A stretch of 64,000 nt of DNA, taken from Bolinopsis microptera. Taxonomy: Eukaryota; Ctenophora; Tentaculata; Lobata; Bolinopsidae. This document shows positions 1-64,000 of the stretch, piece by piece. Positions within the stretch are counted from its first letter, which is position 1; every line of letters starts with the position of its first letter. A program made the position numbers and the translations under genes. Where the stretch lies: positions 8,820,675 through 8,884,674 of the forward strand of contig NC_087078.1 in assembly GCF_026151205.1 (NCBI RefSeq). The letters are read 5' to 3'. The notes beneath the pieces were generated by a model that saw nothing but the letters and a program-made list of their open reading frames with translations, had not been told where the DNA came from and searched no databases.

Positions 1-130
1 GGGTTGGACACCCCCTTTAGTACCATGTACTAACTGTTTTTCTGGGAAATGAGCAGCAGACCCACCACCTAGCAGACCCACCACCTAGTACAAAAGTAAT
101 AACTGCGTTTTGGAAGAAAATATGACCCAC
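1..130. repeat. Dispersed repeat fragment, also near 47.6 kb
   Basis: The left edge contains a doubled 'cagacccaccacctag' unit followed by a segment reading aaaatatgacccacc and then an AACGTCACGT motif. A related segment with the same order of motifs occurs at about 47575-47690. I see no coding potential. It is probably a degenerate interspersed repeat; its family is unknown. Confidence 0.45.
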
Positions 131-446
131 CCCCCAACGTCACGTACGATTCTGACCTTAAGATCCCCCCCCCCGCTTAAACTTGAACAGACGAAAACTT
201 CGTGTTCGTCAGAAATGTTATTTACAATAATAGCTTTGCCATGAATAATAGCTTTGCCATGAACAAATATCTTACGTTTCATTTATAAATGAAACGTAAA
301 ATATTTGTTCCGAATGAGTGGTTTTACAAATAATTTTCTAAAAGGTACACGACCTATACGCGAGGCAACACGTGACATATTGAGAAAATCATCACTTAGT
401 ACTTCCCCCAGGTAACTAAACACAATCTAATGTTTCTAAAACCTAC

Positions 447-2722
447 CGACTGGAAGGAGTTTTAAAGGGTAAGCACAGCCTGGATTCAAACTACCGAGCT
501 TAGTTCTGCTAGCTTCAATCACGTCCCCAACATTTAGCCCTTCAGGCTGGGTTATGTACCTGGGTAAAATAAATAGTTAATAAAAGTAATAAGTTAATAA
601 AAGTAAATAGTTGATTAAAGTAATTAGTTAATTAAAGTAAGGCAGAATGGAACAATCCCGACCCACCTTAAGTGGGAAGCTTAGGTGGGAAGTTTAGGTG
701 GGAAGTTTAGGTGGGAAGTTTAGGTGGGACTTTGGATCACATCACTCTTAACTTAGAAGTTCACCTTATGGCTGAGTTCAGTGTCAGAGCGTTTAGGTGG
801 GAAGTTTAAGTGGGACTCTTAGAGGATCGTGTGATTGGTCCGTGAATATTGTCAAGGACAGATTGTGGTGATAATCACTTCACTTCGCACGTCATTAAAT
901 CACACTATGGTATAAATACCGTTAAGATCATCATTTTCATCCTACCCCGCAACCACAATCTATCAACATGCCTTTCCAACCAGCTAGACTTGGACTTCAC
1001 TTTGAGATAATGACCCTAGCAGCAACCGAAGACAGTTCCAGATCGTTCCTGATGACCAAACAGATTCTAAAACCCACCCAGAACTGCGATGCTTGCAACA
1101 GTCCCATGGTTCTCTCACTTCTAAGTTAAGAGTGATGTGATCCAAAGTCCCACCTAAGCTTCCCACCTAAACTTCCCACCTAAACTTCCCACCTAAGCTT
1201 CCCACCTAAGCTTCCCACTTAAGGTGGGTCGGGATTGTTCCATTCTGCCTAAAGTAATTAGTTAATTACAGCTAGTTGGATTGCGTCAATTTGATGGAAA
1301 GTTATTCTGGCGTACTGAATTGAAAATGGTATTAATTCCGAAATCTTTTCGCTGTTTCTGACATTCTATTGACGGCCTAAATGACGAAAATTTCTGTAAT
1401 CTTCCGGAATTTTTACCATCTTCCATTATAGAGGGGATGTGTTAAGATGGAGGGGTAAAAGGGGGGGGGGGGGGGGGGGGGGGGGGAACTCACGTGATAT
1501 GAGGACCAGCTACCAAAGCTAAATCAGCGTTGTTAACCTCACACTCCTGTATTTGTAGCACTCTGTACTTTATAGTACCGCTACCTGCGTCTTCCTGAAA
1601 CATAACAACACATATTATCCAATATGGTGCGATCAGTGGCGTGACGTTACCATACTTGCGTCACTGTACGATTTTAACTGAATCTCAACCGTGTCTTTTA
1701 CAGAGGTCTCCACTGACTGCAACTGTTCCCCGTTGCAGTTATTTATTGTTTCCTGAAATCTGATGACCCATATCTGATTCTCAATCAACTGATTCTTGGT
1801 TGATCTTAGAGTGTTTTTCAGCTGCTTTAACTTGCCATCCAAGCCTCATCTTTAAATATAATACCGTCGATTCTTTGGCGTCCACAGCTGTCATGATGTA
1901 AGGTGAGAGGCACAATATCTCGCCGTTAAACAAGGCGAGATAAGAAAGCAGATAAGAGACCAAATTAAACAAACATATAATGCAATAGGCGTAGGGCTGA
2001 ACTGAAAATCATTGTACATATAATAAGCTGACGATGCTTATTGTATTTATAAGTAAGTAAATATTACAAATATATTTTAAAACTAATTACAACACTACAT
2101 ATCTATTACATTTATTGAGAATTATGTAATGTAACGTGATGGAAATATTTTAGACGGGCATGTCCTGTCCAAACCCGGCCCAGGATGCACTACATGAAGA
2201 ATTCGTTGTAACTTTGTTTTAAAAGTATTAATAAAAGTATTGAAAAGTTTGTAATTAAGTAAGTTAACTGACGGGTAGGCGGTGTTTGTTGACGTGTCTC
2301 TCCTGTTTATCAGAACCTCCACCTCTAGCTCTGAAGATCTTAATTCCCGTCTCCGGGTCCCGTCCTCCTGTTCTCTTCAGCTTACTTTGTGGACCTGAGA
2401 TATCGACGTAATATATTGCGAACAATCACTGCAAAATCAACAATCGCGTCGGTCAAAATGGGATTATTACTGACATTAATACATTTAGGTTGTACATCAA
2501 GAATATAATGAGGAATAAACACGTGATGCCCATATAAGGGAATATGAGGATGAACAAACTAAAGTTTACCGAAGATAAGTTTCACATCATCACGTGTAGT
2601 AGCCATGGCAGGGTCAGCTCTAATAGGACAGGGAGGGTGTATAGAGGCTGGTTCTGGGGGCAGGTAGAACTTAGCTCCTCCTCTGTGTACGTGGTTAGGG
2701 TCTCGTGGGGCGTGGTGGACAC
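447..2722 (-). CDS. MRPL2: Mitochondrial large ribosomal subunit protein uL2m, partial
   Basis: Five exons are visible on the minus strand: 2570-2722, 2294-2394, 1651-1773, 1494-1594 and 447-559. All are bounded by AG/GT and their phases agree. The translation has the uL2 core in order: KRTGGRDPETGIKIF...RGGGSDKQ, then KYRVLQIQEC..NNADLALVAG, then YITQPEGLNVGDVIEAS and PLKLLPVG. These match the conserved TGGRD..G, sADiALVAG and PEGLxxGD blocks of bacterial and mitochondrial L2. The protein binds 23S-type rRNA at the peptidyl-transferase centre of the mitoribosome. The first exon(s) and the C-terminal half (from about the LINNVE region onward) were not found; the latter must lie left of the window. 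The start of the 1651-1773 exon and the donor at 2294 are the least certain boundaries. A MITE sits in the intron between 560 and 1493. Confidence 0.85.
641..1249. mobile_element. PIF/Harbinger-like MITE with long terminal inverted repeats and TAA target duplication
   Basis: The 609-bp element begins GGCAGAATGGAACAATCCCG and ends with its exact reverse complement. It is flanked by TAA at 638-640 and 1250-1252. The arms extend through tandem copies of 'ttaggtgggaag' and include a shared 'ggatcacatcactcttaact' stretch, so the ends could pair over more than 100 bases. A 3-bp TWA target duplication is typical of PIF/Harbinger. The interior has a TATAAATA box at 911-918 and a 53-codon ORF (968-1129), and no transposase domain. 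It lies inside an intron of the uL2m gene. Confidence 0.85.
968..1129 (+). CDS. Short ORF (53 codons) inside the MITE, function unknown
   Basis: ATG at 968 opens a 53-codon frame ending at TAA 1127-1129, inside the right inverted-repeat arm. It lies about 50 bases downstream of a good TATA box (911-918). The product is MPFQPARLGLHFEIM... with a single C-x-x-C (NCDAC) near its end. I do not recognise it. It may be the 5' end of a captured or deleted transposon gene; expression is not established. Confidence 0.3.
   Translation: MPFQPARLGLHFEIMTLAATEDSSRSFLMTKQILKPTQNCDACNSPMVLSLLS
1459..1486. repeat. Poly-G tract
   Basis: An uninterrupted run of about 28 G lies just downstream (minus sense) of the uL2m exon ending at 1494. 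It may be a true homopolymer whose length is unreliable in assembly. Confidence 0.8.
2518..2540. promoter_or_regulatory. Single copy of the E-box/CArG repeat core
   Basis: The segment reads aaCACGTGATGCCCATATAAGGG: a perfect CACGTG E-box followed by a perfect CArG box CC(A/T)6GG. It lies 30-50 bases inside the uL2m intron, just after the donor at 2569. The same core recurs near 16.7, 17.15, 17.9-18.4, 24.6, 25.0 and 25.8 kb. Confidence 0.5.
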
Positions 2723-3426
2723 CTGAGTAACCATAGTAACCATGACTTTTAGATAACAACTATCATAACCATGTTAACTATCATAAGTTATAACCATGAT
2801 AACTATCGAAACAAAATAGTTATAAGTCGCAAAGATTAATGAATAACCATTTTTTTAGGCTCAATATCATTCTGACGAAATTGGTTCTCTCTAGAGAAGA
2901 TTTGAGACCAACCTCTGGAGAGGACTTGAGACACATTGAGACATCTCGAGACAGAGAGGTTTCTCAACAAGGAGGATAGCTGAGTAAGGGACGTCATGAG
3001 TAGTGGTCTAGTCCCACTGAGTTGTACTTCACATTAAGTTGTACATGTCATCATCAGCTATTAAAGGGAAATAGAGGGTATATTATTGTGATGTTTGCGC
3101 TAATATTATTAAAATGAAACATTTAATTATCAGAGAGTTCGAGTAGCAGTAAGAGAATTCGATTATTTTGTATTTTGTACTAAATTAGACACAGTAAGTT
3201 GATTAAAAGGAATTATACTCAAAAACCAAATTGAAAAACTTCAAATTCCCGAATTGAAGTTTCTAAATAAAAGGATTTGACAAATATATCAACTTAAAAA
3301 CCACTGCAGTTAATGACATATTCAGTACATTCCCCAGTGAACGTAGTGCATTAAAAGAATAAATTAATAGTGATCCAGCTTAATTTGGACAGAGGTTTAA
3401 ATTATTTTAAAAATTAATTTTGAAAA

Positions 3427-6400
3427 CTACAAATTCTGATGTAGAGAATGTTCATAACTCTCCTGGGCCACATGCTCCATAACCTCCGCATTAAGCAGCT
3501 CCTTCACCTTATACTTCATAGAGATATCATAGGCAGTTAAGATAATAGTGTCGAATAGTTGCACTCCGTACGCAGCTAGAGCTCTGATCACGTTACTAAG
3601 ACGCGCAATTGTTTCTCTGGAGTTTATCGTGAACGCCTCAATCTGAAGTAGGGAGGCTTTGTATCAGATTGATTTGGAGTACAAGATTAAGAATGTCTAA
3701 ACTGTTGGATTTGTGTACGAGCTGATCTTGATCGATGAAAAAAAGTGAAAGCGAAAGCGAAAGTAAATTTATTTACCGGCTGATCTGGTGAGAAATGTGG
3801 TCCGACCCACACGAACCCATTGTTCCCAAGTATCACAGTAGCGTTACATGGTAATCTGTGGAAATGGAGCTTGCTTCTTTTTATTAGCACGCTGGGGACC
3901 TGGCATTTTGTTAATACAAGAGTTACTTAGTGCAAAAATATCACATAAACGTGTACGTGGAACTTTGATGCAATGAAAATGTTGAATAATATGTTCTTAT
4001 ACGAATACGAATATTATGTCTTAATACAATTAATTTAAAACAGTTTATTCATTTATTTTACCTTGATGAGAACCCCCTCAGGTAGTTTCCCGTACTTGTT
4101 GGACCTCATGTGTAACTTTAACATACCGTCTATATTCCCTACATCTGATACCTGTGTGTTACTATGGTTACTAGCAGTTACTATGGTTACTATCGTAGGT
4201 AACTATATTATCTACATTACACTTACAGTTACTACAGTTACTACTGTACATGTAAGTAACTCTGACATCACACATACCTCAGCACAGACGAGGTCCCCCT
4301 CAGTGAAATACTCCCTCATCATCAGCTCATCATTAAGGGTCTTCCTCCGCAGAACGTTTCCAGGTAAGTACACTGAACTCAGCTGTAGTTGGCAGTCTAA
4401 TCTGGAACCACAGTCCACCTGAACAAAAATAGGTCACAAAAATACTTGGCAAAAACAGAACGCTCCAACCAAACACTCGAAATATGTCTAGTTTGTTACC
4501 TAAATCGATTTCAGAACTTTTCCCTCCTAACACACCCAAACAAGGAACGACACACGAACAAAACTTAGACTGGTTATCAATTTACTCACAGACTGACCTG
4601 AGATCTAGCATCTTTTATAAAGGCCCAATGCTCGCTATTTCAGAGCATAACACTCGCATTACATGCCCATCCAGTATATTTTCTATCAACATATATAAGA
4701 ATTCGTCAAAAAAAGTACTACTAGACTTGCAAAGTATTGGCTGCAACGACGAATGGCCACCATTTTTACTCCACAACCTACCTGGATTACGTAAATCACA
4801 AAGAACATAGTCAATAATCACTCAAAACCAAACTCATACAGCTCAAATTAAACAATCTGAATCAGGACAACATTTCAAACCACCTGCCATTCTAACAGCA
4901 CATTCCTTATTTCACTGCCACATAGCGCATATCTACACTGATAACACACCTAATTGCGGTGAGGCAGCATCATAAAGTTACCAATATCAAATATGTTTGC
5001 AGATCAGGGCCAGTCGACTCGACCAATAAAATTTTAATCGAATAGTTTTAATAAATAACATCACAATTATAATCTGCGTGCCCCTCGGGGATGAATATTT
5101 AACTTATTTCAATTATATATTACTTTTGAGTAAACATTGGCTGGTACTACGGACCAGTCCCCCAATCAATCAATCAATCAATCAATCCACCTACTGATCC
5201 TAACCACCCTAACAACTCTCTAGCTCTCTCTTCAACCCTCATTCCCTCACTCCTCTTGGTGCACAAAACCATTCCAACCTATGTATGTCCCCCCTACGGA
5301 TTCCACAAGCCCAACGGTACATAGTTAGACGAAAAACAGAAAACCTTGATTGCCAGATCAAGGACTGCATCAGTAGCAGCGAAATACGGATATACCTTCT
5401 CCCTTACAGTCAGCGAGCTGACAACTATCTGACTGTGTCTTTTAGGCCTTGCCACACCACCTTCGCTATTGCATCCGCTCGCCCGTATTCACTGACACAT
5501 GCCACACCTGGGTTTAGTATGAAGATGTACGCATATTCACCCAAGATGCGGAGATGCCTCAGTTTAGCGAAATGAGATACAACAGCAAACTCACAGGAGC
5601 ATGGATCAGAATCATCAGTTACCAACCTGACACCGTTTCGGGGCTTTAATCGCAATACGGTTTCCTGCAGGCGCCCCAGCAGTCCACCCTTGAACCACCA
5701 TATTATCCGAGAGTCACTTGAGGAGACCCGTTAGAGCTCGCAATTGGCGACGAGATAACGTTTATGGTACCTCTAGATGTTATAGTGAACTCTCAAGCTC
5801 CAACCTTCCTGAACTCCCACTCCCTCTTTCTCGATAACAAGTAAATCCATCTGGAACAGTGGGCTGCCTCTTTCCCACTGTCCCGTACCAGCTTCTTCAG
5901 CTCTCTTCCCCTAAAACCAATCCTCCTCGCAGCTCTCTCCAAACTCTGCGCAACCACTCCCCTAGCTCCAACTTCGACTGCGGCATTATAACAGCACCAA
6001 CCTTTCGCCCGAATCTCAGCCTGCAGACCGCTGTATCGGTCGAGTTTGTACTCGTGCGATTCAGCGATCCGCTCTTCAGATGGTACTGTTAGCTCCCACC
6101 AAATAACTGTCTTTGCCGACCTTGAGAATATCACAAGGTCCGGCCTCAGCCGTGTTTCCACAATCTCACTGGGAAACTTAAGCTGCCCCTCAAGGTCTGA
6201 CAGCACTATCCAATCCCGATACCCACTCAGGATCCCAAAACCACGACACAAGATCAGAACAAAGATGGGTCAAAATAGGTTTGGACTCGTTATTGCAGAT
6301 CAAAAAAACAAACGCATGGGCCAAAGTCTAAATAAAAATGTAAAATATGATAATTAAATATAACGAGTCCCATATCCATTTCATTTCAAAACTGTAAAAT

Positions 6401-9400
6401 CTATTATAAAAACCTTCCACTTTTTCTGCTGAACTTCAGTTATCCTCCCCACCACCACATCTCCTATCTCTCCTCTGTATCTGTTATTTACTCCTTTCAC
6501 ACTCACCAGCTTATCTACCTGAAGGGTGTTGCTGTGGTTAATAGCAGTTACTATGGTTACTAGCAGTTACTATAGTAACTAGCAGTTACTATAGTGACTA
6601 GCAGTTACTATGGTAACTAGCAGTTACTATGGTTACTAGCAGTTACTGTGGTAACTAGGAGTTACTATGGTTACTAGCAGTTACTATGGTTACTATTGTT
6701 ATTTACTCCTTACACACTAACCAACTTATCTACCTGATAGTGCAATCAATTTTTTTTAAATCAAATAATGAGAAATATATAGTTTAATCTACTATTTTTA
6801 AACTGTTATGTCTCACTACTATATCATCACTACTATACTAAAGTAGCTGATATTTAGCCAGGTTCCCCAACACAACATCCTCTTAAGTACGCGACATTGT
6901 ATAACTACGTGATAATTATGTGATATTTTCGGGTGACACATTATGCAATTACATAAATTAGTATCCTTTTGATTCGTCTATGATCTTGGATTTGATCAGC
7001 AACTGAATCACAAATTAGGAACCTTCCTTCAAACATTTGTGGGATTCTTAGAGGTAAGGAATAAGAACTTACCCCAACTTATACTCCTAAAATATAAAAA
7101 TGTCGAGCATTCAGCTTTTTCAGGTCAGCTGTCCATCTGGAACTAGATAAATACGTGAACAGCACGACTACCCCCCCCCCCCGCCCCCACATTTGTAACT
7201 AGATAAATACGCGAACAGAAAGACTACCCGCCCCCCGCCCCCACATCTGGAACTAGATAAATACGTGAAAAGAAAGACTACCCGCCCCCGCCCCCACATC
7301 TGTAACTAGATAAATACGTGAACTGAAAGACTACCCGCCCCGCCCCCACTTGAGTCTGAACTATATTGTCGACAGGAGATGAGTCGAGGTACTATGGTAA
7401 CTATGGTAACTATGGTAACAAGGCAGGTAACTATGGCAACAAGGCAGTACAGACTTACACCTTCAACTGTAAGGGAAGTAGAGGGGACAGTGTGTTGATT
7501 AAGGATCTGGATAGGGGCTGGACTGGGCACTCTATATCAGAGGTCAAGATCTTCGGAGAACCTTACTCTAGTGAGTTAACTGGTAAACAGTAAAGATCAC
7601 CATAAATTATCAGCTTCTCATAAATTGTAACTCCATTCTGCGCGCGCCACGCAGTTTATATTTTGAACATATTTTAACGTAGATATTAACGTTTTTTTTT
7701 CACATAATGTGTGGACTGTAGACTTTAATAGTGGTAAATATTATACTTCTTCTTGGGTATCATCCAACTCCCATGATTTAGTGAAAAGTTACAAAAACTC
7801 TCATATCTTTTATAGACATTGCAGTTCTAAATTATGCTTAATAACCTCGCAGCTGTTATTACGGTCAGCACCACATGCTCAACAACTTAATAGTCTTAAG
7901 GGGGCAGGGGGGGTCTTTATGAAATTTCTCTCGAAATTGATTTTATAGTTGTTTCTGATAGAGGGGAGTAATATCTATCTGCTGCTTTTGGTCCCATGGA
8001 AAAATATTGTTCCTAGCCGAATTGATTGTCGGTCAAAGGTCAGCGCTGATGTGTAATTGTATTGCGCGAGCGATTTTCAATCGCGTGCCCTGAAGATCGA
8101 GTCTAAAATTCTATCTTCTCCTACATTTTTTGAGCAATCACCTTGAAACTTTCAGGATATGTTCTAAGGACCATTTAAAAGATTCAATTAGATCAGAATT
8201 TTAAGATAGGCCTAAGAGAATGTTTCATTCGATTTTGAAAATCTTGGACCTCTTTTTTTGACGATTTTTCCAGCTATAAGTCAATCATTTCTTGTAATAT
8301 CGAGCTGAAATGTTGCACGAAGTTTATTCATATCTAGTTCAAAATGTGTGTAAAAATGCTTCCTTTTAAAGTAATGGTAGAAAATGTGATTTTTGTATCT
8401 GTGAAGCTAAAAAATCACTATTTCTACCATAACTTTAAAAGGAAGCATTTTCGGTTGTTTTGTTATACATAACTCATATGTAAATGTGCTAGTTGCAGTT
8501 ATTTTGCACTATTCTAAAAGTCTCTAGCACATTCCTATCGAAATTTTAGAAAAATCTGTAAATATGAAAAACGAAAAATATGCCTAAGGGGACGTCTGCC
8601 AAAATCGCAAATGTTCAGACCACCCCCCTCTACTCCCGCTGTTCAGGTGAGTCCGAATTTTCAAAACCAACCCCCCTCCCCCTGTCCGGATTTGTCCGAA
8701 ATTCCAAAACCACCCCCTCCCTATTTGCCGGACGTCCTAAGTAGATGGCCCCTAATATGAAGCATCGTCCCATATTTATTAAAGTATTAAACACCTACGG
8801 CTGCATATTTTCAAACTTGTTTAACCATTTTTTTAAACGATAAAAACCAACGACCTTGAACTCCTAAATCTCTGTTAAAACGGCAAATTGTTCTATAATG
8901 CAGAAAATTCAGAAATATAACGACTTAAATGCGGGAAAGTTATATATTTCATTAGTCGTAAAAGTCACGGTAACTACTACTATAAAAATTATACTATGTT
9001 TAAAATACAGAATATTGTGTAATAACAGCCTCAAAAAAACTTCTGTTCAAAGCATTGGGCTAATGCTGTGGTCTTAATTCGAAATTGCTTTTAAACGGTT
9101 GAGAATTGTTCTAAGAAACTGTTTTTTGCTAGCTCAACTATTCAGCAAATTATTTACCCTTGGTGTGCACTGTGCATTTCGATTAAATTATACTGTTTGT
9201 AATAAGCGCGCTTTCCAGATCATCTGCTTATCCAAGGTTGGGTTGTAGCCCATTTAAGAGAAGCACCAGAAACAAACGGCCATTCACTCGCATTTCTTGT
9301 TGTTTATTTTTATTATGTAAATATGTAAATACTAATAGCTGTCAACTTGATTGATAATGGCCCAGTGCCCATCAGTTTAATTTCGTTAATTCTGCAAAAT

Positions 9401-10327
9401 TTCCGGACGTCCAGATTTTCAGAAACCACCCCCCCCCCCCCCAGCCCCGGCCCCCTCCCCCTGTCCGGATTTGTCCGAAATTCCAAAACCCCCCTGCCCC
9501 CTCCCTATTTGCCGGACGTCCTAAGTAGATGGCCCCTAAATTCGTTGTTTGACTTTGAGATCCAAAAGATTAACTTTCCAGTTGAATAAACACATTTTTG
9601 AGGGCATCAAAAACTGCACCAGACTTCAGAGAACAATTTCATGTCAAGCATCAAAACAATCCGATGTTCCTTGACGGCCCATATCCAAAAACCCGCATTC
9701 TCGCATTCTAAGAATGTAGGAAATTTTTAAAAGTAGGAAATTTTTGACAAAAAGTAGGAAATTCGAGAGCCAACTCTGAGAATTTTCGATAATATTTCAG
9801 TAGGAATTTAAGTGAAAGAGCAGACTAAAAGTTGCTTGACCGTTATTTAAATGTCCTCAGTCAGGGATCCACTGATCCAGTCTATCAAATTTCGTTTCAC
9901 AGACCAAAGTTTGTTGCTATTAGCTACAAAATCTGTGCATCAAGTAACCACTAACCAGATGCTAATTATTGGGGCATTTTCGCGTACACGACATAAATAG
10001 TTGTCATTATTACTTTATTAACATTTTACTATCTACTTATCTAGTCTATGAAACGGGCTTGAAAGCAGAAAGTGATGGTAGTAGATGAGAAAACATTTTT
10101 GCCAAAATTATAAACTCTTGATACTTCATGCTGTCTCCTATTTCGTGCTTTAGTTAAGCCAAGTGTTAAGGGATTATAGAATCCAGACAATTTATCCCAA
10201 TAAAAATTGAAATCAGAAAATAGTATGCTAAAATCGTTCTCCATTGTCAGATTCGTTCCAGGAGGCCAAATCTAGTTTAAATTTCCAAAATTTTCGGGGG
10301 CTTCAGGGGGGGGGGGGGGGGGGGGGG

Positions 10328-10362
<35 letters not shown>

Positions 10363-13300
10363 CCCCCCCGGAAAAAATCGAACCCCAGAAAAAAGATAAG
10401 CCCCCTAGTCCCCATGGTCGCCTGGTAACTGGGCTGTGTTTATGACTGCAGTCAGTCAAAGATTTGAACTGTGGATTAGTAAATATCTGTCATTAAATCC
10501 AAGCAAACATTCTAGAAGACTTCTATAAATAGTCAATAGTGTCCCCTAGACCGTAGGAAATGTAAAAATCTTAAGACGATGAGGCCTGAGTAAGTCGTAA
10601 ATTCTGATTGGAGAATGCAGATTGCTGTTGTGAAGTTACCAAATTTACGTGAGTACTTGATTCTTTTCAATCCCAGTTTATTGCTGTCCTACAAATTTCT
10701 TTAATGCCAAATGTCGTCTAAAACACCCTGTTTCGAAAAAATTTTCCGGGGGGCTGCGCCCCCCTAGCCCCCGCCAAGGGGCTCCGCCAAGGGGCTCCGC
10801 CAAGGGGCTCCGCCCCTGGACACCGCTGGGGGCTGCGCCCCCAGACCCCTGCCACAGCTTGCTCGCTTCGCTCGCTGCGCAGCTGGATTGGACGCGTCGG
10901 CTCGCTTCGCTCGCCAACAGCCCCCCTCAAAGAAAAATCCTGGCTACGTCCCTGTTCCGGGCCCTAAAAAAGTAAAATTGAGAATCTGGAATCTGCCATG
11001 AAAAATCTTTGAACCGCGCGAATACAAAGACTTTTTATGCGAGCGAAGCGAGCGGGCCACAGAAAACGAAAAAATTGAGAATGTAGGAAATTTAAATTTT
11101 TTTGGATATGGGCTTGACGGATATTTTGGTACAGAAAGCCTGAAAACAAAAATTACCACTTTTTGACTTTCAAAATTTATAAAAACGCAGCTTTTAAAGA
11201 TACGATATCAAGATTTTACACACATCTTGAACAAGATATGAATAAACTTCGTGCAACATTTCAGCTCGATATCACAAGAAATGATTGACTTATAGCCTCT
11301 CAACAAAACAAATTGTGCTTTTCCGAAAAATGCACGTTAACCAGGAAATGTTTGATTACAGAAATTTGGATTTGTTCGCTTTAAGATGTAACCTTAATGC
11401 CGAAACTTATTCTACATATTGTATACTGTATAGGCTATAGCTTATCAACTTAACATTTATTTTTATTTTTAGCTCACAATAATGGAATAAAACATTTAAT
11501 TTGTATATTTATACTGAAACAACACACACATCAAATGGAAGGAGTGCTACTTCCAATTCAAGGACGGATGGTTCCAGCATGACGGAGGCTGGGCAAAGCC
11601 TACGGGACCCCAGTCGCCTGATGAGAAGAGGGGGTACTCGTCATCCGACCAGATTTATTAGTCAACAGATCATCCATGTTGACCCTGCTTCCAACAAATC
11701 CAATCCAGTAAATTATTGCAAACAGTTTTTACGTTTTGGAACATGGAACGTTCTATCTCTTGTCAGCTCATCTACACAGCTCTACCAACTTAGTAAAAAC
11801 ATTGACCAGTACAGATTGGATCTTTTGGGGATCACCGAGAATCACATGCCTGGATCTGGCACCACTCTACTGGACAATGGCAGTCTACTCATCCATTCCG
11901 GTAGAGTCGACGGGATCAAGAGACAGGGAGTCGGTCTCAGTCTTTCAAAACGAATCAGAAACTCCCTGATATCGTTCACTCCCACATCGGAGCGGGTTTT
12001 AACTGCTAGGCTGCATAGTAAGCAAATCAACATCTCTGTTGTTGTGGCCTATGCTCCAACTGAGGGTGCAGAGGAGAGTGAGAAAGATAAGTTTTATAGG
12101 ACACTCACAGATACATTTGATGGGCTACCTCGTCACGATATCAAGTTACTGCTCGGCGATTTTAATGCAAAAGTAACATCAGGCAGATATGGAAGTGAAG
12201 CGGTCATCGGTGGGGAATCACTCCATAGCTCATCAAATGACAACGGGACAAGACTTGTGGATTTCTGTGCGACGAACCAGCTTGTCATCGGGGGAACTCT
12301 CTTCGAGCACAAGAACATTCACAAGGGAACATGGCGGTCCCCCCAACGGGCTCACCGTCAATCAGATAGATCATATCTGCATCGGAAAGCGGTTTCGTCA
12401 GTCACTTTTTGATGTTAGGGTATGTCGCGGGGCAGACATCGGCTCCGATCATTATCTGGTTCTAGGACTGCTGAAAATCAAACTTCAGTCAGTGACAAAG
12501 ATCAACGCCAACAGGCCCAATGTGCCTGCCATTGAGCGCCTGAGGGATAGTACTACGGTTTTAGAGTACAATGTGGCTCTTCAAAACCGATTTGCAAGTC
12601 TGGATAGTGAGGTCGACCTCGAGGATATGTGGCGTAATCTCAGTCAGACCGTCACTGATGTCTCACTGGAGGTACTAGGCAAAAGACCCCGGAAGGCAAA
12701 GGAGCAACACCTGTCACGGAAGACCAAGGATTTATTGACTCAGCGGGCACAGTTTAAGCGCAAAGACCCAAACTCGGACACTAACAGGTCAGAGTATTCT
12801 AAACTTAATAAGTTAGTCAAGAAAAGCAGCAAGCTAGACGACAATAACTGGGCAGTTAGAGTAGCTACTGATCTTGAGGAAGCAGCGAGCAAAGGTCAGC
12901 AGCGTGAGGTATGGGCAAAGATCAAGAAGATCTCTGGTAAGAACAAGAAGCCTCAAGCATCTTGTGTCCGGGACAAGGACGGTAGGAAGATCACGGATCC
13001 CCAACAGCAGAGGGATAGGTGGAAGGAGCACTTTACTGAACTTCTGAACCCCCCATCATCAAGTGTCAACCTTGCCGACCTTGATACAGTACCACCCCAA
13101 CCCCACTTTAACTCTCTCTCTTGTTCGGATGGACCACCCACCAGAGACGAGATTAGTTATTCCCTGACAAAGCTTAAGAACAACAAAAGCCCAGGAGTGG
13201 ACGGGATAACTAACGAGCAACTGAAGTATGGTGCGAGTGCTCTAGTTGATCAACTAGAGTGTCTATTCAAGAAAGTGTGGGAAGAAGAGACTGTTCCTGA

Positions 13301-16300
13301 AGATTGGTTTAAAGGGTGTGATCATTGTTATTGGGAAGAAAGGAGACACTTCAGTCTGCGGGAACAACAGAGGGATCACCTTAAGGTCTACAGCATCCAA
13401 GCTTTTTCAGATGATTCTTCTTAAGCGGTTACATGCTGGTATGGAGTGTCTCCTCAGGGAGAATCAGTGCGGATTTAGACAGAACCGCTCATGTATTGAT
13501 CAGATTTATTCTCTCCGAACTATTATTCATAACTGTCTTGAGTTTAACATTCCTCTTTACATTAATTTTGTGGATTTCAAGGCAGCGTTCGATTCTATCA
13601 GAAGGGACTTTATTTGGTGCAGTATGAGACACTATGGGCTGCCTGAAAAATATGTCAGAATATTTCAGTCATTTTTTGGGGGTACCATGAGTGCCGTGAG
13701 GGTTAATGGGGAGCTGACAGACTGGTTTGATGTTAACTCAGGCACAGGTCAGGGTGACATTCAAGCACCTCCTGTCTTTAATTTCTGCCTAAACTTTTCT
13801 GCATTTCTGGCTGAGAACAACAAGATCATCAGTCAAGGCGCAGTGCTGCAGAAAGAGATGAAGACGGTCGAGGAAAAGGTCATTCTGGACACCGATTATG
13901 CTGATGACATGGCTATTATGGACAACTCAGGGGAAGGCCTACAGGAATCAACTGATCTATTAGTTCATTACAGCTCCTACGCTGGGCTCAGAATAAATGC
14001 AAAGAAGACCCAATGCATGGCTGTAAGCAAGTGCGCCTCCCAGCGACCTTTCATCAAGGATGATTGTATTGAGCTGTCGGTTGAGGGTGAACCCGTCGAG
14101 CAGGTTAGCAACTTTGTCTACCTGGGTGCAACTATTAGTGGGGATGGGACAATCAACAGAGACCTGGATGTCCGTATCCAGAAGGCTAATGGCGCCTTTC
14201 ATCAGCTCTGGAACATTTGGAATAGCAGAACTATAAAGACTCCAACCAAGATCAGGATCTATAGGGCTGCTGTCCTCACCATCTTGTTGTATGGAGCTGA
14301 AGTCTGGAACACCACCAAAAAGCAGATGAAACGTTTCGAGGTTTTCCATCAAACCTCCTTGAGAAGGATCCTTAGGATTAAATGGTTCTTTCATGTAACC
14401 AACGACGAAGTTCTTAGGAGGGCTGGCATCAAGTCAGTTGAGACTTTCATCAGTGCTGCCAGGCTACGTTGGTATGGACATGTAGTTAGAATGCCAGACT
14501 CTAGACTACCGAGGTTTCTGTTGAACTGGAAGCCAAACTATGGAAAGAGGTCAAGGGGCAGACCCCCGTAAGAACTGGAAGTCCTGCGTACTCGAAGATG
14601 CTGCTAAGTTTACAGGTGTTGAAAACATCGACAACGACACAACAGAAGCTTTGGCTACCAACCGAGTACAGTGGAGACATATGTTACGCCGCCAACGCGA
14701 TGTGTGTGATGCAGGCCACTCCAACGACTAGGAGGAGACCTTACCATGTAACATGTAACATGTATGTATTTATATTTTAGAAAAACACAGAAGTGTCAGC
14801 GTTCCCGATGATGTTAACCCTGGTTTTAGCATTACTTTTCCATTATGGTAAGTTGAACTTAAAGTCTAATGTTACAGTTCAAATATTTAAAAATTCTGAC
14901 CCAAAAGTCCAATATAGGTTATTGCAAAACTTGTATAAAAATTATTCGTAATTGTGGACTTGTCTCAGGACCTCCGGCAGTGAGAGCAGAAAACACGCAG
15001 ATTAATATAAAGAGTTCAGAAGCTAAGAGTCACTATAACAACAGACCGCCCTCTAACGCACATGATGGGGACTACAGTACGTACTACAGCGTGAAAAGTA
15101 ATGCTGCAGGGATTACAGGGAACTTTCTGAAACTCTATCTGGACGGTCTCTACACCATCTCAACAGTGAATGTAACGAATAGACTTGATGGCAGTTCTGA
15201 GACCATTTATAGATTCGGAAATACGATGGTTATGGTTATAACAACAGATGCTACAAGGTCAAGGGCTTCGGGAGAGGTGACGGACTGTGGAACTGTGACA
15301 GGTAGATAAATATCAAACTGAGATTTGGGCTGATTAGTAGATTTCTTTACTTCATAAACGCTTAACGTGGCGTATGTTAACTGACTAAAAATATACAATG
15401 ATCTTTCTACATACAAAATCTATAACTCAATGTATTCACAGCAAATGATTTGCGTTCTGGCAGCAGCCAAGAGAAGCAGACTTACCCGTTCGACTGTAAA
15501 GGTGGTAAAGGCGACACTATCATGATTACGGACACGGACTCCGGGACAACTGGGCACGGAATTTCAGAAGTGAAGGTCTACGGAACATCTTTCCCGAGTA
15601 AGTTAATAATAATAATTCAATTTTAGTACAGGAAAATCCGTCTGAAAAAATCGATCTGCTGACACACGAAGCTTTCAGAGGATTTTTGACGTTTTTGAGT
15701 CTCATTAGGTGCCCTTTGTGGCTGACCAACTTTTCCAAACTTTTCCACGTGGCTTAAGGCCACTTTTTGCCACTTTACCACTTTTTACCACATTTCTTGT
15801 TTGTCGAATATCTTTAGTTGTGAACATCGTAAAAGGTTGCGAATCAATCGAGTGTGTTCATATTATCAGGAAGAAAACTTTTGTTCTAACAATTTTTACG
15901 TCAGATAATAAGTTAATTGGATAAATGTTAAGGAATATGTTTACTCCTTAACCAAGATATCTAATGGGAGAGGGGTGACTATGGGAACTTCTTGTGTCAC
16001 GAAAACTGGACCCTCCTACTCAAGCACTAAATTAAAAGGGTTAGCTTCAGGTAAAAGTAGTTGAACTTACCTTGTATACAGCACCAGCAACTGTAGCACA
16101 GATGTGATCATGACTCAGAGCAGTTCCGTGAGACTTCATAAAATCCAGATTCTGTGTTATGACGTCACCTGGAGGAAACAAATATTAAAGACAAAAGCAT
16201 TATATTGCTGTCTTTGTTATTTAATTATCAATGGTTATTGTTACTATCTTACAGTACTACTAGCTGTTTTTTGTAGTACATGCCCTGCTTCCTTCCATTC

Positions 16301-16935
16301 CTAAACTACCTTACAAGCTCTTCCTCTTTTACACCCTTTTCACTCAGTTCATTTCACTCATTCACTTCATATCTTATTACCACAGTATCTGCCAAAACCA
16401 ACATGGCCCATGTGGAAGGGGGCCTTGACGTTGTTTACCACTTGGCCCTGCATCCCAAGCTGACGGTCGGCCTCCACTCTCTAAAAACATACCTTCAGTG
16501 AAGGCAGATGGTCAACAAATAGCGATGCTAGAGCTTGGTGTGAACAAATCTTGACCTACTTTCACACCTTTGGGACCACTCTCGCAAATGCGAGAGTAAT
16601 GACCCCGGGGAGGCCCCATTGGTTTTAGAAGGTTGCATATTTTAAATTAAAAAAAAAAATTTAAAATCAATAGAAAAAAAAACGGACGTCTTGAAACATT
16701 TATCTTGAAACGCACAATGCCCATATAAGGACCTAACCAGGAATAACACGTAACGCCCATATAAGGACCCAACCAGGAATTGAATAACACGTGATGCCCA
16801 TATAAGGACCTAACCAGGAATAACACGTGATGCCCGTATAAGGACCTAACCAGGAGTAACGATGTGTTGCTCCAACTCTTCTCCCTGTGAAGCTATCACT
16901 CTAGTCCTCTTGTACGGAGCTCGTATTATCTCCAT
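3427..16935 (-). CDS. EXOSC2: Exosome complex component RRP4
   Basis: Seven coding exons: 16851-16935, 16071-16168, 6414-6518, 4274-4418, 4062-4144, 3777-3899 and 3427-3642. They sum to 855 nt, giving 284 aa; human RRP4 is about 293 aa. Recognisable blocks in order are GDVITQNLDFMKSHGT (N-terminal domain), RGEIGDVVVGRITEVQQKKW (S1 domain), SRLDCQLQLSS..LPGNVLRRK, LHMRSNKYGKLPEG and LPCNATVILGNNGFVWVGP (KH domain), then a helical tail. RRP4 is a cap subunit of the RNA exosome, guiding RNA into the 9-subunit ring in nucleus and cytoplasm. Intron 2 is about 9.5 kb and holds two lectin-like loci on the plus strand, a LINE and a hAT-like element. Intron 3 holds LINE fragments. The exon at 4274 uses donor gtgtga. 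A second copy of exons 1-2 lies at 24394-24792. Confidence 0.96.
4450..5190 (+). mobile_element. 5'-truncated non-LTR retrotransposon (LINE), copy 1
   Basis: An ORF at 4484-4810 encodes a C-terminal LINE fragment containing the FYKGPMLAI segment. It aligns with the longer fragment at 30830-31390 (FFKGPLLAI). Both are followed by a shared 3' UTR with 'gagtaaacattggctggtac' and 'ccagtcccc'. Copy 1 ends in (aatc)n at 5162-5187, a typical LINE tail. The insertion is in EXOSC2 intron 3, on the opposite strand from the host gene. Confidence 0.75.
5200..6300 (-). mobile_element. Fragment of a retroelement with a restriction-like endonuclease (PD-D/EXK) domain
   Basis: The minus ORF 5793-6251 (152 aa) carries RPDLVIFSRSAKTVIWWELT, the spacing RPD-x(12-14)-E-x-TVP of PD-(D/E)XK nuclease domains. 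Such domains occur C-terminal to reverse transcriptase in R2/CRE/NeSL-type and related elements. It continues as EIRAKGW...VEVGARGVVAQS. No reverse transcriptase motif is present, so this is a truncated relic. It sits between LINE copy 1 and EXOSC2 exon 3. Confidence 0.6.
6530..6715. repeat. Tandem 'gttactatggttactagca' array next to EXOSC2 exon 3
   Basis: About ten near-identical 17-20 bp units (ggttactagcagttactat) start within a few bases of the acceptor of EXOSC2 exon 3 (exon start 6518). The palindromic gttaccatggtaac family is dispersed through the window, for example at 2730, 4160, 7390, 19030, 26480 and 34800. Confidence 0.8.
7141..7350. repeat. 53-56 bp tandem repeat, four units, C-rich
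   Basis: Four units of 'aactagataaatacgtgaac..actaccc' plus a C-rich run and 'ccccacatct' lie immediately upstream of the lectin-like exon at 7376. The C-run length varies between units. Confidence 0.85.
7376..7570 (+). pseudogene. F-type-lectin-like exon 3, third paralogue (orphan exon)
   Basis: A single exon with acceptor gtcgacag and donor gtgagt translates as DESRYYGNYGNYGNKAG...QTYTFNCKGSRGDSVLIKDL...GWTGHSISEVKIFGEP. It matches exon 3 of the lectin genes at 15442 and 23982, with the same splice phases and the same FxCKGxxGD and HxISEVKxxG blocks. It has an expansion of GNY/GNK codons generated by a ggtaactat microsatellite. Exons 1-2 of this copy were not found upstream, where the C-rich tandem repeat lies. 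It is either a decayed copy or a gene whose other exons diverged. Confidence 0.6.
8268..8360. repeat. Inverted repeat arm paired with 11210-11300
   Basis: About 80 bases here (ataagtcaatcatttcttgt..cgtgcaacatttcagctcg in reverse) are repeated in inverted orientation at about 11216-11300. The pair flanks roughly 2.9 kb that includes the hAT-like element. It may mark the two ends of an older composite repeat. Confidence 0.65.
8353..8451. repeat. Long perfect-looking hairpin
   Basis: The arms 8353-8395 and 8409-8451 are reverse complements over about 40 bases (for example cttccttttaaagt..atggtagaaa) around a loop of about 14 bases. It looks like the tip of a foldback element or a small MITE. 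Confidence 0.7.
8590..9540. repeat. Direct repeat pair rich in C-runs
   Basis: The segment ending 'gccggacgtcctaagtagat..ggcccctaa' occurs at 8680-8755 and again at 9460-9539, both preceded by 'cctgtccggatttgtccgaaa' and C-rich tracts. No genes are supported in 7.6-9.7 kb. The short ORFs here are low-complexity proline frames. Confidence 0.7.
9678..11112. mobile_element. hAT-like non-autonomous DNA transposon, 8-bp target duplication
   Basis: The 1435-bp element starts CCCATATCCAAAAA and ends TTTTTGGATATGGG (perfect 14-bp terminal inverted repeats). It is flanked by identical 8-mers CTTGACGG at 9670-9677 and 11113-11120. An 8-bp duplication is characteristic of hAT elements. Subterminal 'gaatgtaggaaattt' occurs at both ends in inverted orientation. 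No transposase is visible. The interior holds poly-G runs (10310-10360) and a GC-rich palindromic segment (10744-10960). Confidence 0.85.
10744..10960. repeat. GC-rich palindrome and tandem block nested in the hAT-like element
   Basis: This island differs sharply from the AT-rich surroundings: 'gggggctgcgccccc' palindromes, three tandem 'ggggctccgccaa' units and 'gctcgcttcgctcgc' palindromes. It closes with 'atcctggctacgtccctg', which resembles a transposon terminus. It is probably an end of another nested element. The 'agcgaagcgagcgggcc' motif recurs at 11042. Confidence 0.6.
11512..14768 (+). mobile_element. RTE-like LINE (APE endonuclease + reverse transcriptase), frameshifted
   Basis: The element encodes an APE endonuclease (FGTWNVLSL; LLLGDFNAKV; DHICIGK) and a reverse transcriptase (NKSPGVDGITNEQLK; NRGITLRSTASK; FVDFKAAFDSI; TDYADDMAIM), with an RLRWYGHVVRMPD tail typical of RTE/craniofacial-development-protein-2-like elements. 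The coding frame breaks near 12340, 13315 and 14570, so it is inactive as read. Its limits come from comparison with the empty site in copy B (near 23325): the LINE interrupts tgtatatttata and the flank resumes as gtatttata, giving a duplication of about 8 bp (tatttata). Confidence 0.9.
14808..15597 (+). CDS. Secreted F-type-lectin-like protein, copy A
   Basis: Three exons are seen: 14808-14847, 14969-15301 and 15442-15597, followed by a gtaagt donor, so at least one further exon is missing. Exon 1 gives a hydrophobic signal peptide (MMLTLVLALLFHYG). The ATG used by copy B is GTG here, so the start shifts five codons to an in-frame ATG. The mature part has IKSSEAKSH..NRPPSNAHDG, NFLKLYLDGLYTISTVNVTN, DCGTVT, TYPFDCKGGKGD and GHGISEVKVYG, the jelly-roll pattern of fucolectin/F5-8C-like domains. 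It probably binds carbohydrate outside the cell; fucose specificity cannot be judged. It is nested in EXOSC2 intron 2 on the opposite strand, with the LINE inserted about 40 bases upstream. Confidence 0.75.
16711..16856. repeat. Minisatellite carrying copies of the EXOSC2 exon 1 splice donor (copy A)
   Basis: Four 30-40 bp units of 'cacgtgatgcccatataagg' plus 'acctaaccaggaataa'. On the minus strand each unit reads attCCTG|gttaggtcc, copying the true exon 1 boundary ACTCCTG|gttagg at 16851. The units therefore offer three extra donors downstream of the real one. The same array is at 24571-24713 in copy B. Confidence 0.85.
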
Positions 16936-17145
16936 GTTTACTTAAATCTAGTGAAGTAGAGGGGATTATACAAGAAACCTTTAGAAGAATAAGCGTTTTA
17001 TTAAACTAATTTAAGTGTAAATAATTTAGTCAAAGGCAATACTTGTAATGCTACTTGGGGGTAGTAAGCTCGGTTTCAATTTTGGTCCTTCTTTGGTTTA
17101 CAACTTATAATCTCAGTTGATAACATGGCTGATGTTTGACTACAA

Positions 17146-17168
17146 TAAACACGTGATGCCCATATAAG
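17146..17168. promoter_or_regulatory. E-box/CArG core upstream of EXOSC2 exon 1
   Basis: AAACACGTGATGCCCATATAAGG lies about 210 bases upstream of the EXOSC2 start codon (16935), in the RAD54-EXOSC2 interval. A copy at 25004-25024 stands in the same place in the duplicate but its CArG box is shortened to CCATATGG. A promoter role is inference. Confidence 0.4.
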
Positions 17169-17661
17169 GATGAGTTTGTGTTTGACTACCGGAGAATCAA
17201 ACGAGTGAACGTTTTAAAAATATGTTCCGTTTTTAATGTTACAAAATACATAATATTACTTCAAATAATTGCCAGGTTATTCAACGAAATTGCATCTGAA
17301 ATTCAGTCTTCTGAGTTCTGAGGTCAATATTTACAATTAAATAATATCAAATATTTTGGTTTAGAACTCATTAATGATGTCACTCCGGAATAAGTTCATC
17401 AAACAATTTGATGCCAACAAAGACATTTAACATTGGTTGATTGGTTCTATTAAGTCAGCGATAATAATTAATATCTTTAGTCAGCAGTATGATCTATTAA
17501 TTTAATAATTGTTAAAAACAACTTGATAAAATATTTCAAGTCATACTAATAACGTCATACTAATAATAAGTCATACTAATAACGAGGCAAACAACTGAAG
17601 GCTCAACAAAATACAATTAATTATCAACAACAATTTATAAATTAACGTATAAAATAAAACA

Positions 17662-19247
17662 TCAGTTTTTCTCGTGAGATCGCTGATAGAAGACGAAGGA
17701 GACGGCTGTATCCCAGGCTGAGTGTAAAGCAAAGTCCTTTATTTTGTGTTTACTTGTAGTGTGATTCCACTGTGCCACCTGAAATATACCGTTATTTGTA
17801 AGGTAAGTTAAAGCCAATATACCCTGAATATTGGCTTTAATCTGACTGGATATGGTATTATCAATTCACAAAAGCCAGATTATTGTTAATTCCCATAATT
17901 CTTTTTTTTCTGACTTAAGTGAATAATAATTTAAACAAGAGCAGTTCTACAATAAACACGTGATGCCCATATAAGGGTATATGACTAACCGAGCAGTACT
18001 ACACTAAACACGTGATGCCCATATTAGGGTATATATGACTAACCGAGCAGTACTACAATAAACAGTAAACACGTGTTGCCCACATTAGGGTATCGGATAT
18101 GACTAACCGAGCAGTACTACAATAAACACGTGATGCCCATATAAGGGTATATATCTAACCGAGCAGTACTACAATAAACACGTGATGCCCATATAAGGGT
18201 ATATGACTATCCGAGCAGTACTACAATAAACACGTGTTGCCAATATAAGGGTGTAAGACTAACCGAGCAGTACTACAATAAACACGTGATGCCAATATAA
18301 GGGTGTAAGACTAACCGAGCAGTACTACAATAAACACGTGAAGCCCATATAAGTGTGTAAGACTAACCGAGCAGGTGGTGTCAGCTTCCTCAGGAGGTGC
18401 TTTAGTCTGGATATATTGTTAATACACCTCTTACATTGCAGTCTGGAGGGAATGGTATTAGAAACATAGAGTGAGTGATATAAAAAGGAATTATTGATAC
18501 AAATTAAGATGGAAAAGAACACATAGCTAGTAACTGCATAGTGCATACCATTACTGTGTGGCAATGATGAGTTCGAATAATCAATTGTGTTTTAAAATTA
18601 ACAATTTAGATAAAAGATGTTATTATTGATTCTACTGTTGAACTTTTGCGGAGATATAACAACTAACTTATCGTGAGTATCGCTGAGAGTATCTGTCTTG
18701 AGGTTGAACAGTTCCCTAAGTTCCGAGAGAGAAAAGTGTCGCTCCACATTCTCTTCACAGTCCACCACCGCACTGCTCAAACTCTGTAACACAAGGTCAG
18801 CATTCAGCAGCGTGAATTTTCCCCGTGTTTATGTTGTATTTGACAATTAACATTTATTTGGTATTTTATTCAATTGTTCACATGTATGATGTGGTGTTCA
18901 CGTAAAAAGTGTCGTAATTGAGTTTTGAGGTTGAAGTCAGATGCCAATCAAAAGAATCTAAAATACAATCGAAAAGCTGAGATTGCCCTTCAGTCGCACT
19001 GTAAATCCAGGAACAATACTGATCGTTAAGTAACGATTAAAGTAACCATAGTAATTAGTAACCATAGTAACGACCCTAACCTTCTTATGAGTCTGTCTCT
19101 GAAATATCTTCTCCTCGATAGTTCCCGTAGTCAGCAGTCTGTATATAAATACAGGTTTCTTCTGTCCGTCCCTCCAGACTCGTGCCATAGCCTGCTCATC
19201 ATTGGCTGGGTTCCAGTCAGGGTCAAACATCACCAGTCTGTTAGCTC
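17662..19247 (-). pseudogene. Duplicated RAD54 3' exons (13-16), exon 15 frameshifted
   Basis: Copies of the last four RAD54 exons lie at 19081-19247, 18668-18783, 18368-18442 and 17662-17778. Splice sites are kept. Exon 15 here is 75 nt against 73 nt in the full gene, because of a 2-nt insertion (aatatatcc versus aatatcc). This shifts the frame after CKRCINN and destroys the conserved C-terminal WNH..F.QRSH reading. No upstream helicase exons accompany this copy, so it is a fragment rather than a gene, though its exons could be captured by RAD54 transcripts as alternative 3' exons. Confidence 0.88.
17941..18367. repeat. Minisatellite carrying copies of the RAD54 exon 15 donor (8 units, copy A)
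   Basis: Eight units of 50-60 bp: gactaaccgagcagtactac, aataaa, cacgtgatgcccatataagg. On the minus strand each unit contains CTGCTCG|gttagtc, the exact exon 15 end and donor seen at 18368. Each unit also has an E-box and mostly a perfect CArG box. Copy B (25760-25863) has only two units, so the array has expanded after duplication. Confidence 0.9.
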
Positions 19248-20198
19248 CTGTTAGTTATATAATTAGTCAAACATCACCAGTCTGTTAGCTCCTGTTAAAA
19301 TCAGATTTATTTTATTTGTTGTTATCATATAACTGTAGATTAGGCAGTAGTAGGGTTTACTACTTACAGAATTAAATTCTGGCTTGTTTAGTCCTTCACA
19401 GCGAAGGTGGTGCCTTACTCTTGATCAGATTGAGTGACGAGATCAATGATTGAGTGCAGAGATCACTGATTGAGTGCAGAGATCACGTATCCGATGGATT
19501 TTGAAATGGTCATATTGTCATAACTCACCAAAATTTAGAACACTTTTCTTATTCCTGTCATCTTTGAAATTGAATTAGAATGTTTTAAACTTAAGATATG
19601 CCTGCTGAACTACTTTCGGTGAGTCTTAATGCCTGAAAACAGTAAAAGGGGTATAATAGTATCTGTATAGTATAGTATCTGTATAGTATAGAGGGTAAAT
19701 AGTAATGTGAGTATAAGGGCTACGATCGTGCTTGCCAGCACTGTGATATACGTTTCAATTCCATTTTTTACTTTCCATACTGATCTTATAATTTAGCTAG
19801 AATGTAAGGTAAATGTTAAAACGAATTAGCCCTAGCACTTAGCAACATCCCCGAGGAGTTTATGACACAAAACGCCTGCACGCTTAAAGTTATATTGAAA
19901 TAACCCCTCGTGCTAAAGCAAGTCAGCGTTATTTTCATATAAACAATCCCTCGTGCTTCGCACTCGTCGCGGGAAATAAAAATGTAATCCTTGTGCGTGT
20001 CTGCGTTATGTGTGTTATAGTTATACAGGGTGGCCCAAAAGTTACTACCCACACGCAACCCTTTAATAACTCACGTAATTCTTCTTAGAATTGCACAGAA
20101 ATTTCAGAGATTATAGATATGGGTCAAACTTAGATTTCCTGAAAGTTTCGGCAAATTTAATCAATTACAGTGGGTGTTGCACGCCCATCCCTCTTTTC

Positions 20199-21955
20199 TT
20201 GTCGTACGTTGTATGACCCGCCGCGCACGAGTGCCCGGCTCCCCCTGTATCGTAGATACTCTACAGGGGTAGAGTTTCACCATAGTGAAACGACCGTGGG
20301 GGTCACGACGTGATACAACTCTTTTCCACTATTGTCACCATAAAGTGTATATTGACCTGTTATTCTCGGCACAGTTTTTAGTTTTAAAGAACATCATTAT
20401 CCTCCAGTCAAGGGTTTAGTTCAGTAATCTGCGTCGAGCAGGCTGCAACCAACAATTCTACCACTTCAATAATTCACGGTATTACGTTGCTTAATACATA
20501 AGCCCTAAGACTAAACTGTCAACATGGAGTCTCATGTTAATAAACAGAGTTTATCCTGATTTAATTGGCAGTACTTACCATTACATTCATTTTAGCATAT
20601 ACAGATTTTCTCATGACGTCTCTCAACTTATGTTATGCCAGGACCCAGAACTAACCGGAGTTATTTTAGAGTTGTGCCTCACCTTTGGCTTTAACTCCTG
20701 ATTTCTGAAAATCTAGATTTACTGCGGACGTTTTTCCCGTTTAAAATTGCTAAAAACTTATTTTTGGTCTAATAATTGTGTTTTCGAGCCACACGCAAAA
20801 ATTCTCTGCTACTCTCTGTAATTACATAAGTCTTCATAAATCTTAAAGTTAAACATTAGCATTGGGCAACAAGGAAATTACACTATCTGTAATTACATAA
20901 GTCTTCATAAATCTTAAAGTTAAACATTAGCATTGGGCTACAAGGAAATGACACTATCTGTAATTACATATGTCTTAATAAATCTTAAAGTTAAACAGTA
21001 GCATTGGGCTAAAAGGAAATGACACTATCTGTAATTACATAATTCTTCATAAACTTAAAGTTAAAGTTAAACATTCGCATTGGGCTAGAAGGAAATGACA
21101 CAAAATGAGTACCTATAAGTATAATAACATATAATAATTCGACGAATCTTGCAAGCTTGCCTCTCCCATTGCACACCTTTCCTGTCTTTACTAACTGGCT
21201 CGTTTATAGAATCTTAATGTTCAGATTATTTTCTTTCACTTTAAAAGAGAAATTAAGATTTTGTGACAATAAGCACGTAGAATTGTAGGTATATTATCAT
21301 TTTTTCATTATCTTTTCTTACGATAATAAGATCAAGAAAAGATAATGAATAAATAATATTAGGTGTGTAGGATTTCAGAAATTTCACAACTCAGATAATC
21401 ATTGTGCATTAAATTTCTATTCCGTTAACATTGGTTAGCACTTTTTGGCCAGTCCCAATCAACAATCAAAATAACCTTCATAACTGCCAACTGGACCATA
21501 GTTAGATATATACCGTTTGGACTGTGGTCTCTGCATATCATAGAGTGACCTGCAATTCTACAGGATCACCCGAACTCTTAAAGGACACAATTATCTTCCA
21601 TATCAAGGATTTAGTACAATAAGCTGCGTCTTGTAGACTGGGTCGGCAATTCCACCACTTCAATAATTCAAGTTTCTTAGTAAAGCAGCTCTTAAAGTTA
21701 ACCGTCCGTCAGACAAGGAGTCTTATGTGGATGAGCATAGTTTATCCTAATTTAATGGGTGCTTACCATTAGTTTAGCATATTAGGATTTGTCCCGCTCT
21801 GCTCTCCCAATGCCTTGTATCACGTCGTGACCCCCAATGTCGTTTCACTATAGATCCTGTACTTGTAGAGTTTCTACGATACAGGGGGAGCCGCGCACTC
21901 AAAATTCAGGGCGAGCTGCGCACTCGTGCGCGGCGGGTCATACAACGTATGACAA
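20199..21955. mobile_element. Candidate element with ~120-bp inverted repeats
   Basis: The segment with 'tacgttgtatgacccgccgc', 'gctccccctgtatcgtaga' and 'gggggtcacgacgtgataca' at 20199-20325 recurs in inverted orientation at 21818-21955. The right arm has an internal partial duplication of 'gagctgcgcactcgtgcgcg'. No transposase ORF lies between the arms. Target duplications were not resolved. Confidence 0.55.
20809..21107. repeat. ~75-bp tandem repeat, four units
   Basis: The unit 'ctgtaattacataagtcttc'...'taaagttaaacattagcatt'...'gggctacaaggaaatgacac' is repeated four times with a few substitutions. Confidence 0.9.
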
Positions 21956-23344
21956 CCAATGCCCCAGCCCGAAACCAACCACTTTCGGAAAAATCTCCAA
22001 GTTGGCAATGCAAATCAGCTCTAAACGGTCAACGTTTGGACAAGGAATCCCATGTGGATGAGCATAGTTTATCCTATTTTAATGGGTGCTTACCATTAGT
22101 TTAGCATATTAAAATTTGTCCCTCTCCCAATGTCCGGACACAAACCTGGCCAGAGTTCTCTTGGAGAGTTAGAGTTGTGCCTGACGTTTGGTTTTAACTC
22201 CCGCTCTCTGGAAATCTAAATTTATCGCGGACGTTTTCTCTCGGGTAAAATCGATAACAGCTGATTTTGGTAACGAACACTGCAAAGACGCAGCGAGCAG
22301 GATGATGCCATTAGGCCCACTGGTCGGCGCCCCTCCTAAAATTGAACAAATTAGGTGATTTTAGAGGATACGCCGGTAGAAAATTTCTAAAAAGTGTGTT
22401 TCTAGAGCAAAACGCGCAGTTTTGCTAGTACTTCAGTTAAGTTTTTCAAAATTATCCCACATTCAAACGACAATTTGGCCAAGGATGTTAAGTACGTAGC
22501 GTTTCTTATAAACGTACGGCATACGAGCGTATTCGGACAAAATTTAACATCAAACTTTTTTTCTAAAGTTCTAAAGCTGCAAAATGTGCCGTATTTCACG
22601 TATGTCTTAGAATTTAGACAAACAGCGTATTTTCGACTGGTTTTTCGGCGTACTTAACATCAATGATTTTTGAGCCCCCCTAAGATGCAAGATGAAATTT
22701 GTGATAGAGCCGAACCATTTTTTCTTTTGAATGCACCTTTTTGTTGCCTCTATATCTTACTTATAATTCAGAGAATTATCTTTGTTTGTCGTTTGTACGA
22801 CCGCCCACGTGAAAATCAGACGAGAAATAGGTAGTTGCGTAGTTACCATGGTAACGAGGATTATTGATCAGTTTTATTGATATTACGCTGTGTTTAGTAC
22901 GAGAAACATTTTAATTGGCTGTATCTTCAGTTCATGTGTAGGCTATTTTTTGACGCCACTTAAACTTACCAACAAAGAATACTATTAGCTTCATCCCTGT
23001 GACCACGGGTTTTCTAGTCATATAATCCATCACAGTGCTGGCAAGCACGACCGTTGCCTTTATTCTTAAGTATAAGTATAACTAACAGCCGTTGTTGCTC
23101 ATATGTTCTATATTCGGGTTTCTATAAGTATAACTACCAGCCGTTGTTGCTCATTATATTTTATATTCGGGTTTCTGTAAGTATTAATTTTGCTAACTAA
23201 GATATTTACTGTTACCTTAATGTTGAAACTTATTCTACATGTATGGCTATACCTTATCAACTTAGCATTTATTTTTGATTTTCACCTCACAATAATGAAA
23301 TAAAACATTTAATTTGTATACTTCTATTTTAGGAAGACACAAAA

Positions 23345-24137
23345 ATGTCAGCATTTCCAATGATGTTAACCCTGGCTTTAGCATCACTTCTCCACTATAG
23401 TAAGTTGAAATTAAAGTCTTATGTTACATTTCAAATAATAAAAAGACCCAAACGTCCAACATAGGTAATTGCAAACCTTGTATCAAGATTATTCGTAAAT
23501 TGTAGACATAAAACCTGTCTCTCCCTCAGGACCTCTGGCAGTGGGAGCAGAAAACACGCAGATCGATATAAAGAGTTCAGAAGCTAAGAGCCACAATAAC
23601 AACAGACCGCCCTCTAACGCACATGATGGGAACTACAGTACGTTCTACAGCGTGAAAAATGGCGATACAGCCGGGAACTTTCTGAAACTCTATCTGGACG
23701 GTCTATACACCATCTCAACAGTGAACGTAACGACTAGACATACTAATAGATTCATAAATACGGTGGTTATGGTTATAACAACAGATGCTGCAAGGTTAGG
23801 GGCTGATAACACAGAGACGGACTGCGGCACTGTGACAGGTAGTTTATAAAACTGAGATTTGGGCTATTAATAGATTTCTGTACTTCATAAACGCTTAACG
23901 TGGCGACTGGCGTATGTTAACTGACTAAAAATATACAATGATCTTTCTACATCCAAAATCTATAACTCCATGTATCCACAGCAAATGATTTGCGGACTGG
24001 CAACAGCCAAGAGGAGCAGACTTACCCGTTCGACTGTAAAGGTGGTAAAGGCGACACTATCATGATTACGGACAAGGACTCCGGGACAACTGGGCACGGA
24101 ATTTCAGAAGTGAAGGTCTACGGAACATCTTTTCCGA
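23345..24137 (+). CDS. Secreted F-type-lectin-like protein, copy B
   Basis: Three exons: 23345-23399 (signal peptide MSAFPMMLTLALASLLHY), 23530-23838 and 23982-24137, then a gtaagt donor; the last short exon was not found. It is paralogous to copy A, with an exon 2 eight codons shorter. The domain has IKSSEAKSHNNNRPPSNAHD, NFLKLYLDGLYTISTVNVT, DCGTVT, TYPFDCKGGKGD and GHGISEVKVYG, consistent with a fucolectin/F5-8C-like jelly roll. A consensus acceptor (ctattttag) lies 11 bases before the ATG, so a 5' UTR intron or spliced leader is likely. The extracellular sugar-binding role is inferred from fold pattern only. Confidence 0.78.
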
Positions 24138-24393
24138 GTAAGTTAATAATATTAATACAATTTAACAACATTAACGTAGGAGATAACACGCGCACAGGCC
24201 ACAGCGCGACCACTTTTATCAAAGTAAAGAGCACCACGTGCTCAGCAGACAGTAGGAATATGTTTACTCCTTAACCAAGATATCTAATGGGAGAGGGGTG
24301 ACTATGGGAACTTCTTGTGTCACGAATACTGGACCCTCCTACTCAAGCACTAAATTAAAAGGGTTAGCTTCAGGTAAAAGTAGTTGAACTTAC

Positions 24394-24792
24394 CTTGTAT
24401 ACAGCACCAGCAACTGTAGCACAGATGTGATCGTGACTCAGAGCAGTTCCGTGAGACTTCATAAAATCCAGATTCTGTGTTATGACGTCACCTGGAGGAA
24501 ACAAATATTAAAGACCAAATTTAAAATCAATAGAAAAAAAAACAGACGTCTTGAAACATTTATCTTGAAACGCACAATGCCCATATAAGGACCTAACCAG
24601 GAATAATACGTGATGCCCATAAATAAGGACCTAACCAGGAATAACACGTGATGCCCATATAAGGACGTAACCAGAAATAACACGTGATGCCCATAAAAGG
24701 ACCTAACCAGGAGTAACGATGTGTTGCTCCAACTCTTCTCCCTGTGAAGCTATCACTCTAGTCCTCTTGTACGGAGCTCGTATTATCTCCAT
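24394..24792 (-). pseudogene. Duplicate of EXOSC2 exons 1-2
   Basis: Exon 1 (24708-24792, MEIIRAPYKRTRV...) and exon 2 (24394-24491) are intact, with the same lengths and splice sites as 16851-16935 and 16071-16168. One silent difference is seen in exon 2 (CAC for CAT). There are no exons 3-7 before the next gene, so alone it encodes only about 60 residues. Because exon 2 ends in phase 0, a transcript from here could skip to exon 3 at 6518 and give a normal RRP4. It could therefore be an alternative promoter rather than a dead copy. Confidence 0.85.
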
Positions 24793-25487
24793 GTTTACTT
24801 AAATCTAGTGAAGTAGAGGGGATTATACAAGAAACCTTTAGAAGAATAAGCGTTTTATTAAACTAATTTAAGTGTAAATAATTTAGTCGAAGGCCAAGAC
24901 TTGTAATGCTACTTGGGGGTAGTAAGCTCGGTTTAAATTTTGGTCCTTCTTTGTCTTACAACTTATAATCTCAGTTGACAACATGGCTGATGTTTGACTA
25001 CAATAAACACGTGATGCCCATATGGATGAGCTTGTGTTTGACTACCGGAGAATCAAACGAGTGAACGTTTTAAAAATATGTTCCGTTTTTAATGTTACAA
25101 AATACATGATATTACTTCAAACAATTGCCAGGTTATTCAACGAAATTGCATCTGAAATTCAGTCTTCTGAGTTCTGAGGTCAATATTTACAATTAAATAA
25201 TATCAAATATTTTGGTTTAGAACTCATTAATGATGTCACTCCGGAATAAGTTCATCAAACAATGTGATGCCAACAAAGACATTTAACATTGGTTGATTGG
25301 TTCTATTAAGTCAGCGATAATAATTAATATCTTTAGTCAGCAGTATGAACTATGAATTTAATAATTGTTAAAAACAACTTGATAAAATATTTTAAGTCAT
25401 ACTAATAACGAGGCAAACAACTGAAGGCTCAACAAAATACAATTAATTATCAACAACAATTTATAAATTAACGTATAAAATAAAACA

Positions 25488-28400
25488 TCAGTTTTTCTCG
25501 TGAGATCGCTGATAGAAGACGAAGGAGACGGCTGTATCCCAGGCTGAGTGTAAAGCAAAGTCCTTTATTTTGTGTTTACTTGTAGTGTGATTCCACTGTG
25601 CCACCTGAAATGTACCGTTATTTGTAAGTTAAGTTAAAGCCCATATACCCTGAATATTGGCTTTAATCTTACTGGATATGGTATTATCCATTCACACAAG
25701 CCAGATTATTGTTAATTCCCATAATTCTTTTTTTCTGAAGTAAGTGAATAATAATTTAAAGAGCAGTACTACAATAAACACGTGATGCCAATATAAGGGT
25801 ATATGACTATCCGAGCAGTACTACAATAAACACGTGATGCCCATATAAGGGTATATGACTAACCGAGCAGGTGGTGTCAGCTTCCTCAGGAGGTGCTTTA
25901 GTCTGGATATTGTTAATACACCTCTTACATTGCAGTCTGGAGGGAATGGTATTAGAAACATAGAGAGAGTGATATAAAGAGGAATTGATACAAATTAAGA
26001 CGGAAAAGAACACATAGCTAGTAACTGCATTATACCACTACTGTGTGGCAATGATGAGCGAATAATCAATTGTGTTTTAACATTAACAATTTAGATAAAG
26101 GATGTTATCATTGATTCTATTGTTGAACTTTTGCGGAGATATTATAACAACTAACTTATCGTGAGTATCGCTGAGAGTATCTGTCTTGAGGTTGAACAGT
26201 TCCCTGAGTTCCGAGAGAGAAAAGTGTCGCTCAACATTCTCTTCACAGTCCACCACCGCACTGCTCAAACTCTGTAACACAAGGTCAGCATTCAACAGCG
26301 TGAATTTTCCCCGTTTTTATTTTGTAGTTGACAATTAACATTTATTTAGTTATTTGGTATTTTATTTAATTGTTCATGTAATCGGATGTGGTGTTCACGA
26401 AAAAAGTGTCTTAATTGAGTTTCGAGCTGAGATTGCCCTTCAGTTGCGCTATAAATCCAGGAACAACACTGATCGTTAAGCAACGATTAAAGTAACCAAA
26501 GTAATTAGTAACCATAGTAACGACCCTAACCTTCTTATGAGTCTGTCTCTGAAATATCTTCTCCTCGATAGTTCCCGTAGTCAGCAGTCTGTATATAAAT
26601 ACAGGTTTCTTCTGTCCGTCCCTCCAGACCCGTGCCATAGCCTGCTCATCATTGGCTGGGTTCCAGTCAGGGTCAAACATCACCAGTCTGTTAGCTCCTG
26701 TTAGTTATATAATTAGTCTAACATCACCAGTCTGTTAGCTCCTGTTAGTTATATAATTAGTCAAACATCACCAGTCTGTTAGCTCCTGTTAGTTATATAA
26801 TTAGTCAAACATCACCAGTCTGTTAGCTCCTGTTAGTTATATAATTAGTCAAACATCACCAGTCTGTTAGCTCCTGTTAGTTATATAATTAGTCAAACAT
26901 CACCAGTCTGTTAGCTCCTGTGTTTTGGTTAAAATCAGATTTATTCTACTTGCTGTTATCATATAACTGTAGATTAGGCAGTAGTAGGGTTTACTACTTA
27001 CAGAATTAAATTCTGGCTTGTTTAGTCCTTCACAGCGAAGGTGGTTCAATCAATTATTTATTAGGTTTATATTGTGTTTTGCCACAGTATGTAGAATTCT
27101 ATTCTATACCTATCAGGTCCAACCCACACGTAACCTAGTAACCTAGTAACCTAGTTACCTAGTAGCCTAGTAGCCTAGCAACCTAGTAACATAGTAACCT
27201 AGTTACCTAGTAACATAGTACATAGTAACCTAGTAACCTAGTAACCTAGTAACCTAGTAACCTAGTAACATAGTAACATAGTAACCTAGTAAACCAGTAA
27301 CCTAGTAGCCTAGTAACCATAATAACTTAGTAACCATACCTATTAGGTTGAGACCACACCCTCCTGCTTTGCTGCTCAACATGAACAGGAAGTCCTTACT
27401 GTCAGGGTCATTGAACTTGTCTACTATCTTCATACGCTTCTTAGCGGTCATTGAGCCGTCCAGACGTACAAACTGGTACCTGTAGGAGTGTGTAATATTA
27501 AGAGGTGGATGAAGTGTTATTGTAGATCTCACAATATTATAAATATATCAATAAAGTGTTATATAGCGTTGGAACAGAGTCAATATATTTAATGTTGCCA
27601 TAGGATGAAAAGTCCCCATTCATCGCAGCCCGCTAGTTTCACTGCCTTCTAATACTGAAGAGCCATAATATTAAACGTGTAGTGAGGGATAATTTAGTAA
27701 ACATAGTAGCGTACCCTCGGAGACGAGCCAGATGTTCGAACACGTCCAGAGTTTGGGTATAGTTGGAGACCAGGACAAACCTATCATCAGTCCGGGACTT
27801 GGTGGACGCTAAAATACAGTCCAGCACTGCCAGCTTACCTGAAATAAGGACGTTAAAATACAGTCCAGCACTGCCAGCTTACCTGAAATTAGGACGTTAC
27901 AATACAGTCCAGCACAGTTTTGAGTTGCTCCCGTTGTTTTACTCGCCGTACAGTCTCTCAATCCTCCAAAGACCAAGAGCCGCGGTAGTGATGTTATAAA
28001 ACAGTATAAACAATATAAACAACATGTCATGTTCACATCTCAGTAATACTGAACAAAAACTTAATGTCATTTGTCGCATAGTTGTTTGAGGTTGAATCTC
28101 TCAATATAAACAAGAAACTAAAACCGACAAATAATAGGACTGATATAGAAATAACTCATCGGTCTATTCACCTTCTCTCAATATATAAAATGATAAAATA
28201 TTAACGTTCTGTTCAACTTCAAAGGAGTGTTCCTCTATCACTGGAGACAGCAACAGTTGACTCCCACCAACAGGTGCCCCATTAACTGTTACTTCAAAGA
28301 CATTACAGAGGAACACAATGGGGAAGCTAGTCCAGAAACTGGGGTCACGTTGAAGAATGACAGAGTGAGTAAATAGAAACCACCTGCTTAGTGCTTACAA

Positions 28401-31400
28401 CAAACCACCCCGTACGATAAAGTAGACGTCTCTAAGTTAACATCCCCAAACAGTTACCTTTCATTTCTACTATATACTGCGATCAGTAATCTCTCATTTC
28501 GTCTATATAAATTGCAATCAGTAACCTCTCATTTCTACTATACTGCAATAATGTTGCCGCTCAGTTTGCTACTCGTACTACTACCACTAGTGTCAGGGGA
28601 TCTACAAGATCTACCAGTGTGGCCTAAACAGTTCAGATGGTCCTACTCTGGTGTCCCTGCTGGTTACAGCTGTGTTAAGATAACAGAACCCTCCGATCCG
28701 GATACCTGGGAGGACAACTACTTCTGCTGGGAGAAACACTGTGCCAACCCAGGTAGAGTCCAATACTGATTAACTACGGAGTTTGGGAGAAAGGAAACAG
28801 CTGTATTACCGAAATATTCACTTAATGATTTCCTGTCTTTCAACTTTATCTACCTTACCTTGGAAGTTCTTTTCGCCTGCTTTATTTTCTGTAATACTTC
28901 AAATAAACCCTTCATTTTGAATGAAATGTTCCCTGACTTTATCTGCCTTACCTTGGAAGTTCCTGTCAATTTCCTTAATTTTAACCCTTCATTTTACATC
29001 AGGTTTCCAGTGGAGCTACTCCGGGAAGATAAGCGGAATGCGCTGCACCCAAATAGTGGAACCCTCAGATCCCCACACGTGGGCGGACAACTACCTGTGT
29101 GTACCTAGCAACACTAACTATCACTTCACCTGGGCTCACAGTGGGGGTATGATGCAGAGTGGGAGCAGTTGTGTGCAGTGGCTGGAACCTAGTGATAAGC
29201 ATACTTGGGAGGATAACTACCTGTGTGGTAATACAGGGGCTGGACCGAGTTATGATGATATATCCGAGTAATGACGGGGCCTACTTAGTAACCATAGTAA
29301 CGACCCTAAAATTTACTGTCCTACTTAGTACTTATTAGACTTGCTAGTTTAACATTTAGGATTTTTGCTGGGAAATGGTTCATTCTTTCACTTGTTTCTC
29401 TGATCGATATTACGGTTATCTCATACGTTCATTGGGACAATAACGCAGTAACATTTTTGATTTTTAAATAAAATAATATCGAAATCTAATGAAAATGCAA
29501 AACTACATAAGTCTTTATCGATAGATTACGACCAACCTCAGTACAGTAGTGAACGTGAAGTCAGGTATAGTGGTCAGAAAATGATAAGAGAGAAATGAAC
29601 GATGAAAAATAAATACATCAACAAACAAACAAACATACAAACAGCAGCACAAACCAGATAGTATAGGTTGGAGTTTTCTGATGGTACAGTTTCCAAGGTG
29701 ATCCAGAGCATCTTCCCACCCGGGAGCCCGTTCTTCGGCCTTCTCTCTGATTAGCGCTGGGTCTGGGGTTTATAGTAGTTATAGTAGAGTCAAACTATGT
29801 GAAATAATTCATTGAGTAGTCGAAATAAAATCGGTTAGTAGGCTAAATCTAAATGAAGTGAATTGACTTGGTAAGAATGATAAACCAACTTTTCAAACTT
29901 AGGTGAAAAGTTATCAACATCTACATTCTCAACAATGGACCCAACAACTACTAGTACAAGTGCTAACTCACAGTGCTAAGTGCTAAGTGCTAAGTGCTAA
30001 GTGCTAAGTGCTAAGTGCTGAGTGCTAAGTGCTAAGTGCTAAGTGCTAAGTGCTTAGTGCTAAGTGCTAAGTACTAAGTGTTAAGTGCTAAGTGCTAAGT
30101 GCTGAGTGCTAAGTGATAAGTGCTAATTGCTGAGTGATAAGTACTAAGTGCTAAGTGCAAAGTGCAAAGTGCAAAGTGCAAAGTGCTAAGTGCTAAGTGC
30201 TAAGTACTAAGTGCTAAGTGCTAAGTGCTAAGTGCTAAGTGCTGAGTGCTAAGTGCTAAGTGCTAAGTGCTAAGTGCTAAGTACTGAGTGTTAAGTGCTA
30301 AGTGCTAAGTGCTAAGTGCTAAGTGCTAAGTGCTAATTGCTGAGTGATAAGTACTAAGTGCTAAGTGCAAAGTGCAAAGTGCAAAGTGCAAAGTGCAAAG
30401 TGCTAAGGGCTAAGTGCTAAGTGCTAAGTACTAAGTACTGAGTGTTAAGTGCTAAGTGCTAAGTGCTAAGTGCTAAGTGCTAATTGCTGAGTGATAAGTA
30501 CTAAGTGCTAAGTGCAAAGTGCAAAGTGCAAAGTGCTAAGTGCTAAGTGCTAACTCACAGTTACAAAGCTTCTTGAGATTAGTGATAGAAGAGAGAGCCC
30601 CAACTGCTGCCTTCTTGTTATCAGCCAGAGCTGCTCGAGTAGTTTTAGAGTTAACAAAGGATGTGTAGATAGCTGATTGTAGGGGAGAGGGCCGACAGCA
30701 TACTACTTGTTCTATTTTTATTGGGAGGTACTTTGATAGGATAGCTGCTGTTCTTCTGATGATACACCTGTGTGGATATATGATATTGTTGATATAGTAA
30801 ATTAAACATGAATATCTCTCTAACATTCTGTGAAAATTATGGTTTTTGTAAAACAGAAAATGGGCCTTCGTGCAGTATTACCTGGTTTCGTCAATTACTG
30901 GTACAAGGACGGTATCCCCCCAGCAAGTACTAAGTCTGGCTTTTATTTACATAAAATATTGACAGTACACAGTATCATTGTAAAGAACGCACTCATTTTA
31001 ATGCATAAATTGAAAAACTTTCCTAATCTAGTACCATTGTCTCTCAAGAAAACAATTCCCAAAAGCGCACCATTATTTAATACTAACACGGATTCTATCC
31101 TCACTACACAATGGTCAGAAAAGTATGGTCAACACCCCTACAACAACTCAGTATTTTTTAAAGGTCCATTATTAGCAATAAACCGATATAATGTTGCAGC
31201 AACTTCCCCGCCTAGTCTATTTAACCTGAACATTTACAAAACTTGTATAAAAACTATGCTCATCGATCAGCAAAATGAAAACATCGAAGACGAATGGCCT
31301 AATTTCATGTTATTTTGTATAACAGGACTAAGAAAATCAAAGCGTAACATAAACCAAAATGCCGATAATAACCTTGTCTCTACATCTTAGATTATATGCA

Positions 31401-34028
31401 CACACTTGCATCACTCAATAAACGTCGCATATCTCATCATTTACACTGCCAACATTGGACATTCTTTTTTATCGCCGCGTATTTCAAATCAAGTTACAAA
31501 TTCTACAAATTTTGAAGTGCTCAGTCTTGTTTTACTGTTTTTAATCTTTACCTATTAACCATTAGAAAATTAAACTTTAAGTTATAAACCTTCATTGCAT
31601 ACTTTACCGGTAGAGTCTAAATTGAATAGTTTGAGATTTCCTTAACATTTTATATTTATGCATGTGCCCCACGGGGATGATTTTCTTATTACCATTGATA
31701 TTATATATATTTTTTGAGTAAACATTGGCTGGTACCACGGGCCAGTCCCCAACAACAAAAAATGGTCCCATTTATTTTGTTCCTGACTTAAAAACATTTT
31801 TTTTTTTAAATTTTCATATTTACTACATAAATATGAAAATTTGAAAAATAACGAAGTTGAAGACGTTTAAAAAAGACCGATCATAATAATCTCAGAATAA
31901 TAACCTGTTTACTAGAGCGAGCAGCTCTTTCAGCATCGCCTCCCCCCTCTCCTTTTCCTTGTCAGACGCAAACGAGTCACGTGACTTTAAGATGGGGTTC
32001 TCGAACTTCCTCCTGAAGTCTGCTATAGACCCCAACATTCCTTCGTTGACAAAGTGCACTAGACTGAAGTACTCAAGCAGGTCGTTCTGTATAGGGGTGC
32101 CGGAGAGGAGGACTCTACGTTTGCAGTTCAGCTTGTTCAGAGCTACGTAGGTTTGGGAGTCACAGTTCTTTAGACGGTGCCCTTCGTCACAGATTATCAG
32201 ACCGATTGGACCTGAAGTTGGGAGAAGTAAATAATAAAGTTGGTTCGGACAACTTAATTACATGTATGGTACTAGGAAGTTGTACAGGTACGTAAGGAGT
32301 GCGTTTACCTTTGAGCAGGGCAGTGATGTGAAGTCTGAGAGTCTCATAAGACAGGATCAGTATCGGATACACAACTCTCCGAGAGGTGACAAAGTTAGCC
32401 AAGTCATCATCTATCTTCTGTTTGGAACCGGAGTCAATGGCGAGGGGGGTGATGCGCCCTTTCAGCCATTTGTAGTACTCGTTATACCAATTCTGTAATT
32501 ATATCAGACTATTAACAACTCAAATGTAAGTATTGGAATTTTGAACTTAAAATTCGTGCTAAGTATGCTATGATTGATATGCTATGATATCTATTAACAA
32601 TGATTTTACAAAGAATAACGTACCTTTACAAGAGAGGAAGGACACACAATAACAACCCTATCAATAACAGGTTTACATTCCGGTCCCTGTTTCAAGAGAG
32701 TCCACGAGAGGGCGACACACTGCAGTGTCTTACCCAGTCCCATCTCATCAGCCATTATACAACCGTAATTATCAGGTGCTGTAATACCGGTCACACAGCG
32801 GTACATAAACCGTACTCCCTGGGTTAAACAGTTTCATGGACTAAAAGCCTACCCTGGTGAGCAAGTCTGAAATATCTATCTGAGAAACAAAATTAAAAAT
32901 AGCAGAGTGGTTTATAACCAACCTCCCGTTGATGAGGTCTCAGAATGTCTCCCAAAATCGGATCTACAACAACATGGACCTCGTCTTTAGCATCTTCTGG
33001 AGGTTTGTAGAGGACTAGAGCATTTGGGGCATCAGGGTCGTGCAAAGAGACCTTCACGCCAGCCTTACGGAGCCCTAGAGATTTGCGGTACCCGCCTAAA
33101 AAGCAAGCATGTGATATTAATGTTTCAAATCTTCAAATGAAGGATATAAATGGTTGTGCGCGCTTTTGACATTGACTAACGTCACGCAACTTTGTCTCTG
33201 CGCGTTACAAAAACAACAAATTCATGGCAAACTTTCACGTGTCGCACACGTTACACAAAATAAGCAAGTCTTGTTCCTCGACTTACTTGCAACGTAGTTT
33301 GGTATTGGGATTTGAAATGGCTTTGAAAGCAGATTCTTGATAAGGTCCTCCTGAAGATGTTTTAAAGTAGATGGTTATCGTATCAGGGATATTGAGAACA
33401 CTAACTATAAAATCAAGAACGGCAAGCGGCAGTGTTAATTCAGTAACCGCAACAGAATAATAATTAATATGTGAATACAAAATATGTGAATACAGAATAC
33501 ACAACTTACATGAGCAGAGTAAGATTCATTATTCTCTTTGTCCTCCAGAAACTCTCCTTTACACCTCTGGAGACAATAATGATGTTGAATATTGTTGAAA
33601 CCTCCAGCCTTAAATTATTGGATACCTCTGTAACCTAATTATTAGGATACTGGAATGACTCTACCACAGCGGGCTACAGTGTAAAGAAAGTATTTAATAT
33701 CCTAGTTGTAACCTTGTAGACTTGAGATGAACATATTGTGTCGCTGTTGTTCCTCTTTACTGATTGGCTCGGCGCCAGACTCCGCCGCTAGTGAAGTAAT
33801 ATATATATAACAACATGTTAACAAACTTAAATAACAAAACAATATCCTGAGCAAAGACTGCAGTGTTTCTATTGAAATAAAAGATCTCAAATCTCATGTT
33901 AACAAACTTAAATAACAAAACGATAAAGTGAGTAGATAATTTCTCTATATTATATCTAAATACGGGATCTAAAATCTGAAGGAATAGGAAGAAGAAGTTA
34001 GAAGAGACCACGTAAACAAACTTACCAT
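25488..34028 (-). CDS. RAD54L: DNA repair and recombination protein RAD54
   Basis: Sixteen exons: 34026-34028 (ATG only), 33713-33787, 33510-33566, 33287-33350, 32923-33095, 32624-32818, 32309-32492, 31905-32211, 30559-30767, 29655-29762, 27715-27838, 27340-27479, 26531-26697, 26156-26271, 25864-25936 and 25488-25604. They sum to 2112 nt, giving 703 aa (human about 747). The N-terminus RRSLAPSQ matches vertebrate RAD54. Swi2/Snf2 motifs: DEMGLGKT (about residue 148), DEGH (258), SGTPIQN (287), [11 protein letters not shown] (533), [11 protein letters not shown] (562). The C-terminus ends [11 protein letters not shown]. It is a dsDNA-dependent ATPase that works with RAD51 in homologous recombination. 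Introns hold a nested secreted gene, a LINE and several splice-site minisatellites. Confidence 0.97.
25760..25863. repeat. Donor-bearing minisatellite at RAD54 exon 15 (2 units, copy B)
   Basis: Two units of the gagcagtactacaataaacacgtgatgcc type follow the exon 15 donor at 25863. They carry additional CTGCTCG|g(t/a)tagtc junctions. The second unit has 'ctatccgagcag', which weakens the decoy GT to GA. Confidence 0.85.
26698..26930. repeat. 44-bp tandem duplication of the RAD54 exon 13 acceptor (5 extra copies)
   Basis: The unit (minus) is cag|GAGCTAACAGACTGGTGATG with a few more exon bases, then taattatataacta and the next cag. There are five units upstream of the true acceptor in this gene and one in copy A (19248-19291). 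Each is a full decoy acceptor with the first 25 or so exon bases. A 44-bp unit shifts the frame and TTTGACTAA supplies a stop. Confidence 0.92.
27125..27325. repeat. 'cctagtaac' tandem array next to RAD54 exon 12 donor
   Basis: About twenty 9-10 bp units start within about 15 bases of the donor at 27339 and fill most of the neighbouring intron sequence. No splice site is included in the unit. Confidence 0.9.
27839..27930. repeat. 44-bp duplication of the RAD54 exon 11 acceptor
   Basis: Upstream of the true acceptor (exon start 27838) the unit tttcag|GTAAGCTGGCAGTGCTGGAC plus 24 bases is repeated once in full and again in part. Using the upstream acceptor would put the exon out of frame and reach TAG. 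Confidence 0.88.
28504..28510 (+). promoter_or_regulatory. TATA box of the nested secreted-repeat gene
   Basis: TATATAA lies about 40 bases upstream of the ATG at 28551. It is embedded in three tandem copies of 'cagtaatctctcatttctac' (28455-28545). A standard core promoter spacing is plausible. Confidence 0.45.
28551..29271 (+). CDS. Secreted protein with three WSYSG/EPSDPxTWxDNYxC repeats
   Basis: Two exons, 28551-28752 and 29003-29271, give 156 aa. A clear signal peptide ([16 protein letters not shown]) precedes three modules of 37-40 aa: [20 protein letters not shown].., [20 protein letters not shown].. and [20 protein letters not shown]... Each has the pattern W-(S/A)-(Y/H)-S-G-x(5-8)-C-x(3-4)-EPSD-x-(D/H)-TW-x-DNY-x-C. 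The regular cysteine pair per module suggests a small disulphide-linked extracellular fold. I do not recognise a named domain. I chose the ATG at 28551 because an upstream TTG frame has no ATG. It is nested in RAD54 intron 10 on the opposite strand. Confidence 0.85.
29962..30560. repeat. Heptamer (gctaagt)n array bounded by copies of a RAD54 splice donor
   Basis: About 80 units of the 7-mer gctaagt with variants (gcaaagt, gctgagt) run between two copies of 'gctaactcacag' (29962-29973 and 30549-30560). The right copy contains the real donor of RAD54 exon 9 (AACT|gtgagttagc). The left copy is an identical decoy 590 bases further into the intron. Confidence 0.9.
30820..31762 (+). mobile_element. 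5'-truncated LINE, copy 2
   Basis: The ORF 30830-31390 (186 aa) has [20 protein letters not shown] and [13 protein letters not shown] segments and a GLRKSKR ending; it is homologous to the fragment at 4484-4810. The 3' UTR shares 'gagtaaacattggctggtac' and 'gggccagtcccc'. The C-terminus resembles CR1/L2-type reverse transcriptase proteins, but the catalytic core is absent. It is inserted in RAD54 intron 8 in antisense. Confidence 0.75.
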
Positions 34029-34593
34029 AACTTAAGAAGATAACAGCCGGTACTACATGACTGGATCTCTTTCAGCTCCCACTTCAGTTCTATTAGACTT
34101 GTTAGATTTACATCAGTTCATGGGCTATTCTGTGGAGGATAACTTTGTTAATCTGAACACTGAGTAGGGAAATCATGGAGGACATATAATACTTGAAACC
34201 GATGATTGTTTGAATTGAATAAAAGGGTTTTGTGTTCTAAGTAATAACAGAGTTCGAATATAAGGGTTAATTTCTGCTTCTTTACAGTCTGAACGGAGAA
34301 ATCAAACAAGTGGATATAAAAATCAAATCTGTCAATCTATAAAACATCAAATAAGTATAAACTGAAATCAAGGACCATAAAACATTAATAAGTTAATCTA
34401 TTTGCGTTTTAACATTCATAAATCATAAAGATATAAATGTAATTCATTTTATAATTGAAGCTTTGAAAAATCAAAACTCTGAGCAAAGTAGCCATTTCAA
34501 AACCCAATCACTACTAACGATCAAGACATTAAGCACAATCTCCAACTCTAAAAACCATAGGTCACTATCTCCGGAGGTATCTAACAGATACAC

Positions 34594-36920
34594 TCAATCA
34601 AGATCATCAATTTTAACTTTACCCGTCATCATCCCATGAACAACATTCCACCAGGCTAGTGTCCCCAGGGAGGAACCCCCGTCCACAACTAGTGAGTGTC
34701 CGGTAATGTAGGGGGCAGTTAACATAAACACTACCGCTACTGCTACATCTTCTGGGGTTCCTAGCCGTCCTTGTGGTACCTGCAGAGTGGGGTTTAGTTA
34801 CCAGGCACGTTACCATGGCAACAGGGGGGTTAGCATGGCAACACGGGGGTTACCATGGTAACACGGGGGTTTACCATGGCAACACGGGGGTTTACAATGG
34901 TAACACGGGGTTAGCATGGTAACAGGGGGGTTAGCATGGTAATAGGGGGGTTAGCATGGTAACAGGGGGGTTAGCATGGTAACAGGGGGGTTAGCATGGT
35001 AACAGGGGGGTTAGCATGGTAACAGGGGGGTAAGCATGGTAACAGGGGGGTTACCATGGTAACACGGGGGGTTAGCGGATCATTGAACTCATTGATCACG
35101 TGACATGTCACACATTTTGCATGTAAGATAATTGTTCTCTGATAAGAAAACATCCAGATGTTACAATTTTCTATTTTTCACCTGTTTCATAGCCTCTTTA
35201 AACATCTTGGGACCGAAAGGACCGTAGTTCTGAACTGCGGTATCAGAGTATATAATCCCGGGTATCACATTATTTACACTGATCCCATACTCGCCTGATG
35301 AAATGGTGGGAAGAGTTTTTAAGTTTGAGGAGGAAACCAAGAAAATAAGAAATTTTACAGTTCCAGGGAAAAAAACGATGAAAATATCACACAGAAGACA
35401 GATCATCAGTTAAAACAGAAATTTCTAAATCTCCAAACCGCCTGACTAGCGACTACTACCACCCCAACTAACCCCATTCAACAGCAAGTGTTTTAGCTAG
35501 AGCCTCTACTCCAGCTCTTGCAGAAACACTATGAGCAAACCCCGGCCAGCCCCCGTGTAGTTCCATCAGGATGTTAACAATAGATCCTCCGTTCTCTTTC
35601 ATACACTGTTTAAATACGGACTGAGTGAGGAAGAAGGTACCCCGGAGGTTCGTGTTTACAACTGAAATTAAAATGAGTTAGCTCAAAATAATAACACCCT
35701 AGTAACACCCTAGTAACACCCTAGTAACACCCTAGTAACACCATAGTAACACCCTAGTAACACCCTAGTAATACGGACTGAGTGAGGAAGAAGGTACCCC
35801 GGAGGTTCGTGTTTACAACTGAAATTAAGAGGAGTTAGCTCAAAATAATAACACCCTAGTAACACCCTAGTAACACCATAGTAACACCCTAGCAACACCA
35901 TAGTAACACCCTAGTAACACCCTAGTAATACGGACTGGGTGAGGAAGAAGGTACCCCGGAGGTTCGTGTTTACAACTGAAATTAAGAGAGTAGCTCACAG
36001 TAAGTCACTCTCACAATAGATTTGTCTTACAGATGAACAAGGAAGGTAAACAACAAACATTTAATCAGTCAAGGTATCTAAAACCTATCGCGAGAATACA
36101 ACAATCACCAATATAAAACTGGATTCACACTAAGACAATAACGCTGTTTTCAGTTAAACCGAACACCATTCCCTCTCACCTGCATCCCAGCCGTTAGGAG
36201 AGATCATCTCAGCAGGCATTACAAACTGTCCTCCTCCGTTATTAACCAGATAGTCCACATTACCGTGAGATGTGATAAAGGAGTCTAACATTGCCTCTAT
36301 CTGCTCATTCTTCCTAATGTCACATTGGTATGGGATCACTCTTCCTTCACTCTCCTGTTGTGAGTGATAAAATGAGGTTTTCTATAGCTGATATTCAGAA
36401 ATGTCTGAGCTACTAACTATTTTTTGACATATAAACATATAATCATATAATCACATAATCACCAAATGATCAGTTACCATCGTTTAAATTAACTTTAACA
36501 ATCTGAACATATAAATTCTAAACAGGGAGTCAGGGTATTTAAACCTTCTTACCTTGTACTTCTCGTTAAATTCCTGTGCAGCTGTTTCTACTTTCTGAAG
36601 TGACCGGGAGGCTATAGCAACTTTACAGCCTTTCTGTACTAACAGTTCCGTGATACCTTTACCAATACCTGCAACAGAAAATATTATACAGTGCTTAAGA
36701 AATAATATGTTCAACTAAAACAGACGTTATTCATACTGAATAGTAGAAATAAAAGAAATTCTAAAATTAATTACAGCTGCAGAATCTAACAAAAGATAGA
36801 AATGAAGTGATAGAGTCAGAGAGATAAAACGTTAAATGTTATCAAATAAAAAATAACTTAATTACCTGTACCACCTCCAGTCACAATAGCAGTTTTACCA
36901 ACTAATGAAGAAAGTAACAT
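34594..36920 (-). CDS. PECR: Peroxisomal trans-2-enoyl-CoA reductase-like SDR
   Basis: Six exons: 36866-36920, about 36553-36668, 36180-36354, 35473-35661, 35182-35294 and 34594-34779. They sum to 834 nt, giving 277 aa. Short-chain dehydrogenase features are TGGGTGIGKG (NADPH loop), LVNNGGGQFVMPAEMIS, the GGSIVNILMELHGG strand, the SARAGVEALAKTLAVEW helix and VIPGIIYSDTAVQNYGPFG, closest to PECR (NNGGGQF and YS.TAV.NYG). PECR reduces trans-2-enoyl-CoA in fatty-acid elongation. The usual SARAG segment replaces the SDR YxxxK tyrosine, as it does in vertebrate PECR. The C-terminus DDLD lacks a PTS1 (human ends AKL), so peroxisomal targeting is doubtful. Confidence 0.93.
34800..35080. repeat. G-rich 'ggggttagcatggtaaca' tandem array in PECR intron 5
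   Basis: About fourteen 19-20 bp units with G5-G7 runs followed by tta(g/c)catggtaac. The G-runs at regular spacing could form G-quadruplexes on the plus strand. The array starts about 20 bases upstream of the last-exon acceptor. Confidence 0.9.
35662..35990. repeat. ~158-bp duplications of the PECR exon 4 acceptor and exon start (2 extra copies)
   Basis: The block ggactgagtgaggaagaagg...ttcgtgtttacaactgaaatt recurs at 35774-35828 and 35934-35985. On the minus strand it reads tttcag|TTGTAAACACGAACC and about 45 more exon bases. 'Taacaccctag' repeats separate the copies. The real exon starts at 35661. Confidence 0.92.
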
Positions 36921-37294
36921 GTTGCTCGGTTTTACTTCACCTTTACTTTAACGTTACTAGGAACAGGCAGATCTATTAGCTTTTGGCACATATTATTATG
37001 ATATTAAGTGAGATTGCAGAGTTCGGTATTGGCGATCATGATGTGTGTTTAATGTCATGAACTGGTGAGTAAAGTGATAGTAAAGATTTGGAGTCAATAA
37101 TTTTTGATATAATCTTTAGACATGTTGTTTTTGTAATGTTATAATTTTTAGTACGCACGGAAAAAAACGAGGATTGTAAATCTGAGCATAATTTAGTAAA
37201 CCAAAAACTCAAATAATAAAAAACTGCATAAATCAATAAATTAAACTCAGAATGTCCGGACTACAACGTTAGGAAAGTCCTCAATTAGACCCTC

Positions 37295-38964
37295 TCAACT
37301 CCAGGCCTGGAGACGACCCCCATCTAGAGACCGTATCTCGTTAACAAGTAACACAGCTGCTGCTACATCGGCACTTTGTCTGGCCTTGTCTATTGTGTGT
37401 CCCCACTCTACCTCGCCCCACCTGACAGGGAGATGGTCGGAGTTACAATTGTGTGAAGAGGAGAGGGGGGAGAGGGGCATGATTGTTTTGTGATTGATAA
37501 AACTGACTGATTATGAAGTTAAATCAGCTGATGGAAAGTTGAAGAGATTTAAAAGTTGAACCAACTTAAGAAGTTAAATAACTCCACTTCAAAACAGTGA
37601 AATATAACTCACCGATCCATCTGATAATCGCTCTCCAGATAAGCACAAGCAATAGCCTCCTCAGCACTGAGTCCCCCGTCCAACATAGCCATAGAAATGA
37701 CCAGGCTCTTAAGAGAAGTAGTAGAGTGGTGGTAAGCAGGCAGGGTCCAGGGGTGTTGTTTAAGGAGGTGGGAGCGGATAGTGGAGATAGTCTGCTCAGG
37801 TTGTGGGGTCAGCATGATATCTGTTGTTAGCGCTAGGTGCACGTGGTAGTGCTCTGAGAACCAGTCTGTTAGGGGGTTCCATCTGGGGTAAAATAGTCTG
37901 TTAGGGGGTTCCATCTGGGGTAAAATAGTTTGTTAGGGGGTTCCATCTGGGGCAAAATAGTTTGTTAGGGGGTTCCATCTGGGGTAAAATAGTTTGTTAG
38001 GGGGTTCCATCTGGGGCAAAATAGTTTGTTAGGGGGTTCCATCTGGGGCAAAATAGTTTGTTAGGGGGTTCCATCTGGGGCAAAATAGTTTGTTAGAGGG
38101 TTCCATCTGGGGCAAAATAGTTTGTTAGGGGGTTGTATCTGGGGCAAAATAGTTTATTAGGGGGTTCCATCTGGGGTAAAATAGTTTGTTAGGGGGTTCC
38201 ATCTGGGGTAAAATAGTTTGTTAGGGGGTTCCATCTGGGGTAAAATAGTTTGTTAGGGGGTTCCATCTGGGGTAAAATAGTTTGTTAGGGGGTTCCATCT
38301 GGGGTAAAGGTTTACTTTAAGAGGCAATTGAACATTGAAGACAGATAATCATTGCACTAGTTTAGGATTGCACAGTTAATAGATCTCTTTTTAGTAATCT
38401 TATTCATTTTTAATGATTAACAGAAAAATACTATACAGTTTCCCGAATCTATCAGGAGAGTGATAATATAACTTGTATCTAAAAGAGTAATAGTACGTAT
38501 AATATATAAGTTGTCTCTAAAATAGTACTTATATTTAATTTGTATCTGATAGAGTACCTGCTCTTCTCCAGACTGTGAAGTTGCTGGTCCTCCTTAGGAC
38601 CAGCCCTGTAACATACTGTATCAGTTCTCAGGAACTCTGTCATGTGCTCCACTAAAGCCGCTCCTTCATGGGGCTTATCTGTTGCTTTAAAACATAGTGT
38701 TGTCAGGGGCATCAGGGCAAAGATAATGCTATCTCTTTGCAAGTCCCATTCAACTGCTACAGCGTTAGCTAGTGCCTCCGTGGGGAGGACTAACAGGTTC
38801 CTGAGGGGAGTTTTAACGTTGGACTTGTTGTCAAGGGTTACCTGGTAACCTGCATCTGTTGTTATGACATCCACTTCTTTGTAGAACTTGTTGTTGTCTT
38901 TGGAGAAGGTGGCAAGGGAGCGGAGGGAGGGAGAGCAGTTGCGGATTATTCTTGATAGTAGCAT
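37295..38964 (-). CDS. ATPAF2: ATP synthase F1 assembly factor 2 (ATP12)
   Basis: Three exons: 38558-38964, 37613-37882 and 37295-37421. They sum to 804 nt, giving 267 aa (human 289). The start at 38964 gives a basic, serine-rich mitochondrial presequence (MLLSRIIRNCSPSLRSLATF). Then come FYKEVDVITTDAGYQVTLDN, TPLRNLLVLPTEALANAVAV, EWDLQ, LTTLCF and LRTDTVCYRAG, characteristic of ATP12, and WGEVEWGH near the end. The protein is a matrix chaperone that binds F1 alpha subunit before assembly. The exon 2 acceptor is followed upstream by a 14-unit minisatellite copying the acceptor. Confidence 0.95.
37866..38308. repeat. 32-bp minisatellite copying the ATPAF2 exon 2 acceptor (14 units)
   Basis: The unit ggttccatctggggtaaaat plus agtttgttaggg is 32 bp. 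On the minus strand each unit reads attttaccccag|ATGGAACCCCCTAA, the exact acceptor and first exon bases. The first unit is the functional one (exon start 37882). Fourteen copies are present, one with gtatct instead of ccatct. Confidence 0.95.
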
Positions 38965-39477
38965 TCTGCTTAACAAATTCTAAGTCATACTCTGGAGGGT
39001 TTTTAGTTAGGAAATAGGACTACATAATATCACATTGTTTCAAATATTTATGGATTTGTTCTATTACATTGAATAATGGGTCAACACACTTTCAGACTTT
39101 CGTGACTTCATAAAGGCATAAGTTTTTACAGCCAGGTGCACTTGGCTATTCGAGAAACAGTGAAAAACATTTTAAAAATACAAATCATATATAATCTTCT
39201 TAATACAATATTATGTCGAAAATAATAAATTCCAGTAATATACATGCCATAATTATACAAGTATACAAATTTTAAAGCAAACAAAAGTGAACTATAATTA
39301 TTAATGAAATAATGTCAGTTAAAAATAAAACTCTAAGTCAAAATTAAAGGTTGCATACAATAACCACAAACCAAAGGTGGCAAAAAGCCAGAATTTTCGG
39401 AACTTCAGAAGAAATATACAGCATTCCTCCAGTTAAGTTGTTTAGCAAGATGCAAAAGTACATTTTGCATTCTTTGT

Positions 39478-40683
39478 TTAAGTTTGTTTGATAACGTTTC
39501 CGTTTTTAGATGTTTCCATGTATATACCAATTACAGCTACCACACATAGGGCCAGGAAGGAGAATATCATGATTTTATCAATTTTATCTATTAGGTAAAA
39601 CAAGCTTCTAAACAATCCCTTGATAAGCAAAACTAAGTTCCTGAAAAATCTCTTAATAGCATCTTCACCAAGGGTTTCAAAGTTTCGTCTTTGAGCCTCT
39701 TTTGTAGCTTCACTTCCAGAAGATTTTAGTTTTTGGTGCACCAAAGCTGTCTCACGTGGCCCAGTAATAATAGTGTCCGGTGGAACAGGGGAGGTGGAGA
39801 CAGGTTTGTTTGACGTCTCAATCTTCCTGCGACGAGAACGTCCGTAGTAGTCAGTTAAGATGGACTGCTGTGCTGGAATGATATGTTCAGCCAACATGTC
39901 AAGGCATGTTTGCCTAATCTCCTTTTGGTGGTAGGGTTTTTCAATAACCGATCTCCAAGTTACGTCACTTGAACTTTCAGAGAGACAATCAAGATTGTAA
40001 TCCGAGTCTCTCAAACTACGGTGTCTTTCTTCATCTAATCCAAGAAAAACATCTAGCGAGGCAGCTCCATCTGCTGCAGCGTAAGTCTTCATTTCCTGGG
40101 AGAGCTGAAATATCTCCCAATCAACTTGTAATTCAGATTGCTTAACCAGGCGTCGATGCAGAATATCTTCAACCAACTGTTGAAGGCTTAACTTTGGCAT
40201 GAACCCACTGCGCTTAACTTTTAACTCAGGTTCAGAGAGAGCAGCTTCCTCCAAACAATATTCAAAGTATTGTAGTTGTTGGATTAGTAATGGGGAGAAG
40301 GATTCTTTGCCAACAGCAAGGCACCTCAGATCCAACCAGCTTTTAACAGATATTTGAAACTGACGACGGATTCTCACTACCACCTCCTCAATATCAACAC
40401 CAACCTTCACAACACCTTCATTCAGGAGAATGGAAGACAACTGATCAGGAAGCCAATATTCAGTTTCAAATCTGCGCACTTGGAACAGGATGACATGTTC
40501 TGCTGTTGCTATTTGGATCACGGCTACATCGTAGACACCTTTAGTCTCCCATTTACAATCTAGTCCTATCACAGAGTGCTCTCCATCGATGACGTACCAT
40601 TGTAGGGCTAGGTTAGCCTCTTTGTCGTTCCTGGGGATTATTATAGTCCGAGTCTCTTCAATGTGGTACTCCTCTAATGTCAT
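39478..40683 (-). CDS. EXD2/WRN-like 3'-5' exonuclease domain protein 1, predicted inactive, tail-anchored
   Basis: Single-exon frame of 401 aa. A DnaQ-like DEDDy domain spans about residues 10-250: VIGLDCKWETK (Exo I), VKVGVDIEEVVVRI (Exo II) and YAAADGAASLDVF (Exo III). The Exo I glutamate (D-x-E) is lysine and the Exo II aspartate is valine, so metal-dependent catalysis is unlikely. After a conserved KPYHQKEIRQTCLD / DYYGRSRRRK tail there is a hydrophobic segment IMIFSFLALCVVAVIGIYM near the C-terminus, suggesting a tail anchor. An acceptor (ctctttccag) lies 2 bases before the ATG. It is the first of five tandem paralogues. Confidence 0.85.
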   Translation of the reverse strand: MTLEEYHIEETRTIIIPRNDKEANLALQWYVIDGEHSVIGLDCKWETKGVYDVAVIQIATAEHVILFQVRRFETEYWLPDQLSSILLNEGVVKVGVDIEEVVVRIRRQFQISVKSWLDLRCLAVGKESFSPLLIQQLQYFEYCLEEAALSEPELKVKRSGFMPKLSLQQLVEDILHRRLVKQSELQVDWEIFQLSQEMKTYAAADGAASLDVFLGLDEERHRSLRDSDYNLDCLSESSSDVTWRSVIEKPYHQKEIRQTCLDMLAEHIIPAQQSILTDYYGRSRRRKIETSNKPVSTSPVPPDTIITGPRETALVHQKLKSSGSEATKEAQRRNFETLGEDAIKRFFRNLVLLIKGLFRSLFYLIDKIDKIMIFSFLALCVVAVIGIYMETSKNGNVIKQT

Positions 40684-40733
40684 TCCTGGAAAGAGGAGAT
40701 TTGTTCATCGTATTTTACTGAATTTGAATTTGA

Positions 40734-42961
40734 TATATGGACACGTTCATTTGAGTTTGAGGATATTGGTAAATATAAGTGACCCTATTAAAAGGCACAG
40801 TGTAGTTGACTTTGTCACACTATGAAATTACATAAACCCTTGATGGTTAGGATAATCGTCTCATCCTTCAGGCTAACTTTGTCACATAACGATATCTTAA
40901 TCAGGTGATAAGATATCGCTTAAATACGGCCGGCACGGAAATGGTTACATTGTCACACTATAAACATGTGACGGAGTAAATATGGACCCCTTGCCGCCGT
41001 TTATGACCAAATTTTTGGGTGTCCAGTTGATTGGATGGGTACATATGACCATTACCTACATATTTGACGAGTTTTTTCGTTAGATGGTGCACTCAGGTTT
41101 ACTCTGTCACACATTAAAGAAAATATGTGATGAATGTTTAGGGCACCCTCATAAAGTCATAAGCAATGCTGAGTAATGTAGGTTTATTTGATGGCCTGGA
41201 AGTGCTGGGAATTGTTATTATATCATATTGTCGTAAAGAATTAAAACACAGAAGGCACAACCAAGTTTACTTTGTCACATAATCTTTATGATATCTGAAC
41301 ATGTGTGAAATTGAACAAATAATGATATACCAGCTTAAACCCCTTATATTGCGTACTATCGATCAAACAACACTGCTAGTACCATGCACCAGTCACATAA
41401 ATCATTATCAGGTGGTAATATGTACAGTGTCACAATTAAACTACCGCAACATGGTCAAAAATAGGGTAATTTCGTCACAACAAAATTATTATAACTCTGT
41501 TACTCTGTTAGCTCCTTGGTGGCAAAATAACTAGTTTATCGAAATTTTTTTGATGATAAAGTTACATAGTATTCTAATAGAGGTATAGATCTTCAAAATA
41601 GGGTCAAGACATGTTTACTTTGTCACATTAGTTATTATAAGAGTTAGGTAATCGTCATCAGATTAACAGATCTTTTTCGTAGTTTGGATCGATTAATATC
41701 GGCAATAAAGCATCATATGCCAATTTTAACACACTATCTTGATATTGTTGGGGCAGGGAAAGTTAATTTTGTCACATTTTCAGTTTCTTTGACAATTTAA
41801 TCTAAAATTGTTAAAATTGAGCTCTGATGTTCTGGACAATATTCTTCCAATCGTTTTTGAAAGAATGTTGAATTCTAATGGAGTTATAGATCTTCAAAAT
41901 AGGGGCAAGACATGTTCACTTTGTCACATCAGTTATTATAAGAGTTAGGTAATCGTCATCACATTAACATATATTTTTTTGTAGTTTGGATTGATCTATA
42001 TAGATAATAAAGCAGCCTATGCTAATTTTTACACTATCTTGAAATTGTTAGGGCAGGAAAAGTTAATTTTGACACATTTTTAGTGACTTTGACGAATTTA
42101 ACCTAAAATTGTCAAACTTAAGCTCTGATATTCTGGACAATATTCTACCAATTTTTTCTGAAAGAATGTTGAATTCTAATAGAGTTATAGAATATAGATC
42201 TTCAAAATAGGGGCAAGACATGTTTACTTTGTCACATCAGTTATTATAAGAGTTATTATAAGAGACTGTTTTATTCTATATTCATTGTTTTTTTAACTTA
42301 TTTACGATTTCGTATCAATTTTGTGACAATGTAAACATCAACTGATCTTAACTTGCATAAACTACATTGTCATCATATAAAGTTTTCCCGCCTTTCAAAC
42401 CAAAATCAGATATAAATAATTCGCAAAAAATGTAAAATTCCATATATTGTGACAGAATTAACCTCATTTTCCAATAACCAAGTGCCTATATTAGCTAACT
42501 ATTCAAAACAACATATTTTAGGGCTATGATTGGTAGATCAACCATCAGATAATGAGTTTAAAGGGTTTTTAGGACACCTCACAGTAGAATAGAGGTATAT
42601 TATTCTGAGTGTGACAAAGTTACCCAAATATTGCCTTGTAACCGTTCGATCCGTGCCCTTTAACCAATGTTGTATCATAATTGTTAAATTGACCTAATCT
42701 ACTATATTTTAGACCAAGGAATGATAATTAGACAACTGCAGTTAAATAAGTCACACAAAATGTGACATTTGAAGCATTATAGTACCTAACAACAATAGAT
42801 TTTCTTTCTGAGCAGTGCATATGGGAGTATGGGTTACGTGGCTAATGTTCAGAACTTCTGAACGTGCTAGGTTAATAGATGTCAAAATTAAGCCACTATC
42901 GTCGAAAACGCTATTATTTTTGTTTACCAATATCCTCAAACTCAAATGAACGTGTCCATAT
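40734..42961. mobile_element. Candidate non-autonomous element with 40-bp inverted repeats; TTTGTCACA-rich interior
   Basis: The 40-bp sequence tatatggacacgttcatttg...aggatattggtaaa at 40734-40773 recurs inverted at 42922-42961. The termini allow a TA target duplication. The 2.2 kb interior has no coding potential. It has about fifteen dispersed (T)TTGTCACA motifs, and a ~300-bp unit containing 'tagatcttcaaaatagggg' and 'tttactttgtcacatcagtt' repeated near 41575, 41880 and 42190. Confidence 0.55.
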
Positions 42962-43849
42962 ACAATACACATAATATTATGAAAGCTATTGGTTCCCGTG
43001 GTTAGACTGGCACTAGAAAGTGACCAATTAGTGACCAATTAGCTAATTAGTGACCAATTAGCTTGAGCTACAACCAATTATATAAATCACTATTCTTTCT
43101 GACAAAGAGCAATTTGAAATTGTACCACAATTTTTTACTTGAAAATCTATTAGATAATTTCAAATTTTATAGTACGAAAATATAATAAATATCATTTTAT
43201 CAACTCAGCTGATGGCAAATTAAAAACATTGACCAATCAGCTCCCAGGAACAACCACTCAAATAAAATACATTTTTTGACAAACGCCATTTAAATTTTAG
43301 CCCAACAAAATAATTATATAGTATATTTTGAATTTTAACTCAACTTATGGCACATTTAAAGGACAGCACTGAAGTTTCTCGTAGGTTTATTAAGCAATCA
43401 TATTATACTATATTAGTATCATGAGCACATACAAAAAATATTAATATTCAAATGAAAATATCAAAATTAAAAAGATTAAGTCGTATAAAAACCAGTTAGA
43501 AATCATCAAAACATTATTATTGACTGATTAAACTAATAGCACGTCTTACAGGTAAATAACGTAATTAACATCTTGACATGTGCGAATCATTTCAAGATTT
43601 AAAAGTTAAGAATAATTTTGAATAAGTAATATAATTAGATCAAAATGAGTAGGAAATCAAAAAATCTAGAAAACATCAAAATAATCATTTTCATTATTGT
43701 CGACATGTTAACCGAGTTGTCAGATAGATACAGTAAAAACTATTTTAGTAACGACTATACTAATATATTGCTGATCAAAGTAAAACATTCTTTCCCCGAT
43801 CGTAATTCTAGTTAATTTAATCGACGTTCCACGTCTAATAATTGTGCTT

Positions 43850-45151
43850 TCAAGGTCGACTACAATTTTCTTCAAGCTTTCGTTTGAACTCACTAAAATT
43901 AAATGTTTCAATAATACTTTTTCGAATTTCTTCAAGCTTTGGTTCTAACTCTCTCAACAATACTTCTAATTTATCTATATAGATATTAAAAGAGAAATCC
44001 TCATTTATAATTCTTTTAAGAGCCTGTTCTAAACTCTGTGTTATCGCTCTCAGAAATGATACGAATGTTTCTATATAAAAACCAAAAGTGAAATCTTTAT
44101 GCGTTGTAACAGTGACAAAATAGTAAAGCCCTATCACTGTAAGACCGAATGCGAAAATTTCTATAAAGGTTTTCATGGTGACGAGGCACGTGTTTTGCCC
44201 ACTTTTTTGTGGAGGTACAGGAGGCCTGACATTGTTCACGTCTTCGGAACATTCGTACGTAGTTTGAACTTTTTCCACAACGTTTCTGCGATTAGAGCGT
44301 CCATAGTAGTCCGGTAGGATTTGCCACAATTCAGGGGCCAACTTGGCAATACGATCGAGGCAGTCCAATCTGATCTCTTTGTGATCATATGGTTTTTCAA
44401 CTAATAACTCACGAATTAAACTATCATCAGGATAATATCTAAGAAAGATTTTAATCACCTTAGGATATCTCCGTACGTTATCCTTATACATAAGATCTAA
44501 TATAACATCAAGAGAGGCAGCAGCGTCCGCAGCAGCATAGAGTTTCAGTTCACGAGATAAATTAAATGCTTCCCAATCACCATAAACTTGTAAAGATTTT
44601 GGTTTTGGGAGAGTTTGATGGAGAACACTTAGTACCAGCGCTTCCAAACCTAATTTTACCATGAAATTCCTGCGCTTTGTCGTTACATGGTCGTCATCAT
44701 TATAGTTAAAAAGCTCGGCTTCGTAATTTTTAAATTGCTGTAGAATATGTTCATCTAGGAAGGAAAACCGCCTAACAACAAGGCAGCGCAAGTCTAGCCA
44801 TTGTCTCACAGTTACACCAAATTGAAGATTGATCCGTTCGACATCTTCTTCAATATTGACACCAACTTTGACTTGGTGTTTAATGCCCAGGGTATAAGAC
44901 AACATACTAGGAAGAACACGTTCGTTTTCAAACCTACAAGTTTGAAACAACATAACATGTTCTTTCGTAGCAATCTGGATAACTGCAACACGATACTCAG
45001 CCGATCTAGTCGATACCCACTCACAATCAAGTCCAAGATATTGCACAACTCTAATTTTATTGATTATAAATTGTTGTACAGCATAGTTAGCTTCTGAGTT
45101 ATTTTTCGGAATAATGATCGTTCGTCCTTCTGTGACATCGTACAAACCCAT
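43850..45151 (-). CDS. EXD2/WRN-like 3'-5' exonuclease domain protein 2
   Basis: About 433 aa from the ATG at 45151. The open frame extends upstream, but an acceptor (acaattcag) lies 2 bases before this ATG, so I start here. All DEDDy motifs are intact: LGLDCEWV (Exo I D, E), VGVNIEEDVERI (Exo II D) and YAAADAAASLDVI (Exo III Y, D). The family tail EKPYDHKEIRLDCLD and DYYGRSNRR is present. A membrane segment follows (TFIEIFAFGLTVIGLYYFVT), then about 90 charged residues with coiled-coil character (LEVLLRELEPKLEEIRKSI). It is likely a membrane-attached RNA or DNA 3'-5' exonuclease; the substrate is unknown. Confidence 0.88.
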   Translation of the reverse strand: MGLYDVTEGRTIIIPKNNSEANYAVQQFIINKIRVVQYLGLDCEWVSTRSAEYRVAVIQIATKEHVMLFQTCRFENERVLPSMLSYTLGIKHQVKVGVNIEEDVERINLQFGVTVRQWLDLRCLVVRRFSFLDEHILQQFKNYEAELFNYNDDDHVTTKRRNFMVKLGLEALVLSVLHQTLPKPKSLQVYGDWEAFNLSRELKLYAAADAAASLDVILDLMYKDNVRRYPKVIKIFLRYYPDDSLIRELLVEKPYDHKEIRLDCLDRIAKLAPELWQILPDYYGRSNRRNVVEKVQTTYECSEDVNNVRPPVPPQKSGQNTCLVTMKTFIEIFAFGLTVIGLYYFVTVTTHKDFTFGFYIETFVSFLRAITQSLEQALKRIINEDFSFNIYIDKLEVLLRELEPKLEEIRKSIIETFNFSEFKRKLEENCSRP

Positions 45152-45829
45152 ACCTGAATTGTAAAATGTATATACAAAATGATAATTACTGTACAAGAAA
45201 AATATAGCTCCAAGATAGGATGCATAATTCATAAATATTTCGAGCACTTGGAAATATTTATGAATTAAAACTTATAGTTTCTTTGATGTACACTCGCCCG
45301 GTTAGACAACATATAAGCCAAAATAGGCAGAATAATTATATGAAAAACGTTAATGGATTTCATGTTTCAAACTTCTTATTACACGCAGTGCAGTCTAAAC
45401 TAAAATTTTACGAAAGTAAATTATAATTTGATACTTATATTCGTTTTTAATTTTACATCCAAGTAACACGCTACTTAGTTTGCTTGAATAATCAATAATC
45501 AATAATCAATAAAACTTAAACAGAAATACGTTTGATTAAACCCTTAAACTACTAAATCGAACTTAAACAACATTTACATCAATAGGCACTCGATAGCTGA
45601 ATAAAATGTGTAACAAACTTCCCAACATGAATGAAATTTACGTTATAATATAAAAATAACGGTATGAGGCAAAACCATTTAAAACTAACATTATAAACAT
45701 CAAATGAACAATTTCGATAAAAATGTAAACAAAATAAATAACTAAAGAAAACGTAATAACAAAAAACTTAAAAAAAAACAACTTAAAACTATTATTTTAT
45801 TTCTCGCAATTTCTTACATGATTACTCCA

Positions 45830-46880
45830 TCAAAACATTAATTTGAGAGTAATTGTACCGATAACAATCAGTATGAAAATATAAGCAAGCACCATGATAT
45901 GACAAGTTCTAATAACAAATTCAAACAATTCAAACAATTGTCTGATTATATATAAAAACATTCCCTCCTCAACAAAAGTGTCATCGTCTCCACTAGTTGC
46001 ACTTGATACTTCAACAACAAGATTTTCTTCTAGATTTTGAGTGCATTTCAAGGCGATATTAGATCTTTTGCTGTATGAACGTCCATAGTAGTCAGGTAAA
46101 ATAGGTTGAATCCAACTCGGGGCTACCTCCGATATCATGTCAAGGCAAGATAATCTGATCTGTTTATGATTATAGGGCTTTTCAAGAACTGATAACCAAG
46201 ACTTAGAGTCCTTTGTAGTTTTAGGATTGTGACCTATCTTGACATCTAGTGCATAAAATATGTCTAGTGACGACGCAGCATCTGCTGCAGCATACAACTT
46301 TAGTTCTTGAGTTAGTTCACAGGCCTCCCATTCACCCAACACTTGGCAGGGCTTTACCCAAACAACTTCCAACTAGTGTTTCTAGCCCTAGTTTTGGCAT
46401 GAAATTTACACGCTTGGCCTTGACATCAACAGAAGATTTAAGGTTTTTAGTCCGTTTTAATTCGTATTCCTCCAGTTGCAGAAGCAGATTTTCACTTAGC
46501 AGCATATTTTCAATTGCAAAACATCTCAAATCTAACCAGCTTAGGACAGACTCTCCAAATTTGAAACGGATCCGTCTAATATCTTCTTGAATGTTTACTC
46601 CAACTTGTATGATACTTTTGTCTCGCAGTATTTTAGCCAATTGTAGAGGAAGGACACGTTCGTTTTCAAACCTACATACTTGAAACAAGAGTACGTGTTT
46701 TTCAGTCGCAATTTGGATCAATGCTACAAGAGACCTAGCACGCCCGGTCTTCCATTCACAATCCAGTCCTAACACATTGATATCTTTATCAATGATGTAT
46801 TTTTGCACAGCAGCATTTGCTTCGTCGTTATTTCTGGGGATTATAATAGATCGACATTCTTCAACATCATACAGATTCAT
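45830..46880 (-). pseudogene. EXD2/WRN-like 3'-5' exonuclease domain gene 3, one frameshift
   Basis: Two overlapping frames, 46332-46880 and 45830-46372, together cover the whole family length. The N-terminal part has VLGLDCEWK, VGVNIQEDIRRI and MPKLGLETLV; the C-terminal part has LYAAADAASSLDIFYAL, EKPYNHKQIRLSCLD, DYYGRSYSKR and a C-terminal hydrophobic anchor (MVLAYIFILIVIGTITLKLM). They join at 46345-46372 by a shift of one frame in the segment equivalent to LPKPKSLQV of gene 2. All catalytic residues survive on both sides. It is either a recent pseudogene, an assembly error or a recoded gene. The ATG at 46880 follows acceptor atacttttcag. Confidence 0.82.
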
Positions 46881-46899
46881 TCCTGAAAAGTATACAATA

Positions 46900-47810
46900 G
46901 ATTAAAAAACCAAATGTTTCGGCACCATGAATAATGAATATGACAGCTGACAGAGGGCGAAAAAATTCTTTCAGCTAATTTGTTAGCTGTGTATAATATG
47001 ATCTAAATCAAAATAGGATTTTAAATTAGTACGCATTGGATACATTTATCAGTGACGCATGCAAGATGTTTTTACAAGAACTTGAATGAATAGACTCAGA
47101 TGGTCACAAACCGTAAAAAAAAGCTTATCATACAATATAATTTTGTAATGCTATGTACAATTCCAAAACAACAATTTAAATCTTTTTATAGGGTTTTATA
47201 CCAGAGTAAGTCCCTCAAATAACGTCAGATAATAGGCTTTGACTGAAAAACATAACTAGAAATTACAGAAAATCATAAAAATCATACATCAGACATTAAT
47301 CAAAGTGATAAATAACGAATGGGAATAGTGCATCACTGCGAATAAATAGAATTTTGCAAATAAGGTTTATATATATACATAATACACTATACAGTATACA
47401 CCCTTCGTGTCTAAATTCATTCTATACTATACATTAAATACATTATACAGTATACAGTTAAAAAACAAAGTTCTGTCATAAATTTGACACAGAATGAAAT
47501 GATCAAAAATCCCTTTTACATGGGGACAGAAAACGAAAGTAACGATTTGCCTTCAGAACAGGGACGATCAGGTACTAAGTTGTGGACATGACGTCGAAAA
47601 TATGACCCACCACCTGCACCCAAACGTCACGTCCAGTACTAACTACTAAGTGCATGGTCCCCCCGCTCAGAATGAGGTATAATTGAGGGTTGTAGGATTT
47701 CGGTGAGAACAATCAACTCTATTAAGTGAGTATTCCTTGGTATTTTCTTCCTGAACCATTGAAATTATACCCAATCTGGTGCACTTTCCTGCACCTGGTC
47801 CATGAACTAG
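46900..47810. other. Intergenic region between exonuclease genes 3 and 4
   Basis: AT-rich, with no supported exon. It contains a degenerate copy (about 47575-47690) of the dispersed repeat seen at the left edge of the window, and tandem 'tatacagtataca' repeats near 47390-47460. Confidence 0.6.
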
Positions 47811-47814
47811 TGTT

Positions 47815-49369
47815 TTAAGTGTATGAATGAGGAGTGAAGCTAATCTCTGGTGGCATCTGAACTAGAAATTGAGGCTGAGGGAGTCCTGGCAATCCGAACT
47901 GGGGATGGAACATGACATTGTCTCGGTGGTATTGGCTCATAGGAACGCCTGGTGGTGGAGGTGGTAGTCCAAATGTAGGGTACGGTTGCTGGTAACTGTG
48001 GGGAACAAAGCTTACGTCTTGGTATAAATTTGGCTGCATAATCTCGGCTGGCCCTCTCAATTGTAAATGAGGGTCTGACGAACCAGGGTGAGAACCATTA
48101 GCTTCCTTGTGAAGGTGTGCATCATGTGAATCGATATAAATCGTTCTAGTCAGAGCAACGTTACGTGATCGGGCTGTGCTAAGTTTGTGAGACATTTTAA
48201 CCTTTTTGTGACAAGGAGGTCTGTAGTTTAGGTTAATTGTAACACTTGACGGTGGTTGTGGTAAATATCTGGGGGAATCTTGCTGGTAGTTGTGGGGAAC
48301 AAAGCTAACGTCTTGGAGGAACCCTGGCTGCATGGTCTTTGCGAGCTGTAAACGATGGTATGATGAACTTGGATGAGTACTATTAGCTTCCTTGTGAAGT
48401 TGTGAATCTTGTAAATAGTTCGGAATTTGGTTATTCAAAGCTTTTTCAAGTGGACTAGGTGAAACTGAAATGCGATCGTGAGATTTTTTGGACCTTTTAA
48501 CCTTTTTACTAGGATAACGTTTGTAGTGATCAGCTAAAATTGGTCTCCACTGACGCAGAACCTTATGGGAGATAATGTCAAGACATGATTGTCGGACATC
48601 TCCGTCAATATAAGGCATTTCAATGACCAATCTCCAAGTGAGATCGTTTGAAGGAACTGAAAGCCATCTGAGATTGTAATTGGTATTCACCAAAGTACAA
48701 TGTCTGGCTTCATCAAGCCCGAGGAATATGTCTAATGAAGCAGCAGCATCTGCTGCAGCATAAATCTTCATATCCTGGGATAGTTCAAATGCTTCCCAAT
48801 TACCTAACACTTGTATTTTAAATAGCTTAGGCAGGCTCCGATGCAAAATATCTGCAACCAACTTTTCAAGGCCTAACTTCGGCATGAAACTGCTTCGTCT
48901 ACCCTTAACAATTGAGTCGGTAAGAGGAGCATCATGTGACAATTTTAATTCGAAGTTTTGAAATTGTTGAACCAGAAATAACGAGAAAAAGTCTTTTCGA
49001 ACAGCAAGGCATCTCAAATCTAACCAGCCCCTAACAGGAATTTGAAACTGAAGTAGAATTCTTCTAACATCTTCCTCAATACCAACTCCAACCTTAGTAA
49101 TTCTTTCATCCAGAAGGATTGAAGATAACAGTTTGGGGAGCCTATGTTTGCTCTCAAACCTACATATTTGAAACAAGATTGATTGTTCTTCTGTAGCAAT
49201 TTGGATTAATGCTACAGGACAACTAGCAAATTTGCTCTTCCATTCACAGTCTAGTCCTAAATACAGGGGAGCCTTTGTCAATGATGCACTTTTTTACAGC
49301 TGAATTGGCTTCTATTACGTCTCTGGGAATTATTATGGCTCGATTTTCTTCAACGTCATAAAGATTCAT
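47815..49369 (-). CDS. EXD2/WRN-like exonuclease domain gene 4, N-terminal frame break, proline-rich tail
   Basis: The main frame 47815-49281 (488 aa) has intact LGLDCEWK, VGVGIEEDVRRI and YAAADAAASLDIF motifs. The expected N-terminus (ATG 49369: MNLYDVEENRAIIIPRD...) is in another frame and breaks near 49265, so the protein may start at the internal ATG 49281 or the gene may be damaged. Instead of the family's membrane anchor it has about 220 residues rich in Pro, Ser, His and Tyr, containing an internal duplication: LHKEAN(S/G)(T/S)HP..S and QDVSFVPH(N/S)YQQ each occur twice, plus EISFTPHSY at the end. The tail suggests a soluble protein with a low-complexity region. Confidence 0.8.
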
Positions 49370-49944
49370 CACTGAAAAGTTTTTAATAGTTTGACATAAG
49401 AGCATAAGTGCTCTGTGGATACAAAAAATAAATAATAATTATTATAATATTATATAATGATGTGTTCACTATTCATACCTGATACTTACGATTGATTTAA
49501 TTTTTGCATAAACATAATTTCCATACGGTCCTTGGCGTGTTTGTGCAATTTAAAAAGTGATGGTGGTCAGTTACAACTGGTCACAAAACCAAACATAAAT
49601 TATTGTACAGTCATTAATACTAAATTTGATCACAAGAAACAGTTCAACCTGTTAAAGTTTTTTGGGCAGATTTAAACACAATATAATCAACACCATCTTG
49701 ACATGATACGGTTAGCTGAATTCACATAATTAACAGTAATAAAGGGAAAACTCGACAAATGAAATCGCATACCACTTCAGAGTCCCCCCCCCCCCCTGCG
49801 ACCTTGCATAAGACCACAACACGGCTAAATTTCTATCAGGTTGTTGTTAGGACGTTTCCCTCCCAATTGTCACATCACATATTCATATTTTAGAGGGTTG
49901 ATCATAGTCTAAAACTACAAAATATACTTGATAAAAATAACACA

Positions 49945-50027
49945 AAGATAGTTTTTTATTTGAAAATTATATTATATTATTATATATAAATCAAGCGTTA
50001 CATTTCAGCCATGCAAAATTACAATGA
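49945..50027. repeat. ~80-bp repeat present in inverted orientation at 54705-54782
   Basis: The shared block 'ataaatcaagcgttacattt' + 'cagccatgcaa' and 'tatttgaaaatt' occurs here on plus and at 54705-54782 on minus. The pair flanks exonuclease gene 5 and ribokinase. Confidence 0.75.
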
Positions 50028-50181
50028 CATATTTCGATATACTAATTGATAAATGGGGCTGCAATATAAGTTGATTATTGTGTGGCCGGATGACAACTAA
50101 CTAAAAAAGAAAAATAAACTTGATTAAATATAATTTAATAATAAATTATTCGGCTGAACCAACACATAGTAAGAGCCACAT

Positions 50182-51345
50182 TCACGTTGGGGCCGTCTCC
50201 CAAATTTTAATGACAAACAAAAACAATAAATTAAAAAATAAAGTGGCGATTAAAAATTTTAAAATCTTTATAAAAGCCTCTTCAACTCGAACATGAAATT
50301 TTTTCCTGCGAGGAATCATATCGAGGACTTTCTCAAATTCATCGTCCATAATGTGATTAAAACGAACACTTGATACGACCCTTCTACCATTAAAATACTT
50401 ACCAAAGTATGCACTTAAATCAGCAACAGGGTTCCAAAAGCTGATTATGTCTAGGCAAAAGATTCGTATCCATTTATGATCATACTTGACTTCAACAGCA
50501 GAATTCCACTTTACATTCGGATTAAGGTCATGTTGGGGTAATAAATCCCCATACACTATAACAACTCCAGGTGGGAATACATTTTTAGAATGCCACTTGT
50601 CATCTAACATATTTAAAGCATGGAATACTTCAAGAGAAGTAGATGCATCGGCAGCAGCATATAACTTTTGATCTTCAGATAAATCTGTTAGCTCCCAATC
50701 TACGCTGAAACATCTCATAGAAGTTGTATCTAATTTCTTTCTTAAGCAATTTGAAGTTAGTGTTTCTAATCCTAATTTTGGCATAAAACTAGCACGTTTT
50801 TCATCGGTATTTCTTTCGATTCCATAAAATTCTTGAGACAGAAACTCTCCATAGAACATTTTAGTAACCAAAAGGCAGCGAAGATCCAACCATCCCCTAC
50901 AACATGTATATCTACCATCACCATGGCTGGTCATCTTGCTATTATAAAACTGACTGTCCAAGCGTCCTATATCCTTCTCAATATCAACTCCAACCTTGAC
51001 GATATATCTGTCAATTAAAACATCACACAATCTTTTTGGTAAAGTGTTAGCACACTCAAATAATGTAGTCTGGAGCAAGATAACACATTCATTGGTTGCA
51101 ATTTGTATCACCGCTACATCAAACACATCCTCTCGTTCACTATAACTGTCACAGTTAAACCGATAACCCTGGTAATAATTCCCGCGAGAATTCCATTCAC
51201 AGTCAAACCCGACCACAGTGACATTATCTTTCTGGATGTATTTCTTAACAGCATTGTTAGCTTCACGTTCATTAGCAGGTACAACAATAAGTCTTCTTTC
51301 TTCTACGTCATACTTTTTCTCCATCCTTTGGCATGTACTAGTCAT
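50182..51345 (-). CDS. EXD2/WRN-like 3'-5' exonuclease domain protein 5, tail-anchored
   Basis: 387 aa, a single open frame and the most diverged member of the array. Catalytic motifs are kept: VVGFDCEWN (Exo I), VGVDIEKDIGRL (Exo II) and YAAADASTSLEVF (Exo III). There is an insertion after Exo I (GNYYQGYRFNCDS..) and another with paired cysteines (GRYTCCRGW). The C-terminus is hydrophobic (FLIATLFFNLLFLFVIKIW) followed by ETAPT, a typical tail-anchor layout. No obvious acceptor sits directly upstream of the ATG, unlike genes 1-4. Confidence 0.88.
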   Translation of the reverse strand: MTSTCQRMEKKYDVEERRLIVVPANEREANNAVKKYIQKDNVTVVGFDCEWNSRGNYYQGYRFNCDSYSEREDVFDVAVIQIATNECVILLQTTLFECANTLPKRLCDVLIDRYIVKVGVDIEKDIGRLDSQFYNSKMTSHGDGRYTCCRGWLDLRCLLVTKMFYGEFLSQEFYGIERNTDEKRASFMPKLGLETLTSNCLRKKLDTTSMRCFSVDWELTDLSEDQKLYAAADASTSLEVFHALNMLDDKWHSKNVFPPGVVIVYGDLLPQHDLNPNVKWNSAVEVKYDHKWIRIFCLDIISFWNPVADLSAYFGKYFNGRRVVSSVRFNHIMDDEFEKVLDMIPRRKKFHVRVEEAFIKILKFLIATLFFNLLFLFVIKIWETAPT

Positions 51346-51349
51346 TAAT

Positions 51350-52010
51350 CATTGCATTGATCAAACATTGGAATACAAATTACATTTTATTGAAATCATA
51401 TCTAAAGTGTTCCTGTTGTTGAGATAACCTTGAGCCTTGCGATACCAGTGTCACACTGTCAAAACACGACACCAAACTCTCTTAAAACTCTTAAACGTGA
51501 TTGTAATGCAGTTACAATTTTCATATCGCAATTTCAATGCTTGATTAAATAAATGTCATGTGAATTTACTTATAGCTGATTCGATCACCGCTTATTATGT
51601 TATTATTATATTCACACATAATGGTATATATAATATATAATATCGGGAGAGAGTAATACTCAAACACATCAACATCACAAGCATTATCAATAAATCACAA
51701 TAAAACATGCTTTAAATAATAATAAGTAAAAACCCCTCACAGTTACAATAAAATTGCACCGTTAACAATACAATTCTGAAAATAGATGTATGCCTCTGCA
51801 GAACTTAATCGCAATTTAAAGAGCGATAGTATTTTAGTATGAATAAAACATATAAAAATAAAAATCTTCATGCATTGCAGAACTGTTAAGTAATCCAGTC
51901 ATAACTTGATTCAGCTATATAATATTCAATTGTATAGCCGCTGCTAAATCAAAATATCAAATTCATTCCCAAAATTATCGTAAATTGCTACCTATATTTC
52001 AAAGCTTGAA
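51350..52010. other. Intergenic AT-rich DNA
   Basis: Nothing recognisable; no ORF, RNA gene or tandem repeat that I can support. Confidence 0.5.
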
Positions 52011-52012
52011 TA

Positions 52013-53151
52013 ACTGTTGGTATGAAGTAGGATAAGCTTGAAGTACTGTTAGTATGAAGTAGGATAAGCTTGAAGCACTGTTAGTATGAAGTAGGATAAG
52101 CTTGAAGTACTGTTAGTATGAAGTAGGATGAGCTTGAAGTACTGTTAGTATGAAGTAGGATAAGCTTGAAGCACTGTTAGTATGAAGTAGGATAAGCTTG
52201 AAGCACTGTTAATATGAAGTAGGATAAGCTTCAAGCACTGTTAGTATGAAGTAGGATAAGCTTGAAGCACTGTTAATATGAAGTAGGATAAGCTTCAAGC
52301 ACTGTTAGTATGAAGTAGGATAAGCTTGAAGCACTGTTAGTATGAAGTAGGATAAGCTTGAAGTACTGTTAGTATGAAGTAGGATAAGCTTGAAGCACTG
52401 TTAGTATGAAGTAGGATAAGCTTGAAGCACTGTTAGTATGAAGTAGGATAAGCTTGAAGCACTGTTAGTATGAAGTAGGATAAGCTTGAAGCACTGTTAG
52501 TATGAAGTAGGATAAGCTTGAAGCACTGTTAGTATGAAGTAGGATAAGCTTGAAGCACTGTTAGTATGAAGTAGGATAAGCTTGAAGTACTGTTAGTATG
52601 AAGTAGGATAAGCTTGAAGCACTGTTAATATGAAGTAGGATAAGCTTCAAGCACTGTTAGTATGAAGTAGGATAAGCTTGAAGCACTGTTAGTATGAAGT
52701 AGGATAAGCTTGAAGTACTGTTAGTATGAAGTAGGATAAGCTTGAAGCACTGTTAGTATGAAGTAGGATAAGCTTGAAGTACTGTTAGTATGAAGTAGGA
52801 TAAGCTTGAAGCACTGTTAGTATGAAGTAGGATAAGCTTGAAGCACTGTTAGTATGAAGTAGGATAAGCTTGAAGCACTGTTAGTATGAAGTAGGATAAG
52901 CTTGAAGCACTGTTAGTATGAAGTAGGATAAGCTTGAAGCACTGTTAGTATGAAGTAGGATAAGCTTGAAGCACTGTTAGTATGAAGTAGGATAAGCTTG
53001 AAGCACTGTTAGTATGAAGTAGAATAAGCTTGAAGCACTGTTAGTATGAAGTAGGATAAGCTTGAAGCACTGTTAGTATGAAGTAGGATAAGCTTGAAGC
53101 ACTGTTAGTATGAAGTAGGATAAGCTTGAAGTTAGTATGAAGTAGGATAAG
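52013..53151. repeat. 32-bp minisatellite (~35 units) overlapping the ribokinase stop codon
   Basis: Unit: gaagtaggataagcttgaag plus cactgttagtat, 32 bp, each with a HindIII site. Variants (aataag, cttcaag, ttaatatg) recur in ordered blocks, indicating multi-unit duplications. Read on the minus strand, the first unit supplies the last codons of ribokinase (SYPTSY and TAA at 53132). Confidence 0.95.
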
Positions 53152-54052
53152 AACTCTGAGTACCTAGTTTAGTGACACTCTGAGAAGCAACACTACAAGC
53201 AACCTCAACCTTTCTTTGAAACGACCTTCCTTTCAACGACTCATCAGCCAACAGACAAGCAAGCGATCCGATAAATGCATCTCCAGCACCAGTGGTATCA
53301 ACAGCTTTAACCTTCGGACAGGGAACATGGACATTTTCACCAGAGCCGTCTTGATAAATCACACCATTGGCTCCAAGAGTTACCATTCCCATCTTGCAAC
53401 CTTTCTTTCTTAACAGACCCGCTGCATTAGAAGCCTCTTCCACTGAGTTAACAGATTCTAATCCAAGGAGCTTCTCTGCCTCAGATTCGTTAACACAGAA
53501 GATATCAACTAGCTTGTACAGTTCGTCAGGGAGGCTATCAGTTGCCGGAGCAGCGTTGTAGATTGTGGTAATGTCCTTGTTTAGACTCTTGATAAGCTTC
53601 AGAGCAGTCAAGTTGGTGGATAAAGGTATTTCCTGTTGGAACACCACAACTTTGCCGCTTGCCAGAAGACTCTTGGCTTGATTAACGGCCTCGTCATCAA
53701 GCTCGTTGTTTGCTCCTCCGACTATAACAATACAATTCTCAGCCTGATTGTCCACTGTAATGGTAGCCACACCAGAAGCTGCAGACTCCACCCTCCCAAC
53801 GTGGGTGATGTCTACTCCGACATTCTTCAAATTCTCTATGTAATTATCTCCGAATGTGTCTGTGCCCAACTTGGCTACAAGAGCCGTCTTTGCACCTAGT
53901 TTTGCAGCCATTACAGCTTGGTTGGCTCCTTTTCCGCCAAAACCCACCATGAACTTAGTTCCATGGACAGTTTCTCCGCCCTTTGGTAGAACTGGAACGT
54001 AACTGATCAGATCAGTCATACAAGATCCCACAACAACAACAGAGGCAGTCAT
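53132..54052 (-). CDS. RBKS: Ribokinase
   Basis: Single exon of 306 aa from ATG 54052. PfkB-family signatures: VVVGSCMTDLISYVPVLPKG at the N-terminus, VGFGGKGANQAVMAAKLGA (signature 1), CVNESEAEKLLGL and VDTTGAGDAFIGSLA (signature 2, catalytic Asp). It ends with GTQSSYP, conserved in animal ribokinases. It phosphorylates D-ribose to ribose-5-phosphate in the cytosol. The usual dozen or so residues after SSYP are missing; the frame enters the minisatellite and stops there. An acceptor-like ctgcag lies 13 bases before the ATG, so a 5' UTR intron is possible. Confidence 0.95.
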   Translation of the reverse strand: MTASVVVVGSCMTDLISYVPVLPKGGETVHGTKFMVGFGGKGANQAVMAAKLGAKTALVAKLGTDTFGDNYIENLKNVGVDITHVGRVESAASGVATITVDNQAENCIVIVGGANNELDDEAVNQAKSLLASGKVVVFQQEIPLSTNLTALKLIKSLNKDITTIYNAAPATDSLPDELYKLVDIFCVNESEAEKLLGLESVNSVEEASNAAGLLRKKGCKMGMVTLGANGVIYQDGSGENVHVPCPKVKAVDTTGAGDAFIGSLACLLADESLKGRSFQRKVEVACSVASQSVTKLGTQSSYPTSY

Positions 54053-54079
54053 TCTCAACTCTGGTCTGCAGAACACCTT

Positions 54080-54920
54080 TTAAATAAATTATTTCAGTTT
54101 AATTTTGACTATAACTTTCATGCATTATGTAGTCGAAGTTTAAATAAAATCAGGGAACATGGTGGCTTACTAATTCCCAACTTCAATGTACTTTACATAA
54201 AGAAGCAAATTACAATTTATGGCCTACATAATTTGGAGAACTATACCTTAACAATTCAAATGACTACACATGCCTTCTTTAACAAAAAATAATAGCTTAA
54301 TTGATAAATCAAAATGTTTCATACATAATTTAAAATCTGATACTCATCTCATAACGACTGTTCAGTGATGCAGCTTGTATAAAAGTATTTTTTAATGAAA
54401 AATTTATTAAAAATAAAGAATTGTTATAGGCTTTAAAATGAATGTATCACAACTTAATCCTCCCTTGACAAAAAATCTTTAACTTATTGAAACTAGAAGA
54501 CATAATACTGTTAAATCTAATCAAAAACTTTCCATGAACGGTTTTTTTTCAAATGCAACATTACTGCTTCATTGGCCAAAGTTACAATTTATGCTTTGAT
54601 GCGATGCGGAAGTTGTTTAGTTTAAAAAATGTTAAATTATCAGAGAGATCAATTAGTGACAATAGTCTCTAGAGCTTATCAATTAATAATCTTGTAATCT
54701 TAGTAATCTTGCATGGCTGAAATGTAACGCTTGATTTATGTATGTAATAATTAATTGAATTTTCAAATAAGAAATTAAAAAATATGAAAAATAACGTAAA
54801 TCGAATCAACAAAATAATAAAGCATTTAATCAGACTATCTAATCTAAGGGTAGCTACAAGGGGAGATAAATAATATAAATATTTGCATTAAGGTCTGTCT
54901 TCTGAATAAAATAACAAAAT
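54080..54920. other. Intergenic region between ribokinase and GPCR 1
   Basis: AT-rich; it contains only the inverted copy (54705-54782) of the repeat at 49945-50027. No gene is supported. Confidence 0.5.
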
Positions 54921-54922
54921 AA

Positions 54923-56156
54923 TCAAGTAGATGATGAGTTTCCCACAATAGCCACTCTATCCTGGAACTGAGGAAGACCTCTGTCTCTAATTACTGAGTC
55001 CGTCATGGTGGTAGTGCCACTGCCGATATCAGTGAACGATTTAGGCTCCACAACTCTAGCTGGCTCTGAATAACTCGGCTGAGCCTCAGAATCTTCACCA
55101 CAGCAGCAATCTGAACAACCTTCCCGGAAAATATCACATTTGTACATCAGGAAACCGTAAATTATAGGATTAGTAACGATAGAGAGGTAGAAGAATATGT
55201 ACACAAGTGCTTTGGGTCCAGAGGGAGTGTATCTTAAGATACCGTAGATAATCCCATACGGTAACCAGGTTACCAGAGCAGTAGTAACAACCAGTGCTCC
55301 AGAAAGACGCTTACCACGTGACATACGAGGTTCCTTACAGCAGAGAGAGATCCAGATACCAGAGTGGATGAAGAGAGGCAGGATGTTGAAGATGACCATG
55401 TTGAAGTAATCAACCAGACCTTCCCAGTTAAAAGACGTTTCTGCAGCATTGTGGATAGAACACTTACGGTACGTGTCAGTGTATCTAGAGTCGAGGTAGT
55501 GCTCCTCTATCCCTACAATAAGAAGTATTGCCTCTATGATAGGGAGGACCCAGCAGATAGCAATGATCACTCTCAACACTCTCTTTGTAGGGAGGAAGAC
55601 ACAGATGCAGGATATAGGTATGATAGCCAACATGTTCAGATCACTGAGGAGCCAGGAGGAGATGATACTGAGGACTTTGCACCTCACAGTACCCACATCA
55701 GACGAAGTAGCCTCCCCGTAGATAACACTGGGCCAGATGAAGCCAGGTCCTCTGATAGTAGCAGCAGCTATGGAGAGGAGGATGTCAACTACACTCATGT
55801 TAACTAGTACTGTCTTGAACCTCTTCCGGTGGGCCTCTCCTCTGTGGTTGTATTTGAGGAAGAAGAGGAGAGTGTTTGAGTTCAGGAACAGCCCAACCAC
55901 ACCTGAAATTAAAATCAAGTTCTATATATTTCCAGTAAGAAGACAAGAAGTAAACCTTACAGTTTCAACTATAAAGACTAAGTTCTTACTTAATATGGAC
56001 CATTTTGAGTTAACAATTTCCATAAAATGTTTATTTTAGTATCTAGTTTGACTAGCAACTGAACTCACCAAGAAAGATGACACAAATCCCTGTAACAAGA
56101 GTATACAAGTCATGTTCTGCACCATTTTCTGGCTCTCCTACTACCACCACTACCAT
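54923..56156 (-). CDS. Class A (rhodopsin-like) GPCR 1
   Basis: Two exons, 56069-56156 and 54923-55902, give 355 aa. Seven hydrophobic segments are visible: TM1 GICVIFL/GVVGLFLNSNTLL, TM2 VNMSVVDILLSIAAA with the conserved Asp, TM3 after the VRC cysteine, TM4-6, and TM7 LSIVTNPIIYGFLMY (NPxxY). The DRY motif after TM3 is replaced by ISCICVFLP. The C-tail has a CSDCCCG cluster, a probable palmitoylation site. The short acidic N-terminus lacks a signal peptide. The ligand is unknown. Confidence 0.92.
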
Positions 56157-56794
56157 CGCTGGTAAGAGAGCGTGATTTTACAGTTGTTAGCTGTATAAAT
56201 ATAATATTATATTTGTGAGCAGTATAGACACAATATACCTATATAAATAAGTACTACCCCATATTTTAATATGAACAATAAACATAATATGATATGAAAA
56301 GTACAATGTATTCGATAAAACTCAGTAAATCAAAGACAAAAATACACAATAAGTATACATAATATAACAGAGAAAACATTCAAGATAAATAAACTAACAT
56401 ACAATACTGGATGCTTTTTAAACCCCAAAAAATTATCACTTAAAAGTTAGAATAGTAGGTAAAATGGAAACATTCAATAATTAGAATAGATTACAAATAT
56501 AATATTATGAACAAATTAATCACAGGAAATAAATGAAATTAAAATGTCTAAAATACGATAATATCCCCAAACTTGTAAAAATATCTAGCTAATTAAGAAC
56601 TTATTAACAGTTTAAAATTAGATACAACTAAGTACAAGATTTATTTTATGCTTAAAAAGAGTTAATTACTTTAAATGTAAATTCAACAACTGGACCTTCT
56701 TTTCTTCAGTTTTTCTTGCACATAGTTTATTTTATCTTTTGTTTGAATGATTGTGCTTTAGATACCTTCAGTACAGGGGCAGATTACAGAGTAG

Positions 56795-58360
56795 CTAAAC
56801 ATTTAGCTTATCAGGTTTCACCTTGGTGGTTGTTGCACTAGCTGTATTCGGAGTGGAGGAATTGTCAGCAACAACAGCAGAAGATGAGGATCCCATAATA
56901 GCAACTCTGCCCTGACACAGAGGGCTAGTAACAGTGTCCGTCATGGTGGCAGTGCCACTGACGATATCAGTGAACGATTTAGGCTCCACAACTCTAGTTG
57001 GCTCTGAATAACTCGGCTGAGCCTCAGAATCTTCACCACAGCAGCAATCTGAGCAACCTTCCCGGAAAATATCACATTTGTACATCAGGAAACCGTAAAT
57101 TATAGGATTAGTAACGATAGAAAGGTAGAAGAATATGTACACAAGTGACTTTTCTTCAGAAGTGTCGTAGCGTAAGATACCATGGACTATCCCATACGGT
57201 AACCAGGTTACCAGAGCAGTAGTCACAACCAGCGCTCCAGAAAGACGCTTACCACGTGTCATGCGGGGTTCCTTAAAACACAGCGCGCTCCAGATACCAA
57301 CATGTATGAGTAGAGGCAAGATATTGAAGATGATCATGTTGAAGTAGTCCACCAAGTTCTCCCAGTTGAACATCTTCCCATCAGCCAGATGAATAGAACA
57401 CTTGTGGTAACTAGTGGTGTAGTGAGAGTTCAAGTACCCTCCCTCTATTCCTATGATGAGGAGGATTAGCTCAATCAGAGGAAGACACCACACAGCCGCT
57501 ATAATCCCTCTCATCTGCTTTTCAGAGGGGAGAAAGACGCATATGCAGGATATAGGTATGATAGCCAAGGTGTTGAGATCACTAAGGAGCCAGGAGGAGA
57601 TGACACTGAAGAAAGTGCATCTGACAGTGCCTGTACCTAGGGTAGTAGCCTCCCCGTAGATAACACTGGGCCAGATGAAGCCAGGTCCTCTGATAGTAGC
57701 AGCAGCTAGGGAGAGGAGGATGTCAACTACACTCATGTTGACTAGAACGGTCCTGAACCTCTTCCGGTGCTTCTCTCCTCGGTGGTTGTATTTGAGGAAG
57801 AAGAGGAGTGTACTGAGGTTGAGGACAAGTCCAGTGATACCTGGGAGGATATTGGTATTAAGAAGAGGAGTGTACTGAGGCTGAGGACTAGTCCAGTGAT
57901 ACCTGGGAGGATATTGGTATTAAGAAGAGGAGTGTACTGAGGTTGAGGACTAGTCCAGTGATAGTTGATACCTGGGAGGATATTGGTATTAAGAAGAGGA
58001 GTGTACTGAGGTTGAGGACTAGTCCAGTGATACCTGGGAGGATATTGGTATTAATAGTTGATCACTTACATTGATGTAAAGTTTATTTGAATTTTGAAAT
58101 AAAAACATGGTGTTCACGAAACATTGGTACGGCTTTAGTTAATTCACGAAGGAGCAACCAGGTCCCTTTTGCGCTTACAATTTTTTTCGTAAATCGGGAA
58201 AGATTTTGTTAAAACCCTAGTCCAGATTTCAAAACGTTGACATAGTTCTATAAATTTTGTATACTTTACTCTGGTGGTCGGAAATGGTCTTACCGAGGAA
58301 GATAACACACAGGCCTGTAACTAGAGCAAACTTTTCTGGATCTGTTGAATGCCATGTCAT
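56795..58360 (-). CDS. Class A (rhodopsin-like) GPCR 2, paralogue of GPCR 1
   Basis: Two exons, 58294-58360 and 56795-57840, give 370 aa; the same intron position and phase as GPCR 1. It shares MSVVDILLSLAAATIRGPGF, WLLSDLNTLAIIPISCICVF, the NPIIY motif and the CSDCCCG tail. DNA encoding TM7 and the proximal C-tail is about 97% identical to GPCR 1, while the loops around TM6-TM7 and TM1 are clearly diverged. The acceptor of exon 2 is tandemly copied three times upstream. Confidence 0.92.
57841..58060. repeat. 61-69 bp tandem copies of the GPCR 2 exon 2 acceptor (3 extra)
   Basis: Each unit on the minus strand reads atcctcccag|GTATCACTGG followed by the first ~45 exon bases (CTCAACCTCAGTACACTCCT) and then 'taataccaat'. 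One unit has an internal gttgat insertion. The true exon begins at 57840. Confidence 0.92.
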
Positions 58361-58603
58361 CCCTGGCAAATAAAGCAACATAATTTGTGTGATTAGTATA
58401 AATAAATTATTGCATCTTAAAAGTTAGAAATTTAAACATTGTACAAAAATCACGTTTATCAAAAATTGTAAAAATCAATTAATTAATCGCGAGTATCTAA
58501 AAACGAATACTTAGGGGAATTGAAAGAAATTTAATCAACATTAATAATAGTAATATAATATGATTGATGAATACGAAACAAAGTTTTGAAAGTGTAAATT
58601 ACT

Positions 58604-60223
58604 CTATTTAAACCAGGATAGTGACCGGATCTGGTCACCAGATCCTACAACTTGGAGAAACTTTGGAGCAACTTTTTCGTAAAAAAGTGGATAATCTCTG
58701 GAACATGAGCAGTTTCGGTCATCCTTTTTGCAGGAGTTTCTGTGTAAAGAAAACAGTCCGTCCACAACCAACTTAATTGAGTGTTCCTCTTTGTTAAGAC
58801 CTTGACACTTTTCTAAAGCTTCTTCGATGAAATTGTGGAACCAGTTGTTGAGTTCTTTACTGTCCGGAGATAAGGTGATATCACCGGCTAGAGTTGATAT
58901 TCTCAGTTCTTTGAAGTTGGGACTGGTGTTCTTGATAAACAACACAATATCGTCCGCAGGGAGAACGTTTCTTTTATCTGTCATGGACAGATATGCTAGT
59001 TTATCAAGGAGTGGCAACACTCGAGCAGCTATTATTTTGAAACAGCTAACTATATCATAGTCATGGTTTATTTTTATGTGCCCTGGACAGTCATTATAGT
59101 CAAGAATGAGCTTCTTGAGGCTGGTAAGCTTATTAAGCTTGATGAGGTGCTCTGCGGAAATCAAACATTCGGATAAATTCAGTTCTTCTAAGAAAAGGCA
59201 GTGACGTGATAAAACATCAAAGAACACGTCATCGTTCGTTTGATCATGAAGTTGTCGGGAAATATCTAGTTTTACAAGATTAGGTGACAGCTTCAAAATA
59301 GAAATTAGTTTGCTACATTTGATAGGAAAGGGATGACGATAACCACACTGGACATCATTCCTTCTAGCTGCTAAAAATGTATTCATGTTCTCAAAAGGGG
59401 GAAATGAAATTGTATTGATATCGAGAACATCAAGGTGTGCTTCAGAAACATTCAGATGTTGCAATGTGGAAGAAAAATTCCTCAAAATGTATTCGGTACA
59501 ACAAGGTTGCAGGCTGGCGAATTCATGGCATGTAAATGAAGACAGCGGATTGATGGAGGAAAGAGATTCCCCGATGCATAAAGGAGGACCCCTGTTCGCA
59601 TAACTAACAGTAGCTGTGATAGCAAACGATTTCAGCTTCCTGGTAAAACTTAGCATGTATTGAACCTCTTTGCTCGTAAAATATATGTTGGTAGCATCCA
59701 ATGAGAGGCTTTCCAAGTTGGGACAAAACTTTTCTCCAATAACTTTAGCCACACGTGGAGTAAGAGCAAAGGTCTTTCCAATGTATAACTTAGTCAAGTT
59801 AGGCATCAAATCTGCCATAACAGAAAAGAGTGAAGCTGTCAAGTTTTTAATTCCGAACAGTGATAAAGAAGTCAAAGCTCCGTTGTTTAGGGATAACACT
59901 GACAGCATCCTCTCCACACTTATTACTCTAATATTTTTTAAATATAACGGACTGTCACATAAGGCTGTGGTACGCAGCCGTTTAATTCTTGATATTCTCG
60001 ATAAGCAAAGATTGTACCATCTTTTACAGGTAATGCTCATCCGAAAATATTCACGAATCCCGAAAAAGGAGAGAATGATATCCAAACATTCGTCATTCAA
60101 AGCAAGGATAGTGGGTAATGTATCATCTGCAGCGGAAGAATTTGAAGTGTCGTAGTATGCTAAGTTATGAACAGGTAAACATCTTCGCTTGGCGGGATGT
60201 TCTTCTTCAAGTGGAACATCCAT
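58604..60223 (-). CDS. F-box and leucine-rich-repeat protein
   Basis: 539 aa from ATG 60223. An acceptor (attttacag) lies one base before the ATG, so upstream in-frame codons are not used. The F-box is near residues 40-80: LALNDECLDIILSFFGIREY then CKRWYNLCLS. It is followed by leucine-rich repeats with LTSLSLFGIKNL, NLTKLYIGKT, NLESLSLDATN, NLVKLDISRQ, FLEELNLSECLI and SLKKLILDYN. A cysteine cluster (CKKDDRNCSC) is near the C-terminus. Such proteins are usually substrate adaptors of SCF ubiquitin ligases; the substrate is unknown. FBXL orthology could not be assigned. Confidence 0.85.
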   Translation of the reverse strand: MDVPLEEEHPAKRRCLPVHNLAYYDTSNSSAADDTLPTILALNDECLDIILSFFGIREYFRMSITCKRWYNLCLSRISRIKRLRTTALCDSPLYLKNIRVISVERMLSVLSLNNGALTSLSLFGIKNLTASLFSVMADLMPNLTKLYIGKTFALTPRVAKVIGEKFCPNLESLSLDATNIYFTSKEVQYMLSFTRKLKSFAITATVSYANRGPPLCIGESLSSINPLSSFTCHEFASLQPCCTEYILRNFSSTLQHLNVSEAHLDVLDINTISFPPFENMNTFLAARRNDVQCGYRHPFPIKCSKLISILKLSPNLVKLDISRQLHDQTNDDVFFDVLSRHCLFLEELNLSECLISAEHLIKLNKLTSLKKLILDYNDCPGHIKINHDYDIVSCFKIIAARVLPLLDKLAYLSMTDKRNVLPADDIVLFIKNTSPNFKELRISTLAGDITLSPDSKELNNWFHNFIEEALEKCQGLNKEEHSIKLVVDGLFSLHRNSCKKDDRNCSCSRDYPLFYEKVAPKFLQVVGSGDQIRSLSWFK

Positions 60224-60259
60224 CCTGTAAAATAATGTTACTTGAGAGGATTGTATCAA

Positions 60260-61880
60260 AAGGAATATGCTCGTTAATCAACAATTTTGTATAATTTGAA
60301 TTGTTGATTGTTTTTACTTTATTTCATTTAATCAGGCTGCATTTCACTGGATCTGGATAGTATATTATTATGAAAAAGAGAAATATCGGATTAAAATTCA
60401 TTACTGAATAGTACAATGATTTAAATAATGTGTTATCCGATATCACATAGGGTCAGCACGCGAAGTAATGGACAATTTGGATCTAGTCAGAAAAGTATAT
60501 AAGTTGCAGAAATTAAATAGAAACTACAAATTTTTCTGAACTGAAGCTGAATTTAGATATTTTAGAACTTGAAATAGGTGATAATCAATAATTATTTTGT
60601 TTCTCGGATTTACAAATTTTTGGTATCATGGTATAGTTCTAACGATGATGAGATCAGAACACACGGCCATAATTCTGGGAAAACTTGCATTGTTGGAATA
60701 TCGTGATTTTAAAACGGCATTGAATCAAAAAAAGTGTTACGAAAAAACGGCGTTATTTTGCTGAAATTTGGGCTCAGCGTCGGACTGTTTTCAAAAGCTC
60801 ATGATAAATTGTAATAAAATGATGCAATCATGAAAATTTCTGGAATCTATGTACAAATAACTTTTCCAAACGGTGGCATAAAGTATGATAAGTTTACAAA
60901 TATCCGTGTATTTGATAAACGCAATAATATAAGTCAAGTCAGAAACACGCCTACTCGCACACATTTTGAAATATAACTCCAGCTAGCAACGGCGCAAAAC
61001 AACCAAAGTTTCAGTGAAATGGTGCCCACATGTCTGTGGAACGCGCAGTAGAGCTATCGCACGTGAGAAATGTCTCAGTCAGTCTACCTTGTTTGGCGCG
61101 CTGTTTCGTTTCCGTTACAAATTTTGACCTTGTACGCCATTTTGTCGCCATTTTGTCAATTTATACGTAATTTCGTAAATTTCGTCAATACCACGTTTAG
61201 CCAAATTCCACAGAGAGCTTATAATTTACTTCCAACACGAAATAAACATTGCTAAGGCCATGAAGTTACCTAATGGCTACTTTTAACGGAAAATCAAGTC
61301 ATTCTGTGACATGTAGCGTCCTTTTGTCACTTAAATGGATGACGTTGACTCTAGAACATCGTGAAACTTTCCATCAGTAAAGCTAAAAGTATTTCCATTC
61401 TAAAAAACTTTACTTCAAGATAATTGCACGATTGAACTTGTCTTCAACTTTTAAGCTGTATTACGTCTCGAAATAAGCGATCGACCGCGCAGGATTACCA
61501 CCTACTTGAAATCATTGGACTTCAGGTATTGAAAGTTTATATTGATAATTAATTCCAGATTATCAGCAACTTCACACTCAATAAATAAGAAGACGGGCAT
61601 ACCATACGCAGCAAAATGATAAAATATTGAAATTCAGTGAATTTAATGCCCCTCGGGCCTCGATATAACAGTATCTCTGATGATGGTGGAGTATTTAAAC
61701 ACATCATAACATTCAAGTATGTTCTTTGTATAAGAGGATCAAATAAATTTTAAGTTTAATTCAAATACTTTATACTATAAAGAATGCTACCCCAATGTAA
61801 CGGTATCTGTATCATCGCAACGGTATGTGGTAGTGAGTATTTAATATATCATTCATGTAAATTATAAAACTGAAAACTAA
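60260..61880. other. Intergenic region
   Basis: About 1.6 kb between the F-box gene start and the PPIH 3' end. Only short frames are present. A 'tgcccctcgggcctcg' stretch near 61645 faintly resembles the LINE 3' UTR at 5079 but is too short to call. Confidence 0.5.
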
Positions 61881-61883
61881 TAA

Positions 61884-63434
61884 TCACATTTCACCGCATT
61901 GTTCAATAAGAACTGGGAATTTAGGTCTATTATTAGCAGCGGTTGGAACATTCTCGATCTTCCTCAAGACCAACATTCCATCACTGACTTTACCAAAAGC
62001 CACGTGCTTGTTGTCCAGGAAGTCACAGGGCTGGCAGGTGATGAAGAACTGGCATCCGTTAGTGTCTTTACCGCTGTTAGCCATCGACATTATACCGGGT
62101 CCTTTGTGCTGCAGGGAGGAATGGTAATCATCATAATGTTAATAGAATACCTTATACCCCCCCCCCCCCCCCCTTATAATCTGGGTTGGAATTTTCTTAT
62201 TTTTGTTAGGGTACTATCTTCTAATAAATAAGGTACTTAGCAAAATATAAGTAAGTATAATATATAAGTATGTATAATATAAGTAAGTATAATATAAGTA
62301 TGTATGTAAGTATAGGTACAGCAGAAAATCGAATCTTGATATCATCCAAGAAGCAAAGTTTGTTCCTAAACTATCTAAAAACACTACTAATATAATATAA
62401 GGTGTTTTTTATGGAGTTAAGACCTAGTTTAGTTTACAGTACACAAGGAGTGAGTAACAGTAAACATAGGTGTTACGGTAACCATGGTAATATAACCTAG
62501 CCTTAAAACTTAATCGGACAATTCTAAAGATTACTAAACAGCAGTTCTACCTTGACAGAGAAGTTCTCATCTTCAAAATGTTTGCCGTAAATACTCTGAC
62601 TTCCCGTACCGTCGTTATTCAAGAAATCTCCTCCTTGAACCATGAAATCCTTGATAACTCGGTGAAAATGACATCCTTTAAACCTGAAAATATTAAGTTT
62701 ATTACATTTTACCATTATAGTATGTAAATAATCTATAACATAAAATTGTCCTGAACGTTTTGGTTTCAGAGTTAAAATCATTTGGGGAAAGAAAATGGCT
62801 GCTTGACTACACTAAACTAACCCAGTAATGGCTGCTTGACTACACTAAACTAACCCAGTAATGGCTGCTTGACTACACTAAACTAACCCAGTAGATGGCT
62901 GCTTGAAGCTTGACTACACTAAACTAACCCAGTAATGGCTGCTTGAGTACACTAAACTAACCCAGTAATGGCTGCTTGACTACACTAAACTAACCCAGTA
63001 ATGGCTGCTTGACTACACTAAACTAACCCAGTAGATGGCTGCTTGAAGCTTGACTACACTAAACTAACCCAGTAGATGGCTGCTTGATTACACTAAACTA
63101 ACCCAGTAGATGGCTGCTTGATTACACTAAACTAACCCAGTAATGGCTGCTTGACTACACTAAACTAACCCAGTAATGGCTGCTTGACTACACTAAATTA
63201 ACCCAGTAATGGCTGCTTGAAGCTTGACTACACTAAACTAACCCAGTAGATGGCTGCTTGACTACACTAAACTAACCCAGTAGGCACACCGTCCCTCCTG
63301 AACTCCCCAGTACACAGCTGTCTAAAATTCTCTGCAGTTCTTGGCACGTGGTCCGAGAACAGCTCCATCTTTATACGTCCTGCAGGATGACCTCCAATAC
63401 TGATGTCGAAGAATACCACTGGGTTCACTGTCAT
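61884..63434 (-). CDS. PPIH: Peptidyl-prolyl cis-trans isomerase H (spliceosomal cyclophilin)
   Basis: Three exons, 63277-63434, 62551-62683 and 61884-62108, give 516 nt and 171 aa (human 177). [53 protein letters not shown] (catalytic Arg and Gln), [16 protein letters not shown] and [20 protein letters not shown] + QCGEM match PPIH specifically rather than PPIA. It isomerises prolyl bonds and associates with the U4/U6-U5 tri-snRNP proteins PRP3/PRP4. The ATG chosen lies 4 bases after an acceptor (gtttcacag|CAAG), so an upstream leader exon or spliced leader is likely. The exon 1 donor is embedded in a minisatellite. Confidence 0.95.
62785..63290. repeat. 33-bp minisatellite copying the PPIH exon 1 donor (~15 units)
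   Basis: Unit: gactacactaaactaaccca plus gtaatggctgctt, 33 bp. On the minus strand each unit contains ACTGG|gttagtttagtg, identical to the true donor at 63276. Some units carry a 'tagatgg' or duplicated 'gaagctt' variant. Using a decoy would extend the exon in phase but hits TAG after two codons. Confidence 0.93.
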
Positions 63435-63439
63435 CTTGC

Positions 63440-64000
63440 TGTGAAACTTGGGAGATGAGCGGTTAGTTTAACAAACTTGGGAGATGAGCGGTTAGTTTAA
63501 CAAACTTGGGAGATGTACGGTTAGTTTAACGTGGCAGTAATATTATGGGCTGTTTTGTAGTTCAGGTGCATACCCAGCAATGTGATAATATATAGCCGCA
63601 GGTAATATTATGATTACGTAATAATAATATGTGAACGACCCCTAAATCAATTATTTATGTACATTATTGTAGAGAATTATCACTAAGATGTGGTTCACAA
63701 CATTACAATAATAATGTTAACTGTCTGATCAAGCTCTAGATCATAAAAAAGATTCAAGGAAAACTCTCAACTCAAAAGTGAATAAATTATGATAATATTA
63801 TAAAATATTTATACTCTTGAACACACGGTATAATTCATAAACTGTCACGAGAAGGAGTTCAAAAATCAAATAATTAAAATATTAAGAGTAAATATTATAC
63901 CTTAACACAAGTTATTAAACTTATCTTGTTGCAATAATATTTCTAAATTAAGAAATAGTGACAAAAATTCAACATGATATATCCGAACTTCATTAAAAGG
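63440..64000. other. PPIH upstream region with a three-unit tandem repeat
   Basis: Three 31-bp units of 'aacttgggagatgagcggtt' plus agtttaacaaa (63447-63530) lie immediately upstream of the exon 1 acceptor. The remaining sequence is AT-rich without supported exons. Confidence 0.6.

Follow-up and report, generated by a model that had tools for sequence, protein, structure and literature searches.

Minisatellite-like duplications of 5' or 3' exon-intron boundaries, termed mirages, have been described in the amphioxus genes Adh3, the globins BflGb6 and BflGb9, TnC, and PGBD5. In the available portions of these accounts, the units measure 10 to 160 bp, AG or GT persists in many of the copies, haplotypes differ in copy number, and RT-PCR suggested normal splicing (PMC3087553, PMC3902484). 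In the literature retrieved by our search, as far as its accessible text goes, the mirages reported come from a few amphioxus genes. The same portions contain the Rogers model, in which a duplicated AGGT gives rise to a new intron (PMC3087553). Intron gain by tandem genomic duplication is the subject of further reports (PMC4974935, PMC3443670), and internal tandem repeats altering human gene structure have also been described, the likeness to the present case being that repeats affect gene structure (PMC2812944).

Here we consider such arrays in a 64,000-nucleotide stretch of the Bolinopsis microptera genome (the window) and in a sample of genes elsewhere in that genome. The original prediction for the window had announced a genome-local class of minisatellites; the kind is already known from the amphioxus mirages, and what is new is the host, a first frequency estimate, and the frequent failure of site strength to separate real from false sites.

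Arrays at exon edges in the window

The unit of a tandem array carries the splice site at 8 of the 47 junctions modelled in the window (three in RAD54 and one each in EXOSC2, PECR, ATPAF2, a GPCR-like gene, and PPIH). Because these 47 do not include the later EXOSC2 exons, a nested plus-strand gene, or the genes located at 14.8-15.6 kb and 23.3-24.1 kb, 8/47 is somewhat high. All eight junctions originally said to adjoin tandem copies of themselves were found; those assigned to RAD54 exons 11, 13, and 15 are present but fall at e13, e15, and e17 in our numbering, and the proposed span of 25760-63290 leaves out the array of EXOSC2 exon 1. The arrays, together with two paralogous copies and two short-unit arrays that begin just inside RAD54 donors, are as follows.

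62794..63282, minus strand: PPIH exon 1 donor array; unit of 33-40 bp, site tactgg|GTTAGT, 6 exonic bases, 13 intact decoy donors
57798..58054, minus strand: GPCR-like gene exon 2 acceptor array; unit of 62-69 bp, 43 exonic bases, 3 intact decoy acceptors
37863..38308, minus strand: ATPAF2 exon 2 acceptor array; unit of 32 bp (20 exonic), 14 copies, 13 intact decoys
35613..35997, minus strand: PECR exon 4 acceptor array; unit of 157 bp that itself contains an 11-bp repeat, 2 intact decoys
29972..30553, minus strand: 7-bp array starting 5 bases inside a RAD54 donor (AACT|GTGAGTTAGCAC), with an identical donor sequence at its far end
27804..27915, minus strand: RAD54 e13 acceptor array; unit of 44 bp (35 exonic), one decoy
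27130..27335, minus strand: 8-bp array starting 4 bases into the RAD54 e14 donor (AATAG|GTATGG); its far end holds a donor copy that has diverged
26672..26921, minus strand: RAD54 e15 acceptor array; unit of 44 bp (26 exonic and 18 intronic), 5 decoys, each of which would give a stop
25761..25870, minus strand: RAD54 e17 donor array; unit of 52 bp, 2 copies, the sole decoy lacking GT (GATAGT)
24577..24717, minus strand: EXOSC2 exon 1 donor array; unit of 36 bp, 3 intact decoys
17939..18374, minus strand: RAD54 e17 donor array, paralogous copy; 8 copies
16717..16860, minus strand: EXOSC2 exon 1 donor array, paralogous copy; 4 copies

The RAD54 e13 acceptor, CAG|GTAAGC, scores as a strong donor too. 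At 52002-53151, the stop codon of a gene has been taken into an array, showing that an exon edge of another kind is also affected.

At the level of the predicted proteins, the position of the authentic site is demonstrated for five of the six array-bearing window genes. Spliced RAD54 forms one open frame that aligns to 1z3i ("similar to RAD54-like") without gaps at the e13, e15, and e17 junctions, and the alignments of PPIH to 1mzw and of PECR to 1yxm are likewise gapless at the array junctions. A Pfam match spans the array junction in ATPAF2 (PF07542) and in EXOSC2 (PF14382), the identity of the latter gene resting on this match. The GPCR-like gene retrieved no match in the Pfam search, and its name is putative.

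The decoy sites were analyzed in 15 arrays, 8 from the window and 7 from the gene sample described below, selected for spanning a junction among 47 and 286 junctions, respectively. Their units combine an exon end, the splice site, and intron, holding 6 to 53 exonic bases (n = 15) and measuring ~21-157 bp depending on the locus, and several arrays start at the donor GT itself. GT or AG is retained in 153 of the 154 decoys, a single junction having as many as 51 intact ones, and 90 of the 153 intact decoys equal or exceed the score of the authentic site. When placed in frame, 144 of these 153 would lead to a stop and 9 to a frameshift, with none left open in frame, which bears out the expectation that decoy use is disruptive. 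As most decoys are no weaker than the authentic site, we infer that the site is most likely chosen by position (exon definition, shortest exon), the cell probably splicing only the exon-proximal one. In 13 of the 15 arrays, good sites of just one kind are present in the copies, and the idea that these duplications are a route to new introns thus finds no direct support.

Counts of unit motifs in two to four paralogous copies revealed that copy number differs at five of the six loci compared. RAD54 e15 has 6, 2 (in the paralogous fragment at 19301-19257), and 1 copies, a further diverged copy being visible in the last; RAD54 e17 has 2, 8, 2, and 8; the RAD54 e13 acceptors number 2 versus 1; ATPAF2 has 14 copies versus 5 in the paralogous block; and EXOSC2 has 4, 4, 5, and 4. 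Only in PECR is the number unchanged (3 versus 3).

Frequency of junction arrays and preference for splice sites

The genes used for the frequency estimate, among them kinesins, dyneins, myosins, and P4-ATPases, were drawn without regard to repeats from 295 family matches (46 + 73 + 109 + 67). A total of 252 of these were taken forward and 251 placed in loci; the family matches left out (single-exon, scattered, and some near-identical second copies) were excluded before any inspection of repeats. Neighbouring match pairs yielded 143 modelled introns, 116 of them confident, while 42 pairs were set aside (37 because the profile positions left a gap, 4 because no sites fitted, and 1 because the matches lay too close). 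Arrays span 7 of the 286 sampled junctions (95% interval, 1.0-5.0%), five in kinesin and two in dynein genes, and these cases outside the window uphold the earlier view of a recurring process. The 72 junctions in myosin genes and the 28 in P4-ATPase genes included no spanned case (Fisher P 0.10), and the array rate may be uneven. One P4-ATPase donor (L032, donor 733) was rejected as junction-spanning, a GTTAGT 34 bases upstream appearing to be the likelier donor; this lowered the count from 8 to 7, and the test was run both ways.

The original prediction further held that duplication is seeded at AG|GT boundaries, with enrichment of arrays at junctions as the test. Active seeding by splice sites, for instance through R-loops formed during transcription, through pausing, or through the repair of breaks at exon edges, would make arrays accumulate at junctions more rapidly than elsewhere in intronic DNA, and in the window 8 of 47 junctions are indeed spanned against 2.2-3.5 expected (P at most 0.004), a rate above that of the sample (Fisher P 0.0003), both comparisons involving a window preselected for the feature. 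In the repeat-blind sample, however, the 7 spanned junctions compare with 4.5-5.3 expected from random birth (P 0.14-0.27), and the confident subset has 6 against 4.0-4.8. AG|GT occurs at 6 of the 15 array junctions, with ~7.5 expected from the background of 72/116 donors and 42/116 acceptors, and array coverage in the sample falls from 10-22% at 50-200 bases into introns to ~3% at the junction, the junction and the exon having the lowest values. Seeding at AG|GT is not shown by these figures.

Other signals point toward seeding. In the sample, once the doubtful case is excluded, 7 junctions are spanned by units of at least 20 bp against 3.5-3.9 expected (P 0.04-0.06). Besides the arrays that begin at a donor GT, array ends are concentrated at -3 to +20 of junctions (15 versus 6.4 expected, P 0.0025, in a bin picked after viewing the data). 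Tripled GGTAAGT has 6,114 matches, as opposed to 66, 1,225, 2,309, 2,216, and 1,704 for five control words, i.e., 4.1 times the control mean and 2.6 times the highest control, but these counts are of matches rather than arrays, and real donors raise the base frequency of GGTAAGT (128 versus 45.5 in gene-rich sequence, partly from one array). With TGAATGG as the lone control (66 matches), the ratio would be near 93, a misleading value given the 1,225-2,309 matches of the four further words. The GGTAAGT excess and the pile-up of array ends are pointers to a modest preference for splice sites that may exist. Overall, array births appear to be near random along genes, with at most such a modest preference, and we regard active seeding as rather doubtful. 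Under it, junctions, and donors above all, would be duplicated more often than other intronic DNA, placing a few percent of junctions in arrays of up to ~50 intact copies; the spliceosome would have to pick by position alone because most decoys match the authentic site in strength, and the arrays would amount to natural experiments in exon definition and provide a lasting reservoir for intron shift or gain.

Origin of the arrays and comparison with known systems

That junctions are copied, that the decoys are intact, that copy number shifts between paralogous copies, and that such arrays recur elsewhere in the B. microptera genome is demonstrated by these observations. Most probably, the tandem arrays at exon edges are minisatellites of the mirage type that reflect ordinary local duplication, tolerated as the exon-proximal site is used. 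A short segment duplicated locally in tandem would happen to straddle an exon edge and carry the exon end and splice site into the intron, and the resulting array would afterwards expand, contract, and homogenize like any minisatellite. The protein would remain unchanged because the exon-touching copy yields the original message, with the remaining copies being intronic.

Several other readings were weighed against ordinary duplication. Introners are dispersed insertions of one family, recurrent repeats bearing splice sites, and the arrays might be such a mobile or dispersed family. In this direction point CCTTATATGGGCATCACGTGTT, which is common to the 36-bp unit of EXOSC2 e1 and the 52-bp unit of RAD54 e17 and whose middle 12 bases are also found singly at 25019, 17161, and 2531, and some GGTAAGT arrays sharing sequence across places (C1:7503 and C1:914088; C1:2199972 to 2249296). 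The shared core qualifies the original statement that the units are unrelated, while its conclusion that they are not one element family stands: each unit carries the coding end of its own exon. Searches for dispersed relatives covered the PPIH unit, the RAD54 e17 unit, and the 7-bp array. At the DNA level, the PPIH unit had no match beyond its own place and the RAD54 e17 unit matched only the four copies of its own block, so that neither recurs in many genes as an introner does; the 7-bp array gave many matches, as expected for a short simple unit. Given the coding ends and, for the units searched, these outcomes, we consider a dispersed family very improbable.

Retention of the arrays as splicing regulators, e.g., through unproductive messages that are then degraded, would accord with the disruptive outcome of all 153 intact decoys and with the retention of sites in nearly all copies. 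Across 15 arrays, this outcome would not be unusual by chance (by our own estimate, ~2 open in-frame cases would be expected), recent homogenization accounts for the intact copies, and copy number varies between paralogs; we consider regulation very improbable. Assembly error as the source of the arrays or of their copy numbers is scarcely credible: numerous small indels mark the second block on C7, which may represent an alternative haplotype left unpolished, but the arrays recur in several copies and genes, the copies differ by substitutions, and five of the six modelled window genes have an intact reading frame.

With mirages at 7 of 286 repeat-blind junctions, probably in another phylum, the effect is suggested to be no lancelet oddity. 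Arrays in which the donors or acceptors are nearly identical and equally strong would offer a direct test of site choice when sequence cannot decide, as well as a measurable rate for the duplication step assumed in models of intron gain. With the Rogers model, as given in the source text available, they share tandem duplication that includes splice-like sites; unlike in that model, an existing boundary is copied, and 13 of the 15 arrays are without the second kind of site. Unlike introners, they copy, locally, the exon edge of the very gene in which they lie. From the amphioxus mirages, insofar as the accessible accounts describe them, they differ in reaching 51 intact decoys at a junction, in having a sample rate (7/286), and in that normal splicing is implied here by protein alignments, whereas in amphioxus it was suggested by RT-PCR. 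Within the same bounds, the two share a boundary-spanning repeat, a similar unit length (~21-157 bp here), retention of AG/GT, the occurrence of both kinds of boundary, and an unstable copy number, seen between paralogous copies in Bolinopsis and between haplotypes in amphioxus.

Junction-copying arrays in the window

Tandem Repeats Finder returned 62 rows for the window, and the arrays were read on the minus strand, which is that of the genes. The original prediction of eight arrays that copy an exon-intron junction was borne out at every junction it named: each array holds the exon's last or first bases, the splice site, and intron (five acceptors and three donors).

Exonic bases in the eight window arrays (e, exon; RAD54 exons as numbered here)
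RAD54 e13: 35
RAD54 e15: 26
RAD54 e17: 7
EXOSC2 e1: 10
PECR e4: 49
ATPAF2 e2: 20
GPCR-like e2: 43
PPIH e1: 6

Spliced models were built for RAD54 (12 exons), PECR (5), ATPAF2 (3), PPIH (3), and two GPCR-like genes (2 each). A single open frame runs through five of these models; in the sixth, for the other GPCR-like gene, the placement of exon 1 is uncertain. The spliced RAD54 product aligns with 1z3i (E 5.9e-274; "similar to RAD54-like"), PPIH with cyclophilin H (1mzw), and PECR with peroxisomal trans 2-enoyl CoA reductase (1yxm), while the Pfam matches PF07542 in ATPAF2 and PF14382 in EXOSC2 exons 1-2 cross the array junctions; a Pfam search of the GPCR-like protein gave no match. Because the conserved protein results only from the copy touching the exon, that copy is the authentic site.

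A CACGTG-containing core is common to the units of the EXOSC2 (24577-24717) and RAD54 e17 (25761-25870) arrays, and single copies of part of it lie at 25019, 17161, and 2531. Short-unit arrays at 29972-30553 and 27130-27335 start at a RAD54 donor and finish with a similar donor copy. In short-unit acceptor arrays (37863-38308 and the kinesin acceptor of locus L042), the authentic acceptor has its likely branch site, judged by eye (CCCTAAC, GGTAAC), within exon-derived sequence of the copy before it. Other features of the window are as follows.

52002-53151 and 53132-54079: 32-bp array, 36 copies; it includes the final codons and the stop of a single-exon gene, which we take to be sugar-kinase-like
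28553-29271, plus strand: small gene of secreted type (by eye) inside a RAD54 intron; a 33-bp array directly precedes its start codon
39478-51348, minus strand: at least five long ORFs in a row, presumably exonuclease-like

As a stop codon lies inside the 32-bp array, copying extends beyond splice sites to a gene end.

The window has two copies of a segment comprising the 3' end of RAD54 and the 5' end of EXOSC2, at about 16.5-19.4 kb and 24.5-27.0 kb. A far block lies 0.55 Mb off on this contig, with RAD54, PECR, ATPAF2, and two more RAD54-EXOSC2 copies.

RAD54 3'/EXOSC2 5' blocks
Window: 16500-19400 and 24500-27050
Far block: two, in C7:9392001-9432000 (loci L001-L004)

Copies by motif across paralogs
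RAD54 e13 acceptors: 2, 1
RAD54 e15: 6, 2, 1 (the last with a second, diverged copy visible)
RAD54 e17: 2, 8, 2, 8
EXOSC2: 4, 4, 5, 4
PECR: 3, 3
ATPAF2: 14, 5

Since the long paralogous matches are about 85-99% identical, with small indels abundant in parts, the far block may be an unpolished (possibly unpurged) other haplotype or a decaying paralog.

Frequency beyond the window and possible seeding at splice sites

The window had been picked for the feature, and "more than chance" was therefore tested in genes sampled without regard to repeats. The genome (264,652,675 bases, 232 contigs) was searched for members of four families (P4-ATPase, myosin, kinesin, and dynein), exon clusters were picked by match coordinates only, and 143 introns were modelled from profile position, frame, and splice-site score, giving 286 junctions (kinesin, 104; dynein, 82; myosin, 72; P4-ATPase, 28). 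Coverage by arrays of period at least 7 is 11.9% in the window and 12.2% in the initial 189 kb of sample; thus, arrays are no denser in the window. An initial 8 of 286 spanned junctions became 7 (2.4%; interval, 1.0-5.0%) when a P4-ATPase junction (L032) was dropped. No spanning array was found at the 100 myosin and P4-ATPase junctions, versus 7 at the 186 of kinesin and dynein (P 0.10).

Spanning arrays in the sample (locus, junction, unit, copies)
L048, kinesin donor: 33 bp, 52
L054, kinesin acceptor: 49 bp, 26-29
L042, kinesin donor: 38 bp, 2
L042, kinesin acceptor: 21 bp, 24
L046, kinesin donor: 53 bp, 2
L066, dynein donor: 55 bp, 2 (3870-3980, duplicated exon end)
L060, dynein donor: 65 bp, 12

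In L066, the first-copy donor, GTATGT, outscores GTTCAT of the second copy, which is probably the older site.

On the proposal that duplication is seeded at AG|GT boundaries, the results point both ways. Under a null model that lets units arise at any point of the gene provided that at least a few of their bases are intronic, 4.5-5.3 spanning arrays are expected in the sample against the 7 seen (P 0.14-0.27); the expectation is 4.3-4.7 for units of at least 15 bp (P 0.12-0.17) and 3.5-3.9 for those of at least 20 bp (P 0.04-0.06), and with confident introns only it is 4.0-4.8 against 6 (P 0.20-0.35). For the window, the model gives 2.2-3.5 against 8. AG|GT itself occurs at 6 of the 15 array junctions of window and sample, versus about 7.5 predicted from background (AG before the donor in 72/116, GT after the acceptor in 42/116). 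Array coverage in the sample is 10-22% at 50-200 bases into introns and drops to about 3% at the junction itself. Array ends number 15 at -3 to +20 of junctions versus 6.4 expected, in a bin chosen post hoc from the histogram, and several junction-near arrays start at the donor GT or just past it. At L036, L025, L029, L054, and L023, arrays that start with the donor GT or slightly within the intron have units resembling donors (GTTAGT, GTGAGG) or branch sites (CTAAC).

Genome-wide, GGTAAGT tripled at 20- to 50-base spacing gives 6114 matches, above all five rearranged control words (66, 1225, 2309, 2216, and 1704) and 4.1 times their mean; these are matches rather than arrays, and long arrays weigh heavily. 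From 338 kb of sequence, the mean of composition-matched words scales to about 2400 genome-wide and that of all 7-letter words to about 1250. Donor-word arrays are thus common across the genome, in an excess of perhaps two- to four-fold in which seeding and the word's higher frequency in genes are not separable. Arrays matched by the control word TGAATGG at C11:10705431-10708420 and C13:2435463-2436981 (large contigs) contain CTTACCTT, which is donor-like AAGGTAAG on the opposite strand.

Decoy sites and proposed intron gain

With at most 5 mismatches per 16 bases allowed, the 15 arrays yield 154 copies of the authentic junction. GT or AG is kept in 153 of these decoys, the sole exception being GATAGT in RAD54 e17. 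As had been claimed, use of any of the 153 intact decoys is predicted to give a stop (144) or a frameshift (9). The lack of any open in-frame extension is unsurprising on a per-array basis, where we estimate that about two would be expected. More telling is decoy strength: by a matrix derived from 116 sample introns, the authentic site is equalled or outscored by 90 of 153. Since sequence quality often fails to single it out, the authentic site is probably chosen by position. Exon definition involves the choice of the site yielding the shortest exon, and a choice in this style would suit donors and acceptors alike.

The suggestion that such duplications are a route to new introns gained no direct support. 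The copies of 13 of the 15 arrays have good sites of one kind only, and the arrays in their present form therefore make introns longer. Both kinds occur in the L042 acceptor array and in RAD54 e13, whose acceptor CAG|GTAAGC doubles as a strong donor word.

Relation to known mirages

The junction-copying arrays exist and recur, and they belong to a known kind, namely, mirages, minisatellite-like tandem duplications of exon-intron boundaries. The amphioxus globin paper (PMC3087553) provides the precedent, and PMC3902484 adds TnC and a lancelet PGBD5 gene. In the portions of the open-licence literature available, we found neither ctenophore papers on such repeats nor the term "mirage" applied to them beyond cephalochordates. 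Relative to these known cases, the novelty lies in the host, the rate, and the strength of the decoys.
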